A program made the translations under genes and the position numbers. The notes under the pieces were generated by a model that had not been told where the DNA came from, did no database searches, and saw only the letters and a list, made by a program, of their open reading frames with translations. From a bacterium (GTDB lineage: Bacteria; UBP14; UBA6098; JAFGQG01), in the NCBI GenBank assembly GCA_016930435.1, contig JAFGGQ010000010.1, positions 1 through 63,753 on the forward strand: a DNA stretch of 63,753 bases, in the 5' to 3' direction. This document shows, piece after piece, positions 1 through 63,753 of the stretch. How positions within the stretch are numbered: position 1 is the stretch's first letter; each line of letters opens with the position of its first letter.

Positions 1-773
1 AGGATTCCCATAATTCGTTACTTTGTATTGGATTAGACCCTGTTATCAGCAAGCTTCCGGAGAGTTTTCAAAAGCAGGAATATCCTTTTTTTGAATTCAA
101 CAAGACCATTATAGACGCTACTTCAGACCTGGTATGCTGTTATAAGCCCAACATAGCTTTTTATGAAGCTTATGGTATAGATGGCTTAAGATCGTTAAAG
201 CTTACCTGTGATTATTTAAAGGGGAAGGTCCCCATTTTATTGGACAGCAAAAGGGGTGACATCGGCCATTCTTCGGCCAGTTATGCAAAAGCCATCTTTG
301 AGTATTATCAGGCGGATGCCACAACGGTGAGTCCTTATTTGGGGAGTGATTCTATTTTTCCTTTTGCGGAATACCGTGATAAGGGAATATTTGTACTGGC
401 TTTAACCTCCAATGCAGGTGTAGAGGATTTTCAGTATCTGGATACGGGTGGGCTTAAGTTATATCAGGAAGTAGCCCGGAAAACAGAGGTTTGGAATCAA
501 AAATATAGCAATTTGGGATTGGTAACCGGAGCGACTCATCCGGAGGAATTGGCCCGGGTTCGGGAACAAGCGCCCAATCTCCCATTTCTGATACCCGGTA
601 TCGGAGCGCAGAAAGGGGAGATTGAACCCACATTGAAATTCGGCAGTACGGTCTCCGGATTTAAACCACTTATAGTAGTAGCGCGTTCTATAATCTATGC
701 CGATTCCAGCCGTGATTTCAGCGCTGCGGTCAGAGAGGCGGCTATGAAATACAGAACCTTATTAACCATTTAA
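1..773 (+). CDS. pyrF: Orotidine 5'-phosphate decarboxylase, 5' end cut off by the window
   Basis: Decarboxylates OMP to UMP, the last step of de novo pyrimidine synthesis in the cytoplasm. The frame is open from base 3 with no start inside the window, so the N-terminus is missing. The visible part begins with a CIGLDP motif, followed by KPNIAFYE, the catalytic DSKRGDIG block (Lys and Asp pair, near base 240) and a late GIGAQKG phosphate-binding loop. This spacing matches the mycobacterial/archaeal-type (subfamily 2) PyrF rather than the E. coli type. The TTG at 240 lies inside the catalytic motif and is not a real start. It is followed 9 bp later by pyrE, with an AAAGGAG ribosome binding site between them, so the two pyrimidine genes are probably one transcript. 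Confidence 0.93.
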   Translation, partial: DSHNSLLCIGLDPVISKLPESFQKQEYPFFEFNKTIIDATSDLVCCYKPNIAFYEAYGIDGLRSLKLTCDYLKGKVPILLDSKRGDIGHSSASYAKAIFEYYQADATTVSPYLGSDSIFPFAEYRDKGIFVLALTSNAGVEDFQYLDTGGLKLYQEVARKTEVWNQKYSNLGLVTGATHPEELARVREQAPNLPFLIPGIGAQKGEIEPTLKFGSTVSGFKPLIVVARSIIYADSSRDFSAAVREAAMKYRTLLTI

Positions 774-782
774 AGGAGTATC

Positions 783-1358
783 ATGTCAGACCAAATTATG
801 GATATCTTTTTAAGGACAGGGGCTTTAATGGAGGGCCATTTCGTATTGACTTCCGGTCTTCATAGTGGCAAGTACTTTCAATGTGCGCAGCTTCTCCAGT
901 ACCCGGACTACACCGAGTTTGCAGCCCGGGAATTACTCCTCAAACTATCCCCGCTTCAGGTTGACCTGGTGATCTCCCCCGCCCTGGGCGGTATTGTTAT
1001 TGGTTATGAAGTAGCCCGTCAACTGGGGGTAAGATCCATTTTTGCGGAACGGAAGGAAGGTCCGTTGGTTCTGCGCCGGGGTTTCAAGATCGAAAAAGGC
1101 GAGAAATGCCTGGTTATTGAAGACGTGGTGACCACCGGGGGCTCCACTCAGGAAGTTATCGATGTTGTACTGGCCAATGGCGGTGAGGTTGCTGCGGCCG
1201 GCGTGCTGGTTGACAGGAGTGGAGGACGGGCAAACTTCCGATATAAAATGGCCAGTTTGATCCAGGTTGATGTAAAGAACTGGCAGCCCGATGAATGCCC
1301 CCTATGTAAGCAGAACATTCCTTTTGACAAGCCAGGGAGCAGACCGATTAAACGTTAG
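783..1358 (+). CDS. pyrE: Orotate phosphoribosyltransferase
   Basis: Joins orotate to PRPP to give OMP, the substrate of the PyrF encoded just upstream. It is 191 aa, close to the short PyrE class. The type I PRTase fold shows the N-terminal hood with [12 protein letters not shown], the flexible catalytic loop region FAERKEGPL, and the PRPP-binding stretch [12 protein letters not shown]. The C-terminus carries a [10 protein letters not shown] segment, a short cysteine pair seen in some PyrE proteins. The ATG has a good AAAGGAG site. The stop codon overlaps the stop region of the convergent recA by 4 bp, leaving no room for a separate terminator between them. Confidence 0.95.
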
Positions 1359-2419
1359 GATTTTCCACCTTTATCCTTGGATTCAGCCTTTGCCGGTTCA
1401 TCTGCTGGTTTGTCGTCAGCAGGTATCAAACCCATTTCCTTTCGAATGGCAATTTCGATCTTCTTAGCGATATCGGGGTTTTCCTTAAGGAACATCCGGG
1501 CATTTTCCCTGCCCTGACCCAATCTCTCCTCCCCCATGGAATACCAGATTCCGCTTTTCTGCAGGATACCCATTTCCGCCCCATAATCGATCAATTCACC
1601 CTCTTTGGATATCCCTTCACCATAGAGCAGATCAAAGGTCGCCTCCTTAAAAGGAGGCGCCACCTTATTTTTGACTACGGTTACTACAGCCACCATACCG
1701 GTTGCTTTTTCCTTATCTTTAATTGATGTTGTTCGCCTGATCTTCATTCGTATTGAGGCATAGAATTTAAGCGCGGTTCCTCCGGATGTGGTTTCGGGAT
1801 TCCCGAAGAAGGTTCCGATTTTCATTCGTGTCTGATTGATAAAAACTACGGCGGTTTTGGATTTGCTTATCGCTGCGGTAAGTTTGCGGAGGGCTTGTGA
1901 CATCAGCCGTGCCTGCAGTCCAACATGAGCATCGCCCATCTGGCCCTCTAATTCCGCCCGGGGGACCAGCGCTGCCACCGAATCAATAACAATTACATCG
2001 ATTACACCGCAGCGAACCAGGGTTTCAGCTATCTCCAGGGCCTGCTCGCCCGAATCCGGCTGAGATACCCAAAGGTTCTCAACATCAACACCCAAACACC
2101 TTGCGTAATTAGGGTCTAAAGCGTGTTCAGCATCGATAAAGGCTGCTGTCCCACCCGTATTCTGGGCTTCTGCAATAACATGCAAGGCCAGGGTGGTTTT
2201 GCCCGAAGACTCCGGTCCGAAAATCTCGATAACCCTACCCCGGGGAACACCACCCACACCCAGCGCAAGGTCCAATCCAAGTGAACCAGTGGAGATTACC
2301 GGTATGGCTAATCTGGAAAAACTATCCCCCAATTTCATAATAGAACCCTTCCCAAATTGCTTCTCTATCTGCGAAAGCGCTATTTCAAGCGACTTTGCCC
2401 GTTGATCTTGCTTTTCCAT
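1355..2419 (-). CDS. recA: RecA recombinase
   Basis: ATP-dependent strand-exchange protein for homologous recombination and the SOS response. At 354 aa it has standard length. Walker A is GPESSGKT at residues 68-75. The KTAVVFINQ segment, the L2-like [14 protein letters not shown] stretch and the [10 protein letters not shown] region are all present. The C-terminal tail is short, rich in Asp, Glu and Lys, and ends in DKGGKS, as is usual. The ATG is preceded by AAAGGAG. A promoter and an inverted repeat lie 60-85 bp upstream (see separate entries). The gene sits downstream of pgpA-cinA-thpR, a gene order common in bacteria, and converges on pyrE with a 4 bp overlap. Confidence 0.98.
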
Positions 2420-2477
2420 CGTTATTTCTCCTTTGCAATGATAATTTGTAAAGATTGGAAAATCAAACTATAGTTAA

Positions 2478-2506
2478 ATAATGTATGACAATCTGCCATT
2501 TGTCAA
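2478..2506 (-). promoter_or_regulatory. recA promoter
   Basis: On the minus strand, TTGACA (2501-2506) is separated by 17 bp from CATTAT (2478-2483). The -35 is a perfect sigma70 match and the -10 matches four of six bases. This gives recA its own start of transcription, about 50 nt upstream of the ATG, independent of thpR. This is a reading of consensus sequence, not a mapped start. Confidence 0.6.
2486..2505. promoter_or_regulatory. Inverted repeat overlapping the recA promoter, candidate SOS operator
   Basis: A perfect 6-bp inverted repeat, TGACAA-N8-TTGTCA, covers the -35 box and the spacer of the recA promoter. A dyad at this place is where a LexA-type repressor would block polymerase. 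The sequence matches neither the E. coli CTG-N10-CAG box nor the Bacillus CGAAC-N4-GTTCG box. No lexA gene is present in the window, so the link is an inference. Confidence 0.4.
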
Positions 2507-2542
2507 ACAAAAACTGCTCACCCGGCTAATTAGAAACGAAGA

Positions 2543-3121
2543 TTATTGCCCTCCCAGAATATATTCACCCAGGGGTTCATAAATGGAGCCCCCCGGGGAA
2601 AGAGTGCTTTTCATAAAAACCAGGCGGTCTGCCTGGAATTCCTTAACCGGGACCTTTAAATCCTCGATCTTCCGGAGAAGCAATGTTCCATTTTCCGGGT
2701 TTCTAACCCTTCCCAGGGTAAGATGTGGAGAGAATCTCCTGTCCTCGGGTGGGAATCCCATCCGGGCGCAAATTTGTATAACAGCATTAGCCAGGTTTGT
2801 CAATTGGTCTATTTCACCTGAAAAACCTGTCCAGACGACCCTGGGGAAGCGTGAAGAACCGAATGTGCCCAGGCTACCGGTACTCAGGTTCAACGGTTCA
2901 AATCCCTGAACCAGGTTCTCCAGAGATTTTCCGATCCCCCCTACCTGTTGAGGCTGAATATCACCCAGAAATTTCAGGGTAAGGTGCATATTTTCAGCCT
3001 TCACCCAGCTCACCTTTACGGGCAACCGTTTTAATTTTTGGATTAGCTCCCGGTATATCAACATCTGGATTGCAGCGGGTATCTCCAGGGCAATAAAAGA
3101 CCTTATACTATCGTTTAACAT
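2543..3121 (-). CDS. thpR: RNA 2',3'-cyclic phosphodiesterase (LigT/ThpR family)
   Basis: Member of the 2H phosphoesterase superfamily that opens 2',3'-cyclic phosphates on RNA. Both catalytic HxTx motifs are present: HLTL at residues 46-49 and HLTL within SPHLTLGRV near residue 133. The protein is 192 aa, the normal size. It starts 8 bp after the cinA stop and belongs to the pgpA-cinA-thpR run. The in vivo substrate of this family in bacteria is poorly defined. Confidence 0.93.
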   Translation of the reverse strand: MLNDSIRSFIALEIPAAIQMLIYRELIQKLKRLPVKVSWVKAENMHLTLKFLGDIQPQQVGGIGKSLENLVQGFEPLNLSTGSLGTFGSSRFPRVVWTGFSGEIDQLTNLANAVIQICARMGFPPEDRRFSPHLTLGRVRNPENGTLLLRKIEDLKVPVKEFQADRLVFMKSTLSPGGSIYEPLGEYILGGQ

Positions 3122-3129
3122 TTCATTTC

Positions 3130-4377
3130 CTATACCTTTTGCGAGCCATTTATAAATTCAAAATCAATAAGGGCCTCATTTAGTTCAAGCCAAAGCAAAA
3201 AGAGACCGGCATTCCGGGTTTTGTCGCGGACCTGCTTCCGGTTACCGCTGAAATTATATTTACGGCAGTAAGTTTGGTCGTGCTTATCCAGGGCGATATA
3301 AACCGTACCGACCGGCTTTTCCGGGGTGCCACCGGCAGGCCCAGCAATTCCGGTTATCCCTATACCATAATGAGTTTTACTCAAGATTCGGATTCTTTGG
3401 GCCATAGTGCAGGCAGCTTCCTTACTGACCGCCCCATACTCCTTTAGAATACTGGGTTCCACCCCCAGACTGCTGACCTTTTGTTCATTACTATATGCAA
3501 CAATACCCAGGCTGAAGAAATGGGAAGCCCCCGGCACGTTTACCAGTGCAGCGGCTAATAAGCCCCCCGTACAAGATTCAGCCGTTGAAACTGACCGTTT
3601 TTTTGTTTCGAGCTTCTGGCCAATTACATCCTCTAATTCCAGCCAGGATTGGGCATAGGTAAACCAGCCCAGGGCTTTCTTAAGCTTTCCTGAGTATTCG
3701 ACCAAGCTAGACCGGTAGGTTTGAGTAGCGGTGAGCACCAGATCCACACCCTTTTCATCCGGATAATAAGCGATTTCCACCCCTATTGGCTGCGGATATT
3801 GTTGGACCAGTTTTTGGAGCTGTATCTCCCGAATCTCTGCCGTTCGGATTATTTCCAGATACTTTTCGCGGCACTGCTGACGGCTGACCAAGCGTGGCAA
3901 CACCTCTTCCCGCAAAATGGCCTCCATTTCCAGGGGCACTCCCGGCAGGCAATAAAGCTGTTTATCAACCCTTTCAAGATATATCCCCGGCGCATATCCG
4001 AGGTGGTTGGGCAACCATTCCGATCCTGATGGCTTCAGTGCTACACGTTGATAACCATCTTCAAAGAGACCAAATTTTTTCAGTGTCTTCAGAAAAGCCT
4101 TGTCTTCTTTTAGGGTTACCTTTAAAAACTTGGCGAGGCCCTCCCGGGTCAGATCATCGCTAGTCGAACCTAAACCACCGGTAGTTATGATGATGTCCGC
4201 CCGGGAAAAAGCTTCCTCTAAAACACGGGCAATATTGTCAGGGTCATCACCTACCGAGGTATGCTGAATAATTTCCAGAGCCAGCGGAGTGAGGTATTTA
4301 ACCACTGTTCTATAATTTAAATCGACAGTACCCCCCCGGATCAATTCGTTTCCTATAGTGATGATCTCTGCTTTCAT
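3130..4377 (-). CDS. cinA: CinA, nicotinamide-nucleotide amidase / competence-damage protein
   Basis: Two-domain CinA. The N-terminal MoaB/MogA-like domain begins MKAEIITIGNELIRG and carries the ITTGGLGSTSDDLTREG motif. The C-terminal amidase domain (STAESCTGGLLAAALV, GIGITGIAGPAGGTPEKPVGTV) deamidates nicotinamide mononucleotide in pyridine nucleotide salvage. I placed the start at 4377 rather than at the longer in-frame 4434. The 4377 ATG gives the family N-terminus and overlaps the pgpA stop as ATGA, a typical translational coupling. The resulting protein is 415 aa, the usual size. Confidence 0.94.
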   Translation of the reverse strand: MKAEIITIGNELIRGGTVDLNYRTVVKYLTPLALEIIQHTSVGDDPDNIARVLEEAFSRADIIITTGGLGSTSDDLTREGLAKFLKVTLKEDKAFLKTLKKFGLFEDGYQRVALKPSGSEWLPNHLGYAPGIYLERVDKQLYCLPGVPLEMEAILREEVLPRLVSRQQCREKYLEIIRTAEIREIQLQKLVQQYPQPIGVEIAYYPDEKGVDLVLTATQTYRSSLVEYSGKLKKALGWFTYAQSWLELEDVIGQKLETKKRSVSTAESCTGGLLAAALVNVPGASHFFSLGIVAYSNEQKVSSLGVEPSILKEYGAVSKEAACTMAQRIRILSKTHYGIGITGIAGPAGGTPEKPVGTVYIALDKHDQTYCRKYNFSGNRKQVRDKTRNAGLFLLWLELNEALIDFEFINGSQKV

Positions 4378-4841
4378 AGGCGGTTCAAAAGGCACCCGCT
4401 GAGGCCGGGAGTAATTATCAATATACCCAGGCAAAGATTGGTATAAACCCCGGCGAAAAGGTCGTCAAGTAATATTCCCAATCCACCGTTAAAATTCTCC
4501 ATTTGTTTCACCGGGAATGGTTTCAGGATATCAAAGGTTCTGAACAGGACAAAACCGAGAACGAAAATAATCAGTCCTTTAGGGATAAAGAGAAAACTGA
4601 GCATAATTCCCATTGCTTCATCCAGGATTATATGGGGACTGTCTCCTTCCCACCGGATGCCGGCCTGGTGGCAGAAAAGTGCGGCTAAAGGGATGGATAA
4701 CAGCAGGGCTACCACATACCACGGTGACATGGTATCTATCCAGAAATACAGTATTAAGGCTGTCAGCAGGCTACCTGCAGTGCCCGGAGCCAGTGGTAAA
4801 TAACCCAACCCGAAAAGAGAAGCGAATATCTTCCAGAACAT
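4374..4841 (-). CDS. pgpA: Phosphatidylglycerophosphatase A
   Basis: Removes the phosphate from phosphatidylglycerol phosphate at the inner membrane. It is 155 aa with about four hydrophobic segments. It carries the family signatures GYLPLAPGTAGSLLT near the N-terminus and the central IILDEAMG, followed by FNGGLGILLDDLFAG with acidic catalytic residues. The stop overlaps the cinA start (ATGA). It follows pilT by about 76 bp. Confidence 0.93.
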   Translation of the reverse strand: MFWKIFASLFGLGYLPLAPGTAGSLLTALILYFWIDTMSPWYVVALLLSIPLAALFCHQAGIRWEGDSPHIILDEAMGIMLSFLFIPKGLIIFVLGFVLFRTFDILKPFPVKQMENFNGGLGILLDDLFAGVYTNLCLGILIITPGLSGCLLNRL

Positions 4842-4917
4842 AATACCGGTTCTTTTCCTTAGTCATGGTGTCAATTATTAGCTGATAAAGGCGATAGTAG
4901 TCCCCTCCCGGTGGGAT

Positions 4918-5991
4918 CTACAATTCCTCTCCGAAGTTTAACGCTCTTTTAAAATCTGCCGGGGAAGAGCAATTGAGTAAGGCTTCGTCTTTGGTTATCA
5001 AACCATCCTTGAATATCTTCATGATGGCCTGGTCGAAGGTCTGCATATTATACTCAGTTTTTCCCTGGGCTATAAAGCGATGGATCTGGTTTATCTTATC
5101 GGATTCGAGGATACAGGATTGTATCGTTGAGGTAACGGTCATGGCTTCAGCTGCCAGGGCTCTTCCCACCCCTTTCTTCAGTTTGAGAAGACGTTGCGAA
5201 ATCACACCTACCAGGTTGGATGCCAGTTGGGAGCGGATCTGGGGTTGCTGGTGAGGCGGGAAATAATTTATCAAGGCGGAGATGGTCTCCACGGCATTAG
5301 TAGTATGGAAGCTGGAGAACACCAGATGGCCCGTGGAGACGGCCCGGAGAGCAGTTGCGATGGTTTCAGAATCCCTCATCTCCCCGATTAGAAGAACATC
5401 CGGGTCCTCTCGCATAGCCGACTTGAGTGCGACCAGAAAGGATGGGGTGTCCACTCCAACCTCCCGTTGATTAATTACGCTTTTAATATCAGAATGTACA
5501 AACTCGATAGGGTCTTCAATAGTAATTATATGCGCCTTTATACTCTTATTGATATAATCTATCATGGAGGCAAGTGTAGTAGTTTTTCCGCTTCCTGTGG
5601 GTCCGGTAACCAGGATTAATCCTCTTTTCTCAAGGCAAAAGCTTTTAGCCAGGGGGGGTATTCCCAGATGCTCCATAGTCGGGATATAGTAGGGTATATA
5701 GCGCATAGCTATGGAGAAATTACCCTGCTGCCGGTAAATATTAACCCGGAAACGGGCTTTATCTTGAATGGTGTAAGTAGTATCGATCTCGGTCAGGGAA
5801 CGAAAATTTCGCATAGCTGAACGGTTCAGGAATGTAAAGGTAAGGGATGCGGTGTCCCGGGGGTTTAATGAGGGGCCCTTGGTGATCAGAAGATTTCCGT
5901 CAATGCGAAGAATCGGAGGGCTTCCTACTTTGAAATGAATGTCCGAAGTCCCCTTTTGAATTACACTCAGTAAAAAACTGTCTAAATCCAT
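4918..5991 (-). CDS. pilT: Twitching-motility / pilus retraction ATPase PilT
   Basis: Hexameric ATPase of the secretion-ATPase superfamily that depolymerises type IV pili. It is 357 aa. The N-terminal PAS-like domain starts with SDIHFKVGSPP. Walker A is GPTGSGKTT at residues 130-138. The Asp box (TIEDPIEFVH), the Walker B region REDPDVLLIGEMRD and the His box with SFHTTNAVETI follow. The PilT AIRNLIRE motif is not obvious, so a PilU-like or general type IV pilus ATPase role remains possible. No pilin genes lie nearby. A GAGGATC ribosome binding site precedes the ATG, and the gene lies 24 bp after ftsK. Confidence 0.9.
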   Translation of the reverse strand: MDLDSFLLSVIQKGTSDIHFKVGSPPILRIDGNLLITKGPSLNPRDTASLTFTFLNRSAMRNFRSLTEIDTTYTIQDKARFRVNIYRQQGNFSIAMRYIPYYIPTMEHLGIPPLAKSFCLEKRGLILVTGPTGSGKTTTLASMIDYINKSIKAHIITIEDPIEFVHSDIKSVINQREVGVDTPSFLVALKSAMREDPDVLLIGEMRDSETIATALRAVSTGHLVFSSFHTTNAVETISALINYFPPHQQPQIRSQLASNLVGVISQRLLKLKKGVGRALAAEAMTVTSTIQSCILESDKINQIHRFIAQGKTEYNMQTFDQAIMKIFKDGLITKDEALLNCSSPADFKRALNFGEEL

Positions 5992-6015
5992 AATGATCCT
6001 CGTTTTTTATAAAGT

Positions 6016-8577
6016 TTATTCATTCTCTGCTTTAAGTTCATCCAGGTAGTCCAGATCATCGACCAATACTTCACGGGCTTTGCTGCCCCGGAAGGGGCCA
6101 ACAATACAGGCATCTTCCAGTTGGTCAATGAGGCTGGCGGCTCTGGTATAACCAATTCTTAATTTCCGTTGCAGGAGTGAACTGGAGCCCTTCTGGGAAA
6201 GGATAACCAGTTTAGCGGCTTCGAAGAAAAGCTCATCACGTTCTTCTGATTCTAATTGCCGGGCTTCCATTTCCCGGAAGGAGAGCATTTCCTCTTTATA
6301 GGGATTATCAAATTGTTTCAGAAAATCTACCAGCCTTTCCGTTTCAGCGGTAGAGATAAAGCTTCCATGAACCCTGATGGGGTCGGCGCTGCCGGGAGGC
6401 AGATATAGTAGGTCTCCATTTCCCAGCAGTTTTTCTGCTCCGCTGGTATCCAGTATGGTTCGTGAATCGACTTTTTGTCGTACTTTAAAGGCGATCCGGC
6501 AGGGGAAATTTGCCTTGATCAAGCCGGTCAGCACATCAACTGAAGGGCGCTGAGTCGCCACGATAAGGTGTATCCCTACCGCTCTCGATTTCTGGGCAAT
6601 ACGGGCTATTGGGGTTTCGATCTCACTGGAGATCACCGACATCAGATCCGCCAGTTCGTCTATAACTATCACGATATAGGGTAAAAATTCCAGGTCGATA
6701 TCCAGTTCCTGTTCAAGCTTTTTATTATATTCCTCAATTTTCCGAACTCCGGCTTCAGCCAGCAAGATGTAACGCCTCTCCATCTCATCTACTGCCCACT
6801 GCAAGGCTAAAACAGTATCATCAGGTTCGTTCACTACTTTTGATCGGAGATAAGGAATATCATTGTAAATGGAAAGTTCAAGACGTTTTGGGTCGATCAT
6901 GATGAACTGGACCAACTCCGGGGAGGTTTTATAAATAATGCTTGTAATGATTGTATTTATGCCCACGGATTTGCCCGAGCCGGTCGCTCCTGCTATCAAT
7001 AAATGGGGCATTTTAGTGAGGTCCACTACGAAGGGAAGACCGCCAACCGTTTTCCCCAGTGCTATTGTAAGGTCGGTTTTACATTCCTGGAACTTTGAGG
7101 TGTTCAATATTTCCCTGATATAGACCATTTCTGGTTGTTCGTTGGGGATTTCGATGCCTACGGCTCCTTTACCCGGAATAGGAGCAACGATCCTAATATC
7201 CTGGGCGCGCAGGGCTAACGCCAGATCATCCGCAAGGGTAACAATACGATTGACCTTCACCCCAGGGGCGGGTTCCAGTTCATATCGGGTAATCACCGGA
7301 CCGGGATTAATCTCCGAAATAGTGCCCTCCACTCCAAAGCTCCTTAAGGTATCGATCAGCAACCTTCCCTGCTGTTTGAGTTCATAATCGCTGATCCTCT
7401 GTTCAGAGGGCGGTTTACTGTTTAAAAGGCTCAACGGGGGCGATTGGAAATCAGGGATCTTACGCGATGCGCTATCTGCCATTGAAGGCTTGGGTGGATT
7501 CTTGGACTGCTGGAAAGAACCCTGAAACCGGTTGACCCGGATATCCTCCGGGGAAGAAGAACTGCCCCGGTACTCCTCGACCGGCCCTAAGGAAGCAGTG
7601 GGTTGCTGCTCAATAAAATCGGATTCCTGGAGAACCTCCTCCATTTTTTTATGTTCTTCGCTATTCCGAACCTCCCATTGCTCATCAAGTTCGGGAAGGT
7701 TATCACTTTCCGGCTCTGAAACAGCTCTCTGTTGATCGATTTTCATTTCCCGCACCCGGATACGGGGGTTCTTTACCAGTTGCGGTGGAATAAACGTCAT
7801 TTCCATTGCATTCCCAGGAATGTTTTCCTCCACATCCTCCTCCCGGACTTCTTCTTTCTTTGAAGAGATGGCAGGATTGATGGTTGGAATTGGTTTTTCC
7901 TCCGGGCTATGTAGGGTAATATCCCTCTTTATGCGCGATAGTTGTTTATCTTTGTATTCCTGGATCAGCGACTCACGGGCTTTTTGTTTACGTTCACGGG
8001 ATTCCAAACGACGGTCCTTCAGATTTCGGAATAGACCCGTTACAATGCCTCCGGTAAACCGAAAGGGCTCACGAAAATCGAATCCGGTAACAAATCCAAG
8101 GAAGGCGATGAACAGGATAATGACTACAAAGTAAGCTCCTACTGCTCCGAACAGGTCTTGAGCAAGTAAGGCCAGTTGCAGGCCCATCTCCCCGGTTAGA
8201 AAAAAGGAGATTTCTTTCCCTGCCATGCTTACAAGAGTAGCAATAAGGATAAAAAAAACGGTTATGATAGCAGTAATCTTGAGAATATCCGTAAATTTCC
8301 GTTTAGCCAGTCGCTGTATTCCCCAATAGAGCAGCAGAAAGGGCAATATCAAAGAAAATATTCCCATGAAGGAATGAAGGGCGAAGGCCACCAAAGCCCC
8401 CAAACGCCCTCCGTAATTATTAACTTTCTGAGAAAATTGCGTTATGCTGATATGATTGGAATAATCTGACTTGTCATAAGAGATCAAGCTTAATAAAACC
8501 AGAATACTGAAAAGTATAAAAAGCAGCCCGGATATAAGCCGGGATTTTTTTTTGATGAACCTGAGCATTTTTCTCAC
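6016..8577 (-). CDS. ftsK: DNA translocase FtsK/SpoIIIE
   Basis: Septal DNA pump that clears chromosomes from the division plane. It is 853 aa. Four N-terminal membrane spans lie near residues 12-33, 61-85, 100-120 and 140-163. A charged, Pro/Ser-rich linker runs to about 385. The alpha-beta motor has Walker A GATGSGKS at 530-537, VIVIDELADL as Walker B, and IHLIVATQRPSVDVLTG. A C-terminal winged-helix gamma domain (RIGYTRAASLIDQLE) would read polarity sequences. The track start is a GTG (8577); an ATG three codons later (8568) is equally possible, and neither has a strong Shine-Dalgarno. A run of nine A residues codes for three lysines just after the start. Confidence 0.95.
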   Translation of the reverse strand: MRKMLRFIKKKSRLISGLLFILFSILVLLSLISYDKSDYSNHISITQFSQKVNNYGGRLGALVAFALHSFMGIFSLILPFLLLYWGIQRLAKRKFTDILKITAIITVFFILIATLVSMAGKEISFFLTGEMGLQLALLAQDLFGAVGAYFVVIILFIAFLGFVTGFDFREPFRFTGGIVTGLFRNLKDRRLESRERKQKARESLIQEYKDKQLSRIKRDITLHSPEEKPIPTINPAISSKKEEVREEDVEENIPGNAMEMTFIPPQLVKNPRIRVREMKIDQQRAVSEPESDNLPELDEQWEVRNSEEHKKMEEVLQESDFIEQQPTASLGPVEEYRGSSSSPEDIRVNRFQGSFQQSKNPPKPSMADSASRKIPDFQSPPLSLLNSKPPSEQRISDYELKQQGRLLIDTLRSFGVEGTISEINPGPVITRYELEPAPGVKVNRIVTLADDLALALRAQDIRIVAPIPGKGAVGIEIPNEQPEMVYIREILNTSKFQECKTDLTIALGKTVGGLPFVVDLTKMPHLLIAGATGSGKSVGINTIITSIIYKTSPELVQFIMIDPKRLELSIYNDIPYLRSKVVNEPDDTVLALQWAVDEMERRYILLAEAGVRKIEEYNKKLEQELDIDLEFLPYIVIVIDELADLMSVISSEIETPIARIAQKSRAVGIHLIVATQRPSVDVLTGLIKANFPCRIAFKVRQKVDSRTILDTSGAEKLLGNGDLLYLPPGSADPIRVHGSFISTAETERLVDFLKQFDNPYKEEMLSFREMEARQLESEERDELFFEAAKLVILSQKGSSSLLQRKLRIGYTRAASLIDQLEDACIVGPFRGSKAREVLVDDLDYLDELKAENE

Positions 8578-8610
8578 GGTTAAATTAGAATCTTTAATAT
8601 GTTTTGATTT

Positions 8611-8639
8611 AATATAACTTGATATTAAGATTCAGTCAA
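8611..8639 (-). promoter_or_regulatory. ftsK promoter
   Basis: On the minus strand, TTGACT (8634-8639), a 17 bp spacer and TATATT (8611-8616). Ten of twelve bases match the sigma70 consensus at ideal spacing. It sits in the 80 bp gap after nadD and would start transcription of ftsK, pilT and the genes below. Confidence 0.6.
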
Positions 8640-8657
8640 CAAAAATGAATTTATAAT

Positions 8658-9239
8658 TTAGAGGTAAAGCTTATGAGAACTAATATACCGGGAAACAACG
8701 GGTGGGACAAGGTATCTGATAGACTTTCGATTTTTAACCCTTTCCCGTATGATAGTGGAGGAAATATCGATCAGGGGGCAGGAAGAAAGCAATATTCTAT
8801 CCCGAATCCCATTTTCAGCATCCTGTGAAGGATAATTTTTCCTGGGGATCACCACGATCTTTGCGTACTCCCAGAGTTGTTCCCATTTGTGCCAGGATTT
8901 AATTTCCAGAAGGCTATCGGAACCTATCAGAAGATAGAACTGATCCCCTTGCCGGCTTCGTGATCGAATGGTTTTAAGAACTTCCACGGTATAGGATGAT
9001 TGGCCGTCTTCGAATTCCAGGTCGCCGATCTGGAAAGCGGGATTATCCTCGACTGCACTGCGGGTCATCTCCAAACGGTCCTGTGGGGCACTCATCATTC
9101 TATATTCTTTGTGAGGCGGATTGAAGGCTACCAGAAAGATAATCCTATCGAGTTGAAATTCTTCCCGAACATATTCAGCTATGACCAAATGGCCTATATG
9201 CAGAGGGTCAAAGCTGCCCCCTAAAATACCCCATTTCAC
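8658..9239 (-). CDS. nadD: Nicotinate-nucleotide adenylyltransferase
   Basis: Transfers AMP to nicotinate mononucleotide in NAD synthesis. The family N-terminus is KWGILGGSFDPLHIGH, with the nucleotidyltransferase HxGH box, and the C-terminal ISSTIIRERV motif binds the phosphates. The open frame extends upstream to 9392, but I start at the GTG at 9239. That puts the first motif at the very N-terminus, gives a 193 aa protein of normal size, and makes GTGA overlap the stop of the bamD-like gene. It shares a pyridine-nucleotide theme with nearby cinA, probably by chance. Confidence 0.93.
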   Translation of the reverse strand: MKWGILGGSFDPLHIGHLVIAEYVREEFQLDRIIFLVAFNPPHKEYRMMSAPQDRLEMTRSAVEDNPAFQIGDLEFEDGQSSYTVEVLKTIRSRSRQGDQFYLLIGSDSLLEIKSWHKWEQLWEYAKIVVIPRKNYPSQDAENGIRDRILLSSCPLIDISSTIIRERVKNRKSIRYLVPPVVSRYISSHKLYL

Positions 9240-9994
9240 GGTGATAATTCCTTTGATATTTGGTTCGCTTTTTCCAGGATCTGCGCTTGCGAACAATTTT
9301 CCAGGAGGGTTTTTATAAGTTCCCGGGCCTCTGTGATATTTTCGAGTTTCTGATGAGCTTGGATCATTATTAAATATGCAGGGCAGATCCATTCTGAATT
9401 TGAATATTCCTCTATCAGCAAGTTACCATAAAGCAAAGCCGCTTCATACTTTCTCAAATTATAGTATAGCTCCAGGTTTTTATATTCCTTTAAGGCCAGC
9501 TTTTCCTGACAAAGAAAGATAATAGAGTCCGCCTGAGTATAGAATGGGGAATCCGGATAATACTCCGCAAAGTCTTTCAACCAGCTTATAGCCCTCATGG
9601 TATATTCCTGGTCCAGTTCTGAACGGGGGGATTCCTTATAATAACACAATCCCACCATATATTCCGCTTCCTCGGAGTACTCGCTTTCGCCAAAGCTATC
9701 CAACACCCTTTTGAATTCACCAACGGCTAAAATATACTGTTTGCTGCGGTAATAGCTTCTGCCCAGCAGCATGTGTGCGTCATCGATCAGCTCAGTTCCG
9801 GGGAAATCGAAAACAAATTTTTCCAGAATTTCAATAGCTTTGGTATATTTCCCCCGTTCATAAGCAGAATATGCCTGCTCATAGGCTATATGAGGGTCCT
9901 GGTAAACTTTGATCCGTCGTGAACAGCTCAGTGTAAAAAGATTCAGGGCCAATAAGCCCAAAATCCCCATTATCAAGTACTTGTAATTTCTCAT
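9236..9994 (-). CDS. bamD: Outer-membrane assembly lipoprotein, BamD-like TPR protein
   Basis: Predicted lipoprotein of about 252 aa. It has a short lysine/arginine n-region, a hydrophobic stretch, and a lipobox-like FTLSC with Cys near residue 23. TPR-type repeats follow, of the form AYSAYERGKYTKAIEILEKF and YRSKQYILAVGEFKRVL. This is the architecture of BamD/YfiO, which holds the BAM complex together on the inner face of the outer membrane. I placed the start at 9994 because that ATG directly precedes the signal peptide and has an AAAGGGG site; the longer frame to 10072 has neither. Other TPR lipoproteins cannot be excluded. Confidence 0.8.
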   Translation of the reverse strand: MRNYKYLIMGILGLLALNLFTLSCSRRIKVYQDPHIAYEQAYSAYERGKYTKAIEILEKFVFDFPGTELIDDAHMLLGRSYYRSKQYILAVGEFKRVLDSFGESEYSEEAEYMVGLCYYKESPRSELDQEYTMRAISWLKDFAEYYPDSPFYTQADSIIFLCQEKLALKEYKNLELYYNLRKYEAALLYGNLLIEEYSNSEWICPAYLIMIQAHQKLENITEARELIKTLLENCSQAQILEKANQISKELSP

Positions 9995-10005
9995 TTGACC
10001 CCTTT

Positions 10006-10620
10006 TTATCTGTTTGAAAAAAACAAGAATGTTAAAGTTATTGCGGCAGCACTTACCAAAACAGGTTCCCACAGGTAATATTTAATCGTATAATCTTCAA
10101 TTTCAGGCCTTAGCATATTATGTTGTCCCTGGACATTGTTCAGGTATTTCTCCTCAAATTCATCAGTATAATTGAACGTATATTCATTCTTAAACATAAT
10201 GCTATCCCCCTTGCTCCATTTGATACCGACGCTGACCAACGCGGTTCTTTGCACGACGCGGGGGCTCCAGGGTGTTCTCCGGGTAGCCTTGGGATATCGG
10301 AACTGGAGTTCATTAATGCGGGGCATTATTTCAGCGACAGTTAATGGCGGGGTCGTCCCCGAACCCTTATCATTCTCAATAAGATCAAGCCCGATAACCC
10401 TTAATTTTTCCTGCCAAAGATCATGAAAAAAGCTATCCCCCTCAAATTGCAAGAGGGTTTTTAAACCGGGTTTCGCCTGCAAACCGGCCAGCAATGAATC
10501 TATAGCTGTATTCATCAGCTCCAGGTTCCCCGGAGGAATTGAACCACAATGAATAGGCTGGATAAATAAAGACAGCGCGGCAAATATAATCAGAATAAAT
10601 AGACTTAGCCTTATTTTCAT
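10006..10620 (-). CDS. Exported protein of unknown function with a C-terminal hydrophobic tail
   Basis: I do not recognise this 204 aa protein. It begins with a clear signal peptide (MKIRLSLFILIIFAALSLF) and ends with a hydrophobic segment near residues 185-202 followed by only Ser-Asn-Arg. The mature middle part is soluble, with a proline-rich turn around residue 115. A tail-anchored periplasmic protein is one reading. It lies inside the rimO-TPR-bamD-nadD operon: its ATG overlaps the stop of the upstream TPR gene by 4 bp, and the bamD-like gene follows after 11 bp. A role in envelope assembly is plausible only from that context. Confidence 0.75.
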   Translation of the reverse strand: MKIRLSLFILIIFAALSLFIQPIHCGSIPPGNLELMNTAIDSLLAGLQAKPGLKTLLQFEGDSFFHDLWQEKLRVIGLDLIENDKGSGTTPPLTVAEIMPRINELQFRYPKATRRTPWSPRVVQRTALVSVGIKWSKGDSIMFKNEYTFNYTDEFEEKYLNNVQGQHNMLRPEIEDYTIKYYLWEPVLVSAAAITLTFLFFSNR

Positions 10621-11093
10621 TTCGATGATTTTACTTTTTCTTCAATTTCCGTTAATTTCGCTTTTACCTGCGGGTACAATGAATTCTCCGGGAAAAAGAC
10701 AATCAGCCTGTTCAAATAATATTTTGCCCGGTTAAATTCCTTCAGGGCAACGTAAGCATTGCCCAATCCCCACAAAGCCTCCGGTTGTTTCGTACTCCCC
10801 TTCTTGTTGTAAAGCTCCATAAATTTTTCGATCGCTGACTGATAGTTTTCCTGGGAGAGATAGGTCATTCCTGCCATATAATGAGATTGATCAGATAGGC
10901 TGTTACTTTCGTTTGAACGGGTTATTTCCAGAAATATTTCCCGGGCCTCATCGTATTTTGTTTCGTTATAAAGGATATTTGCTACATTAAACAGAGAATC
11001 AACATCCTTAGCCTTCAAACGTAGTGGGCTGGCAACAATCAGGATTAGGGTCATAAGAATTAATCCGGATAATATTTTGTGGTACTTTTTCAT
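10617..11093 (-). CDS. Periplasmic TPR-repeat protein
   Basis: A 158 aa protein with a signal peptide (hydrophobic core around residues 8-24, then SPLRLKAKD). About three TPR-like units follow: NVANILYNETKYDEAREIF, HYMAGMTYLSQENYQSAIE and WGLGNAYVALKEFNRAKYYL. It resembles the TPR half of YbgF/CpoB-type periplasmic adaptors, but the coiled-coil part of those proteins is absent, so I give no symbol. ATGA overlaps link it to rimO upstream and to the unknown exported gene downstream. Confidence 0.8.
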   Translation of the reverse strand: MKKYHKILSGLILMTLILIVASPLRLKAKDVDSLFNVANILYNETKYDEAREIFLEITRSNESNSLSDQSHYMAGMTYLSQENYQSAIEKFMELYNKKGSTKQPEALWGLGNAYVALKEFNRAKYYLNRLIVFFPENSLYPQVKAKLTEIEEKVKSSK

Positions 11094-12406
11094 ATAATTC
11101 CTTTAAATTCATATTGTTCAGCTTCGACTATTGTTGCTTCAACAATCCTTCCTATTTGGCTTTTTCCCTGAAGCTCAACTATTCTATCGATCTGGGGTGC
11201 ATCCCAAATGGTGCGCGCAGTCCAGCGTTTTACTCCGGGAGCCTTGCCTTCCACCAGCATGGGAACTTTTCTCCCCACCAATTTCTGATTTTTATGCAAT
11301 ATAATGTCCCCCTGAATAATTTCAAGTATTTCCTTTCTATTTCGTGCAATTTCTTCCGGAATCCTTGGTGATAGATTATAGGCGGGTGTATTTTCCTCGG
11401 CTGAAAATTCGAAAAAACCAAGATGATCGAAATAACCCTCCTCAATTAATCGGACGAGTTCATCGAACTCCCGATCACTTTCCCCCGGAAAACCGACCAT
11501 AAAAGTACTTCTCAGGGCAAAATCAGGATTTTTTTCTTTCAATTTTCCAAGGAGAAAGCGGATCTGCCGTGAGTTAACCTTACGGTTCATTTGGGTTAAT
11601 ATGCGGTCGCTTATATGCTGCAGGGGTAAATCCAGATATGGCACAACTTTTTCGGTATTCAAAATTGTCATTAAAAGTTTATCATCAAGGCTTTTTGGAT
11701 GTCCGTAAAGAAGGCGAATCCAGAAATCTCCCCGGAGGGCGGCTATATCCTCGATCAGGCTAGCCAGGTCACAAGTCGGATAGAGGTCGGATCCATAATT
11801 TGTAGTCTCTTGGGCGATCAGGATAAGCTCCTTGTAACCCTGGTCTATCAGGTGCCGGGCGTAGCTTTTAATCCTATCAGCGGGGTAACTTCGGAAAGGC
11901 CCCCGTATCTGGGGGATCCGGCAATAACTGCAGTGGTTACTGCATCCCTCTGCGATTTTTATATAGGCATAGGGGAAAGTGGGAGGTAATCTGCAGAAAT
12001 AAGGATCAGATACATAAGATCGTGGAATACTAATAAGAGGGGTGGTGGCTGCAAATTCGGCTAATATACTCTCAGCAGTCTTTTTAAGGTCACGGTTCCC
12101 CAGTAAACCGTCAATGTCAGGAAATTTTCGAAGAAGCTCCAATCCACTCATTTCCACCCAGCAACCCATCAGGTAAATTTTAAGGGATGGTTTTTGCTTT
12201 TTAAAAGAGAGCATATATTCAACCTCTGCCTGGGTTTCCAGACGGGCTTCCCGAATAAAGGAGCAGCTATTAATGATAATGATCTGGGCTTTTGATGGAT
12301 CATCAAGGACTCGAGCACCCAGGTTTTTCAGGTGGGCTTCAAATTCAAAACTGTCCACTTCGTTCTTGGGACACCCTAAAGTGATAATATAAACCTTAGG
12401 ACCCAT
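11090..12406 (-). CDS. rimO: Ribosomal protein S12 methylthiotransferase
   Basis: Radical-SAM enzyme that adds a methylthio group to the conserved aspartate of ribosomal protein S12. It is 438 aa. The N-terminal MTTase domain has its three cluster cysteines at about C12 (TLGCPKNEVDS), C48 and C82. The radical SAM CxxxCxxC is C155/C159/C162 within EGCSNHCSYCRIPQIRG. A C-terminal TRAM domain lies after residue 375. The LGCPKN motif and the IPQIRGPFRS sequence favour RimO over MiaB. It lies 45 bp downstream of rplQ and may be read partly from the ribosomal operon; no separate promoter is convincing. It heads the TPR-bamD-nadD run. Confidence 0.95.
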   Translation of the reverse strand: MGPKVYIITLGCPKNEVDSFEFEAHLKNLGARVLDDPSKAQIIIINSCSFIREARLETQAEVEYMLSFKKQKPSLKIYLMGCWVEMSGLELLRKFPDIDGLLGNRDLKKTAESILAEFAATTPLISIPRSYVSDPYFCRLPPTFPYAYIKIAEGCSNHCSYCRIPQIRGPFRSYPADRIKSYARHLIDQGYKELILIAQETTNYGSDLYPTCDLASLIEDIAALRGDFWIRLLYGHPKSLDDKLLMTILNTEKVVPYLDLPLQHISDRILTQMNRKVNSRQIRFLLGKLKEKNPDFALRSTFMVGFPGESDREFDELVRLIEEGYFDHLGFFEFSAEENTPAYNLSPRIPEEIARNRKEILEIIQGDIILHKNQKLVGRKVPMLVEGKAPGVKRWTARTIWDAPQIDRIVELQGKSQIGRIVEATIVEAEQYEFKGII

Positions 12407-12451
12407 AATACAGGGGATAAGTTAAATGGAATAGAATATCGATCAGAGTAT

Positions 12452-13234
12452 CTACTCTGCTATTTTATCTTCATCCTGAATGGCATCGCTATCCGATGTT
12501 TCATCAGGTTCTGAGGTCTCGTCGTCAACTTGCTCTTCTGAGACAGAGGCTTCTTCCTGCTCCGGAGCTGTTTTCTCTGGAGTTGGGTTTTCCGCTTTTT
12601 GGGGCCCTTCGCCCTCTTCTTCAACGGAAGAGGCTACTTCTTCTGGTTCAGGAGAAATCTCTTTTTGTAAGGGTTCCGGTTCAATGGCAGTATTTTCGGC
12701 TACTTCCACCGGGCTTTCGGTAATCGGTTCAACCTTTTCGGGTTCAAGTGTTTCTTCGGGTGCTGTACCTATTTTTTCTTCAGGGAGGGGGGTTTGCTCG
12801 GTGGCTGTTTTTATTTCGGGAGCGGGGGTTTCCTTGATTGCTTTCTTCCCTTTTTTACCTGCTTCCAATTTTTCTTTTTTACGGTGTGTCAGTTCCAAAA
12901 GGACCATTGGAGCGCCGTCACCTTTTCGGAAACCCAGTTTCAGAATCCGCAGATATCCTCCGGAGATTTCCTTATATCGTGGTCCGATCTCATTAAATAA
13001 AATATGGACAACTTCCTTATCGGGGATCATTTTCAGGACGTGCCGCCGGGAGGCCAGGTCACCTTTGATGCCGAAGTTAATTATTCTTTCGGCCAGGCTT
13101 TTAGTAACTTTCGCCCTTGTTTCGGTGGTTCGGATCCGCTCATGGATGATCAGGGATCTTACCTGATTGAGCAGGGTGGCCTTGCGGTGGTCGTATCTCA
13201 TTCCCAGCTTTTTTACTTTATTTCTATGCCGCAT
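12452..13234 (-). CDS. rplQ: 50S ribosomal protein L17 with a long acidic C-terminal extension
   Basis: The first ~118 residues are ordinary L17 (MRHRNKVKKLGM, HERIRTTETRAKVTKSLAERII, GGYLRILKLGFRKGDGAPM). L17 lines the polypeptide exit region of the large subunit. A lysine-rich linker at about 119-134 leads into a ~125-residue tail made almost only of Glu, Pro, Ala, Thr, Ser and Val. This doubles the usual ~120 aa length. The frame is intact and the gene is the last of the alpha operon, after rpoA. The tail is low-complexity and probably disordered. Confidence 0.95.
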   Translation of the reverse strand: MRHRNKVKKLGMRYDHRKATLLNQVRSLIIHERIRTTETRAKVTKSLAERIINFGIKGDLASRRHVLKMIPDKEVVHILFNEIGPRYKEISGGYLRILKLGFRKGDGAPMVLLELTHRKKEKLEAGKKGKKAIKETPAPEIKTATEQTPLPEEKIGTAPEETLEPEKVEPITESPVEVAENTAIEPEPLQKEISPEPEEVASSVEEEGEGPQKAENPTPEKTAPEQEEASVSEEQVDDETSEPDETSDSDAIQDEDKIAE

Positions 13235-13243
13235 TTTAACTCA

Positions 13244-14236
13244 TTACTCCTTTTCCGGTTCAGTTTCCTCGATGTATTTGGAAACATCCATTCCGAAAGA
13301 AAGCCCTAATTTATCCAGAATTTCGATCAATTCAGCCAGTGATTTTCGGCCGAAATTACGGTATTTGAGCATTTCCGATTCGGATTTTCTTACCAGATCT
13401 TCAATAGCTTTTATTTTAGCTGCTTTCAGGCAATTACTGGATCTTACCGAGAGTTCCAACTCGGAAACCTTCATACTTAGGAGTTTTCTAATCCGGGCGG
13501 TCTCTTCATCGATCTGGTCGGTTTCTTCCCTTTGGAGTTCCATTTCGGGTTTATAAAAGAGATTGAAATGGTCGTTAAGGATTTGAGCGGAGTAAGCCAG
13601 GGCTTCACGGGGACTTACACTGCCGTCAGTTTCCAATTCCAGGATCATTTTATCGTAATCGGTGCGTTGTCCTACCCGTGCGGATTCTACCCTGTAGTTA
13701 ACGTGTAGAATCGGCGAAAAAACCGAATCTATAGGGATAGTACCCAAGGGTTGTTCATCATGTTTGTTTTCTTCAGCGGTGCTATATCCGCATCCCACTC
13801 CCAGTTCCAGGTCGATTTTCAAGCGTACCTTTTCGGTGAGGGTAGCAATATGATGATCCTTATTGAGCACTTCCACAACGCTGTCCCCTTTAATATCCCT
13901 GGCGGTCAACTCCCCTTTTCGATGCACACTTATGCGCATTGGCTTGGGGTAGTCCCCGTTCAATTTGAATTTGATCTCTTTCAGGTTCAGCACTATTTCG
14001 GTAACATCTTCATAAACACCCGGGATAGTGGAGAATTCGTGAGAAACACCTTCTATATTCAGGGCAGTTATAGCGACCCCTTGCAGGGATGAATAGAGGA
14101 TTCTGCGGAGGGCATTGCCCAGAGTTATACCATATCCAGGTTCCAGAGGTTGCACGATGAACCGGCCGAAAGTATCAGTTGAACTTTCGGGTTCTAAAAC
14201 AACCTCCTCTGGCATTTGAATAGGTTTCCATTTCAT
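13244..14236 (-). CDS. rpoA: RNA polymerase alpha subunit
   Basis: It is 330 aa. The N-terminal dimerisation domain includes PLEPGYGITLGNALRRILYSS and the C-terminal domain contains the ELSVRSSNCLKAAKI and RNFGRKSLAEL helices that touch DNA and activators. It assembles core RNA polymerase. It lies in the standard rpsM-rpsK-rpsD-rpoA-rplQ order, 9 bp before rplQ. Confidence 0.98.
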   Translation of the reverse strand: MKWKPIQMPEEVVLEPESSTDTFGRFIVQPLEPGYGITLGNALRRILYSSLQGVAITALNIEGVSHEFSTIPGVYEDVTEIVLNLKEIKFKLNGDYPKPMRISVHRKGELTARDIKGDSVVEVLNKDHHIATLTEKVRLKIDLELGVGCGYSTAEENKHDEQPLGTIPIDSVFSPILHVNYRVESARVGQRTDYDKMILELETDGSVSPREALAYSAQILNDHFNLFYKPEMELQREETDQIDEETARIRKLLSMKVSELELSVRSSNCLKAAKIKAIEDLVRKSESEMLKYRNFGRKSLAELIEILDKLGLSFGMDVSKYIEETEPEKE

Positions 14237-14250
14237 ATTATTACCCCACT

Positions 14251-14883
14251 TTATCTTGAATAATATTCAACGATTAATTGTTCATTAGCAATAACGGGTA
14301 TTTCTTCTCGTGAAGGCAAGCTCAGCACCCTTCCTTCCAGTTTTGCCTTATCAAGAGAAAGCCATGAGTATTCATCGGTGCTTTTTTTCCGTTTCAGGGT
14401 GTTATGGATCAATGCCAGTGCTTTGCTTTTCTCCTTAACAGAGATCAGGTCACCTGGTTTGACCTGGTATGAGGGGATATCGACCTTAGCGCCATTAACG
14501 TTAATATGTCCATGGGTGACCAATTGTCGTGCGGTTCTTCGGGATGGGGCGAAGCCCAATCTATAAACCACATTACCCAGTCTCATTTCCAGCAGTTGCA
14601 GCAAATTTTCACCGGTCTTTCCTTTTAACCGGGAAGCCTCGTTAATATAGACCCTGAACTGGCTTTCCATAATCCCGTATATCCTTCTGACCTTCTGTTT
14701 TTCCCTCAATCTAATTCCGAAATCGGACAGTCTTTTACGGAACCGGGCTCTTTTTTGCTGGCCGGGAGGGTATCCTTTTATGGTCAGGGCACATTTATTG
14801 GAAAAGCATCTTTCCCCCTTGAGGAACAATTTAACGCCTTCCCGCCGGCATAATCGGCATACTGGTCCAGTATATCTTGCCAT
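14251..14883 (-). CDS. rpsD: 30S ribosomal protein S4
   Basis: It is 210 aa. S4 nucleates 16S rRNA folding. The N-terminus keeps four cysteines (CRLC then CFSNKC), the zinc-binding C+ form. The S4 RNA-binding domain is [26 protein letters not shown] with [15 protein letters not shown]. In many bacteria S4 represses the alpha operon; no leader typical of that is visible here because the operon is continuous with spc. Confidence 0.97.
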
Positions 14884-14902
14884 CTTATCTCCTCTAATCT
14901 AA

Positions 14903-15295
14903 TTAAACGCGTCTTCGCTTTTTAAGTCGGCATCCACCATGGGGTACCGGTCTAATATCCTTAATTCGGGTTAACTGTAATCCTTCAGCCTGCAGGGCTC
15001 TTGTGGCTGCTTCTCTTCCCGGTCCGGGTCCCTTCATGTGCACTTCTGCCCTTTTCATACCCAGATCCATAACCTCATTAGCAACTGACCTTGCAGCGAG
15101 CTGAGCTGCATAGGGAGTGCTTTTCCGTGTACCCTTGAATCCGATCCGCCCCCCGGAAGACCATGTATAAACATTTCCCTGAACATCAGATACGGTAATA
15201 ATGGTATTATTGAAGGTAGAATCGATGCTGACCAGGCCTTCCTCATCAACGTGTTTAACCTTCTTCTTTTTTGTTCCTCTCGGACGTCGAGCCAT
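14903..15295 (-). CDS. rpsK: 30S ribosomal protein S11
   Basis: It is 130 aa with the family core [22 protein letters not shown], the [17 protein letters not shown] stretch and the C-terminal [15 protein letters not shown]. It lies on the platform of the small subunit. Its position between rpsM and rpsD is the standard one. Confidence 0.98.
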
Positions 15296-15319
15296 AATCT
15301 ATATCCTCCTGGACTATTA

Positions 15320-15694
15320 CTATTTCTCTTTTTTCTTGGTTCCAATGGTTTTCCGGGGACCCTTTTTAGTCCGGGCATTGGTTCTGGTTCGTTGCCCTCG
15401 CAAGGGCAAACCCGATTTGTGCCGCGTGCCCCGGTATGAACCGGTTTCGATCAGTCTCTTTATATTCGAAGTAACTTCGCTCTTAAGAGCTCCCTCAACC
15501 TTTAACTGCTTCTCTATCTCAGTCCTTAAGCTCGAGATATCTTTTTCGGTCAACTCCTGAACCTTGGTGTCCGGATTAATCCCGGTCTTCTTCAATATTT
15601 CCTGAGAAGTGGATAATCCAATGCCATATAGATAAGTTAAACCGATCTCAATCCTTTTACCTTTGGGTAAGTCTATACCTGCAATCCTGGCCAA
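15320..15694 (-). CDS. rpsM: 30S ribosomal protein S13
   Basis: It is 124 aa and begins [20 protein letters not shown]. The helix-two-turn-helix is followed by [27 protein letters not shown] and a basic C-terminal tail. It lies at the subunit interface and contacts P-site tRNA. It follows rpmJ by 17 bp. Confidence 0.98.
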
Positions 15695-15711
15695 TTAAAT
15701 CCTCCTTGTTA

Positions 15712-15828
15712 CTACTTACCTTGTCTTTGTTTATGCTTAGGATTTTTGCAAATGACGAATACCTTTCCTCGCCTACGGATAATCTGGCATTTATCACACA
15801 TTTTCTTTACTGAAGGTCTTACTTTCAT
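15712..15828 (-). CDS. rpmJ: 50S ribosomal protein L36
   Basis: A 38-codon gene, below the size usually reported by ORF finders. The translation starts [20 protein letters not shown] and ends [14 protein letters not shown]. The zinc ligands CxxC, Cys and His of the C+ form of L36 are all present. It sits between infA and rpsM, exactly where the canonical order places it. Confidence 0.96.
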
Positions 15829-15847
15829 TTTTTAATTCCCGCTTTTA

Positions 15848-16066
15848 TTATTTATATCTGTAGATTATTCTTCCCTTGGTCAAATCATAGGGGGAGATTT
15901 CCAGGCGAACCCTGTCCCCGGGCAGTATACGGATGAAATATTTCCGCATTCGGCCAGAAACATAGGCCAAAACTTCATGACCGTTTTCCAGTTCGACCCG
16001 GAATGTGGTATTGGGCAATGCTTCTTTTACCACTCCTTCTACTTGTATTATTTCTTCTTTAGGCAT
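15848..16066 (-). CDS. infA: Translation initiation factor IF-1
   Basis: It is 72 aa, a single OB-fold. It begins [13 protein letters not shown], followed by [20 protein letters not shown] and the [13 protein letters not shown]-like segment, here [20 protein letters not shown]. It blocks the A site during initiation. It lies 4 bp after map, in the common adk-map-infA-rpmJ order. Confidence 0.97.
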
Positions 16067-16070
16067 TTAT

Positions 16071-16835
16071 CTACAATATCGTTAATATTTCAGAGCCATT
16101 ACCGGTAATGGCTATTGTATTTTCAAAGTGTGCTGATGGTTTCCCATCGCTGGTTACAATCGTCCATCCATTGGACGCGGTTTTCACCCTGAATGTACCC
16201 ATATTAACCATGGGTTCTATAGCGATTACCATCCCTTCTCTCAGGGGACAATTAAGCCCTGAGCCCGTAAAATTGGGAACCTGAGGCTCCTCGTGGAGAT
16301 TCCGTCCTATCCCATGTCCAACCAGATCACGCACTACCGAAAAACCCTGATCTTCGACCGTGGTCTGAATGACACGGGCAATGTCTTCCAGTTCGTTTCC
16401 GGCTTTAGCTATATTTATAGCCAGTTCCAAAGCCCGTGCGGTAGTATTAAAAAGATTCAGCCTGGGAGGGTCTATTTCCCCAACCTTAAAGGTACGGGCG
16501 GCATCACCGTAGAACTGGTTTTTCAAAACCCCTACATCAACGCTGACCAGATCACCCTCCCTAATCTCACGGTTATCGGGTATTCCATGTACAACTTCCT
16601 CATTGATGGATACGCAAATATGACCCGGGTATTTACTCTTACTGCTTGGCATAGAATAACCTAAAAAAGCCGATTCCGCTTTATTGGCATCGAGAACCTG
16701 CTTGGCTATAACATCCAGTTCCAGGGTTGTAATTCCTGGCTTAATAGCCTCCTTAGCCCGTTCCAGGATCTCGGCAACGATCCTCCCGCTTTCCCTCATC
16801 TTTGCGATCTCGCGCTTCGACTTATAGATTATCAT
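16071..16835 (-). CDS. map: Methionine aminopeptidase, type I
   Basis: Removes the initiator methionine from new proteins. It is 254 aa with the pita-bread fold. Metal ligands are visible in SVDVGVLKNQFYGDAART (two Asp), GHGIGRNLHEEPQVPNF (His) and the MVIAIEPMVNMG glutamate. There is no N-terminal zinc-finger extension, so it is type Ia. ATGA overlaps the adk stop. Confidence 0.97.
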   Translation of the reverse strand: MIIYKSKREIAKMRESGRIVAEILERAKEAIKPGITTLELDVIAKQVLDANKAESAFLGYSMPSSKSKYPGHICVSINEEVVHGIPDNREIREGDLVSVDVGVLKNQFYGDAARTFKVGEIDPPRLNLFNTTARALELAINIAKAGNELEDIARVIQTTVEDQGFSVVRDLVGHGIGRNLHEEPQVPNFTGSGLNCPLREGMVIAIEPMVNMGTFRVKTASNGWTIVTSDGKPSAHFENTIAITGNGSEILTIL

Positions 16836-17473
16836 TGCTTAATAAGCTCCATTATTTCATCCAGAACATCGTCAACATTGATGGCTTCGATCTTTAGATA
16901 GCCTTTACGATTCTCATAGTAATGGATCAGGGGTTGCGTTTTATCCTTATATACCAGTAAGCGTTTCTGGATCACTTCGCTATGATCATCATCCCTCTGC
17001 ATCAATTCAATTCCGCAATCGTCACATAGAAGATCGTTTTTTGGTTTAATATTGATGAGGTTATAGATGCGGCCACATTGGGGACATTGTCTCCGGTTAG
17101 ATAATCTCTGGATCAATCCTGCTTCATCCAGGAAAAAATCCATGATGTAGTCTATTTTTTTATTTAATTTATCAAAGAGCCGGTCCAGCATTTCAGCCTG
17201 CGGTACCGTTCTGGGGAAACCATCCAGAATAAAACCTTTTTGGGCATCCTCTTTCTGGATCCTCTTGCTGACCAGGATCATCATGTCATCATCAGGCACC
17301 AGTTTGCCCTTTTCCAGGATCTTTCTAACCTCCAGTCCTAATTCTGTGCCTTCATCAACAGCAGCGCGGAGGAGGTCTCCTGTAGAGATATGGGGGATAC
17401 CCAATCTCTCTTCCAATCCTTTAGCATAAGTTCCCTTGCCCACTCCTGGTGGACCCATAATAACGATAATCAC
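16832..17473 (-). CDS. adk: Adenylate kinase, zinc-LID form
   Basis: Interconverts ATP + AMP and 2 ADP. It is 213 aa. The P-loop is GPPGVGKGT near residue 7, and the AMP-binding GFPRT is at about 85-89. The LID carries four cysteines (C130, C133, C150, C153), which bind structural zinc, as in Gram-positive and many other Adk enzymes but not E. coli. The start is a GTG at 17473 that overlaps the secY stop (TAGTG), giving the expected IIVIMGPPG N-terminus. Confidence 0.96.
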   Translation of the reverse strand: MIIVIMGPPGVGKGTYAKGLEERLGIPHISTGDLLRAAVDEGTELGLEVRKILEKGKLVPDDDMMILVSKRIQKEDAQKGFILDGFPRTVPQAEMLDRLFDKLNKKIDYIMDFFLDEAGLIQRLSNRRQCPQCGRIYNLINIKPKNDLLCDDCGIELMQRDDDHSEVIQKRLLVYKDKTQPLIHYYENRKGYLKIEAINVDDVLDEIMELIKQ

Positions 17474-18789
17474 TATCTTCTTCCCTTAATCCGGCCCTTC
17501 TTCATGAACCCGTCATAATGGCGCATCAGCAGATGGGATTCCAATTGATTCAATGTATCAAGGGCTACGCCCACCAATATAAGCAATGAGGTTCCGCTAA
17601 AGAAAAAGGCAAACTCTTTCTGTGGTATAAAGAAAATAGGAACGATAGCGATCAGGGCTAATCCAATTGAGCCTGGCAGGGTAATTCTGGTTAATATTTT
17701 ATCAATGAACGTACTGGTTTGTTTCCCGGGCCTTCGGCCGGGGATAAAACCGCCGTATTTCTTCATGTTCTCCGCAACGTCAACAGGATTGAAAACAACC
17801 GCGGTATAGAAGTATGCGAAGAATACTATCATTAATCCATAGATTATATTGTAGAGTGCGCTGAAGGGTGTGAACATATTAGCGATATTGCGCATGAATT
17901 CGACATCGGGGAAAAAGCTCAGGATGGTATTGGGCAAGAACATCACCGCCTGGGCAAAGATGATGGGTATGACACCTGCGGCATTCAGGCGGAGCGGCAA
18001 GTGTGTAGCCTGTCCCCCGTATATTTTCCGGCCTACTACCCGTTTAGCATATTGTACCGGAATCTGCCTTGTGCCCTGGGTCAACAGAATAGCCGCTACG
18101 GTAAATATCAAAGCGCCAACGATGAGCAGTAGAATAGATGATAGTTTTCTACCCCCTGCAGCGATCAGTTGTACTTCCTGGATAACATTTCCGGGAAGCC
18201 GCGCAACGATACCGGCAAAGATAAGCAGTGACATTCCGTTTCCTATCCCTTTTTCGGTGATCAATTCTCCAAACCACATCACTATGGCTGTACCGGTGAC
18301 CAGGGTAGCTACTCCCAGCAGTTTGAGACCAAAATTTACGCCGGGGAAAACCGGACCGATACCTGATTCCATGCTGGATAAATAAGCCATCATTCCCCAT
18401 CCCTGAGCAAAAGCAATGACCAGCGCTCCGTATCTGGTGTACTGGGTCAGTTTCCGTCGGCCTTCCTCACCCTCTTTCTGCAATCTCTGGAAATAAGGGA
18501 TGACCGCTCCCAGCAACTGCAGGATAATGGAAGCGGTGATGTAGGGCATAATACCCGCTGCGAAAATCGTAGCCCTTCGGAAAGCTCCTCCCACGAAAAG
18601 GTCGTATAGGGCGAATACGCCACCCATTCCTCTATCCATGAAATTGGATAGCGCCGCAAGATCTATCCCCGGAATAGGGATATGAGTTCCCAGCCGGAAT
18701 AGAGCCAATATAGCCAAAGTAAACAATAGCTTCTTTCTTAGGTCCGGTATCTTGAAAATATTCTGAATACTCTCGATTATCTTTTTCAA
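17473..18789 (-). CDS. secY: Protein translocase subunit SecY
   Basis: Pore subunit of the Sec translocon, ten predicted membrane spans, 438 aa. Signatures include FRLGTHIPIPGID at the N-terminus, GIMPYITASIILQLL for the lateral gate and plug region, and the GGFIPGRRPGKQT cytosolic loop. It is encoded between rplO and adk. It is the likely entry route for the many signal-peptide proteins encoded in this window. Confidence 0.98.
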   Translation of the reverse strand: MKKIIESIQNIFKIPDLRKKLLFTLAILALFRLGTHIPIPGIDLAALSNFMDRGMGGVFALYDLFVGGAFRRATIFAAGIMPYITASIILQLLGAVIPYFQRLQKEGEEGRRKLTQYTRYGALVIAFAQGWGMMAYLSSMESGIGPVFPGVNFGLKLLGVATLVTGTAIVMWFGELITEKGIGNGMSLLIFAGIVARLPGNVIQEVQLIAAGGRKLSSILLLIVGALIFTVAAILLTQGTRQIPVQYAKRVVGRKIYGGQATHLPLRLNAAGVIPIIFAQAVMFLPNTILSFFPDVEFMRNIANMFTPFSALYNIIYGLMIVFFAYFYTAVVFNPVDVAENMKKYGGFIPGRRPGKQTSTFIDKILTRITLPGSIGLALIAIVPIFFIPQKEFAFFFSGTSLLILVGVALDTLNQLESHLLMRHYDGFMKKGRIKGRR

Positions 18790-18790
18790 A

Positions 18791-19237
18791 TTAAATCTCC
18801 TCTACAATACCGCCAGCGGCTTTAACCTTTTCTGCTGCTGCTTTTGAGACAGCCTCTAATTTGATTGAAAGCTTTTTCTTAAGTGTGCCATCTCCGAGTA
18901 ATTTAACTGGGCCACGGCCATTGACCAGGCCTTTTTCCCGCAATAATTCGGGAGTAATGACAGCCTCATCATCAAAGACATTGAGGTTTTTGACGTTGAC
19001 CAGGTGAAAAATCTCCTTGTGAGGGCTTTTAAAACCCTTTTTAGGGATTCTTCGTTGTAAGGGCATCTGGCCTCCTTCAAACCATTGTTTTCGTTTTGCA
19101 CCAGCTCGAGATTTCTGGCCATTTTCACCCCGACCGGAGGTCTTGCCATAACCCGAACTGCTGCCGCGGCCAACCCTCTTTCGGGAATGGGTAGCCCCCT
19201 TGGGACTCTTTAAATTTTCCAGTTTCAGGTCTTTCAT
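18791..19237 (-). CDS. rplO: 50S ribosomal protein L15
   Basis: It is 148 aa. The N-terminal part is glycine- and basic-rich (KRVGRGSSSGYGKTSGRGE) and is followed by the QMPLQRRIPKKGF motif and a C-terminal globular part. L15 organises 23S rRNA domains II and V. It sits between rpmD and secY. Confidence 0.98.
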   Translation of the reverse strand: MKDLKLENLKSPKGATHSRKRVGRGSSSGYGKTSGRGENGQKSRAGAKRKQWFEGGQMPLQRRIPKKGFKSPHKEIFHLVNVKNLNVFDDEAVITPELLREKGLVNGRGPVKLLGDGTLKKKLSIKLEAVSKAAAEKVKAAGGIVEEI

Positions 19238-19239
19238 AA

Positions 19240-19428
19240 CTATTTACTAACCTCTTCTACCTTTAATAAATGCCTTATTTTATTGACCATTCCCAGTACC
19301 GAAGGGGAGGCTTCCTTCTCAACGCTTTGATGCATTTTTGAGATACCCAACGCTTTTAAGGTACCTTTCTGGCTTCGATGGTAGCCTATACCGCTCTTGA
19401 TCTGGGTTATTTTAATTAACTTTTTCAT
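19240..19428 (-). CDS. rpmD: 50S ribosomal protein L30
   Basis: It is 62 aa and short-form L30 (KLIKITQIKSGIGYHRSQK, then LGISKMHQSVEKEASPSVLGMVNKI). It lies between rpsE and rplO, in the usual order. Confidence 0.95.
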   Translation of the reverse strand: MKKLIKITQIKSGIGYHRSQKGTLKALGISKMHQSVEKEASPSVLGMVNKIRHLLKVEEVSK

Positions 19429-19447
19429 AATATGGACTCCCTGGCCT

Positions 19448-19954
19448 CTATCCTCTTAGTTTTTCTACTGGTATCTCCCGGCGCTTAGCAACCTGATACA
19501 TATCTTCCAGGTCCAAAAGGGCATTCATAGTCGCCTTCGCCAGGTTACAGGGGGTTGTGGATCCCAGGGCTTTGGTCAAAATGTCTTTTATCCCGGCGGT
19601 TTCCATGATAGCCCTAACCACGCCGCCAGCTATTACTCCGGTACCCGGCGAAGCCGGCTTAAGGATTACTTTTGAACCGCCGCATTTTCCATTTGCAGCA
19701 TGGGGTATAGTATCACCAACGGTAGGGATACGCACCATACTCTTTCGGGCCTTCTCGGTGCTCTTTCTAATGGCATCGCTGACCTCCGGGGCTTTCCCCA
19801 GGCCTACTCCCACAGAACCATTACCATCTCCTACGGCAACTATGGCGTTAAAGCTTAAATTACGCCCCCCTTTTACTACCTTGGAAACTCTATTTACAGC
19901 TATTAAACGCTCTTCCAGGCCTTCTTCCAAATTCTCGTTCGCTGGCAATTCCAC
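19448..19954 (-). CDS. rpsE: 30S ribosomal protein S5
   Basis: It is 168 aa. The double-stranded RNA-binding N-terminal domain (ERLIAVNRVSKVVKGGRNLSF) is followed by the GLGKAPEVSDAIRKSTEKAR segment and the AGVIAGG-type loop, here GTGVIAGGVVRAIMETAG. S5 affects fidelity and mRNA unwinding. Confidence 0.98.
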   Translation of the reverse strand: MELPANENLEEGLEERLIAVNRVSKVVKGGRNLSFNAIVAVGDGNGSVGVGLGKAPEVSDAIRKSTEKARKSMVRIPTVGDTIPHAANGKCGGSKVILKPASPGTGVIAGGVVRAIMETAGIKDILTKALGSTTPCNLAKATMNALLDLEDMYQVAKRREIPVEKLRG

Positions 19955-19962
19955 CTCCTAAA

Positions 19963-20328
19963 TTAAAATATTAACCCACCTTCACGGGCACTTTCGGCAA
20001 GAGCCTTCACCCTTCCGTGATACCGATATCCATGCCTGTCAAAGACCACCTTGTTCAAACCCTTTTCAATTGCCTTCTGAGCGATCAGTTTACCCACCAG
20101 CTTAGCACCTTCAACTTTATTAAGCTTCCGAACCTCTTCCCTGATCTCCGGTGAAAGTGATCCGGCGGATAGCATCGTTTTGCCTGCCAGATCATCTACC
20201 AACTGCACATAGATATGGTTCAAACTCCGACTTACTATCATTCTGAGCCTCTCGGGGTTGCCCTGTATTTTGGTTCTAACCCTTCGGACCCTTTTAGCAT
20301 GCAGTTTTTGTTTTTCTTTAGTGTTCAT
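19963..20328 (-). CDS. rplR: 50S ribosomal protein L18
   Basis: It is 121 aa. It begins [20 protein letters not shown], with [20 protein letters not shown] and the C-terminal [20 protein letters not shown] and AREGGLIF motifs. It binds 5S rRNA. Confidence 0.98.
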
Positions 20329-20343
20329 GATCTCTTATATAAT

Positions 20344-20925
20344 TTAAATAGCGGCCTTAACCGGTTTAAGATGTATTTTTTCTCCTTTGAATCGAATTCC
20401 TTTACCCTTGTAAATATTCGGCTTTTTCAGGGATTTCAGCTTGGCGCATACCTGGCCTACCAGCTGTTTATCAATACCTTTTATCTTGATGGTGCAGATC
20501 AGAAGCTCTTTGGTGCCCTCGGCAATCGTACGGCGAAGGGGACGCTCCACTTCAAACTCGATACCAGGCGGTTTCTGAAAATAGATTACGTGAGAAAAAC
20601 CCAATCCGAAAATAAGACCATTGGGTTGCTCTTCAACTTTGTATCCTACACCAACTACTTCCAATTCCCTTTCATATCCCTGGGACACCCCAACAACCAT
20701 ATTATTGATCAAACTCCGGTATAGACCATGGAAACCCTTGATTTGCTTGTAATTGGCCTTGCGATCTACCTTTAAGATATTTTCCTCCTGCTTAAGTTCG
20801 ATCAGGGGATTTATCTTTTGGCTTAATACCCCTTTGGGTCCTTTCACTTCAACCAGGTTGCCGGGTTTTAACTCCACAGTCACCCCCTTGGGGATTTCTA
20901 TCGGCTTATATCCTATTCTTGACAT
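20344..20925 (-). CDS. rplF: 50S ribosomal protein L6
   Basis: Two-domain L6 of 193 aa starting MSRIGYKPIEIPKGVTVELK, with the conserved C-terminal motif GIDKQLVGQVCAKLKSLKKP. I moved the start from 20958 to 20925 because that ATG gives the family N-terminus and has an AAGGAG site. The end of the protein (KGIRFKGEKIHLKPVKAA) is slightly longer than the usual GKG-IRY ending. Confidence 0.96.
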   Translation of the reverse strand: MSRIGYKPIEIPKGVTVELKPGNLVEVKGPKGVLSQKINPLIELKQEENILKVDRKANYKQIKGFHGLYRSLINNMVVGVSQGYERELEVVGVGYKVEEQPNGLIFGLGFSHVIYFQKPPGIEFEVERPLRRTIAEGTKELLICTIKIKGIDKQLVGQVCAKLKSLKKPNIYKGKGIRFKGEKIHLKPVKAAI

Positions 20926-20942
20926 TACGATCTCCTTAAAGG

Positions 20943-21341
20943 TTACCACACATAACAAACCAGTTCTCCACCCACCCTGAGCATCTTTGCCTGCTTATCG
21001 GTCAATACTCCCTTGGAGGTAGATAGTACCGCAACACCCAGTCCATTTCGTACCCGGGGGATCTCATCGAGACTCACATACATTCTGCGGCTGGGCTTGC
21101 TGACTATCCTTAGTCCCTTTACAACGGGATCATTCTGCTTATTATAACGGAGAAAAACCTGCAAGTTCCGTTTATTCTGGCCAATATCTACGATTCGATA
21201 CCCTTTAATGAACTTCTCTTCGGTCAGTACCCGAGCAATTTGATGCTTCATCTTAGAGGAGGGCATTTCTACAACCCTTTGCTCAGCTTTCAGAGCATTC
21301 CTTATCCTGGTCAACATATCGGCAATAGGGAAATTGTTCAT
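20943..21341 (-). CDS. rpsH: 30S ribosomal protein S8
   Basis: It is 132 aa. It begins MNNFPIADMLTRIRNALKAE and ends with the GLGVAVLSTSKGVLTDKQA and GGELVCYVW motifs. S8 binds the central domain of 16S rRNA and, in E. coli, represses the spc operon through an L5 mRNA site. Confidence 0.98.
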   Translation of the reverse strand: MNNFPIADMLTRIRNALKAEQRVVEMPSSKMKHQIARVLTEEKFIKGYRIVDIGQNKRNLQVFLRYNKQNDPVVKGLRIVSKPSRRMYVSLDEIPRVRNGLGVAVLSTSKGVLTDKQAKMLRVGGELVCYVW

Positions 21342-21368
21342 ATCTTTATTCCTTTTTAATATCTAAAT

Positions 21369-21554
21369 TTACCAGCTTGCCTTAGTGATCCCGGGGACAT
21401 CCCCTTCGGAGGCTAACTCTCTGAAACAGATCCGGCAAAGTCCGAAATCTCTCAGATAACCTCGCACTCGTCCACATCGATTACACCGGTTATATTTCCG
21501 GGTCGAGTATTTAGGCGTCCGTTTTTGTTTCTCTACTAATGCTTTTCTTGCCAT
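21369..21554 (-). CDS. rpsN: 30S ribosomal protein S14, zinc form
   Basis: It is 61 aa, the short S14 type. The motif [20 protein letters not shown] holds the CxxC...CxxC zinc site. The short zinc form replaces the ~100 aa form of proteobacteria. It lies 6 bp downstream of rplE. Confidence 0.98.
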
Positions 21555-21560
21555 TAAAAA

Positions 21561-22100
21561 TCACCTACTAAATGGAAATCCAAAAAGTTTTAATAATTGA
21601 AATGCTTCTTCGTCAGTTTTTGCGGTGGTCACGATGGTGATATTCAATCCCCTGATCGAGTCCACTTTGTCATATTCGATTTCAGGAAAAACGATCTGTT
21701 CTGTCATGCCGAAGGAGTAATTACCCCTTCCATCGAAGATATCAGCGGGGATACCCCGAAAGTCCCGGACCCGTGGAATGGCGATATTGATCAGCCGATC
21801 CAGGAAGTCGAACATCTTATACTTCCGCAGTGTAACCATGCAACCAATGGGCATACCTTTTCGCAATTTGAAATTAGCAATGGATAATTTTGCCCGGGTA
21901 ACCTTGGGTTGTTGCCCGGCTATCCTGCCCATTTCACTTAAACCCTGGTCGATCAATTTAACGTTCTGGGTCGCATTACCCATGCCCATGTTCAGAACGA
22001 TCTTATCCAACCGGGGAACCTGGTTAATATTCTTGTACCCGAAATGTTCCATCATCGCCGGTACAATTTCCTTCCTATACTTTTCCTGATATCTTGTCAT
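21561..22100 (-). CDS. rplE: 50S ribosomal protein L5
   Basis: It is 179 aa. It begins with [19 protein letters not shown], then [13 protein letters not shown] and the C-terminal [21 protein letters not shown]5 binds 5S rRNA and touches P-site tRNA. The standard rplX-rplE-rpsN order is kept. Confidence 0.98.
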
Positions 22101-22133
22101 TTCTAATACTTCCTCAAAAGTGGTCCGTTATAA

Positions 22134-22478
22134 TTAGGCATCTACCATTTCATGGCATTTTTTGCACACCCTGAGTTTAGAACCCGACTCCAGCACAACC
22201 TGACCTATCCTGGTAGGGTAATTGCATTTGGGGCAAATCAGCAATACTTTGGATACATGGATCGGTGCTTCCCTTTTCACAATAGTACCCTGCGCACCGC
22301 CGGAAGTGGGCCGCTGATGCCGGTGAATAAAGTTGGCCCCCTCTACGATCAAGGATGCCTTCCTTGGAAATACCTTTAAAACCTTACCTACATATCCCTT
22401 GTCATTACCCGCAATGATCTTTACCGTATCGTTCTTCTTAATCCTGAGTGGTTTAATCCTGTTTTCTTTTTTAGTCAT
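22134..22478 (-). CDS. rplX: 50S ribosomal protein L24, cysteine-rich form
   Basis: It is 114 aa with a KOW motif (KKNDTVKIIAGNDKGYVGKV). The C-terminal part carries two CxxC pairs (ICPKCNYPTRIG and RVCKKCHEMVDA), a zinc-ribbon-like variant known in some bacterial L24 proteins. L24 starts 50S assembly. Confidence 0.97.
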   Translation of the reverse strand: MTKKENRIKPLRIKKNDTVKIIAGNDKGYVGKVLKVFPRKASLIVEGANFIHRHQRPTSGGAQGTIVKREAPIHVSKVLLICPKCNYPTRIGQVVLESGSKLRVCKKCHEMVDA

Positions 22479-22491
22479 TTTCTCTCCCTGC

Positions 22492-22860
22492 CTACAATAC
22501 TTCAGGAGCTAATGAAATTATCTTAAAATACTCTTTTTCCCTTAGTTCCCGGGCTACCGGTCCAAACACTCTGGTAGCTTTCGGTTCGCCATCATCGTTG
22601 ATCAGAACAACTGCATTTTCGCTAAACCTGATATAGGTACCATCCTTGCGGCGAACACTTTTCCTGGTGCGCACCACAACTGCATTAAGTACAGTCCCTT
22701 TCTTCATATCAGAACGGGGAATAGCCTCCTTTACGGTCACCTTGATCTCATCGCCTACCGATGCATACTGCTTGCCACCAGCTCCAGGGATACCTATGCA
22801 CAAACACTTTTTCGCTCCAGAATTATCAGCCACGGTCAACATCGTTTCTACGCGAATCAT
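22492..22860 (-). CDS. rplN: 50S ribosomal protein L14
   Basis: It is 122 aa starting [19 protein letters not shown], with the [20 protein letters not shown] and [20 protein letters not shown] regions. The frame is open further upstream to 22941, but 22860 gives the invariant family N-terminus. This start lies inside the rpsQ coding region, with its ribosome binding site there, a 35 bp overlap. Confidence 0.97.
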
Positions 22861-23125
22861 TACTCTCACTCCTTTCCGAGGGCATTCCCAGATTCTCCAA
22901 TAGAATCCATCTCTTCCTCTTGGACAGAGGGCGGGATTCAATTACTCTAACTTCTTCTCCCACTTGAACGGTATTCTTAGGATCGTCAACCATTACTTTG
23001 GACCGTTTCTTAATCCGCTTATCATAAAGAGGATGCTTCTCCAAATTGGTAATCTGAACAGTAATAGTTCTATCCATGCTGTTCGAAACACAGGTTCCGG
23101 TCAATATTTTCTTATAAGTTTTCAT
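22826..23125 (-). CDS. rpsQ: 30S ribosomal protein S17 with a short C-terminal extension
   Basis: It is 99 aa. The S17 OB-fold is complete by about residue 78 ([10 protein letters not shown]-type strand, here [14 protein letters not shown], then [18 protein letters not shown]). The last ~20 residues ([19 protein letters not shown]) are extra and hydrophilic. They are encoded by DNA that also holds the rplN start, so the extension may simply reflect the overlap. It is the first gene of the ribosomal block here; rpmC and the rest of the S10 operon are not upstream. Confidence 0.96.
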
Positions 23126-23149
23126 TATCCAAAAGTCTCCATCTATAAA

Positions 23150-23205
23150 GTATTAAAAGTATTCTTAATACAAACAATATACCTTTTACCAAATAAAAAG
23201 GTATA
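23150..23205 (-). promoter_or_regulatory. Two hairpins in the rpsQ leader
   Basis: In the ~180 nt leader between the predicted promoter and rpsQ there are two dyads. TATACCTTTT (23178-23187) pairs perfectly with AAAAGGTATA (23196-23205) around an 8 nt loop. GTATTAA (23150-23156) pairs with TTAATAC (23165-23171). They could form a ribosomal-protein autoregulatory site. Their shape matches no leader family that I can name, and high AT content makes chance pairing possible. Confidence 0.35.
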
Positions 23206-23315
23206 ACATACCATCGAAAACAACAACTAATTTCAACCTAAGGGGATGCAAAAATCAGCTATAGTAAGTATTTAACTAAATCATCCTCCTTAATTAAAAA
23301 AATAAGCATTTTTAG

Positions 23316-23343
23316 AATTTATGTTCTCCTGGGATTTTGTCAA
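23316..23343 (-). promoter_or_regulatory. Promoter of the rpsQ ribosomal operon
   Basis: On the minus strand, TTGACA (23338-23343), a 16 bp spacer and TAAATT (23316-23321). It lies in the 280 bp AT-rich gap between fabG and rpsQ and is the most likely start for the 21-gene block. Confidence 0.5.
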
Positions 23344-23405
23344 TATAATTATTAAAATAATTGAATTTTTTCAAAAAAAATCTTAAATTTGAGAATATAT
23401 CCAAA

Positions 23406-24146
23406 TTAAAGAGCCATTCCTCCGTCAATATTCAGAACCACACCGGAAATATAATCTGCTTGAGGGGATACCAGAAAGAGAGCAGCCTGGGCGACTTCAC
23501 AGGGCAAGCCGGGGCGTTTCAAGGGTATGCCCTCCAGGAATTTCGCTTTCACTTCCTCCGGGAGCTCCTGTGTCATCCGTGTTTGGATATAGCCCGGAGC
23601 GAGGGCATTTACGGTAATTCCACGGCTTCCCAATTCCTGCGCAAGCGTTTTGGTGAAGCCTATCAAACCAGCTTTACTGGTGGAATAGGCAACCTGGCCC
23701 GGATTCCCTTTCAAGCCAACTACCGAAGATATATTGAGGATTTTACCGTAATGTTGCCGTAACATCTGACGGGCTACCGGTTTGGTAATATTGAATGTCC
23801 CCGTGAGATTGACTTCCATGGTACTCCGCCATTGCTCGGGCTGAACCCTGATCAATAAAGAATCCCGGGCTATTCCGGCATTATTTATTAAAATATCGAT
23901 CCGGTCATGATGCTTGATTACATCCTGAATGACCGATTGAACCTTCTCCGAATCCACCAGGTCGCAGCAGAAAGACTGCACGCAAAAGCCCTCGTTCTGT
24001 AGATCCCGGGTAGTATCCAGCAGGGCATCTTCGTCCAGATCCACTAAAACCAGACAAGCCCCCTCCTTACCAAACAGACTGGCGATCTCCCGCCCAATGC
24101 CTTGTGCAGCGCCTGTGACAATAGCTATCTTGTTCTCAAGTATCAT
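23406..24146 (-). CDS. fabG: 3-oxoacyl-[acyl-carrier-protein] reductase
   Basis: Short-chain dehydrogenase that reduces 3-oxoacyl-ACP in fatty acid elongation. It is 246 aa. The Rossmann motif is TGAAQGIG at residues 11-18, and NNAG is at 88-91. The catalytic Ser is near 140, followed by Y154 and K158 in YSTSK. The C-terminus ISGVVLNIDGGMAL is typical. ATGA overlaps the fabD stop. It is the last gene of its operon; acpP, which commonly follows, is absent. Confidence 0.95.
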   Translation of the reverse strand: MILENKIAIVTGAAQGIGREIASLFGKEGACLVLVDLDEDALLDTTRDLQNEGFCVQSFCCDLVDSEKVQSVIQDVIKHHDRIDILINNAGIARDSLLIRVQPEQWRSTMEVNLTGTFNITKPVARQMLRQHYGKILNISSVVGLKGNPGQVAYSTSKAGLIGFTKTLAQELGSRGITVNALAPGYIQTRMTQELPEEVKAKFLEGIPLKRPGLPCEVAQAALFLVSPQADYISGVVLNIDGGMAL

Positions 24147-25123
24147 TCCTGCTCCGGAGTTTGGGTTTGAACTCCGTTAAACGTTTTTTCCCATTCCTGA
24201 AGGCTTTCTACTCCTTCAATATTAAAGCTGTCTCCCTCACTATAAATCCTTTTGACCAAACCATTAAGCACTTTTCCGGGCCCGATCTCACAAAATCCCT
24301 CGATCCCATCACCGACCATATTGGCAATGATCTGTATCCAGCGTACCGGCGAGCAAATTTGGTTTATAAGCAGCTTTTTGATCTCCATACCGTTTTTGAC
24401 AACCTCACCGCTTACATTTGAGTAAATGGGAATACGAGGATCACGGAAGGTCATATTATTCAGGATTGTTTCCATTTCCCTGGCGGCATCGTTCATCAAC
24501 GGCGAATGGAAAGCCCCTCCCACCGGTAGGGGTATAACCCTTCGTGCGCCAGCGGCCTTCAACAACCTGATAGAATCAAGTAATAATTCTTCATCGCCGG
24601 AGAGAGCCACTTGGTTTGGAGAGTTATAATTAGCAATGGTGATAACACCTTTACCGGAGAGTTTTTGTACGATCTCGTTCAGTGTTTCAACATCCAATCC
24701 AATTACCGCCAGCATTGCGCCTTTTCGATCCCCTGATCGGGCCATTAAGGCTCCCCTAACCCTTACTGCTTGCAGGGCTTCTTCAAATGAGAGCACCCCG
24801 GCAGCTACCAGTGCCGAATATTCCCCCAGGCTATGGCCGGCAAGGGCTGATAATTCGATTTTATCCTTAATGAGGTCCCAAACCGCTATGCTGTGAACAA
24901 AGATAGCTAATTGGGTATATTGAGTTTGTTTTAAAACATCCTCCGGTCCTTGAAATGAGATCCGGGTCAGGGGAATTCCGGTTAATTCTTCAGCGTTTTG
25001 GTAAAGCTGCTTTGATCCTAAATAGGTTTGGTATAGATCCTGCCCCATACCCACGAACTGGGAACCCTGTCCGGGGAAGATTCCGGACCATTTGATATTT
25101 GCCGAGTCGGTCTGTTCTACCAT
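24143..25123 (-). CDS. fabD: Malonyl-CoA:ACP transacylase
   Basis: Loads malonyl groups from CoA to ACP. It is 326 aa. PGQGSQFVGMG lies near residue 18. The nucleophile is Ser98 in GHSLGEYSAL, with the catalytic His in GGAFHSPLM, and GPGKVLNGLVKR is near the C-terminus. The start overlaps the end of fabH by 7 bp. Confidence 0.96.
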   Translation of the reverse strand: MVEQTDSANIKWSGIFPGQGSQFVGMGQDLYQTYLGSKQLYQNAEELTGIPLTRISFQGPEDVLKQTQYTQLAIFVHSIAVWDLIKDKIELSALAGHSLGEYSALVAAGVLSFEEALQAVRVRGALMARSGDRKGAMLAVIGLDVETLNEIVQKLSGKGVITIANYNSPNQVALSGDEELLLDSIRLLKAAGARRVIPLPVGGAFHSPLMNDAAREMETILNNMTFRDPRIPIYSNVSGEVVKNGMEIKKLLINQICSPVRWIQIIANMVGDGIEGFCEIGPGKVLNGLVKRIYSEGDSFNIEGVESLQEWEKTFNGVQTQTPEQE

Positions 25124-26097
25124 CTAACCAACACCGAACCCCATGTAAATCCGGCTCCGAATGCTACCATAAGAACATTATGACCGGGTTTTATACGGCC
25201 ATCCTGCACTGCCATTGCCAAAGCAGTAGGTATAGAAGCAGCAGAGGTATTCCCTAATTTATCGATGGTTACTATCACCTTTTCACGTGGTAGCTTGAGC
25301 ATCTTTGCTAAAAAATCAATTATCCTTATATTCGCCTGATGGGGTATCAACCAGTCCACATCTTCTTTGCTCATTTTTGCCTTTTTAAGGGCTTGCATGG
25401 CGGACATTTTCATTGCGTTAACAGCAGCCTTAAATACCTCATTCCCTTCCATTTTGAGGTAATGTTGCCGCTGGTCCAGTGTTCTCTGGGTTGCTGGCAA
25501 GCGTGAACCCCCGGCAGGGATATAGAGCAGATTACCCAGACTGCCATCCGCACCCAGATAAGTGGATAAAATACCGGAGGCATCCTCCGACTTGCCTACT
25601 ACTACTGCTCCGGCAGCATCTCCAAAAAGCACGCAAGTTGAGCGGTCCTCCCAATCGGTTATCTTGGAAAGGCTTTCTACGCCAACCACCAAAATATGCT
25701 GGTATGATCCGTAATTAAGGAAGGATTCCGCCATAACCAAGCCATAAATAAATCCGGTACATCCTGCGGAAAAATCGTAAGCAGGAACCTGCCGGGCGCC
25801 TAATTTGTGCTGCAATAGGCAAGCGGTGGAGGGGAAAAGTGTGTCCGGGGTTACCGTACCTACTAAAATAAGGTCAATATCCTGAGGGGTAAGCCCTGCT
25901 GATTCTATTGCCTGCAAGGATGCGACCGTAGCCAGATCAGAGCTGGCTGTTTGAGTATCCGATATCCTGCGTTCCCGAATGCCGGTTCGTTGGACTATCC
26001 ATTCATCGGAGGTATCCACCATCTTTTCCAGATCGAAATTGGTCAATACCCTTTCCGGGATACCCATACCGACCCCTAATATTTTAGAGCGTACCAT
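25117..26097 (-). CDS. fabH: 3-oxoacyl-[acyl-carrier-protein] synthase III
   Basis: Condenses acetyl-CoA with malonyl-ACP to start fatty acid synthesis. It is 326 aa. The catalytic triad is Cys113 (FSAGCTGF), His in IPHQANIR and Asn in GNTSAASIPTAL. It lies 60 bp downstream of rpmF. In many bacteria plsX sits in that gap; here it does not. Confidence 0.96.
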   Translation of the reverse strand: MVRSKILGVGMGIPERVLTNFDLEKMVDTSDEWIVQRTGIRERRISDTQTASSDLATVASLQAIESAGLTPQDIDLILVGTVTPDTLFPSTACLLQHKLGARQVPAYDFSAGCTGFIYGLVMAESFLNYGSYQHILVVGVESLSKITDWEDRSTCVLFGDAAGAVVVGKSEDASGILSTYLGADGSLGNLLYIPAGGSRLPATQRTLDQRQHYLKMEGNEVFKAAVNAMKMSAMQALKKAKMSKEDVDWLIPHQANIRIIDFLAKMLKLPREKVIVTIDKLGNTSAASIPTALAMAVQDGRIKPGHNVLMVAFGAGFTWGSVLVRW

Positions 26098-26157
26098 GAT
26101 TGTTCCCTGGTTTCGCGTATGAACAAATAATTTGATCGTGAAAAGTTGGAAATACCC

Positions 26158-26340
26158 CTACTCTGATTTCACAGTGATTACTTGTTCACCTTTGTAATAA
26201 CCACAATTCGGGCAAACCCGATGCGCCAACTTGGGCTGATGACAATGTGGACATTCCATTACCTGGGGTTCAGTAAGCTTCCAATGAGTCCGCCGTTTTC
26301 TACCCCGCGATCTTGATATTCTTTTCTTTGGAAGGGCCAT
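26158..26340 (-). CDS. rpmF: 50S ribosomal protein L32
   Basis: It is 60 aa and starts MALPKKRISRSRGRKRRTHW. A zinc ribbon follows with CPHC and CPNC pairs. It is linked to the DUF177 gene as usual, but here the two overlap by 41 bp in different frames. Confidence 0.96.
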   Translation of the reverse strand: MALPKKRISRSRGRKRRTHWKLTEPQVMECPHCHQPKLAHRVCPNCGYYKGEQVITVKSE

Positions 26341-26875
26341 TTTTTCCTTCTTTTTTTAATGCTGTATTTTTCCCTTTAAGATCCTCCAGGGTGTTCCACA
26401 CACTGGAGGGCTCTTTAACCGTACAATTGCATGTACCTTTATTTAAATCCATTCCACAAACCGGACACAATCCGCGACAATCATCAGAACATAAGGGTTT
26501 TAATGGGAGTTCAATGATCAGGGCATCCCGTATCCGCGGTGAAAGATCAAGGGTACCATAAGCCTGTGCCCTGACATAATCATCCTGCCACACTACAGTG
26601 CAGCTCGAACCACCCCCTACTAATTTCACGTATAATTGTATTTTAGTACAAAGAGAATACCGAAAATCCTTTAAACAGCGAACACAATTAACCAGAATTT
26701 CGGTTTTTACCACTCCCTTTATGATAATATCATCCCCTTTGCGATTCTCTGTGCCCTTGAAAATCACTGGTTCGGTAAAGAGACCGTTCCCATAATCCAA
26801 CTCCATCTCGCCGGGGGTCGAGGTGGCGCAGAAATCATGGATCCCTTCTTTGATATTTACTATTTCCCTTAGCAT
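26300..26875 (-). CDS. DUF177 (YceD-like) protein
   Basis: Conserved protein of about 191 aa, related to YceD, linked to rpmF in many bacteria and implicated in 23S rRNA maturation in some. It shows the family VNCVRCLKDF motif, then two further cysteine pairs (CSDDCRGLCPVCGMDLNKGT). The frame can start at a TTG (26884) or an ATG three codons later (26875). I prefer the ATG. The only good promoter-like sequence ends next to the TTG, which would leave almost no leader. The 3' end overlaps rpmF by 41 bp. Confidence 0.85.
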   Translation of the reverse strand: MLREIVNIKEGIHDFCATSTPGEMELDYGNGLFTEPVIFKGTENRKGDDIIIKGVVKTEILVNCVRCLKDFRYSLCTKIQLYVKLVGGGSSCTVVWQDDYVRAQAYGTLDLSPRIRDALIIELPLKPLCSDDCRGLCPVCGMDLNKGTCNCTVKEPSSVWNTLEDLKGKNTALKKEGKNGPSKEKNIKIAG

Positions 26876-26884
26876 AACTGACAA

Positions 26885-26912
26885 AAAATAGAAGTTTTTC
26901 CATGAAAGTCAA
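26885..26912 (-). promoter_or_regulatory. Possible promoter of the DUF177-rpmF-fab operon
   Basis: TTGACT (26907-26912), 16 bp spacer and TATTTT (26885-26890) on the minus strand. If used, the RNA would begin only a few bases before the ATG at 26875, giving a nearly leaderless message. A second TATACT further upstream lacks a -35 partner. Confidence 0.3.
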
Positions 26913-27005
26913 GTAAAATCTATAGTATAGGTTCCTTAATACCCTCCAGGGGATAAGGTCTGGAATTTTTCCATTTCGGATAATGGAATTACAATGAAAG
27001 CCGGA

Positions 27006-27827
27006 TTATTTTATTATAACAAGTTTATTATATGTTGTAAAGTTTTCTGACTTTGCGCAGATATAATATATCCCTGAGGGGAGTGCGTGTTCAGAATAAT
27101 CGGATGGTCTCCGGTGAAGGCAGGTTATTCCACTGTCAAGATAACCATCAAAGAGAATGCCCTGGAGTTTGCCCTGAATACTGTAGAGGGATAATACTAA
27201 TTTCCCGGGGCTTGATAAGGTCAACTGTATATTGATCCAGCAGTTAAGGGGATTGGGATAAAGGGAGAGTTCCCATTGCGGGATTATGCTGATGCAGTTA
27301 TCCGGGGGGATACTAACCAGATCGAAATATCTGATTCTGACCTCCTGTGCGGGGAGAAATGGTAATTCTTCAAGGCTATCCATAGGATGCCAGATCTCGA
27401 TAGGCAAACCGGGGTAGTTTGCTCCGATATATGCCTGTGGTTGCAGATCCACCCTTCCCGGGAAGGAATCCGGGTTCCATTGGGCCAGCCGGGGTTCTAT
27501 GGAATCATCGCCGCTGTGCCGTATGGTCCATTCCAGAGAATCGGCATAAGAACTTCGTATATCCCGGCTAAGAAAACTAAGTTCCGGATAAAGGGTGTCA
27601 GTCAAGGTGAAATAGGCATAGAATCCATAGGGAGATGGCCAGGTGGGGATATCGAATTCATCGTCAAAACCATCTGTCGCCATAGGATCAAGTCCCATAA
27701 AAAGATTCAGGTAATCCGTCCTGCCGCCTGAGACCAGTCTAATTTTGCCCACCCACTCCAGGGCATCAAGTGAGACAGCGAATACTACCAATATAACCAG
27801 CAAGATTATCTTAAAGTTGGTCTTCAT
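27006..27827 (-). CDS. Small secreted protein: signal peptide, one TDG/DIR module, sorting domain
   Basis: A 273 aa protein with signal peptide (hydrophobic residues 6-20, likely cut after DA) and one copy of the recurring module at about 23-168. That copy shows ATDGFD, AYF, DIR, QWNP, NYPG and MDS landmarks. A divergent type-A sorting domain begins with SLYPNPLN near 188 and ends with LVIIK. It is the shortest member of the family in this window and defines the minimal architecture. The start was moved from 27914 to 27827 to begin directly at the signal peptide. It lies 28 bp after the patatin gene and is probably co-transcribed. Function unknown. Confidence 0.8.
   Translation of the reverse strand: MKTNFKIILLVILVVFAVSLDALEWVGKIRLVSGGRTDYLNLFMGLDPMATDGFDDEFDIPTWPSPYGFYAYFTLTDTLYPELSFLSRDIRSSYADSLEWTIRHSGDDSIEPRLAQWNPDSFPGRVDLQPQAYIGANYPGLPIEIWHPMDSLEELPFLPAQEVRIRYFDLVSIPPDNCISIIPQWELSLYPNPLNCWINIQLTLSSPGKLVLSLYSIQGKLQGILFDGYLDSGITCLHRRPSDYSEHALPSGIYYICAKSENFTTYNKLVIIK
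27324..27761 (-). repeat. TDG/DIR module, copy 1
   Basis: Protein-level repeat, residues ~23-168 of the 273 aa protein. Landmarks: ATDGFD, YAYF, DIRSS, QWNP, NYPG. Confidence 0.7.
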
Positions 27828-27855
27828 ATTTAATGGAATCCATCTCCAGAGAGGT

Positions 27856-28785
27856 TCAATGTTCAGTGACGGTGCCAACTTGGTTAAAAGTGATAGTCCG
27901 GATGATCTTATCACTTATAAATTTCCGTTTACCGGTCCGGATACTCTTCTTAAGTTCGCTAAGATTATCGTAGAATACTTTCTCACCGGTCAGGATCAGA
28001 GTATCGACGTCGTCAAATGCCGCCCAGCCGATCTGGCCCACGGGAGGCAGAAAAAGAAAATCTGCTTGCTTTATTTGCTCCTCGAACCTCTTCTGAACTG
28101 CTATACGGCTGGCACGTATTATCACCTCCATGGCAGAATTAAACTTTTTGTCCTCCCGGATCTGAGTGGGCAATCCTACAGCGATGACAAAATCGGCTCC
28201 CCGTTCCCTGAGCACAGAGATTGGAACGGGGCTTACCACTCCCCCGTCAATATAATAGCTATCGTCAATCTTGACCGGTGGAAATACTCCCGGTATGGCT
28301 GCACTGGCCAGAATGCCCTTTCTCATATTTCCCTCGCCAAATACTCTTTCCTGGCCATTTTGAGCATTAGAGGTAACCGCATAAAATGGTATCTTGAAAT
28401 CGGTGGGATCCTCGGGAATAACCATATCAATGAAATTTTTTAGAATATAGTTCTGAAGAAGGGAATCACGGGTAAGGGATTTGGTAAATATAATCTTTTC
28501 CTGAAGCCAAATTTTAGCTCCTTCCAGAGAAAAACGTCCCAGACCATTGCCCTTATGCATCAATTTTAGTACTTGATTGACAGTATTATCACTCAGATAC
28601 TTCTTCACCTCGGACTCGATCTCCTGCGGGGTTTTCCCCAAAGCAAACATAGCCCCTAATATTGCACCAACACTGGTCCCCGCAATCATGCTGATTTCTA
28701 TTTCCTCTTTTACCAAACCCTTAAGCACCCCTATATGAGCCAAACCTCTGGCTCCACCGGAACCAAGAACCAGCCCAATTTTCAT
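27856..28785 (-). CDS. Patatin-like phospholipase (RssA/YchK type)
   Basis: A 309 aa cytoplasmic-type patatin. The oxyanion-hole loop GSGGARG is at residues 8-14, the nucleophile Ser38 lies in GTSVG, and the catalytic Asp180 in DGG. This is the Ser-Asp dyad of acyl hydrolases. No signal peptide or beta-barrel domain is attached, unlike PlpD. It has a GGAG ribosome binding site and a good promoter. It is next to secreted proteins, but nothing links their functions. Confidence 0.88.
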   Translation of the reverse strand: MKIGLVLGSGGARGLAHIGVLKGLVKEEIEISMIAGTSVGAILGAMFALGKTPQEIESEVKKYLSDNTVNQVLKLMHKGNGLGRFSLEGAKIWLQEKIIFTKSLTRDSLLQNYILKNFIDMVIPEDPTDFKIPFYAVTSNAQNGQERVFGEGNMRKGILASAAIPGVFPPVKIDDSYYIDGGVVSPVPISVLRERGADFVIAVGLPTQIREDKKFNSAMEVIIRASRIAVQKRFEEQIKQADFLFLPPVGQIGWAAFDDVDTLILTGEKVFYDNLSELKKSIRTGKRKFISDKIIRTITFNQVGTVTEH

Positions 28786-28816
28786 CCTGCTCCACTCCTT
28801 TTAATGGTGTTAATAC

Positions 28817-28844
28817 ATATTAATGAAAATAAAATGAGTGTCAA
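28817..28844 (-). promoter_or_regulatory. Promoter of the patatin gene
   Basis: TTGACA (28839-28844), a 16 bp spacer and TAATAT (28817-28822) on the minus strand, about 30 bp before the ATG at 28785. An AAAGGAG site lies between. Confidence 0.55.
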
Positions 28845-29160
28845 TACTAATATATATATCCGGTGAATATAGAAATACATTAGTAATAAATAGTGCTGAG
28901 AGATTGATAATTCAAATAAACTGTTTTTAAACCTAATCATCAGGTACCTGACGTGGAGTCCGTGAATGAACCGTATTTCAGTTGGGACTTCACCTTAGCT
29001 CATCAACCCGTTTAATGGAACATCTTGAACTGAGCTAAAAGTATTTATGATATAAGTGATTTTACCCGGGTTCGGTTATATCACCTTAATATCCTGGCGG
29101 ATTATAATATCTCCCCGGGCAAACTAAGTATCCTCGCCGGTAGCATCTGAGAATAAAAAC

Positions 29161-29182
29161 CCTTTTTTACCGGGAAAAAAGG
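29161..29182 (-). terminator. Terminator after the 1440 aa secreted protein gene
   Basis: CCTTTTTT (29161-29168) and AAAAAAGG (29175-29182) form an 8 bp stem with a 6 nt loop. On the minus strand it is followed by a run of T. It lies 25 bp after the stop codon. The stem is AT-rich and so only moderately strong. Confidence 0.5.
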
Positions 29183-29206
29183 ATCTAATTTAGCCTTCAG
29201 CTACAG

Positions 29207-32200
29207 CTATTTAAGCATGGTCAGGCGTTTGCTGATTATCTCATTACCGGCTTTCAGGGTATAGAAGTATATGCCTGTAGAGACTTCCCGGCCGGCGGCA
29301 TCAGTACCGTCCCATTCAACTATATAGTGCCCGGCAGGCAAGGATTGCGAAAACAGTACCTTCACCTCTTTGCCCATAATATCGCAAATGGTCAGTTCTG
29401 CCCGTGTATTTTCCTTCAGGCTGAACCCGATATAAGTATTCAGGTTAAAGGGATTGGGATAGTTTTGAGCCAGGTCGTAGTGAGTTGGCAGGGAAGCCAC
29501 ATTCAAGGGTTTAACGCCTTCCAGAACGTTAATGCCGGTCAGGTATTCGAAGATTGTACCCAATGCCATGTATTGAGTATGAGGGAACGGTCCGTCTTCA
29601 ATTGCACCCAGGTAGATAGTAGAGTGTACGGTCCGGTAGTTATCCACCTGGTAAGCTCCCATTCTGCCTGTGGCTGAATCCGGAATGAAGGTGGTATCGA
29701 AAGAGAACATGACCATATCAGCCCCATCGGGTCCGATCTCATCAATGAAGCGATCGGCGATAGTAGCGACCGGATAATCCAATTCCAGGTTATAATCAAA
29801 GAACCAATCCTGTCCTTCCAGCCACTGGACATTTCGGTCCGGGTTACCATCACTGAGGAATTCGACTCCGAACATCTGGTAAAGGTAGCGGGAGATTTGT
29901 GGGGCGTGAGTATCCCGGAAATAGTCATAACCGAAATCGGCGCCTTCCCAGTAAATCCGGCCGCCGGCATGGAGATAAGCAGCTAATTGCCGCAAGCTTT
30001 GCGTATTTATCTTGGTCTGGTCCGAATCGTATATGCCTGTACCCACGAAAACAACCAGATAATCGATAAGCCGATATTCGCTCAGGGACACATCCTGACC
30101 TGTTAACTGGTAAGGCACTTCGAAGGCTTCCAGCATTCGAACGTGTGAAGCCTCAACGCCTTCAGTGCCCCCGGAGCAGAGCCGCGCGCTATTATCGAAA
30201 TCGTAAACCAGAACCAGGGGGTCGGTACTATTAGGCCTTGGATTACCGATAGCCCAGTTGGATAAGTCGCTGTAACCCTCTGCATATTTTGCCCGAACCC
30301 AGTATGTATTAAAATCCCAGTTGTCAACATTGTGATCGATGAAACTGCGCACCCATCCGGGAACATACCCAATGCTGTCCACAGAGAATGTCCCCCGGTA
30401 TATTATATACCCTTCGAGGGTTGCTTCAGAAGATTCGGGAGCATCCCAATACATGGGAACCCTTTTCTCCAAACCATTAATAACCGTCAGGTTAAGGGGT
30501 GGATTCAGGTCTCCGGCATAAGCTATCAAAGTGAAGTCAAGTACCAGATCATCATCGAGGTAGATTATCGTATCCTGTGGAATATATCCTGGTTTGCGGA
30601 GGTATAAGTGATACTCCCCGGGCAAATTATCTAAAAAGCCGTAGTAACCATCCTCGGCAGTAATCACCGAATCAATAAAACCGTCCTCGATTCGGATCAT
30701 CGAACCCTCGAGGGTAGCCGGTTCATCTGATAAGTAGATAGTACCTGTTATATCATAGCGTTGAAAACGGAGGAATATATTCAACACTTCTTCTTCTTCA
30801 TCCAGATAGATGTTCGTATCCAGTGCTTCATATCCTTCCCGCCGGAGGGAGATCAGATAGGTTTGGTGCATTACCAGATTGGTATAGAGGAATTCTCCGA
30901 AAATATTGGTATAAAATGTATCTACTCCATTCATCAATACCATAGTTCCTTCCAGAGGATCTTCGCCCTCCAGTGTAACCAACCCATATATGCTTCCACG
31001 CTGAGCGATCAAGGTGGTATTTACAACTAAATCATCGTTGATGACTGCTATGGTAGTATCATAGGGGAAAAATCCCAGGTGGTAAAAGCTCATAGGATAT
31101 TCACCGGGAACGATGTTATAGAAAATATAGTAACCGTCTTCATTGGTATAAGCAGTATCTCCATTCAGGGTAACCATAGTCCCTTCGTAGTGTTCTTCGG
31201 GGAGTCCATCCAGGACGACCGTTCCGGAGATTGTATAAGCTAATGGGTTCAGCTCGAAATCGTGATACACATCGGAAAGGATGGCGATATTCAGGGAAAC
31301 GGTTTCGTAGCCATTGCGGGAGACGTAGAACTGGTATATTCCGGAGGGGATATCACAGAGTTCGTAAAAACCGGTGGAATCGGTTGTGGCGCTGATCTCC
31401 AGTTCCGGGCAGCTTATGACGCTTCCGTAGAGATCATCGGAGCCATCCGAGAGGTTAACGAATCCTGATAAGCACCATCGGTCGGGCCCGGTCAGCCAGA
31501 AGTGTATTATAGCCCTTCCTATACCCACGAAATCAAGGCTGGAATTACGCCGCATATTCAACCATTCGGAGGGGGGGCTGATAAAATCAGTAAATCCTAT
31601 ATAGAAATTACCTTCCTCGGGGAGTAATTCGGGATACCAGGTCAGCCAGCTATGGGCTTCTTCATCATAGGGGAAATACAGCATATATGCTTCCCAGTAG
31701 AGTGATTCTGCCAGGGAGTAGCGAATGTCCTTCAGGAGGTTGGGGAAATCGGGATCATCGATCACAAAATATGTATATGGATTATCGCCGGGGGGCATTG
31801 GGGGTGAAAGCATATCCAGCCCTGCGTCGAATAGCTCGGTACCCACTTCATCAGCGCCAAAGACCAGTTCAAAGCGTGTGGGCTCGGTGAAGGGATCCGG
31901 GGTTGTCCATACGAACAAGGTGTCCATCCATTCGGGTGCAACAAAGTAGCCGGTAGTGAAGCGCAAGGTGGACGTTGCCCAGTTGGGCGGGGATGCAAGG
32001 TCTAAAACATCCAGCACGACCTCGATAGCGCTGATCTGTGGAAAATCGACTGGCGGATCATAATAAACCCAAATATAATCTTCATATTCTTCGATTATCA
32101 ATGCCGAGGAAACATCCGTGCTGTTCACGTGCATCACTATGCTTTCAAGGTCCACACCGGTTTCGTAGTCGGTTATAAAGACTGATATATTTGCGGATAC

Positions 32201-33529
32201 GGAGATCCCCATAGCGCCATTTTCAGGATTCCAGTTGTAGATCACGGGCGGGTTGGAGTCCACGACAGCCCGGATCGATTTGATCCAGATAACTTCTCCG
32301 ATCAGAACCCCTGTCAGGGAGTTAACAGCGGACATATCGAACCAGGTTTCGGGAATATCTGCGGGATATGCGGAGCCTATCATAAATGTATAACCGGTGG
32401 GCAGCATTTCCGGGTTCCAGTTAACGCCATTATAAGTAAATCCGCTGCCTATGTTAATTTTCCAGTAATCGAGGTTTAAAGCTGAATTATGAATATCCCG
32501 GAAAAGCATTGTAAAATAGGAATATTCCGGATCCGAAATAGGGAAATAAGCGTAAGGCATACCCGGTGGCGGAGGGGGCAAGGGTGTATCAAATCCATAA
32601 TCGAAACCATCAGATGCGGCGGGGTCCCCTCCATAGGAAATGGGGAAGAAAGCAGTATCTGCACCACCCATGGTTGACCAGACGGTTAGCGGCACCTCCC
32701 ATTCGGTAACATAAGAAGGTTCATCCAGGGTTTTGAAGGTAATCGCATGGTCAAGTGTATTAGGAGGATAAGCCAAATCGTTCACCACTACCCTGACTTC
32801 CACCCATGAGTTCAAGGGATAAGGTTCGTCAGGGCTGTAATAAAGGGAATATTCACCGGAACTCTTGGCAATCGAGAGGTCTTCCGTTACTTCCTCCCCT
32901 TCCACGAAGAAGTGCAGACTCTCAATGTTCACTCCGGTCTCATCGTCCATTATAGTAACTGAAATAGGGGTATTGGGGTAATTATCTTCAGAACCGGGGA
33001 GAGGGTCCCATTCGCTTACATAGGGAGGCGAGGTCCCTTCGATACCGTCGGGGCTATATTGGATCTCAAGCATTTGAGCGGGGGCGAACTCAAGTGAACT
33101 AATAGACCTCATATCCTGCCAAACAGTCGGATACTCGCCTGGGTAGAAAACCGCTATTCGGAAATCGCCCCGGGGCAACAAATCTGGATTCCAGTACAAG
33201 ACCTGGGGAGCAACCCCTCTCATTAGCATAACCTGCCATGTATAGAGCTCCTCAGAATCTCCCCGAATATCAGTAGTAAGCATACTGACATAAGGATTCA
33301 TGGGATCTGATATGGGAAAGTATGCATAGGGATTTATAGGAGGAGGAATAGGTAAATTCACATCAAGACCCATATCATAAGAATCGGTAGCATAGGGTGA
33401 GGTTCCCAGGATCAAGGGCAAACTAAGTCCACCGGAAACCGTCTGCAGATCAACTCGCCAAGCTTCGGCAAAAGCCAAAACAGGAAGTAAGAATATTATT
33501 ATGATACAAATAGTTAATTCTTTACGCAT
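29207..33529 (-). CDS. Giant multidomain secreted surface protein, type IX sorting domain
   Basis: A 1440 aa protein with signal peptide 1-21. Three copies of the recurring TDG/DIR module (about 23-160, 275-420, 531-680) alternate with Ig-like domains of the type PPxxxxWxPxxGxxxVxxxxxIxVxIxDxxxGV. Four carboxypeptidase-regulatory-like beta-sandwiches follow (about 686-1005), then an FN3-like domain (1010-1095). A flavodoxin/amidotransferase-like domain (1104-1336) begins with LVYDFDN. The type-A sorting domain (1354-1440) starts with NYPNPFN. Ribosome binding site AGGAGG. It lies 27 bp after the 804 aa relative and is probably co-transcribed. Export by Sec and then a type IX system is an inference; binding or adhesion is a guess. 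Confidence 0.88.
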   Translation of the reverse strand: MRKELTICIIIIFLLPVLAFAEAWRVDLQTVSGGLSLPLILGTSPYATDSYDMGLDVNLPIPPPINPYAYFPISDPMNPYVSMLTTDIRGDSEELYTWQVMLMRGVAPQVLYWNPDLLPRGDFRIAVFYPGEYPTVWQDMRSISSLEFAPAQMLEIQYSPDGIEGTSPPYVSEWDPLPGSEDNYPNTPISVTIMDDETGVNIESLHFFVEGEEVTEDLSIAKSSGEYSLYYSPDEPYPLNSWVEVRVVVNDLAYPPNTLDHAITFKTLDEPSYVTEWEVPLTVWSTMGGADTAFFPISYGGDPAASDGFDYGFDTPLPPPPPGMPYAYFPISDPEYSYFTMLFRDIHNSALNLDYWKINIGSGFTYNGVNWNPEMLPTGYTFMIGSAYPADIPETWFDMSAVNSLTGVLIGEVIWIKSIRAVVDSNPPVIYNWNPENGAMGISVSANISVFITDYETGVDLESIVMHVNSTDVSSALIIEEYEDYIWVYYDPPVDFPQISAIEVVLDVLDLASPPNWATSTLRFTTGYFVAPEWMDTLFVWTTPDPFTEPTRFELVFGADEVGTELFDAGLDMLSPPMPPGDNPYTYFVIDDPDFPNLLKDIRYSLAESLYWEAYMLYFPYDEEAHSWLTWYPELLPEEGNFYIGFTDFISPPSEWLNMRRNSSLDFVGIGRAIIHFWLTGPDRWCLSGFVNLSDGSDDLYGSVISCPELEISATTDSTGFYELCDIPSGIYQFYVSRNGYETVSLNIAILSDVYHDFELNPLAYTISGTVVLDGLPEEHYEGTMVTLNGDTAYTNEDGYYIFYNIVPGEYPMSFYHLGFFPYDTTIAVINDDLVVNTTLIAQRGSIYGLVTLEGEDPLEGTMVLMNGVDTFYTNIFGEFLYTNLVMHQTYLISLRREGYEALDTNIYLDEEEEVLNIFLRFQRYDITGTIYLSDEPATLEGSMIRIEDGFIDSVITAEDGYYGFLDNLPGEYHLYLRKPGYIPQDTIIYLDDDLVLDFTLIAYAGDLNPPLNLTVINGLEKRVPMYWDAPESSEATLEGYIIYRGTFSVDSIGYVPGWVRSFIDHNVDNWDFNTYWVRAKYAEGYSDLSNWAIGNPRPNSTDPLVLVYDFDNSARLCSGGTEGVEASHVRMLEAFEVPYQLTGQDVSLSEYRLIDYLVVFVGTGIYDSDQTKINTQSLRQLAAYLHAGGRIYWEGADFGYDYFRDTHAPQISRYLYQMFGVEFLSDGNPDRNVQWLEGQDWFFDYNLELDYPVATIADRFIDEIGPDGADMVMFSFDTTFIPDSATGRMGAYQVDNYRTVHSTIYLGAIEDGPFPHTQYMALGTIFEYLTGINVLEGVKPLNVASLPTHYDLAQNYPNPFNLNTYIGFSLKENTRAELTICDIMGKEVKVLFSQSLPAGHYIVEWDGTDAAGREVSTGIYFYTLKAGNEIISKRLTMLK
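31490..31939 (-). repeat. TDG/DIR module, copy 4 (third in the 1440 aa protein)
   Basis: Residues ~531-680. The most divergent copy in this protein: the TDG position reads GTELFD, but YTYF, KDIR and LTWYPELLP are kept. Confidence 0.6.
32270..32707 (-). repeat. TDG/DIR module, copy 3 (second in the 1440 aa protein)
   Basis: Residues ~275-420. Landmarks: AASDGFD, AYFPISDP, RDIH, NWNPEMLP, AYPA, WFDMS. Confidence 0.7.
33050..33463 (-). repeat. TDG/DIR module, copy 2 (first in the 1440 aa protein)
   Basis: Residues ~23-160. Landmarks: ATDSYD, AYFPISDP, TTDIRG, YWNPDLLP, FYPG, WQDMRS. Confidence 0.7.
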
Positions 33530-33556
33530 TCTTAAACCTCCTGTAAGGATTTAAGG

Positions 33557-35971
33557 TTATTTTATAAAAAGCATATTCTTAATAATGCTCTTGGTTCCAA
33601 ATTGAAGCCTGTAGAAGTATATTCCGGATGGGGAATCGAGCTTTGAAGCATCCCAGTTTAAGCGGTATTCACCAGCTTGCAGCTGCTGATTATCGATAAG
33701 TACATCCATCTCGGTACCCATGACATTATGAATGGTGAAGCGTACTTCTCCGCTTTGAGGCAAGCTAAAGCTAAAAGAGGTAGTAGGGTTAAAGGGATTG
33801 GGATAGTTCTGCTGCAGACCCAATTGCGCCGGGACAGTAGGCTTGTATGAGGTTATCCCTATAGTATAGCAGAAACCGGAATCTGCATTTGAGAATTCAC
33901 TTACACCGTAGTTATAAACCGCATTTACCCGGTAATAGTACCAGGTATCCACTTCGATATCCTCATCAAGGTATTCGGATGCGGATGCCGGATTCTCAGC
34001 GATAAGAGCAGCTTCGGAGGGTTCTTCAAAGTAATGGAGGCAGCGGTAAAGTTCGTAACCCAGTAGCTCCAGTTCCAATGAGGCTTTATCCTCGTATGGC
34101 GACCTCCAGGTTACCCTTATCACCTCTTCCAGGGTATCCGATGCTTCAAGGAATGACGGTGGATCAAAGTGCATTTCTTCAAGTTCGAAATCGATCATTG
34201 TATCAGAAACCAGACCTAAAACCACGGTATCCGGAAAGAATCCCTCATGGCTGGCGATAACAGTGATCTCTTCATTAATAACCTCATCGAACATGTAGTC
34301 GCCATAATAATCGGTAGTATCCATTCCTACACCCAATATCTCCACAATGCTTCCCGATAGATCACCTGTAACTCCCATAAGATATACGTTTCCCCAAACA
34401 CTGCTTGAAGTATCGTCAAGCTCAAACAGATAGAAATTTACGGTAGTATCATCGGTCAGGTTTATAATTGCGGTATCAGGATAATAACCGTCGTGGTAAG
34501 CGATAAGGGTATATTCTCCGAAGAGCACTTCAATGAAGGAGTAAAAACCGGCGATATCGGTGGTATCGACACCCACACCAACCAATTCAACAACTGTACC
34601 CGATAAATCGTCGAATATACCTTCAAGGCCGACAATACCGGTTATATTTGCGGATGTATCCACGATTATACTTTCAAGAGAGAAATTCAGCACGGTATCG
34701 CTGACCAGGATAAAGATCATGGTATCCGGGAGATAGCTATCATGTGATACAATTATCACCTGTGGTCCAAATGGGACATCAATAAAACTGTAATTGCCAT
34801 AATAATCGGTTGTATCGGTATCGAATCCGTATATCTCAACGATGCTATTAGAAAGGTCACCGGATGCACCTTCAAGCAGCACCGTTCCGGAAACATCGCC
34901 CAGTGAATCGATCAGCGGATACAGGGTAACGTTCCAGGTTGTATCTCCGATAATGCTCATGGTCGTTTCCGCGAAATCATATCCATCATGAGCAGCGTGA
35001 ATATTATAAGTCATTTCTTCCAGTCCTGTTACCTCATAGTAACCGCTTGCATTTGTGATTGCGCTTCCGTCTTCGAGCAAAATGACCAGCGAGTTTTCGA
35101 AACTTGCTGCCCCGTCCAGGTAAACATATCCAGAAAGAGTAAACCCGGTGGAGTCCGTAGCGGTTGTGAACGTAATGGTATCGGCCATGTGATTATCATT
35201 AAGGTCATCGGCATTCAAGATAATTGTTATATCAGTATTTGTAGGAAGCTCGATCATTGATGGCAGCGATACATGAAAGCCTCCGGTTATTGGCGTAATA
35301 TTAAGAAGGCTGGGGGGCACAGGCCCTACGCCGGGAACATACATTATAATGGAAGTTTCATCGACTCCGACACCCGCATCGAGCACATCAACATCTATGT
35401 CAGTATCGACCGGGACATCCGTCTCTCCATCATAAGGATTCCAGTTCATAGTATAAGGCGGATCTGTATCCTCGACGGGACCGGAGTAGCGGATCATCGC
35501 ATATTGGGCAGGCAGGAAATTAAATATATTAGTTGTCCTCATATCCGTAGCAGTTTCCCAGTTTATACTTCCTGAAGGGTATGCTGAACCTACCAGAAAC
35601 TCCCCTGTTGATGGGAGCCCGGTATTATCCCAAACCAGGTTAGGATAAGGGATACTTGGAACGCCGCCGCAAATTTCAACCTTCCAATAATTCTCAGGTT
35701 CACCAGCAGCCTGGATATCGGTATAAAGCTTATCAATCAAGGGATTCAGGGGATCATCAAGTTCGAAATAAGCATCCAGTACCATCGGGCAAGGTGGATG
35801 TATAATATCCAAAGGATCATAACCATTCAGGCCCATCGGGTTTACCCCAAAGGTCAGGAAAATAGTGTCTCCCTCGGATACATTCACCCCTAAAGGTAAT
35901 GACCATTGGGGATATGTAACAGAAAACATTAATGTAACTATTAGTCCAGCCCAACACAATTTTTTTAACAT
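33557..35971 (-). CDS. Secreted surface protein with four regulatory-like repeats, type IX sorting domain
   Basis: An 804 aa protein. Signal peptide 1-21 (start placed at 35971 because the signal begins there and a GGAGA site precedes it). One TDG/DIR module lies at about 22-163 and an Ig-like domain at 168-272. Four carboxypeptidase-regulatory-like repeats follow, near 277-590. The second and fourth share near-identical strands (SIVEIxGxxxDTTDYYGxYxF), a sign of recent internal duplication. An FN3-like domain with a PPSFLEASDT start precedes the NYPNPFNPTTSF sorting domain (last ~85 residues, ending NMLFIK). No catalytic motif is visible. It has its own promoter. Confidence 0.87.
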   Translation of the reverse strand: MLKKLCWAGLIVTLMFSVTYPQWSLPLGVNVSEGDTIFLTFGVNPMGLNGYDPLDIIHPPCPMVLDAYFELDDPLNPLIDKLYTDIQAAGEPENYWKVEICGGVPSIPYPNLVWDNTGLPSTGEFLVGSAYPSGSINWETATDMRTTNIFNFLPAQYAMIRYSGPVEDTDPPYTMNWNPYDGETDVPVDTDIDVDVLDAGVGVDETSIIMYVPGVGPVPPSLLNITPITGGFHVSLPSMIELPTNTDITIILNADDLNDNHMADTITFTTATDSTGFTLSGYVYLDGAASFENSLVILLEDGSAITNASGYYEVTGLEEMTYNIHAAHDGYDFAETTMSIIGDTTWNVTLYPLIDSLGDVSGTVLLEGASGDLSNSIVEIYGFDTDTTDYYGNYSFIDVPFGPQVIIVSHDSYLPDTMIFILVSDTVLNFSLESIIVDTSANITGIVGLEGIFDDLSGTVVELVGVGVDTTDIAGFYSFIEVLFGEYTLIAYHDGYYPDTAIINLTDDTTVNFYLFELDDTSSSVWGNVYLMGVTGDLSGSIVEILGVGMDTTDYYGDYMFDEVINEEITVIASHEGFFPDTVVLGLVSDTMIDFELEEMHFDPPSFLEASDTLEEVIRVTWRSPYEDKASLELELLGYELYRCLHYFEEPSEAALIAENPASASEYLDEDIEVDTWYYYRVNAVYNYGVSEFSNADSGFCYTIGITSYKPTVPAQLGLQQNYPNPFNPTTSFSFSLPQSGEVRFTIHNVMGTEMDVLIDNQQLQAGEYRLNWDASKLDSPSGIYFYRLQFGTKSIIKNMLFIK
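35483..35908 (-). repeat. TDG/DIR module, copy 5 (in the 804 aa protein)
   Basis: Residues ~22-163. Landmarks: GLNGYD, DAYFELDDP, YTDIQ, VWDNTGLP, AYPSG, TDMRT. Confidence 0.65.
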
Positions 35972-36016
35972 TATCTCTCCTTTCACAGTTATTATCAATG
36001 GTATTAAATTATATAT

Positions 36017-36045
36017 AATTTATTTACTAAATGTATAATTGTCAA
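36017..36045 (-). promoter_or_regulatory. Promoter of the 804/1440 aa surface protein genes
   Basis: TTGACA (36040-36045), a 17 bp spacer and TAAATT (36017-36022) on the minus strand, about 45 bp before the ATG at 35971 and just beyond the terminator of the upstream gene. Confidence 0.55.
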
Positions 36046-36098
36046 GAAAATTAATAAATACAATTATATTATAGGCTTACATACACATATAATAAAAA

Positions 36099-36129
36099 AA
36101 AAGCCCCTTGTTTCTGACAAGGGGCTTTT
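36099..36129 (-). terminator. Strong rho-independent terminator after the 1572 aa gene
   Basis: A perfect 13 bp stem, AAAAGCCCCTTGT (36099-36111) with ACAAGGGGCTTTT (36117-36129), and a 5 nt loop. On the minus strand a T-tract follows. It lies about 25 bp past the stop codon and separates this gene from the next promoter. Confidence 0.9.
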
Positions 36130-36152
36130 TATATCCGCATTGAATTTGGATT

Positions 36153-39100
36153 CTATTTCATGAACATCATCTTTACTACTTTGGAATAGGAAGGGGTTTG
36201 AAGCTGGCAGAAATATACTCCGCTTGGGAGGGTTTGCCCGGACATATCCCTTCCATCCCACATCACCGTATAGGTTCCGGCTGCTTTCAGGCCATCAATT
36301 AGAGTAACCATCTTCTCGCCATAGATATTGAAGACAGCGACCTCAACAGCCTCATCGGCAGGCAATCCGAATTGAATAGTGGTAGTGGGATTGAATGGAT
36401 TGGGGTAGTTCTGGTTCATTACGAAGTCAGTTGGAATATTTTCCTTTTCGTAAACATAACTAATCCCAGGTTCTATTCCGAAGAAGTTTAGAATAGCGTC
36501 GTATATTCTGGCAGGGCCAAACGGGGCGGCGACTAATTCCATAGCTCCTGCATAGCAAGCTGACAATACGGTCTGATAGCCATGGGTATAGGCAGCCACG
36601 CGCGCATTTCCGTCCTGATCGTGTAGTATCATGGTAGCGCCATCAGCATCGATCACATCAATGTATCGGTCTGCGAGTGACCCATCGTCATAGTCGGCTA
36701 CTATAAACCTGGGGCCAAAGAATGAACCGCCGACATAGGAGAACAATGAATCGACGTTACCAGTTGTTTCAACATAGCCATCTTCTATGAAAGATACTCC
36801 GAAGTAATCAAAGAAGGCTTGTTCAGTAGCGCTTCCGGATGAATATTCAGCGGCGAAGTCAGGCCCTTCAATATAGATGGGATTCCGCTCATCCAGATAA
36901 TCCATCAGCATATCCAGGCTGCTTTCGGGAATCTTGGTGTCATCGGCATCCTGAATACCAAGGCCGATGAAAATTGCTTCGTAGTCATCCAGAACATACA
37001 TATCCAGAGAGGCATCCTGGTCTGTTATGGTATAGCTTACGTCAAGGTCGTCCAGGTACATTGCCATAGCTTCATCTACACCCATTATTCCGCCAATCGG
37101 GGTAGCGCCATTATCGAAATCATAGATCAACAAGGTATTGGGATCGGGTATAGAGAGTACAGTTCCGCATGCGTATTCCCACACTTCATCACAATAGTCA
37201 TCACCATAAAATGTAACCATAGTAAAGCAATAGCTAACGCCTTCATCGAGGCCATAGACTCCCAGTCCCAGATCTCCCAGTCCGGTTCCGAACGGGATAC
37301 TTCCCAGGTAAGTCCAATCCCAGATATAATCAGAGTAGCCGTCTTCTGGGGCGATAAAGATACCTATGCTATCGCCTACTACCGTGGGCTCATCCCAGAA
37401 GAGGGTGATAAACAGTGTATCATCGATCAATGGACGGGCAAGGGTATCAGCTACTACATAAAGTTCGGGAATAAATGGTATAGCGGGAATAGTGAAGTTA
37501 TAAACAACGTCATCATCAACAGATGTAAGTGTTTCCACAACGGTGTAATAGCAATTAATACTGGCTGAGAGTATATAATCTGCACCACAGGCAAGATCGG
37601 TAAATTCATATTCACCGGTCTCATCGGTAGTAAATGGAACGCTGTTAAGTGTGATCAGAATTCCCGAGAAATCGGATACGCCTTCTAATGAGGCTGTACC
37701 TGATATTGAAACCATACGGGGCTGGAGGTTCAGGTTAACGGTCATGTGGTCCAGGAATTCGATAGTTGTATCGGCATCCAGAAAGCAGTTGTAACTTGCA
37801 GTAATGGTATAATCACCGGCATATACGCATGAATCAACGTAGTGACCGGAGGCATCAGTATAGTATGTTCCGAGGCCAGGGATCATTACCATAATTCCTT
37901 CGGCTGGTGTACCTGCAAGAGTGACCGTACCCTGAAGCATAAAACAGCCTTCAACTATGGTGAAATTAACCCCGCTCATATCACCTATAACTGTAACTTC
38001 ATCTTCCACATCGGGATAACCTATGTGAGAGATAGTAACTGTATAAGTTCCGGCATGAGCGCAATCGAACATATAGCTACCATCGTCAGCGGTTGTAGTT
38101 TCCAGGGTTTGTGTGGGAGATGTAAAGTTGACCACGGATCCACCCCATTCTCCGGAGGGTAATCCTTCAATATCTACAACGCCGGATACCTCGTAGCAGA
38201 AGAGCAGTAGTTCAGTAGTTTCCATGATTATATCTTCATCCAGGTCCACTTCAAAGCACTGGTCATAGTAACCTTCATAATGATAACAAAGGGTATAGTT
38301 AGCAGGATAATTATCAAGGAAGCAATAATCACCTGAGGCATCGGTCATTTCGGTAAGAAGTGTATCGCCTGTTCCGGTAATCATATAAACGTAAATATTT
38401 GAATAATCGGTTGCGTCTTCAAGTGTAACATTGCCGCAGAGGTCATAATAATCTTCTTCATTCCAGACGTGTACCCAAACCTGCTGACCAACTTCGACAT
38501 CGATCATACTTGTGGAGTGCATATCTACCCAAGCCGGTGAATCACCGGGATATACTGCGGCAATACTGAAATGCCAATCCTCTTCAGTAGGAAGCAGGGC
38601 AGTGGGATTCCAGCTAACCCAGTATGAGTTGCCATCGTCGGCGTTTTCCTGTTGGATAAGCCAGGTATGATCCAGCACGCCACGGTTGCGTATATCAGTG
38701 GTAAGATGATCGAACATGCAGCCGGGGTCATCGACGGGGAAGTACACGCAGAGTCCTGAAGGAGGACACAGCGGGAAACCTGCATCGTTAGGGTCACAGC
38801 CAATAGCGCCATTTTCCGCGGTGCCGATAACCAATGAGTAGAGGTTTTCGCCGATACCATCGTCTTCATGGTAAGTTAATGTAGCTGTCCAGATAGGCCC
38901 GGGGCTGACGGAGAAGCAGATCAATGTATCCAATTCGTTAGGCGGGATAGCCTGGTCTAAAGCAATTATCCTCACGCAAACTGTGCTGTAAGGGGGAAAT
39001 GGTTCTCCGGCATGATCATATAATAATGAATATCCGCCGCATTCACCAAGGGTTCCCATGTCAACTTCGCTGGTTACATCAATACCATTAACCATCATCA

Positions 39101-40871
39101 TAATAGAAGCCATTTCAACACCAGAACCTGCATCACAGATCTCAACATATACCGGTTCAGTGACATCTACTCCGGCTGCACCATTAATAGGATCGCTGTC
39201 GAGAACATAAGGGGCTGCAATGTCAAGTGTATCTGTAAAGTATTTGATCCAAACTACTTGGCCCGGGGAGAATGGTAAAGAATTGTACAGGTGCATATTG
39301 TACCAGTTATCTTCTGCGGGAGGGGTAAGGGAATCGCCCAAACCTATAAAGTAGGTTAATCCGGAAGGAAGCTCATCATTGTCCCAGTAAGTTCCCAGAT
39401 TATCGCCGGGGTTTTTAACGTACAATTTCCAGTACTTAGTACCGATCATGTTGTCCCGAACATCGGTTTGCAGCTTATCTATAGAAGGATACTCCGGATC
39501 ATTTAACAGGAAGTACATGCAGGGAGCGCCGGGCATGCAAAGCACCAAAGGAACATCAACGCCGGTATCGTATCCGTCACTTCCATCCCTGGATACTCCA
39601 AAATATCTTTCACGGAAAGTTGTATCTGAGCCTATTCTGCTCCAAACGGTAATATTTGCAAGCCAGCTGGCAACTGTGTCTTCACCGAGGCCTGTCCTGA
39701 ACATTATTGTATCAGCGACTGCATTACCATTCATATCTTCTGCATATACCCAGGCGGTATTCCAGTTATTAGGAGGTAAAGGCATAACCGGTTCATAACG
39801 AACCAGGTAATTTCCTGACAAGGGATGGTCAATAGCGCCAATAGTAGCCATTCCGGTAACGTTAGCGCCATTAACATTCAGGATGATGGATTCATCGTCC
39901 ACGCCAACGCCGCCATCCTTTATTTTAACTGAAATTGTGGCGTAGATATTGACACCAGTAGCCCCGTTAGCAGGAGTCCATTGCTCGGTATAAGGAGGAA
40001 TGCTATCCGGGGGAATAGGGGGTTGTGTTACAAAGCAGTAGGTCAGGGTGTCCATTTCATGAGCAGGATCTTCAAGGTCCTTTGCCCATATACGTACGCA
40101 AATTTCTGTTTCATGGTCAAAATCGGCGGGGGGATCATAAACAACATCATAACCATTGTAGTAAAGATAAGTGGTTTCGGTAGCTAAAACATCCCCTGAC
40201 ACATCTACCCCATCAACTTCTAAGAATAGTGAAGCCAAATCCACTCCGGACATATCATCGAATATAACGAACTGGATGTTTCGGTCCACTTCAACACCCA
40301 TACCCAGGGGTTGGAAACTGGTAACCATAGGAGCTTGAACATCGATAGATGATTCGGAGAGGAATTTTATTGCCACGTATTCCGTATCGGCGAACATAAA
40401 TGAATCTACACTGGTCATAACTATCCAGCTGGTAATATCAAATCCGATTACGCCGGCGCCGATATAATAGTATCCGACCGTTGGTCCAGGTACATTATCC
40501 AAATTCCAGGTGATCAATCTGTGGTCAGCAGAATCATCACCGCCCTGGAAAACGGTCCATATAATTGTATCATCTTCAGCATCCCTGATATCGGTTCCTA
40601 ACATGGTAATATGCGGAAAATCAGGATCAGTAAGCGGAAAATAAAAGAAAGAAGCGTCTGGTGGCGGAAAAAAAGGCACATCCAATGCTTCACCAGGCAT
40701 AGATTCGAACATATCGCTTCCATTTAAATCGGTTCCCAGAGTCAGCGTTGAAAAGGTAGAGCGATCGCCTGGATAGGCAACCACGCTAAAACGCCATTCT
40801 GCCGCAAAGGAAGTCACTGCCATTATAAATAGAAGGAACAAGCAGCTTAAGACAAACAATCTCCTTTCCAT
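36153..40871 (-). CDS. Giant multidomain secreted surface protein with three TDG/DIR modules
   Basis: A 1572 aa protein. Signal peptide 1-23 (cut near SFA-AEW). Three TDG/DIR modules lie at about 25-170, 403-545 and 660-803, each followed by one or two Ig-like domains (for example YTEQWTPANGATGVN). Four carboxypeptidase-regulatory-like domains lie near 808-1150, unusually rich in Cys. An FN3-like domain follows. An amidotransferase/flavodoxin-like domain at about 1245-1466 starts LLIYDFDNG and includes IYIEGPDFAAEY. The sorting domain covers 1483-1572 and has NYPNPFNPTTTI. The layout parallels the 1440 aa protein, so the two are paralogues. Ribosome binding site AAAGGAGGG. A strong terminator follows, so it is probably monocistronic. 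Confidence 0.88.
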   Translation of the reverse strand: MERRLFVLSCLFLLFIMAVTSFAAEWRFSVVAYPGDRSTFSTLTLGTDLNGSDMFESMPGEALDVPFFPPPDASFFYFPLTDPDFPHITMLGTDIRDAEDDTIIWTVFQGGDDSADHRLITWNLDNVPGPTVGYYYIGAGVIGFDITSWIVMTSVDSFMFADTEYVAIKFLSESSIDVQAPMVTSFQPLGMGVEVDRNIQFVIFDDMSGVDLASLFLEVDGVDVSGDVLATETTYLYYNGYDVVYDPPADFDHETEICVRIWAKDLEDPAHEMDTLTYCFVTQPPIPPDSIPPYTEQWTPANGATGVNIYATISVKIKDGGVGVDDESIILNVNGANVTGMATIGAIDHPLSGNYLVRYEPVMPLPPNNWNTAWVYAEDMNGNAVADTIMFRTGLGEDTVASWLANITVWSRIGSDTTFRERYFGVSRDGSDGYDTGVDVPLVLCMPGAPCMYFLLNDPEYPSIDKLQTDVRDNMIGTKYWKLYVKNPGDNLGTYWDNDELPSGLTYFIGLGDSLTPPAEDNWYNMHLYNSLPFSPGQVVWIKYFTDTLDIAAPYVLDSDPINGAAGVDVTEPVYVEICDAGSGVEMASIMMMVNGIDVTSEVDMGTLGECGGYSLLYDHAGEPFPPYSTVCVRIIALDQAIPPNELDTLICFSVSPGPIWTATLTYHEDDGIGENLYSLVIGTAENGAIGCDPNDAGFPLCPPSGLCVYFPVDDPGCMFDHLTTDIRNRGVLDHTWLIQQENADDGNSYWVSWNPTALLPTEEDWHFSIAAVYPGDSPAWVDMHSTSMIDVEVGQQVWVHVWNEEDYYDLCGNVTLEDATDYSNIYVYMITGTGDTLLTEMTDASGDYCFLDNYPANYTLCYHYEGYYDQCFEVDLDEDIIMETTELLLFCYEVSGVVDIEGLPSGEWGGSVVNFTSPTQTLETTTADDGSYMFDCAHAGTYTVTISHIGYPDVEDEVTVIGDMSGVNFTIVEGCFMLQGTVTLAGTPAEGIMVMIPGLGTYYTDASGHYVDSCVYAGDYTITASYNCFLDADTTIEFLDHMTVNLNLQPRMVSISGTASLEGVSDFSGILITLNSVPFTTDETGEYEFTDLACGADYILSASINCYYTVVETLTSVDDDVVYNFTIPAIPFIPELYVVADTLARPLIDDTLFITLFWDEPTVVGDSIGIFIAPEDGYSDYIWDWTYLGSIPFGTGLGDLGLGVYGLDEGVSYCFTMVTFYGDDYCDEVWEYACGTVLSIPDPNTLLIYDFDNGATPIGGIMGVDEAMAMYLDDLDVSYTITDQDASLDMYVLDDYEAIFIGLGIQDADDTKIPESSLDMLMDYLDERNPIYIEGPDFAAEYSSGSATEQAFFDYFGVSFIEDGYVETTGNVDSLFSYVGGSFFGPRFIVADYDDGSLADRYIDVIDADGATMILHDQDGNARVAAYTHGYQTVLSACYAGAMELVAAPFGPARIYDAILNFFGIEPGISYVYEKENIPTDFVMNQNYPNPFNPTTTIQFGLPADEAVEVAVFNIYGEKMVTLIDGLKAAGTYTVMWDGRDMSGQTLPSGVYFCQLQTPSYSKVVKMMFMK
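38463..38894 (-). repeat. TDG/DIR module, copy 8 (third in the 1572 aa protein)
   Basis: Residues ~660-803. Landmarks: NGAIGCD, CVYFPVDDP, TTDIRN, SWNPTALLP, VYPGD, WVDMHS. Two extra cysteines flank the YF strand. Confidence 0.65.
39237..39665 (-). repeat. TDG/DIR module, copy 7 (second in the 1572 aa protein)
   Basis: Residues ~403-545. Landmarks: GSDGYD, MYFLLNDP, QTDVRD, YWDNDELP, WYNMHLYNS. A cysteine pair replaces prolines before YF. Confidence 0.65.
40362..40799 (-). repeat. TDG/DIR module, copy 6 (first in the 1572 aa protein)
   Basis: Residues ~25-170. Landmarks: LGTDLNGSDMFE, YFPLTDP, GTDIRD, TWNLDNVP, VMTSVDS. Confidence 0.65.
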
Positions 40872-40901
40872 CGTATTTTCTCCCTCCTTTAGAAGTTTAA
40901 A

Positions 40902-40929
40902 AAATTATTCTCTAACAAATCTCTCACAA
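40902..40929 (-). promoter_or_regulatory. Possible promoter of the 1572 aa gene
   Basis: TTGTGA (40924-40929), a 16 bp spacer and TAATTT (40902-40907) on the minus strand, between the upstream terminator and the ribosome binding site. The match is weaker than for the other promoters. Confidence 0.35.
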
Positions 40930-40965
40930 TGTTTCTATAATCTCTCTCCTTACCTTTTAAAAAAA

Positions 40966-40999
40966 GGGCTATAGGAGGGGCAATCCCCTCCCATAGCCC
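40966..40999 (-). terminator. Strong rho-independent terminator after the 2971 aa gene
   Basis: A 15 bp stem (arms 40966-40980 and 40985-40999) with a CAAT loop and a T-run after it on the minus strand. The one mismatch is an A:C on the plus strand but a G:U pair in minus-strand RNA, which supports function in that direction. Confidence 0.9.
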
Positions 41000-41013
41000 A
41001 TTGAGTCTCGGCT

Positions 41014-44000
41014 TTATTTCATCAAGATCATCTTCTTTATAGAAGAGAACTTGTCAGTCTTTAACTGATAGAAATAGATACCGGTAGCTACGCTGTTATC
41101 GGCAGCATCGCGGCCATTCCACATTACAGTCTTGAAACCAGCAGTTTCCTCACCGTTCAGCAAGGTAACCACTTTATCGCCCAGGACATTGTAAACTTCC
41201 AGAGTAACATTTGCGTCTTCCGGAAGGCCAAAGGAAATAGTAGTGGTTGCGTTAAACGGATTAGGATGATTCTGTGCCAAGGTGTAACTATCAGGAATAA
41301 TGGCTTTTACTGCCACTAACTTGTAGGTCCCACTTGTAATTGCTACTGGAGTGGAAAGATCATTTCTCTGATCATCCCTCTGCAGGAAGAAGGTGTATCC
41401 TTCTGGCAGATCATTAGCTACCAGATTGAACTCGCCTCTTACGTTCAGGTCCCAGGTAATCACGTTATCTGGTGCCTTTACGCTATGCAGGAGTGATTGA
41501 TCGAGGGAAACATCCGGGCGGTCGGGCATAGCGGGTAAGCTGATCCGGTCCGCGCCGCGATCGTATCCTTCAGTAGCGCCTTCACCAACACCGATGGTCA
41601 GGTCTTTTGCAAAACCTTTACCTTCGATGGAGATCGGGCTATTCCAGAGAGGCTTTACAGCAGCGCTCTTCATGATAGTATGAACCACGCGTCCTCGGGC
41701 GGGTACATAAAGAGTACCGGGAGCAGCGGCGAGTACAAGATGAGCGGCACAAGGAGTGAGTTCTTCTACCTGAATATAAGCGTCGATGCAGGCATCATAC
41801 CAGAATACATTATCAGGTTCGATGATACCGGCAGGATCGGTATCCGGTGTTACGAACGGAATGGGTTCGCACAGGGAACCAACGAGGTTCCAACCGGCCA
41901 CGATGGGTATAGCCCATTCTTCTACGCACCTGCCACAAACGGTAACGGTAGCGTAGTCAGGAGAGAAGGCTACATAGCCCAAGCGGTAATCCAATTCGGT
42001 ATCCCGATCAAGAGGGCCTACGAATAAACCGGAGGCATCCATACTATAGATATCTACATCAGCCGGGAAATTGGCTTCGATCGTAGCATCTTCCAGCATT
42101 CTGGGCAGAGATATGAAGTTCCAGCCAGGGCAGAACTCATAGACGCAGCAGGTGAGGTGAGGAGCCACAACCACATTGGCTTCAATGCAGTTGCCAGCCA
42201 GGTCACAAATGGTCATGTGAACGGTTTGACCATCGGTGAAACCTACCACCACCGGTGTAATACTGCCATCTTCGTTTACCCATACACGTTGTACGAAGAC
42301 GCCATTAGTATCGAGATCGACGTAAACATAGCCACCGCCAACGGGGTCATAGAAACCGGCATCTATGAAGTTATCATAGATTGCGCCAGCATCAGCGGAG
42401 AAGGACACTTCAGTGGCATAGATGAGTTCTTCATCCAGCACTACCGGATAAGTAACGTCAACCAGTACCCATTTCCCTTCGGAGATGGAGGACATGGCCT
42501 CGTCGTAATCCAGGATGTTTCCAGCAACATCGCGGCCCTTTACCTTGATTTTGGTCAGACCGTTACCCCTGACATCATTAGCTACTGTCCAGGTATAGAT
42601 GTAGCTGATATCATCAAAGAAAGCAGGGGGTATCCAGGCGCCCATAGCGGGTAATGTTCCATCGAATACTCTGGAGTGCCATAATCTGGTTTCCAGGGCA
42701 TCATTAGGATCATCGGTATTGAAACCGGGATTGGGTTGACCGTCAATGGTCAATCTCAGGTGGCTCCAATTCCTGCCTGTAGGATCGTAATCGACGAATC
42801 CTTCGCTGCTTTCTTCCTGGTCGAAGACGGTCTCATGCCAGTAAACGTTGATGTCAATTTCATCAGCGTTAGTGACCCATATCTTTTCATCGGGCAGATC
42901 ATCGTGCCGGCAATCCATCAAAGGATCACCAACCTCAGTTCTGGCCAGGGCGGTAACATAATAAGGATCGTAGGTATCCAACAGGATATAAGATACGTGG
43001 TTGGTAATGGTGTGTTCACTATAGAATTCATTCCAGAAGTACAGTGTAACAGTAACCCTAACCGGACCATCGTACCGGTTGTCCATGTCGTCCACGATCC
43101 AGTTATAAACGTAATAATACATCTCGTCACACGGATTCATAACGAGATCATCGGGGGTAAAGAGCAGTTCAATACGGAGGTTTGAACCTGAGATATTGCC
43201 GCCGAATTCATCCTCGATGATCATCCGGATTGAGTCCGCACCTACATCCATGAACATAACGTAGAGTGAATCGCCGGGATATCCGCCGGTCTCTACGTAA
43301 GGATGCAAGAGGGGATCTTCCGGTCCGGAGGTGTAATCAGGATTGGAGAATGTGGTTATGGGGAATCTTTCGAGGTACGGGAATGCGTCCACAATACCAT
43401 CAAGTTCGCCATTTACCCAACCGGGCCAATCCGGGAGGCACATGTCTTCATCCCAAGGATAAAGATCGCCAAAGGTGGACAAAGTGGCATCGTAGAAGTC
43501 GTCGCCCCGGGCGAATAAAACTTCGTAAGGTACCAATACGCTTTCCATAACCGTGCTGAAAGTTTGGTAGTAGGTTTCGTAATCGGTCATGTAGCAGTCA
43601 CCTTCGGATGTACACTCACCATATTGATTATTGATCAGGTCATAACCCCTGGTTTTAATGCTGTAGAGGCCAGGTGTCAAGCCATTGGTCGTCCAATCCC
43701 AATCATATATGATGACATCGTTGACCGGATCGTAGTAAGGATTGCTGGGGTATGCTCCTACGGGAACATAACTGCAGTAACCCGAACTCAGATGAGCACC
43801 CTCTGGATAAATAGAGTAGTGATCGCCGGTCAAGAGGTCCAAATAGTAGTAGAGAACGTAGTCAACATCGGATACGCCGTCACCGGAGAGAACGATCCTT
43901 ACTTCATCAGTAGATTTAGGTATGATGGTCAATCCGATGCCAGGGGGAATGTCCCCGCCAGCGATCGTATCAAAATCTACCTGTCCGCATGGGGATTCAT

Positions 44001-47000
44001 TATCCACCATGACATTGAGCAGTATATCGTCCAGGTATTCTTCATGGTAGAAACGGGAGTAAACCCTGAATTCTACGGTGAGGTATTTTTCCTGTGTGTT
44101 GTACTGATGCAGGACATCATATACGGCTGCAGGCAGAATCTGGCAGCTTTCCCTGGGGTTATCGATGACATAATGGAAGGCGGAAACCGCTGAAGCGGGA
44201 ATCTCGGTCCATTCTTCATCGTGCCAGTAGAGATACCAGACCACACTATCGGTGATAGCGATGTCATAGTTGAAGCTGGAGATATCATAATTTCTGGGAT
44301 CGATAGTATCGCAAGCCCAGACACAGAGTTCGCCGCTTCTACCGGTTATCACCAGGCGATCGTCATAAGGCGGTGAAGCCCAAGGGTCGGTGTGAGCCCT
44401 ATCGGAGCTATCTACCGCAGGCCAGCAGATGTCAGGATAGTAGTAATTGGTTTCGATACGGAACGGGAAGTCGCGGGTAGTCATAATGTTGGCGGCATTG
44501 TCGTCGAAGCCGGACACCCTTAGGGTAGCCACTCCGTCCATCACTCCATCGCCAGCAATTATCATATAACCGATCCATTCCCGGTCGGTATTCCAACCGT
44601 TATCCAGGAACATGGCTTCAGCTTCTTCACTGACGGAGCCCATTTCTCCAAGGCCCTCATCGGGGAACATTCTTGGGGCCATAATTCCGTGGTCATAGTT
44701 AACATATTGATCCGATAAAGGATAGAATCCCGCATGGGTCTCGATAGGTATTACCGGGAACCAGTGGGTCCAGCCTTCGGGCCGGAAACGAACGATATAT
44801 CCGTAGGAGGCATCAGCAGCCCGCATATCCATATTATCGTCAAACCAGAGTCTAACGTAAATGGTGCAGACATCGCCGAAGTTGTATATACCTATTAAGG
44901 AATCCTGTTGAGCGTGGCCCGGATCCCAAGGCAGCCAGCAGTAGCGAGGATCCCAGTCGGTAAATTCATCGACTACCACACAACTGGGTTCTATGGTCAT
45001 CCCACCAAGAGAATCGTAGGTGGTATCGTAGGTACATTCCTCATACTGATAGGTGCTGAAGGCGAGGCCCTTAACTTCAGGCAGGCCGTTATCCAGGATC
45101 ATCTGGGGGGAATACAGATAGCATTGATTACCCAGACGGTCTTGAATAATTGCCTCGGCATGAATGGTATCGGCGATGAAGATAGTATCTTCTTCGAGGG
45201 TATTCAGGACGGCAGTTGTGCCTTCAACTGAATATTCCAGGCCGGTGTACATTGTGATGGGCCCAACGGCGTGATGACGGCCAGGGATCTCTTCAGGAGC
45301 GCAGTTGTAGATGGAAAGATGCTCGTTGGTGTAGAGATAATAGGTGCCGTAGTTGTAGGTCAGCATGAGTTCGGCATTTGCCCAGGTACCCATTTCATAA
45401 ACCAGCCAGTCGGAACCCTGGACCACTGAGGGCAGCGGCCATACGGTGTTCCAACCCATAGGAGTAGTCGTATTGCCGGAGCAACCCACGTCCGCATCCC
45501 TGATATTCTCCAGCCTTACTCTCACGGCATTGTTGTCAGCATGTCTCTCGATGCAGTTAACCTCTTCATAGCCGTAGAGTCCTTCCAGAGTGGCAAACCT
45601 TCCGGTAGGAGGCAGCATATCAATGATGTAGTCCCATCTGAACTCTTTATATGTAGTATAAGGAGTATTGAACTGATTGGGGGTTTTTACATGAATACCC
45701 AGAGTAACTACCAGGCTGTCACGGTGCTGATAACCAATAATGGTATCTATGACCATGGTTTCGCCGATCCAGGTAGTATCGTAATCCCTGTAGGAATCCA
45801 GCCACTGATGCATCTGATCCAAAGGCCCAATGCGGAAGTAGCCGTAGTCATAGCAGCGGTATCTATCGGGGTAGTATTCCAGGAAGCATGGGGAACAGTG
45901 GCAATTGTAATAATCGGTGTAATCCCAGACCAGGTCGCCCATCGCATCCCACAGTTCGAGGTTCACGAAAGGAGCTCTTTCGGTCAGGGTATCATGGAAG
46001 GTATCTTCTACGCATTCCAGGATGAAGCTGTCCACGCAGGTTACCATGGCGACCCACATGAAATTGAGGTCTTTGGCAAACTTATCCACATAATCATCCC
46101 TTGAGTGGATCATCGAGATCCCCTCTAATTCGGGATAAGGAAGAGCATAGATGTAATCGTACATACCATGCAGATCCTGAGGATAGCCATAAGGCCTTGC
46201 CATAGCCCAGTCTGTATAGGCTTCATCATTGAACCAATCCACGGACTGTATATAGGTTTCACCCTGAATCTGGATAGTATCCACATAGACAAGAGCCCAG
46301 TTGGGGTTTACATAGTCCATATAAATATGTCTCCAGTAGTCGTAGCAGGATGAATCCCAGTGGAGGAGTGAATCGGGTCCGATAAAGTAATTATGAATAT
46401 CCCTACGCCAGCTTGTGGTAGGCGTATTGGCATAAGTATCGTTCAGGTGATACCATCGATAGCCATAACCGAATGGGTCTTCAGTAGCAGGGTACCAAGG
46501 CACATTAACCCCGTCGCCAGCCCAGATTTCGACCTGCACCACATCTCCGGGTTGGAAGAAATGGCATTCGGTATTCATGCTATCCCAGCAGTTCAGGCTC
46601 AGTCTGGCTTCCCTGGTGGGATCCAGTCCTAATGGTCCGCCATAATCAAGGGTAGCATAACGGTATTGTTCTCTGTCAACGTGCTCTCCCAGCATCCAGC
46701 TGCCGTAAGTAACATTAGTCCAGCAGATAGTATCGGGAACGGCATTGTAGGGATTACCGCCATGGAGGCTATCCAGGAAGATCAGCCGGATATCCGCGGC
46801 TTCAACCCCAGCTACCCATTCGTCGCACCAGATAGCTCCGACCCTATCGCTGATATCCTTGAGGTCGAAATACCATGGGTCACAGCATGGGCCACCGGGT
46901 TGAGCGTCGATCAGGACAGGGGCATGTATATCGATGAAGAAACTCCAACGTGCCACCTGTCTTTGAATGGGATAGAGAAAATCGGGATCGCGGGTATCGA

Positions 47001-49929
47001 TAGCGTGGTTACGGCCGGGAACGAAAACGTCCACCAGCCAGCTTTCGTCTTCACATTCGATCTCGAAATTATCGGGGTGGCAATCGTTGTAAGCGTTATC
47101 CCAAACATAAACGGTAACGCAGATCTTATCACCAGCCCGGAATCTCATGTTGGAGGGGAATCTTCGATACGGATCGAAGGTTACCCTGACGCCCCATTCT
47201 CCTTCAACCTTTTCCAGATCCATCCAGTCATCGCCGGGTCCGGTCCAGATAAAGTTACGGCCTTCCCATGGCCGAGAGGGGTAATCAATATAGCTGGGAT
47301 GCCAGGTGCCATCACAACCCCGAACCTTGATATTCATAACCAGCCGGTCATCGGGATCGCTGCCGGTATAAACACCAGCTACGCAGTTATAAAGGTTAGC
47401 AAAATTGCTGTCCACATTAGGGCAATCCAACTGGTCGTAGATATCCACGGTGATAACCTGGAAGGAATCGCTTGAGACCCATTGTCTGGGCGGATAGAAT
47501 GTAGTATCCGGAGCAGTAGGGCCCTTCAGGTCGATTCTAACGATACCCAGGGTATCCGGGCTGTACTGGGTATAGCCGGGACAGGCCAGGGGGCCGGATT
47601 CCAGGGTAACGTGGTTATCGCGGTCATTGTCGGTTCCATAGTTAGGATCCATACCACCGGTTGCGCACCAGGAATCGGAGGGTACCAAATCGGCACGAGG
47701 GGGTAATACTCCATAATATGATTCGTCGGATTGACCGTAATCAGGATCGTCAAATAATGAAGTCAATATTACATAAACTACATCACCGGATTGTAGTTCC
47801 CAGTCGGAACCGAAATCCGGATCATAGAGGAAGAGCTCTTCGAAGTTGACCCACATGGTTGAGCGGTAGTAACATTCACCGTAGCATTCATCGATATAAA
47901 CGCCGCCGGTGATGATATCGTCCTCATCGACGTAGAGAGTTCTGGAGAAAGTAGATTCACAGCAGGCATAGATATCGAACTGCACTATGAAATCGCGTTT
48001 GTTTATACCGGCACCGTCAACGTGTCCGGTGTAGTATAGTCCATGATTTGTGCGGTCGTGAACGCGGTCGTAATCATCATAGACTTCGATTTCAAGGGTA
48101 GGCAGCGAATCAGCGAGCCAGCGGTAATAAACCAGCTCTCTTTCGATGGTCTCACTACGACGGTTGATACCGGAGAATTCTTCGGTGTCGTTGTCATGGC
48201 CATCGGCTTCGGGGCATATCAATTCGGCATTGGGGCCGGAGAGGTCAACACGGAACTGCCAGGTAGTATCTGCATACCATCCCTCTAAAGTGGAATAAGA
48301 GGACCAGGGCCAGTCGGCGTGAGTAGTCCGGTTCCAGGTATTAATGGTCACCCGAACATTAGCGCCATCGATAAAGCAGTTGAGGAAATCATCAGAATCG
48401 CCAGCCATCTGCATTCCGTTTTCAATCACGAAGGAGTCTGTGCAGCAGTGTTCCAGGTTTGTGCAACCTAATGGATAAACCATACATTCCGGCCATGTTC
48501 CCCAACCTACCGGTTCAGTCCAGTTAGTGGGGGAATTCCAGTATCGGTATTTCCATTCCCATCCTGCACTGGGACCGCTGTTGAATTGATCGTAAGGAAG
48601 GGTTGGTTTATTCCGGAAGTATATCCTGGTTTGCAGCCAGGGGTCGTGATATTCAGGGAAGAGAGGGGGGTTAATATATTCAATAATAACCATAACTGAT
48701 TCCACGCAGGTCTGCACATCTCTGATTTTGAAGGAGATGGGCTGAGTGGAGTCAGCGGTAAAGATCATGTCATCGGGGTCATCTTGACAATCGGTATAAG
48801 GACCGTTGGAGAGTACCACGTTTCTGGGATAAAGTTCCCTGATCTGGGGCTTTAATTTATCCCAACCGATAATTTCTTCGGAGCGTGCCCACCGGCCCCT
48901 GTCGGGATCAGAACCCCAGCCAGGTAGGGTGGTATCGGGAATGTCAAAGTTTCGAAGAATGTAGCAGTCGGTATGGGCATCGGCCATAGAAACGGGAGCC
49001 ACTTCAGCGGGGTTAATTTTATAGACAATAAGGTGTTCTTTGGCAACGATGTTAACGTAAAATGTATCCAGGTTGGACATACCTTCGATAACGTATCCAT
49101 CGGTCATACAAGGGACATTAAACCAAAAGTTGTCTCCGATGTCGATCCGCGAGTGGCAACCTTCCGCTCTCAGGATCATCCAGTATCTCAGGAAGGGTAA
49201 TCCATAAGAGGGAATATCCAGCATGTCGCGGTCCATAAGATAACTTTCGAACAGTATGGTAGCCTGCCACCATTTCCATGTGGGATAAGGGTTCGGAATT
49301 CCAACGGGGGCAGAAACTTCGTACCACTGATCGTCTGCATAGATAGTTGTGCAAATTTCGGTTGCGGGATTGCAGAGGGTTACCATATCACGATAAGCTT
49401 CGGGATGGTCACGAAGGTCAATATCGTCAAAAGTATTGACATTGGAGCCAGCAGCCATTCCCTGCTCTTCGTAAAACTGTAGGCCCATCATGGTATGAAT
49501 GTCCGGACCACCCACGTAAGCGGAATCAGGATACCGAGCCTGGGCCCGGGCACGAGATATCGGAAGCAAGTCGTGGTTAGGATCGAAATCCGGGCTACCG
49601 TAAAGGGTTACAGTAACACCGATCCAGTAGTTATCAGAAGCTGTAGAAAGCAGGTCGAATCTCATGAAAGCAGCATCCGAATCGAGTGGGTTAAAATCGT
49701 CAGTGGGGTCCACATACCGGAGATACCTGGAGCTACGAGGAGCACCCCAGGAATCAACTCTGGAGTAATCCGTTGTGTACCAGCCAGGGATTTCATCTCC
49801 GTACACGGACGGGGAATAGGGAGGCATTAGGTTGAAGGTGTTTGCGTACTGCCAAGTAGCAAACGCACTTGTACCCATTAATACCAGACAAGCCAGAATC
49901 AGCATGGATACAATCGTTTTCTTTCCCAT
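41014..49929 (-). CDS. Very large secreted protein (~2971 aa) with many Ig-like domains and a sorting domain
   Basis: Signal peptide MGKKTIVSMLILACLVLMG, cut near SAFA-TWQY. Most of the length is a chain of beta-rich Ig-like segments marked by strands such as VDLSGPNAEL, IDLKGPTAPDTTF, FIDIHAPVL and LLDTYDPYYV, very rich in Asp, Tyr, Trp and Cys. Near the C-terminus are two GWN strands (CPGWNFISLP and VAGWNLVGSL), then a sorting domain with NHPNPFNATTTI. The shared TDG/DIR module is absent. The start is ambiguous: 49929 (ATG, GAAAGGAG) opens the signal peptide directly. An in-frame TTG at 50010 has an even better AAGGAGG site and would add 27 residues. A structural surface or S-layer-like role is a guess. 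Strong promoters and terminator suggest high expression. Confidence 0.88.
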   Translation of the reverse strand: MGKKTIVSMLILACLVLMGTSAFATWQYANTFNLMPPYSPSVYGDEIPGWYTTDYSRVDSWGAPRSSRYLRYVDPTDDFNPLDSDAAFMRFDLLSTASDNYWIGVTVTLYGSPDFDPNHDLLPISRARAQARYPDSAYVGGPDIHTMMGLQFYEEQGMAAGSNVNTFDDIDLRDHPEAYRDMVTLCNPATEICTTIYADDQWYEVSAPVGIPNPYPTWKWWQATILFESYLMDRDMLDIPSYGLPFLRYWMILRAEGCHSRIDIGDNFWFNVPCMTDGYVIEGMSNLDTFYVNIVAKEHLIVYKINPAEVAPVSMADAHTDCYILRNFDIPDTTLPGWGSDPDRGRWARSEEIIGWDKLKPQIRELYPRNVVLSNGPYTDCQDDPDDMIFTADSTQPISFKIRDVQTCVESVMVIIEYINPPLFPEYHDPWLQTRIYFRNKPTLPYDQFNSGPSAGWEWKYRYWNSPTNWTEPVGWGTWPECMVYPLGCTNLEHCCTDSFVIENGMQMAGDSDDFLNCFIDGANVRVTINTWNRTTHADWPWSSYSTLEGWYADTTWQFRVDLSGPNAELICPEADGHDNDTEEFSGINRRSETIERELVYYRWLADSLPTLEIEVYDDYDRVHDRTNHGLYYTGHVDGAGINKRDFIVQFDIYACCESTFSRTLYVDEDDIITGGVYIDECYGECYYRSTMWVNFEELFLYDPDFGSDWELQSGDVVYVILTSLFDDPDYGQSDESYYGVLPPRADLVPSDSWCATGGMDPNYGTDNDRDNHVTLESGPLACPGYTQYSPDTLGIVRIDLKGPTAPDTTFYPPRQWVSSDSFQVITVDIYDQLDCPNVDSNFANLYNCVAGVYTGSDPDDRLVMNIKVRGCDGTWHPSYIDYPSRPWEGRNFIWTGPGDDWMDLEKVEGEWGVRVTFDPYRRFPSNMRFRAGDKICVTVYVWDNAYNDCHPDNFEIECEDESWLVDVFVPGRNHAIDTRDPDFLYPIQRQVARWSFFIDIHAPVLIDAQPGGPCCDPWYFDLKDISDRVGAIWCDEWVAGVEAADIRLIFLDSLHGGNPYNAVPDTICWTNVTYGSWMLGEHVDREQYRYATLDYGGPLGLDPTREARLSLNCWDSMNTECHFFQPGDVVQVEIWAGDGVNVPWYPATEDPFGYGYRWYHLNDTYANTPTTSWRRDIHNYFIGPDSLLHWDSSCYDYWRHIYMDYVNPNWALVYVDTIQIQGETYIQSVDWFNDEAYTDWAMARPYGYPQDLHGMYDYIYALPYPELEGISMIHSRDDYVDKFAKDLNFMWVAMVTCVDSFILECVEDTFHDTLTERAPFVNLELWDAMGDLVWDYTDYYNCHCSPCFLEYYPDRYRCYDYGYFRIGPLDQMHQWLDSYRDYDTTWIGETMVIDTIIGYQHRDSLVVTLGIHVKTPNQFNTPYTTYKEFRWDYIIDMLPPTGRFATLEGLYGYEEVNCIERHADNNAVRVRLENIRDADVGCSGNTTTPMGWNTVWPLPSVVQGSDWLVYEMGTWANAELMLTYNYGTYYLYTNEHLSIYNCAPEEIPGRHHAVGPITMYTGLEYSVEGTTAVLNTLEEDTIFIADTIHAEAIIQDRLGNQCYLYSPQMILDNGLPEVKGLAFSTYQYEECTYDTTYDSLGGMTIEPSCVVVDEFTDWDPRYCWLPWDPGHAQQDSLIGIYNFGDVCTIYVRLWFDDNMDMRAADASYGYIVRFRPEGWTHWFPVIPIETHAGFYPLSDQYVNYDHGIMAPRMFPDEGLGEMGSVSEEAEAMFLDNGWNTDREWIGYMIIAGDGVMDGVATLRVSGFDDNAANIMTTRDFPFRIETNYYYPDICWPAVDSSDRAHTDPWASPPYDDRLVITGRSGELCVWACDTIDPRNYDISSFNYDIAITDSVVWYLYWHDEEWTEIPASAVSAFHYVIDNPRESCQILPAAVYDVLHQYNTQEKYLTVEFRVYSRFYHEEYLDDILLNVMVDNESPCGQVDFDTIAGGDIPPGIGLTIIPKSTDEVRIVLSGDGVSDVDYVLYYYLDLLTGDHYSIYPEGAHLSSGYCSYVPVGAYPSNPYYDPVNDVIIYDWDWTTNGLTPGLYSIKTRGYDLINNQYGECTSEGDCYMTDYETYYQTFSTVMESVLVPYEVLFARGDDFYDATLSTFGDLYPWDEDMCLPDWPGWVNGELDGIVDAFPYLERFPITTFSNPDYTSGPEDPLLHPYVETGGYPGDSLYVMFMDVGADSIRMIIEDEFGGNISGSNLRIELLFTPDDLVMNPCDEMYYYVYNWIVDDMDNRYDGPVRVTVTLYFWNEFYSEHTITNHVSYILLDTYDPYYVTALARTEVGDPLMDCRHDDLPDEKIWVTNADEIDINVYWHETVFDQEESSEGFVDYDPTGRNWSHLRLTIDGQPNPGFNTDDPNDALETRLWHSRVFDGTLPAMGAWIPPAFFDDISYIYTWTVANDVRGNGLTKIKVKGRDVAGNILDYDEAMSSISEGKWVLVDVTYPVVLDEELIYATEVSFSADAGAIYDNFIDAGFYDPVGGGYVYVDLDTNGVFVQRVWVNEDGSITPVVVGFTDGQTVHMTICDLAGNCIEANVVVAPHLTCCVYEFCPGWNFISLPRMLEDATIEANFPADVDIYSMDASGLFVGPLDRDTELDYRLGYVAFSPDYATVTVCGRCVEEWAIPIVAGWNLVGSLCEPIPFVTPDTDPAGIIEPDNVFWYDACIDAYIQVEELTPCAAHLVLAAAPGTLYVPARGRVVHTIMKSAAVKPLWNSPISIEGKGFAKDLTIGVGEGATEGYDRGADRISLPAMPDRPDVSLDQSLLHSVKAPDNVITWDLNVRGEFNLVANDLPEGYTFFLQRDDQRNDLSTPVAITSGTYKLVAVKAIIPDSYTLAQNHPNPFNATTTISFGLPEDANVTLEVYNVLGDKVVTLLNGEETAGFKTVMWNGRDAADNSVATGIYFYQLKTDKFSSIKKMILMK

Positions 49930-50092
49930 AACGCTACTCTCCTTTCGGTTATAGGTTTTATTTTTTCTCCACAAATTCTCGAGGAAACAAAAGAATCTAA
50001 CACTACCCAACTTAACCTCCTTGTAAGTTAAAACTTATATAATCAACCATTATTTCAATTCCGCGTTTAGATACCATTATTAATATAGCGTC

Positions 50093-50121
50093 AATATATT
50101 TATTACACTTATAGTTGTCAA
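50093..50121 (-). promoter_or_regulatory. Main promoter of the 2971 aa surface protein gene
   Basis: TTGACA (50116-50121), a 17 bp spacer and TATATT (50093-50098) on the minus strand, eleven of twelve bases matching consensus at ideal spacing. The leader to the ATG is about 155 nt. Confidence 0.65.
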
Positions 50122-50183
50122 GTGTTTTCTGACGCTGCGTAAAATTTCTAACATCAAAAAATTGCTAAATCAAATTTGAACCA

Positions 50184-50211
50184 AAATTAAATGCCACAGG
50201 TAAAATGTCAA
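50184..50211 (-). promoter_or_regulatory. Second, upstream promoter of the 2971 aa gene
   Basis: TTGACA (50206-50211), a 16 bp spacer and TAATTT (50184-50189) on the minus strand, just after the end of the Wzi-like gene. It would act in tandem with the promoter at 50093. The 292 bp gap between these genes holds nothing else that I recognise. Confidence 0.45.
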
Positions 50212-50221
50212 CAAAAAATTA

Positions 50222-51778
50222 TTAATATTCTAAAAAAAGATTATCGGATGTTGGCCAAAGCCTTTCAAATCTGAGGTTACAAACGATTTTCACCTCACCG
50301 GAAGTGTTCTTTTCAGAACCCTGGTGAAGGTAATTCCGGATGTCAAACCAGTCCAGACAAAGTGCGATGTCGAGCCCATTCCCAAACCATTTACGAATAT
50401 TTAATGAAAGTCTTTGGCTCGTTTCTACAGTGCCACTGGGAAAATCTTCCTTGTAGTGGTTTTCGGGTTGCAGCCATGGTTCGGACCAGGATTCTTCAAT
50501 AGAGCCCTCCCCCTTTCGGCAGACCTGGTAATTTAATTCCATAGGAAGAGTGGGGCTTATCCAGTATCTGCAAGCAACCCGATAGACCTCGACATCATTT
50601 CCCAAGGGGTAGCCCATGGGCTGGCCGGAGTAGGTCCAGCGGTTCCACACAAACCGCTGATTATAAGTCCAGTTGGACACCCTGTCATATTGTGCTTTCA
50701 GGGTCAAGGGACGGGAAAAAAGGGCGAGTCCGCTTTTCAGCCCTAACACCAGTCCATATTCGGTTGGCTCTTCGTCTTCGGGCGAGCTGCTCTCTATTTG
50801 AAAATCATCAATCATCAACTCTCCGTAGAACACAGTGCTCCGGTATTTTACACCCCAATCCAAACTGAGGATAGTATTGTCATTTGTATTGGCATTAAGC
50901 TGTTCGGCATGATACCAGAAGAGTGGCATTACATAAAGGGGCTCCAGTCCCCTTTGGGGCCCACCGTAAAGGACGAGTTCTGAAAGGCCGATGGAAAAAA
51001 GATTTTGGTAATCGAATCTGATCCGATGTCCGGCGATAAATCTCCGGGCTGAGCTTCCACCGTGTATCTCCGCTAATGAATCTGATAGCTGAATTTGATC
51101 CAGGAATCCGGTGAATGCCATGAACCGGAATTGTTTGGTTCCGGCCTCTGCGCTGATCAAGGGGAAAGGGTCGGACCAGGGATTCAGGGTCAGGCCGGAT
51201 GCCCAGCCCATATAATCCTTGCCGCATTTCAGCCGGAAATATGGGTTGAGGGTAGGTTGATAGACCATCATCACCTGTTGTGAACCTCCCGCAAAACCAT
51301 TCCATTTTTTACCCCGATATTCTGGTTCGTCATAAAGCTCCTGGTCAGCAAAATAACTGGTATAGAGGCTTAAACGCCGATCTTCCCAGCCAGTACCCAA
51401 CTTAACACTGCTATAGAGTTCCCGGGAATCCCGGTTTACCCAGCCCCTGCTCTTCAGTTCGGCTTCCACTCCAAAATGCCGCTGAGAAAAATGCGTATCA
51501 TCGATACCCAGATAATCAAGAATTTGGCTCCGGAAAAACGAGTACCTGGTGTCCTGATAATCCGTTGTAGCTTTAAGAATCTCACGCAATTCATTTTTAC
51601 TGAGGATGGTTTCACCCGGATAAAGACCCGAAGCATGAGGAGAAAGTGCAAATTCATCAAACAGGAGATAAAGAGGGTCTTCAGGTGAAAAAGGGATCCT
51701 TTCCCAGGAATGCAGATTACAATAAATGAATAGTATATATATATATATTATTAATATAAATCTTCTTCTATAAAGCAT
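50222..51778 (-). CDS. Wzi-family outer-membrane barrel, capsule assembly type
   Basis: A 518 aa protein with a very hydrophobic signal segment (residues 6-22) followed by a beta-barrel pattern of alternating residues and aromatic strand ends. Sequence resembles the Wzi/capsule-assembly family. Examples are KCGKDYMGWASG, the LSELVLYGGPQRGLEPLYV stretch, the WYHAEQLNANTNDN segment, and GELMIDDFQ. Wzi anchors capsular polysaccharide on the cell surface in Klebsiella and E. coli. It neighbours sugar-modifying genes, which supports that role. Its signal-peptide codons contain a (TA)7 run. I have not given a symbol because the family is broad. Confidence 0.8.
   Translation of the reverse strand: MLYRRRFILIIYIYILFIYCNLHSWERIPFSPEDPLYLLFDEFALSPHASGLYPGETILSKNELREILKATTDYQDTRYSFFRSQILDYLGIDDTHFSQRHFGVEAELKSRGWVNRDSRELYSSVKLGTGWEDRRLSLYTSYFADQELYDEPEYRGKKWNGFAGGSQQVMMVYQPTLNPYFRLKCGKDYMGWASGLTLNPWSDPFPLISAEAGTKQFRFMAFTGFLDQIQLSDSLAEIHGGSSARRFIAGHRIRFDYQNLFSIGLSELVLYGGPQRGLEPLYVMPLFWYHAEQLNANTNDNTILSLDWGVKYRSTVFYGELMIDDFQIESSSPEDEEPTEYGLVLGLKSGLALFSRPLTLKAQYDRVSNWTYNQRFVWNRWTYSGQPMGYPLGNDVEVYRVACRYWISPTLPMELNYQVCRKGEGSIEESWSEPWLQPENHYKEDFPSGTVETSQRLSLNIRKWFGNGLDIALCLDWFDIRNYLHQGSEKNTSGEVKIVCNLRFERLWPTSDNLFLEY
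51734..51748. repeat. (TA)7 dinucleotide run inside the Wzi-like gene
   Basis: Fifteen bases of alternating T and A lie at codons 11-15, coding for an Ile-Tyr repeat in the signal peptide. Loss or gain of one unit would shift the frame and stop the protein near its start. Confidence 0.85.
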
Positions 51779-51889
51779 TTTATTAGATAATTATTTTAAA
51801 AATCTTATTTGTAATTTAGTTATGTTACATTTAGAGCTAACCCATTTTTTTTTCAACCGGGAATAAAATTATACTTCTGCCGAAAAGAA

Positions 51890-52762
51890 TCAAGTTTTAT
51901 TTTGGGAAAATTGGCAATTACCCAAATATTCCTTCAATGCATCTGTCCAGGGACGATTATCGAATCCGGTTTTCTCTAATTTCCTGCAATTTAGGGCTTC
52001 CAGTGATGGGCGGGGGGCAAGAAGGTTCAAGTCATAACTATTTACAGGAATCAATTCATACCTGGACACCCTTAGGTTGTCGGCAATAACCTGCACCATT
52101 TCAGATCTGGAGACAACACCCTGGTTGGCAAAGTGATAAACGCCGTCAAGGGATCTGGAAAGCATATAATATACAGCTTTGGCCAGGTCTCGGGTGTAGG
52201 TGGGAGTGCCCCGGAGGTCTTTAGCAGCATATATAGGCAGCTTTTTTTCCAGCTTTTCTTTGATCTGCTGTACGAATTTTTTGTCCTTTTCATCCCCCCC
52301 AAAGAACCAGCACGATCTTACTATCAAATATGGGCTGTTCCGGAATACCGTCCGGAGGCAGAGTTCACCCTGGTATTTGCTGTGGCCATAAATATTTACT
52401 GGAGCCGGTTTTGCATCTTCAAAGTAAGGCTCCTTAGATTCCCCGTTAAAAATGCTCCCGGTACTCAAGTAAACCATAAACGCATTATTCTGTTTACAAA
52501 CCTGGCCCACATTAAGGGTTCCCTTAGCATTGACCAAAAGCGCTTCAGAGGGGTGTTCTTCACAGTAATCAACATCGGTCAGGGCAGCCAGATGAATAAC
52601 CACCCGGGGCTGGTATTTGTCAAACACATCCTGAATCCTCGTTTTATCGGTAACGTCCAGAATGTTTTCAGGAGGGGCTATCAGCTTAATGTCGGGCGGA
52701 CATTCTTTGATGAAGGCGGAGGCGGCCATTCCATTACTGCCAGTTAATAGAATTCTCTTCAT
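51890..52762 (-). CDS. rfbD: NAD(P)-dependent sugar reductase, RmlD (dTDP-4-dehydrorhamnose reductase) family
   Basis: It is 290 aa. An extended SDR with an N-terminal nucleotide loop LLTGSNGMAAS, in which the last Gly of GxxGxxG is Ala. The DVTD segment, HLAALTDVDYCEEHP, STGSIFNGE and the catalytic YGHSK (Tyr, Lys) match RmlD/RfbD, which makes dTDP-L-rhamnose. The other rml genes are not in the window, so another deoxysugar is possible. It belongs to the polysaccharide cluster, after the acetyltransferase gene. Confidence 0.8.
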   Translation of the reverse strand: MKRILLTGSNGMAASAFIKECPPDIKLIAPPENILDVTDKTRIQDVFDKYQPRVVIHLAALTDVDYCEEHPSEALLVNAKGTLNVGQVCKQNNAFMVYLSTGSIFNGESKEPYFEDAKPAPVNIYGHSKYQGELCLRTVFRNSPYLIVRSCWFFGGDEKDKKFVQQIKEKLEKKLPIYAAKDLRGTPTYTRDLAKAVYYMLSRSLDGVYHFANQGVVSRSEMVQVIADNLRVSRYELIPVNSYDLNLLAPRPSLEALNCRKLEKTGFDNRPWTDALKEYLGNCQFSQNKT

Positions 52763-52821
52763 TTAGAATTGAGTTTGAAAATTGGGTCGATGATCGGTTG
52801 TATCAATAGATGGGTAAATAA

Positions 52822-53349
52822 TTAACCATCTTTATCCTTATCAAGGGGTACTGGGTCCATAACCCGCCGGAGCCGCTGGGCGGGAATCGCGCTGACAATC
52901 GTATTTGGGGCAACATTTCGGGTTACATAGCAATGAGCACCCACCAGGGCATTTTCTCCGATTGTAACGCCGCACATGATCGTTGCACTGGTGCCAATTG
53001 AGGCTCCCCTTTTGACCAGGGTGGGGGTGCATACCCAATCCTGCTCCGTTTGCAATTTGCCCCCAACCGTAGCCCGGGGATAACGGTCATTGATAAAGGA
53101 AACATTATGGCCTACAAAAACATCATCCTCTATAGTTACCCCTTCACAGATAAATGTATGACTGGAAATCTTGCAGTTCTTGCCGATTTTAACCCCTTTC
53201 TGAATCTCAACAAATGCTCCTACCTGGCTATTATCGCCGATTTCACAGCCATACAGATTCACAAAATCATAGACCTTTACATCCTTCCCCAGCACAACAT
53301 TATCAGCGATCTTCTGAAATTTCATTCCGGGGAACTCGTATTTGCTCAT
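52822..53349 (-). CDS. Sugar N-acetyltransferase with left-handed beta-helix (WbpD/WlbB-like)
   Basis: It is 175 aa, a hexapeptide-repeat protein. Repeats such as IGDNSQVGAFVEIQKGVKIG and IEDDVFVGHNVSFIND form the helix, and TLVKRGASIGTSATIMCGVT follows. The likely catalytic His is in VGHNVSF. Relatives acetylate the 3-amino group of UDP-2-acetamido-3-amino-glucuronate. The ATG overlaps the Gfo/Idh dehydrogenase stop (ATGA), and that enzyme class acts two steps earlier in the same pathway. The pathway's aminotransferase is not in the window. Confidence 0.85.
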   Translation of the reverse strand: MSKYEFPGMKFQKIADNVVLGKDVKVYDFVNLYGCEIGDNSQVGAFVEIQKGVKIGKNCKISSHTFICEGVTIEDDVFVGHNVSFINDRYPRATVGGKLQTEQDWVCTPTLVKRGASIGTSATIMCGVTIGENALVGAHCYVTRNVAPNTIVSAIPAQRLRRVMDPVPLDKDKDG

Positions 53350-54368
53350 AATTGAATTCGCTTTCCATCATTCTTAATGGATTTCTGGGAAGCTTCAAGT
53401 ATCCTCACCACTTTCAGACCAGCCTCACCGTCAGCTTCTATTTGGACATCATTGCGAATATAATCGTAAAAAGTATCCACTTCCAGTTTCAGGGCTTCGA
53501 TATTGTCAATCTTGGGTGCATACATATCGCCTGTCCGGTATTGCACCAGTGTTTTGTAGATGCTATCCACATCTCCATTTACGATTTCCACGCCTTTATC
53601 ATAAACCCTGACCTTTTCGGATGGTTCTGTATCGTCAAAGACGATCATTTTTTTGCTTCCCCCGATCAAGGTAGTGCGCACTTTTACAGGGGCCAGCCAG
53701 TTTACATGGATATGGCCGATAAGCTCATTTCCGTAATCAACATAAAGGTACGCTGTATTTTCCAGCCCATTACCGATATGATCAGCCCCAAGAGCGGTTA
53801 CCCCGATAGGATTTACCCCCAATAGATGATTCATGATAGATATATCATGGGGAGCAAGGTCCCAGATAACATTGATATCGTGTTGAAATAAACCCAGATT
53901 CACCCTGACCGAATCAAAGTAGTATATATCTCCTATCTCGCCAGAATCGATTATTTCCTTTATTTTCCGGACTGCCCCGGTATAGATAAAGGTATGATCG
54001 ACCATAATTTTGACCTTATTTTTTGCAGCGATCTCCAGCAGCTCCTCCCCCTCTTTCAGGGAAGAGGTCATGGGCTTTTCAATAAGTATATGCTTACCCG
54101 CTTCTAACGCTGCTTTGGCAATATCATAATGTCTAAAAACCGGGGTACAAATGGCCACCGCTTCAATTCCGGGGTCTTTGATAATATCCCTGTAATCCTC
54201 GCAGAGAAGAACCTCGGGATAGACATCCCTGGCTTTCTGCAGCCTGGCTAAATTTATATCCGAAATGCCCTTTAACCGGAATTTGTTATTTGCAAAGAAA
54301 TTCCGCGCCAGATTGGGCCCCCAGTAACCATAGCCAATAATACCGCAGTTAATAAAATCTTCCTTCAA
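53346..54368 (-). CDS. Gfo/Idh/MocA-family sugar dehydrogenase (WlbA/WbpB-like)
   Basis: It is 340 aa. The N-terminal Rossmann fold starts IIGYGYWGPNLARNFF. The EKPMTSS motif carries the conserved lysine, and the second domain holds WDLAPHDISIMNHLLG with the catalytic His. Together with the coupled acetyltransferase this suggests oxidation of UDP-GlcNAc-uronate at C3 toward a 2,3-diacetamido sugar. The specific substrate is inferred from neighbours. Confidence 0.85.
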   Translation of the reverse strand: MKEDFINCGIIGYGYWGPNLARNFFANNKFRLKGISDINLARLQKARDVYPEVLLCEDYRDIIKDPGIEAVAICTPVFRHYDIAKAALEAGKHILIEKPMTSSLKEGEELLEIAAKNKVKIMVDHTFIYTGAVRKIKEIIDSGEIGDIYYFDSVRVNLGLFQHDINVIWDLAPHDISIMNHLLGVNPIGVTALGADHIGNGLENTAYLYVDYGNELIGHIHVNWLAPVKVRTTLIGGSKKMIVFDDTEPSEKVRVYDKGVEIVNGDVDSIYKTLVQYRTGDMYAPKIDNIEALKLEVDTFYDYIRNDVQIEADGEAGLKVVRILEASQKSIKNDGKRIQL

Positions 54369-54378
54369 GTTAACCTCC

Positions 54379-55785
54379 TTAGTAGCCTCCTGTTCCCGCG
54401 AACATTACAGGGAAAGTTTTCATTATCATTTTCACATTCAATTTCAGGGAATTATTATGAACATAGAAAAAGTCCATGAACATGGCCACATCGAACATTG
54501 ATTTGCTCCGGCCATATACTTGCCAGGTCCCGGTCAATCCGGGTTTCACCCTGAACCTTGCCATGTGCCAGGGCTGATAATTCTCCACCTCATAGACCAG
54601 CGGGGGACGAGGCCCAACTAAAGTCATATCCCCCTTTAATACATTGAACAGCTGCGGAAGCTCATCGAGACTCAATTTACGCAGAATACGGCCGATTCCG
54701 GTAATCCTGGACTCATCCACTACCTTGACCGTCCTCTTTCCGTTTATCTCCAAAGAATGCTGGTTTTTAACGTATTTTTTAAATTGCTCTGCCCGTTGTT
54801 CCTGATCATCTTCACCACGCATCGAACGGAATTTATAAAAAGTAAATGGCTTTTGATTATAACCAATCCTAATTTGCTTGAACAATACCGGGCCCCTCGA
54901 AGAAAGCTTTATAAAAATTCCGATTAAAAGTAAAAAGGGTAACAGCAATATGATAGCAAAAGAAGATACCAAAATATCCATAATCCTGGTTAGCATTATT
55001 TTGATAGGTGGTTTTTCCCGATTTTCGAATATTACCAGTTTTTCAGTTCCCATTTTCCCCCAGACACCGGGGAAATTATCGGGTAAGCGATCCAACAGCT
55101 TGGAACGCACCGATACACAACGCCGGAAAGGTACAAGATGGTTAATTTCATTACCCAAATCGATAAAATTGAGCGCCCCGCTGGAGATAACCAATTCCTC
55201 AATTCGATTCTCATTTAATCTTTTACTGAACTCGCTTGCCGCCTGAGCGTCTTGAAGTTTATAGCCATTCACCGGTGTCAACCCCAGAAAGCTGTTCTCG
55301 TTAAAAAAGGTTTTAAATTCCTGGAAATCCTCTCCATTTGTAGAAAGCACCAATACCCTCTTAGGTGTAAGTATCTTGAGATCATAAAGGTAATACAGAA
55401 ATCGGGGAAGCATGAACACCCGAACTAAGGTAAATAAACCAATCTGGAAGACTCCCAGCATTAGAATTACCATTCGACTTTGAATGGCAAAGTATGATTT
55501 GGTAAAAAACTGGATCAGGGCAAAGCAAAGAGTAACCCAGATAATAGAGCCGTTCACCTGGAAAAAATATTTTTTAGTATCGGTAAAATTACGTATATTA
55601 TAAAGGTCTCTGAAATAAAAAGTGGCAATCAGCATGACCGTAAGAAAAATGAAGTTTATCTGGATGGAGTGGGAATTTAGGCTGAAAATTGTTCCAAATC
55701 GAATTGAAATGCTGGCCACAAAAGAAATAAAGATAAGGATGAGGTCCAGTAAAATAGTAATTAATCTGGGTATTTTTTCTTGCAT
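54379..55785 (-). CDS. Polyprenyl-phosphate hexose-1-phosphate transferase (initiating sugar transferase)
   Basis: About 468 aa. Four N-terminal membrane spans within residues 8-120, a cytosolic CoA-binding-like domain, a fifth membrane segment near 270-290, then the conserved catalytic region. That region contains FKQIRIGYNQKPFTFYKFRS, LDELPQLFNVLKGDMTLVGP, RPGLTG-type RVKPGLTGTWQVYGR. This is the WbaP/ExoY family that loads the first sugar onto undecaprenyl phosphate. A GTG at 55812 could add nine residues, with AGGTG overlapping it; the ATG at 55785 has no clear site. It is first in the cluster, just after a strong promoter. Confidence 0.92.
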   Translation of the reverse strand: MQEKIPRLITILLDLILIFISFVASISIRFGTIFSLNSHSIQINFIFLTVMLIATFYFRDLYNIRNFTDTKKYFFQVNGSIIWVTLCFALIQFFTKSYFAIQSRMVILMLGVFQIGLFTLVRVFMLPRFLYYLYDLKILTPKRVLVLSTNGEDFQEFKTFFNENSFLGLTPVNGYKLQDAQAASEFSKRLNENRIEELVISSGALNFIDLGNEINHLVPFRRCVSVRSKLLDRLPDNFPGVWGKMGTEKLVIFENREKPPIKIMLTRIMDILVSSFAIILLLPFLLLIGIFIKLSSRGPVLFKQIRIGYNQKPFTFYKFRSMRGEDDQEQRAEQFKKYVKNQHSLEINGKRTVKVVDESRITGIGRILRKLSLDELPQLFNVLKGDMTLVGPRPPLVYEVENYQPWHMARFRVKPGLTGTWQVYGRSKSMFDVAMFMDFFYVHNNSLKLNVKMIMKTFPVMFAGTGGY

Positions 55786-55831
55786 TGTTATTTCAATGGC
55801 ATATATTTGCACCTATATAAATTAATCTGTA

Positions 55832-55860
55832 AAAATATTGTTAGCTACCTTTAATGTCAA
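55832..55860 (-). promoter_or_regulatory. Promoter of the polysaccharide cluster
   Basis: TTGACA (55855-55860), a 17 bp spacer and TATTTT (55832-55837) on the minus strand, upstream of the sugar transferase. It lies in the 143 bp gap shared with the divergent hisS. Confidence 0.6.
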
Positions 55861-55928
55861 GAGAAAAATCTATCTGCAAGATCAGCCAGCATCGAAAGCG
55901 TTGGACATCATTAAAATAAGGTGGGATC

Positions 55929-57251
55929 ATGATAAAACCAAGATTATACAGGGGCATGCGTGACCTTAACCCGGAAGAGGCTCAAATCCAGGAAGGGGTG
56001 TTAGATGTTGTTAAATCCATATTTTTGAAGTATGGTTTTATCCCCCTAAAAACTCCAGCCATCGAGTATTTGGACATTCTTGCCGGGAAGTACGGCCCTG
56101 AAAGCGAGAACCTTTTTTATACCTTATCCTACAAGGATGGAAGAACCTTAGCCCTGAGGTATGACCTGACCGTCCCCTTAGCCCGGTTCATAGGAATGAA
56201 CCAGCATCAGTTGCCACGGATCTACAAACGCTATCAAATTCAGAACGTTTGGAGAGCGGAGCGAGCCCAGCCTCAAAAAGGACGGTTCCGGGAATTTCTG
56301 CAATGCGACGTGGATACCGTAGGTACAACATCACTGGTAGCCGATGCTGAGATATTAGCCCTTAGCATCGAATGTCTCAGCAAATTAGGCTTTCAGAATT
56401 ATGTTATTAAACTCAATCATCGCAAACTGCTCAGGGGACTCCTGAATAGCGTTGGTATTGACGCCCAGGGCGAACTGACTGTATGCCGCATTCTTGATAA
56501 ACTGGACAAGATCGGAAGGGCCGGGGTACAGGAGGAATTAACGGGATCCGGACTGAATCAAAAACAAACCGAAAGCATATTCTCCTTTTTTGATCTGTCG
56601 GGTTCCAACAAGGATAAAATAGATTATCTGAAAGAAGAGCTAAACACTGATCTGGTAAATTTAGGGTTAAGGGAACTAAAGGAGGTTTTCGAGTTGCTTA
56701 CCAGCTTTGGGATCCCGTCCGACAAGGTCATTTTCGATACCAGTCTGGCAAGGGGTTTGGATTACTATACCGGTTTGATATTCGAGACGGTCCTTCCCGA
56801 TCATCCTCAGATCGGGAGCCTTACCGGCGGCGGGCGATATGACGATCTGATCGGGATGTTCAGCAACCGGGAGATCCCTGCCGTGGGCACTACCATAGGG
56901 GTGGACCGGATCATTACAGCCCTTAACGCAGTATCTCATAACCCCTTTCAAAAGGCCCAGGGCAGCGTACTGGTCACCGCCCTGGATTCCCAGTTCCAAA
57001 AGGTTTCAATTCAATTAGCAGCCAGCCTGCGCAAACATGGCATCTCGGTAAATCTCTTCCCTGAAAGCGAGGGGATCCGTTTCCAGCTTTCCTATGCCAA
57101 CAAAATGGGTTATCGCTTCGTTATATTGATCGGGGAGGAAGAGGTCAGGAACATGAAATTTACCCTGAAGAATATGACAACCGGTTCCCAGCAGGCTTAC
57201 TCGACCAGCGAACTGATTGAACTTTTCAGGAAGGAGAGTGGACTTAAATGA
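55929..57251 (+). CDS. hisS: Histidyl-tRNA synthetase
   Basis: Class II synthetase, 440 aa, that charges tRNA-His. Motif 1 region GMRDLNPEEA, motif 2 NVWRAERAQPQKGRFREF, the histidine-binding RGLDYYTGLIFE and motif 3 around VGTTIGVDRI are all present. The C-terminal anticodon-binding domain follows. The ATG is preceded by AAGGTGGGATC. The stop overlaps the next gene (ATGA). Confidence 0.96.
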   Translation: MIKPRLYRGMRDLNPEEAQIQEGVLDVVKSIFLKYGFIPLKTPAIEYLDILAGKYGPESENLFYTLSYKDGRTLALRYDLTVPLARFIGMNQHQLPRIYKRYQIQNVWRAERAQPQKGRFREFLQCDVDTVGTTSLVADAEILALSIECLSKLGFQNYVIKLNHRKLLRGLLNSVGIDAQGELTVCRILDKLDKIGRAGVQEELTGSGLNQKQTESIFSFFDLSGSNKDKIDYLKEELNTDLVNLGLRELKEVFELLTSFGIPSDKVIFDTSLARGLDYYTGLIFETVLPDHPQIGSLTGGGRYDDLIGMFSNREIPAVGTTIGVDRIITALNAVSHNPFQKAQGSVLVTALDSQFQKVSIQLAASLRKHGISVNLFPESEGIRFQLSYANKMGYRFVILIGEEEVRNMKFTLKNMTTGSQQAYSTSELIELFRKESGLK

Positions 57252-58762
57252 CGGTAAATATTTCGGGGACCAGCCTGACCATAGAGGAAGTCGTCCGGGT
57301 TGCCAGGCAGGGTGAACCGGTATCGCTGACCGCGGAGGCCAGGCAAAAAGTAAACTTATGCCGGGCTTATCTGGAAGAACTGGTAGAGCGAGGGGAGGCT
57401 ATTTACGGTGTAACTACGGGGATCGGAGAATACGCCCGGGTACCCGTACCCAAGGAACTTGGCGAGGAGCTTCAGAAGCGAATAATCAGAAGTCACTCCG
57501 CCTCGGTAGGCGACCTTCTTGAAGAACAATATACACGAGCCGGGTTACTCCTTCGGTTGAATACCCTGGCTATGGGGTTTTCCGGTGTGCGCCTGGAGTT
57601 GCTCAACTTAATGGTCGAAATGCTGAACAGGAAAGTTTTGCCGGTAGTCTATAACAAAGGTTCAATCGGAGCCAGCGGAGACCTGGTACAACTTGCCCAG
57701 ATGGGAGCGGTAATGATCGGCGAGGGCGAAGCCTTTTATAAGGGTGAAAGGCTTCCCGGCGCCGAAGCTCTTAAACGGGCAGGGTTGGCTCCACTTACCC
57801 TTTCATATAAAGAGGGCTTATCAATAATAAACGGGTCACAGCTGATCACCGCTTTTTGCGCACTCTGCTGTTATGATGTTGGTGTATTGCTGAAAACTGC
57901 ACAGGTAGCCAGCGCATTAACCGTCGATTCATTAGGGTGTAAAGAAGGCCCCTTTGAAGAAGAGCTACACCAGGTAAGGCCATTCCCGGGTCAGCTTAGC
58001 GTTGCCGCCAACATTCGGCAGATCACCCAGGGAACCGAGCTGATGTACAAGCGATCCTACCAGGATGCCTACAGTCTCAGGTGCATCCCCCAGGTGCTGG
58101 GAGCAGTCTATGATACCCTCCAATACGCCCGGAACATTGCTAATACCGAAATAAATTCCGCCGGTGATAATCCACTGCTCTTTCCGGATGCGAAAAAGGT
58201 ACTATCAGGAGGCAACTTTCATGGTGAGCCTATCGCATTTGCCCTGGATTTTCTGGGTATAGCGGTAAGCGAAATAGCCAATCTGGCGGAACGCCATATC
58301 AATCGACTGCTTAATCCCAAACTATCCGGCTTGCCCGATTTTTTGATGGAAGGGAAGGGGTTGAATTCCGGACTTATGCTTCTTCAGTACTCCGCTGCAG
58401 ACCTTGCCTCCGAAAACAAGACACTCGCCCATCCGGGCAGCGTGGACAGCATTCCGGTATCCGCGGACCAGGAAGACCACATGAGTATGGGTGCCACTTC
58501 CGCCCGAACCCTTGTGGAGATCATCAAGAACACCCGGGCAGTCATTGCTATCGAATTGATATGCGGATCTCAAGCCCTGGATTTCACAGATCCCGGGCAA
58601 GCAGGAACGGGTACCCGGGCAGCCTACCAGGCTGTTAGAAAACTGATGCCCTTCCTTAAAGAAGATACCATACTATATCCCTTTATCGAAAAGGTTAATA
58701 AGGCCGTCGCTGAAGGCAATATCCTGAAAAATGTCGAGGAGAAAATCGGCCCTTTGAAATAA
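57248..58762 (+). CDS. hutH: Histidine / aromatic amino acid ammonia-lyase
   Basis: It is 504 aa. The electrophilic MIO cofactor forms from Ala-Ser-Gly 142-144 in GSIGASGDL. The tyrosine of YGVTTGIG (residue 53) and His83 in RSHSASVGD match active-site positions. DSIPVSADQEDHMSMG carries the glutamate typical of histidine ammonia-lyase, so urocanate formation is the best guess. However, the usual DLAPLSH after the MIO loop reads DLVQLAQ here, and no other hut gene is nearby, so tyrosine or phenylalanine cannot be excluded. It is translationally coupled to hisS (ATGA overlap), an unusual pair. Confidence 0.85.
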   Translation: MTVNISGTSLTIEEVVRVARQGEPVSLTAEARQKVNLCRAYLEELVERGEAIYGVTTGIGEYARVPVPKELGEELQKRIIRSHSASVGDLLEEQYTRAGLLLRLNTLAMGFSGVRLELLNLMVEMLNRKVLPVVYNKGSIGASGDLVQLAQMGAVMIGEGEAFYKGERLPGAEALKRAGLAPLTLSYKEGLSIINGSQLITAFCALCCYDVGVLLKTAQVASALTVDSLGCKEGPFEEELHQVRPFPGQLSVAANIRQITQGTELMYKRSYQDAYSLRCIPQVLGAVYDTLQYARNIANTEINSAGDNPLLFPDAKKVLSGGNFHGEPIAFALDFLGIAVSEIANLAERHINRLLNPKLSGLPDFLMEGKGLNSGLMLLQYSAADLASENKTLAHPGSVDSIPVSADQEDHMSMGATSARTLVEIIKNTRAVIAIELICGSQALDFTDPGQAGTGTRAAYQAVRKLMPFLKEDTILYPFIEKVNKAVAEGNILKNVEEKIGPLK

Positions 58763-58765
58763 TTA

Positions 58766-58793
58766 TTGTCAAATCCGGAACCAGCATTATTTT
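58766..58793 (+). promoter_or_regulatory. Possible promoter of the 778 aa surface protein gene
   Basis: TTGTCA (58766-58771), a 16 bp spacer and TATTTT (58788-58793) on the plus strand, about 40 bp before an AGGGAGG ribosome binding site and the ATG. Confidence 0.45.
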
Positions 58794-58832
58794 AGATTTT
58801 GAAAATTATTCACTTATATCAGGGAGGCTGTA

Positions 58833-61169
58833 ATGATGTTTAAGTACTTATGTCGGGTTGTAATCCTAACCTTACTATTGTTCTGCACCTCGCTTCTTGG
58901 CCAGTCATTTACCATGAGCATCAATGTATATAACGATGTTGAGGTCAGCGAGGTGATCTTCGGGACATCCCCTGAGGCTACATCCGGTTACGATTTTATG
59001 CTGGACGTTCCCGCCTTCCCCTTGCCATTCTTCTTCGCATATTCTCAGTTATCGGATACTACTTCTCCCCTCTCCCAACTCCAGACCGATATCCGGAATT
59101 CTTTCGATAGCCCGATAATCTGGGAAATTTATACCGGTTACGCGACAGAGGATACCCTGCGCATGGTCTGGAACCCCTCCATGGTGCCCGGTTTTGCAGT
59201 TCTTAAAATAGGCACTCATGCCCCTGGGGATAGCGTCGAACACTACTATCCTATGGACAGCTTCAGTGTTTTTCGTTACCCCGTCGAGAATGTAGTGCAG
59301 GTCTATTACGATGCGGAGGTAGAGCCCAGCGATGATACCATACCCCCTTATGCCCTCAACTGGGTACCCGAAGACGGTGCTACAGGGGTCTCCGGAGAAA
59401 CCTACATTTCGGTGGACATACTGGATGACAGCTCCGGTGTTAACAGCTCTTCTATCACCCTTACCGTTGATCTCCTTCCCATAACCATGTTGGCCTCAAT
59501 TACTCCTATCCCCGGCGGATACAACATAATTTATGAACCCTTCCTTCCCTTTGGAGCGAACGATACTATCAAAGCCAAAGTAACCGCCTGCGATATGGCG
59601 AGCCCCGCCAACTGTATGGCGGACTCTATAATCTTCTACACCGGTACCGGCGATACGACAGGGTTTTACTATACTGTTCAGGGAACGGTTTATTTAGAGG
59701 GAGCTTCCGAGCCGGACCTTCACGGCAGTGAGGTTTCAGCGATGGACCCCTTTGGCGGGGAAACCTTTACCGACACCACCGACGATTTCGGGGCTTATGA
59801 AATCGGTGGACTGACCTCCGGATATAAACTGATAACAGCCCAGCATACCGGATATGCCCTGGCCGGCTCCCTGGTCTCCGTTACCGGCGACAGAATCCTG
59901 AACTTCAACCTTTCAACCAGCGGTATTCCCGGCGAGGTCGGCATCTCCGGGTTCGTTCTCCTCGCCGACGGGTCCACCATACTGGAAGGAAGCATAGTCA
60001 CCGTTGATTCGCTCAACATAGACACTACGAACAGCGAGGGTTATTATTCCATAAGGGGACTCTCATTGGGAATGCATACTATAAATGTAATGAGGTGGGG
60101 TTATCTTCCCCAGGAACAGTCCGTCCTGCTCTTTGCCGATACTACTTTAAATTTTACCCTGGAATGGGATATTCCACCCCAGATCCTGATCTATGATTTT
60201 GATAATGGTGAGAACTCCATTGATGAAGGCACGGTAGGGTGCGAGATCCCCATCGAGGGCTCACTCACCCGTTTGGCGGTTACCTTTTCGGTTACCCCTC
60301 AGGACGCCGACCTTACAGCTTACGATCTCAGTCTTTATGATGCCGTCTTCCTGATTACGGGGCGGCATGGGGGCGCCGGCAGCCCGGTACCCGACAGCAG
60401 CCTCCAGTACCTCCTTGAATTTATGGACGGAGGCAAGAGCCTTTATTGGGAAGGACCCAATGCCGGTCATGACTATTTCGGCTATCCCGGATTGCGCGGC
60501 GACTTTTTCGAACGATTCGGGGTTAACTGGGAAGCTAACGGGCGACCGGCTACTGAAGGAAACATCCGTACCCTCCACGGCACCGGTGAAATCTTTAACC
60601 CGATCTTCGAAGCCGATTATGACTTTCAATCCCTGGCTGACCATTATAATGATGAGCTGACCGCCGCAGAAGCGTTTATGATCCTGGAATCCCAGGAAGA
60701 TGATCCCGAGCCCCTGGACAGCCCTGGACGGGTAGCCGCATACGATCATACCTACAAAACCATAATCTCCACAGCTTACCTGGGTGGCATCAGCGATGCC
60801 CAGGTAAGGGATTCCGTGCTGGCAAAATACCTTGATTTCCTGGGGATCACTTCCGGAATTAAAACTACTCCCGGGATTAAACCCATTGATTACGGTCTCG
60901 GACAGAACTATCCAAATCCCTTCAATGCATTCACACATATACCATTTTACACGGATCCTTCACATTCGGGAAGAAATTGGAAAACAATAAGCGTTAAGAA
61001 TATCCTGGGACAAACCATCCGAACGCTGCCTTTGACAGGGCTTCAGTCCGGGCTCAATTTCATTACCTGGGATGGCCGTGATGATCAGGGCAACACGGTA
61101 CCAGGCGGCCTGTATTTTTATAAAACCGAAGGGGATAAGGAAGTCAAACAGATGATCTTCCTGAAATAA
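58833..61169 (+). CDS. Secreted surface protein of the TDG/DIR family, type IX sorting domain
   Basis: A 778 aa protein. Signal peptide about 1-23 (ILTLLLFCTSLLG). One TDG/DIR module lies at about 26-159, an Ig-like domain at 165-272 (YALNWVPEDGATGVSG), and two regulatory-like domains at about 278-445. A flavodoxin/amidotransferase-like domain begins ILIYDFDNGENS at about 451 and includes SLYWEGPNAGHDYF. The sorting domain has NYPNPFNAFT and ends QMIFLK. It starts with two consecutive ATGs after an AGGGAGG site. It is a paralogue of the 1440 and 1572 aa proteins, placed on the opposite strand and outside their block. Confidence 0.88.
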   Translation: MMFKYLCRVVILTLLLFCTSLLGQSFTMSINVYNDVEVSEVIFGTSPEATSGYDFMLDVPAFPLPFFFAYSQLSDTTSPLSQLQTDIRNSFDSPIIWEIYTGYATEDTLRMVWNPSMVPGFAVLKIGTHAPGDSVEHYYPMDSFSVFRYPVENVVQVYYDAEVEPSDDTIPPYALNWVPEDGATGVSGETYISVDILDDSSGVNSSSITLTVDLLPITMLASITPIPGGYNIIYEPFLPFGANDTIKAKVTACDMASPANCMADSIIFYTGTGDTTGFYYTVQGTVYLEGASEPDLHGSEVSAMDPFGGETFTDTTDDFGAYEIGGLTSGYKLITAQHTGYALAGSLVSVTGDRILNFNLSTSGIPGEVGISGFVLLADGSTILEGSIVTVDSLNIDTTNSEGYYSIRGLSLGMHTINVMRWGYLPQEQSVLLFADTTLNFTLEWDIPPQILIYDFDNGENSIDEGTVGCEIPIEGSLTRLAVTFSVTPQDADLTAYDLSLYDAVFLITGRHGGAGSPVPDSSLQYLLEFMDGGKSLYWEGPNAGHDYFGYPGLRGDFFERFGVNWEANGRPATEGNIRTLHGTGEIFNPIFEADYDFQSLADHYNDELTAAEAFMILESQEDDPEPLDSPGRVAAYDHTYKTIISTAYLGGISDAQVRDSVLAKYLDFLGITSGIKTTPGIKPIDYGLGQNYPNPFNAFTHIPFYTDPSHSGRNWKTISVKNILGQTIRTLPLTGLQSGLNFITWDGRDDQGNTVPGGLYFYKTEGDKEVKQMIFLK
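58908..59309 (+). repeat. TDG/DIR module, copy 9 (in the 778 aa protein)
   Basis: Residues ~26-159. Landmarks: GTSPEATSGYD, FAYSQLSD, QTDIRN, VWNPSMVP, YPMDSFS. Confidence 0.65.
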
Positions 61170-61324
61170 AACCCAAATATCCCGGCCTCAAAATTGAAAT
61201 CAATTCAATGGCCATCAAAATACGAACCGTTGCATTCTTTTCGTTTTACTTGCTTTTATGCCTGCAAGCAATTAGAAAAGCCGAATAAACTGTTTTTTAT
61301 TTCGCTGAAAAGAAACCTGACGGT

Positions 61325-61555
61325 TTAGGTACCCCTTCTTCCCCTGATACTGCGGTGGGATCTTAAAGATTTGGCTTTATTTAGATGACTATCATTCTTT
61401 AAGCGGTCTTGACGGAATCCCTTGATTTTACGCTTGTTGGCTTCCTCGTATTCCAGTTCTTCCTTATGCTGGTCCGATAATTCTTCTACAGAATGGACCT
61501 TGTGGTGGCTCTCTTTGCCTTTAACTTTTGCCACTTTTGCACTGTCATCTGCCAT
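61325..61555 (-). CDS. Small, highly charged protein of unknown function
   Basis: It is 76 aa with no hydrophobic segment. The first half is mixed acidic/basic with a likely helix (VEELSDQHKEELEYEEANKR). The second half is strongly basic and ends RSHRSIRGRRGT. It has a GGGAGG site 9 bp before the ATG and overlaps the end of nagZ by 11 bp. I do not recognise it. A nucleic-acid-binding or disordered role fits the composition but is unproven. Confidence 0.55.
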   Translation of the reverse strand: MADDSAKVAKVKGKESHHKVHSVEELSDQHKEELEYEEANKRKIKGFRQDRLKNDSHLNKAKSLRSHRSIRGRRGT

Positions 61556-62516
61556 GAAAAAAATCCTCCCTTAGTTTAAGTAATCGGTCTTTTGATTTAA
61601 TAATACCGGATTCTTTAATATTGCCATCATGAACATTACGTTCCAGGGCTTTAAAGCCTTCTTCTTGTAATTGAATATTTCTACAGATGAGAAGTAAATC
61701 ATGACCTGCTTTAAATGAATTCAAAACTGTATCATTAATATTAAAGTTATTACATATTGCCCCCATTGTCAAGTCATCAGTTATTAAAACCCCGTTAAAG
61801 TCCATTTTTTCCCTTAACAAAGCGACTATTTCAGTTGAAAACGTCGCAAGGCCAGTGGTTAAGGAGGGGACCCTGAAATGCGAACTCATGATCAGCTCTA
61901 CCCCTTCAGCTATACAGGCCTCGAAGGGCTTAAAATGGACATTTTCAAAATCATCTAAAGATGTATAAAGTGTAGGCAAGTTAAGATGGGGGTCATCCGG
62001 TTCCGAAAGATCGCCCAATCCGGGGAAATGCTTGGCGCAGCTCAGGCAGCCTCCTTCACGCGTGGCCCGGACCGCAATACGCGAATATTCTGACACCAGG
62101 GTAGCATCCCCTCCAAATGAGCGTTCCCAAAGAATATTTTGTTTTCTTACCACATCAACCACCGGAGCCAGATTGGTGTTTATCCCCAGCCTCCGGAGAT
62201 TAGAGGAAGTATTGTAATAAGCCTCGTATATTTTATTGATATCCCATTCAGTAGCCAGCACACGATTACCCGGAAATACAGGGATGCCCTTGTTTATTCT
62301 GTTTTTTGCCCCTCCCTCCTGATCGATCATTATCAGGGGATGGTCACTCAATTCATTTAGCCGGGAAGTAAGCTGGCAAAGCTGATCCAGATCCCGGATA
62401 TTCCTGGAAAACAGGATGAATCCGCCGGGCCGAACGGCTTCCGCAAATTTTAAAAAATCATAGGGGGGTTCGTACCCTTCAAATCCGAAGACAAAAAACT
62501 GACCTGTATCTTTCAT
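61545..62516 (-). CDS. nagZ: Beta-N-acetylhexosaminidase, glycoside hydrolase family 3
   Basis: Cleaves GlcNAc from muropeptides in cell-wall recycling. It is 323 aa from the chosen start. The NagZ signature CAKHFPGLGDLSEPDDPH supplies the His-Asp acid/base pair, and the nucleophile Asp is in LITDDLTMGAI. MIDQEGG and RNIRDL substrate-site motifs are also present. There is no signal peptide. The frame is open to 62564, but the ATG at 62516 better matches the family N-terminus (QFFVFGFEG); neither has a strong ribosome binding site. Confidence 0.88.
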   Translation of the reverse strand: MKDTGQFFVFGFEGYEPPYDFLKFAEAVRPGGFILFSRNIRDLDQLCQLTSRLNELSDHPLIMIDQEGGAKNRINKGIPVFPGNRVLATEWDINKIYEAYYNTSSNLRRLGINTNLAPVVDVVRKQNILWERSFGGDATLVSEYSRIAVRATREGGCLSCAKHFPGLGDLSEPDDPHLNLPTLYTSLDDFENVHFKPFEACIAEGVELIMSSHFRVPSLTTGLATFSTEIVALLREKMDFNGVLITDDLTMGAICNNFNINDTVLNSFKAGHDLLLICRNIQLQEEGFKALERNVHDGNIKESGIIKSKDRLLKLREDFFHGR

Positions 62517-62588
62517 TTCATTTCTTATCTCACGCCAAAACAAATTTACAGAAAAAGGGGGCATTTAAGGCATTTGTCAAGTAAAATC

Positions 62589-63753
62589 TTACTCTTTCAA
62601 ACCCTTTCTGGCAGCTTTAAAAGATATCTCAATACGGCGGTTCAGCAGCCGTCCCTCCGGCCATCGGTTTTCACCTAATATTTTTTCCCGTAATTCATTA
62701 TTCTCCCTGAACAAAATTCTTGCCGGGCGGGTAGCGCCCTGTCCCCCGATGGTCACCGTAACACCAATGGCCTTCAACCAGTTTTCGGCCTCTTCGTGAC
62801 TGCGGAATCCACCCTGGAAGCTAATCTGATCGAAAAGAAGAATGTAGCCAAGTTCAGCCCGACGCCGGGAAAGCTCATTATTATATCGCTCTTCACCAAT
62901 GGTATCGGCATGACCGGTTATTGTAAGCTCATATCCCGCACCGGCTGAATCTATAATGGTCAGCATACCCTCCACAAAAACAGGGAGCTGGCTTACCTGA
63001 TAAAGGCTGACCGGCTGTGGCAGGTCAAATTCACAACGGGTTAAACTCGTGATCATCTCACTTTGAACCCTATCCGTTGAATATATTGTGATTGGTTCGG
63101 AGTACGCGGTATCGCTCAAGCCCAGCGTATCGGTCAGGTTCAACCTGAAGCGCTCACCCCCCGAAAGCGACAACCGGTTCCCTAAAAGCTCCGACCAATG
63201 CAGTTCAAGGGTATCAATATTAATATCAAATAATTCTACATCTGTCAATATATTCCCAGAGGGATCAAGGAGAACGAGTTCACCCTCCTTCAGGGGGGTT
63301 TCACCTTCTAATGTTATAGCCACTGAAAAACCATCCTTTTCCAGTTCATAGGCCCGTAGTATCTCTTTCACCGGAAGGGGGGCGGCAAGTATCCCTTCAG
63401 CCGAAAGCTGAACGCTGAGCGTACTCAATCCTTTTCCCCTGAGCATCCTTATTCTATCGGGCTCCTTTAATTTCAGGATTTCCATCAAGGTGTTCTTAAC
63501 GTCCTGAAAAACTTTAAAATTAAGCTCCCAGGGTATTTCGACGAGGACATCAAATGCAGGATTATCACTTAGTATCCCTTTCTCCAGGTCCCAGGTATAA
63601 TCGGAAATGAGGGCCTGAATATCTCCACCGGCCGGGAAACAGACCGATTCCGGGAGGTTTGCCCGGAGTTCAAATTCCACCCTCTGGTTTTCAGCAAAGA
63701 TCAATTTATGGTATTTTTCTTCCGGGTCCGGAACATTCAGTTTACTTATTTCC
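62589..63753 (-). CDS. OmpA-family protein, N-terminus beyond the window
   Basis: The frame is still open at the right edge, so only the last ~388 residues are seen and the apparent TTG start at 63704 is not reliable. The C-terminal ~140 residues form an OmpA-like peptidoglycan-binding domain. ITGHADTIGEERYNNELSRR holds the conserved Asp and Arg positions, and LLNRRIEISF closes it. A ~45-residue insert in the domain repeats no known motif. The part before it is beta-rich and unassigned. It probably sits in the outer membrane and ties it to the cell wall. Confidence 0.82.
   Translation of the reverse strand, partial: EISKLNVPDPEEKYHKLIFAENQRVEFELRANLPESVCFPAGGDIQALISDYTWDLEKGILSDNPAFDVLVEIPWELNFKVFQDVKNTLMEILKLKEPDRIRMLRGKGLSTLSVQLSAEGILAAPLPVKEILRAYELEKDGFSVAITLEGETPLKEGELVLLDPSGNILTDVELFDINIDTLELHWSELLGNRLSLSGGERFRLNLTDTLGLSDTAYSEPITIYSTDRVQSEMITSLTRCEFDLPQPVSLYQVSQLPVFVEGMLTIIDSAGAGYELTITGHADTIGEERYNNELSRRRAELGYILLFDQISFQGGFRSHEEAENWLKAIGVTVTIGGQGATRPARILFRENNELREKILGENRWPEGRLLNRRIEISFKAARKGLKE

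Follow-up and report, generated by a model that had tools for sequence, protein, structure and literature searches.

What are the repeated segments of about 145 residues that five predicted secreted proteins of this UBP14 bacterium carry, and what might they do at the cell surface? The segments lie within the window, the whole stretch of 63,753 nucleotides that was analysed, and the first-pass annotation had read nine of them as copies of a single module, always N-terminal and lacking a named counterpart. We identify the module as a real, unnamed and widespread extracellular domain family, and we propose that its most probable task is adhesion or ligand recognition.

Nine segments of one homologous family

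The five carriers, designated proteins A to E, and their parts are as follows.

27006-27914, minus strand: open reading frame of protein D; the likely start is an internal ATG
27324-27761, minus strand: module copy of protein D (leave-one-out E 1.3e-32)
27015-27263, minus strand: type IX secretion (T9SS) type A C-terminal sorting domain of protein D (PF18962 E 3.7e-6 and TIGR04183 E 3.3e-6, both over cut-off)
29207-33529, minus strand: protein A, 1440 aa, with a signal-peptide-like N-terminus and a T9SS tail at the C-terminus
33050-33463, minus strand: module copy 1 of protein A (leave-one-out E 3e-34)
32708-33049, minus strand: Ig-like unit between copies 1 and 2 of protein A, a seven-strand unit in the array model
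32270-32707, minus strand: module copy 2 of protein A, taken for structure prediction (leave-one-out E 1.3e-35; pLDDT 96.3, pTM 0.90)
31940-32269, minus strand: Ig-like unit between copies 2 and 3 of protein A (Big_5 PF13205 and array model)
31490-31939, minus strand: module copy 3 of protein A (leave-one-out E 1e-24)
30527-31468, minus strand: CarboxypepD_reg-like repeats of protein A (PF13620 E 1.7e-23, four stretches)
29222-29461, minus strand: T9SS type A tail of protein A (TIGR04183 E 1.6e-8, over cut-off)
33557-35998, minus strand: open reading frame of protein C
35483-35908, minus strand: module copy of protein C (leave-one-out E 7.1e-25)
35162-35470, minus strand: Ig-like unit, resembling Big_5, that follows the module of protein C (PF13205 E 0.063, short of the curated cut-off)
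33575-33805, minus strand: T9SS type A tail of protein C (TIGR04183 E 9.5e-8)
36153-40871, minus strand: open reading frame of protein B
40362-40799, minus strand: module copy 1 of protein B (leave-one-out E 1.5e-28)
39237-39665, minus strand: module copy 2 of protein B (leave-one-out E 9e-36)
38463-38894, minus strand: module copy 3 of protein B (leave-one-out E 1.1e-21)
36165-36407, minus strand: T9SS type A tail of protein B (TIGR04183 E 5.9e-8)
58833-61169, plus strand: open reading frame of protein E
58908-59309, plus strand: module copy of protein E (leave-one-out E 2.4e-24)
60909-61151, plus strand: T9SS-type/FlgD_ig tail of protein E (PF13860 E 4.5e-9, over cut-off; TIGR04183 E 0.0033, under)

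None of the nine coordinate ranges contains a stop when translated on its expected strand, and the segments, three each in proteins A and B and one each in C, D and E, can be aligned end to end over their full length. Each copy is recovered by a hidden Markov profile built from the other eight at 75-121 bits (E 1e-21 to 9e-36, with the database size set to 5000), whereas none of 200 shuffles per copy exceeded 9 bits. Judged from these alignments and profiles, all nine segments are one homologous domain family, as had been claimed. Proline-rich loops and an acidic composition are common to many secreted proteins and could have made unrelated copies look alike through chance or low complexity; the leave-one-out test refutes this, the copies in the array model described below share the same fold, and we regard the probability of such a coincidence as negligible.

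The landmark motifs listed in the first-pass annotation do not hold as literal strings, an exact TDIR being found in 4/9 copies and YPG in 3/9. Truly invariant within the motifs are the D of TDIR, the two W, the P of LP and the M of DM. In the numbering of the first row, the residues invariant across the alignment are G20 (the G of the second strand), D34, Y48 (the Y of (A/V)YF), D53, L62, D65, W76, W91, P97 and M118.

Protein A consists, in order, of three modules alternating with Ig-like units, the CarboxypepD_reg repeats, an unnamed 'DFDNGA...GGRVYWEGADFG' region and the T9SS tail, while protein D is a stand-alone form reduced to a putative signal peptide, module and T9SS tail. The Ig-like nature ascribed to the units between copies is borne out by weak Big_5 matches (in protein A, E 0.0033 over residues 424-526, short of the curated cut-off) together with the seven-strand units of the array model. 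Tails of proteins A, B, C and D score over the TIGR04183 cut-off; that of protein E falls under it (17.4 vs 23) and is over the FlgD_ig cut-off. Signal-peptide-like N-termini, read by eye as were the apparent archaeal membrane anchors discussed below, directly precede the module. The genome also encodes a homologue of SprA on contig C77, with TIGR04189 matches over cut-off that sum to 646 bits over the frame.

Predicted fold and searches for a named relative

An AlphaFold2 model of the copy at 32270-32707, computed from a 69-sequence alignment, reached a mean pLDDT of 96.3 and a pTM of 0.90. In it, nine strands make up a beta sandwich, WNP is followed by a short helical turn, and TDGYDxGLD and the proline stretch lie in a long loop. 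A second model, built from 12 sequences for residues 1-748 of mature protein A (pLDDT 86, pTM 0.31), gives the same strand order in all three modules, alternating with the seven-strand Ig-like units, and does not fix the mutual orientation of the domains; the shallow alignment may contribute to the low pTM. The same-fold check covered copy 2 alone and copies 1-3 of protein A, with identical strand order. Taken with the searches below, these models support a single family with one fold and no named match, the outcome that the annotation had set down as support.

No family in Pfam or NCBIfam covers the modules when the whole window carriers are searched, and scanning 69 members singly against both libraries produced no more than isolated hits to individual members (best E 0.022). 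Searching PDB sequences with a profile of these 69 gave nothing (best E 0.18). PF13205 (Big_5) does not match the modules; its matches fall between them instead. Tested with single copies and with the 69 members, the claim that the module has no named domain therefore withstood the Pfam, NCBIfam and PDB sequence searches. Among the papers available for searching, none contained the motif strings tried and none was found pairing type IX secretion with Zixibacteria or Calditrichaeota, and the matches listed for 'UBP14' were only papers on ubiquitin proteases and other unrelated subjects.

Structural comparison gave a similar outcome. Foldseek returned 0 matches in the PDB at E <= 0.001 for the copy-2 model, and VIA-align gave a best Z of 5.9 (89 residues, rmsd 3.1), a value within the range of unrelated sandwiches that leaves room for families not listed. 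Two viral models, A0A8D9C8P8 and I1ZBD4, were matched by Foldseek with probability 1.00 and TMq 0.52-0.54, but at E 0.006-0.01, and no phage relatives emerged from tblastn against phage genomes or from pattern plus tblastn searches of IMG/VR. For a five-domain array, Foldseek retrieved cadherin, titin and other beta-sandwich strings at TM-scores of 0.1-0.25, and we take this cadherin- or titin-type likeness as generic. The module is confidently predicted to be a nine-strand beta sandwich for which no close solved relative was found, a result that does not in itself prove a new fold.

This fold raises the possibility that the module is a strict carbohydrate-binding module (CBM) feeding polymer degradation: it is a beta sandwich of CBM size with conserved aromatic residues, and CBM86 (6sgf) is among its weak structural neighbours under VIA-align (Z 4.3, rmsd 3.6, 91 aligned residues, 8% identity). 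That Z, however, lies in the range of unrelated sandwiches, no CBM family appears among the Pfam matches at E <= 1 for the 69 members, and neither the window carriers nor four other carriers scanned contain a glycoside hydrolase or polysaccharide-degrading domain. We consider this CBM reading unlikely.

Across 178 distinct copies from UBP14, other bacteria and archaea, and in the numbering of the copy at 32270-32707, D40 is kept in 174/178, D36 in 166/178 and D71 in 170/178, and W82 and W97 are nearly as constant; frequencies were also computed over 86 members. Loops vary in length and sequence between copies. That these residues are conserved whatever the position or partner of the module suggests a structural core, which around TDGYDxGLD and TDIR may form a metal site or an Asp-Arg network. 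Because the conserved residues look structural, they give no pointer to a ligand.

Copies beyond the first nine: position, age and distribution

The view that the module is always N-terminal proved wrong. A tenth, degenerate copy adjoins the T9SS tail of a 2998-aa protein in the window:

41335-41646, minus strand: tenth module copy, immediately ahead of the tail in the 2998-aa protein (41014-50010)

Its N-terminal third is detected at E 3.5e-5 by a profile containing neither this copy nor its orthologue (best E 20 for reversed sequences), and the whole copy at E 1.6e-12 by a profile that includes it. N-terminal placement holds only for the nine copies originally listed.

The source genome (2.85 Mb, 180 contigs) holds about 30 copies, and those outside the window lie mostly in the C-terminal part of proteins of roughly 900-2900 aa. 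Two unnamed 'GWNLISFP...GWNLIG' repeats follow immediately, and in a subset of carriers another module and a T9SS tail come next. Five carriers of this genome (L136, L137, L139, L140 and L143) end after the GWN repeats with no T9SS tail recognised, so some carriers may not be surface-anchored. The partner domains of the module are diverse and include VWA, IgGFc_binding, cohesin-like, Ig-like and PKD-like domains; a search of the source genome for the PKD_4 family was negative.

Within the phylum, the three-copy protein is probably old. Orthologues of protein A in other UBP14 families carry three copies at nearly the same spacing, apart from one cut by its contig that shows two, which answers the question of copy-number variation raised by the annotation: the protein keeps three copies in almost all UBP14 genomes where it was found complete. 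A tree built from 69 modules unites the first copies (95/89) and also the third copies (98/99), the latter with one long-branch intruder; second copies cluster with weak support. As the copies of protein A group mostly by position, the triplication is most likely older than the radiation of the phylum as sampled, with the copy number kept since. In a genome of the same family (G001), the genes for B, C, A and the 2998-aa protein lie in a syntenic cluster, and D is present too.

At the other extreme are stand-alone proteins of 250-310 aa, in which a signal-peptide-like N-terminus is followed by a single module and a T9SS tail. Within UBP14 they occur twice in the source genome G000 (D in the window, and L148), twice in G001, and in G002, G009, G011, G049 and G051; beyond UBP14, Calditrichota (L081) and an Ignavibacteria MAG (L083) have them too. 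In archaeal stand-alone proteins, a putative signal peptide and the module are followed by a stalk rich in Pro and Thr and, at the C-terminus, a hydrophobic segment that looks like a membrane anchor:

L161, 217-999, minus strand: archaeal stand-alone protein
L163, 1414-2202, plus strand: archaeal stand-alone protein

The family is present in 17/17 genomes of the candidate phylum UBP14, at 11-39 copies each; of 24 genomes from other groups sampled alongside, 4 gave one to three weak matches. Matches were found in 18/58 genomes from the phylum of genome G040, and clear members were placed at named loci in Calditrichota, Ignavibacteria, Latescibacterota, Fermentibacteria and one Methanocorpusculaceae MAG. 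In the order to which that MAG belongs, 5/61 genomes carry the module, in PKD-rich proteins of methanogen style, and several of these archaeal carriers show a module followed by a GWN pair, as in UBP14. Both observations make contamination of a single MAG an unlikely explanation. It is conceivable, though in our estimation a long shot, that FCB bacteria and methanogens sharing anoxic habitats exchanged the module, often with the GWN repeats, as a common surface-contact system, for instance in syntrophic aggregation.

The archaeal copies also bear on whether the module is an accessory of the T9SS that aids recognition, export or anchoring of the adjacent tail. All five window carriers have a T9SS-type tail, and several copies in the source genome, including that at 41335-41646, sit directly before one. 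Copies in the window nevertheless lie up to about 1400 residues away from the tail, several carriers have no recognised tail, and archaeal carriers have a hydrophobic C-terminal segment in its place. The presence of the module in archaeal proteins without T9SS tails makes a part in the T9SS unlikely; on the strength of the archaeal copies we reject a role as an export device, and an accessory function in the broader sense seems to us highly improbable.

Proposed role and comparison with known systems

We propose that the module is an autonomous, surface-displayed beta sandwich with a conserved acidic core and variable loops, for which adhesion or ligand recognition is the most likely function (probability roughly 0.55). 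Sequence and models show one homologous family with a predicted nine-strand sandwich. Its carriers have signal-peptide-like N-termini and, in UBP14, mostly T9SS tails, and the module stands by itself in them, is strung in tandem with Ig-like units, or precedes C-terminal repeats. The T9SS tails and the SprA homologue, read in the light of established T9SS biology, make a route through Sec and the T9SS to surface attachment likely. A carrier would cross the inner membrane by Sec and the outer membrane via the T9SS translocon, and its C-terminal tail would then fix it at the surface. Attached in this way, A and B would hold their N-terminal arrays at the greatest distance from the cell, as the membrane-distal end of a flexible rod. 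The nearly invariant D36, D40, D71, R73, W82, W97 and M125 would hold the fold, perhaps with a Ca2+ ion or a network of Asp-Arg salt bridges at its centre, and contact would be made by the variable loops, namely the proline-rich loop, the 'YPG' loop and the hairpins. Candidate ligands are sugars of neighbouring cells or of the matrix, or a partner protein, and the module may be used as a general display scaffold in the manner of Ig and FN3 domains.

A passive structural spacer, adding length or rigidity and making no specific contact, would account for a position and copy number that vary from protein to protein, for alternation with Ig-like units, for the many unrelated accompanying domains and for conserved residues that resemble those of a core. 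It is hard to square with stand-alone proteins in which the module is the only cargo domain, and with a three-copy layout kept across the phylum while each position diverged separately. We find the spacer reading doubtful, if worth keeping in mind. Since the module is the entire cargo of small proteins, a linker role is unlikely. The annotation's proposal of a recognition or matrix unit rather than a linker stands in its second half, the module being more than a mere linker as the sole cargo domain of small secreted proteins; its first half is something that we infer, as we do for adhesion and ligand recognition.

The family is missing from the current Pfam and NCBIfam libraries, and is universal and heavily amplified in the 17 sampled UBP14 genomes while scattered in other FCB phyla and in methanogens. 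Giving the family a named model would put an annotation on dozens of large surface proteins, now hypothetical, in each genome. Since the stand-alone forms are small (about 250-300 aa), purifying a single domain would be enough for a direct test of function, and a confident model with no significant PDB match is a good target for a first experimental structure.

Collectively, the module belongs among the beta-sandwich modules of surface proteins and is no new kind of system. The best structural neighbours, Hikeshi (3ww0, 3wvz) and iridovirus ORF158L (3rj2), at Z 5.6-5.9 and rmsd 3.1 over 89 residues, share a common strand arrangement with it but are intracellular or viral, have another function and show 8-9% identity. 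With CBM86 (6sgf) it has similar size and general sandwich architecture in common, and differs in the low identity (8%), the lack of any CBM profile match and a Z within the unrelated-sandwich range. Like T9SS cargo (TIGR04183 / PF18962), the window carriers end in a type A tail in a genome that encodes SprA, although that tail is a separate domain and the module also occurs in archaeal proteins that lack it. Big_5 (PF13205) and FN3-type modules are likewise extracellular beta sandwiches of about 100-150 residues, arranged in tandem with many partners in secreted proteins; Big_5-like units even alternate with the module here. None of the 69 members, however, matches Big_5 or other Ig families by sequence, and the module is set apart from Big_5 units by its nine strands, its long proline-rich loop and its invariant DxxxD...DIR core.

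Repeats and a conserved region in module-bearing proteins

In UBP14 and archaeal proteins alike, the unnamed module, a predicted beta sandwich, is followed by paired repeats of about 75 residues, with the pattern 'GWNLISFPV ... GWNLIG'.

Loci L135, L137, L139, L140 and others, own genome (UBP14): module, then GWN pair
Loci L089, L161, L162 and L166, archaea: module, then GWN pair

No Pfam family covered these repeats in the three UBP14 GWN proteins scanned. Several UBP14 module carriers end directly after them, without a recognisable type IX secretion (T9SS) tail. A GWN-like repeat also lies near residue 2713 of a long secreted protein in the window, whose syntenic orthologue in G001, a UBP14 genome of the same family, shares 66% identity over the fetched part.

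41014-50010, minus strand: 2998-aa secreted protein with T9SS tail

Ahead of their tails, window proteins A, B and E have in common a region reading 'DFDNGA...TGxD...GGRxYWEGADFGYDY', which has no Pfam match and is kept across the UBP14 phylum.

29207-33529, minus strand: protein A, region at residues ~1100-1310
36153-40871, minus strand: protein B, same region
58833-61169, plus strand: protein E, same region

Gene neighbourhoods

Protein D, the small stand-alone module protein, is flanked on one side by a candidate patatin-like phospholipase gene; the genes on its other flank occur in the same order in G001. Elsewhere in the bacterium's own genome (G000), a module-bearing protein is encoded immediately upstream of the gene for SprA, the T9SS translocon.

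23406-28785, minus strand: protein D neighbourhood
G000:C77:1233-8526: module-bearing protein and SprA

Viral proteins with a similar fold

Tblastn of phage genomes, and pattern and tblastn searches of IMG/VR, returned no sequence relatives of the module. Compared with BFVD, the predicted module structure (mb04ee2c3d1de) matched the fold of two viral proteins, A0A8D9C8P8 and I1ZBD4 (probability 1.00, TMq 0.52-0.54, E 0.006-0.01), the former annotated as a 'putative hemin binding protein' from an uncultured marine phage.
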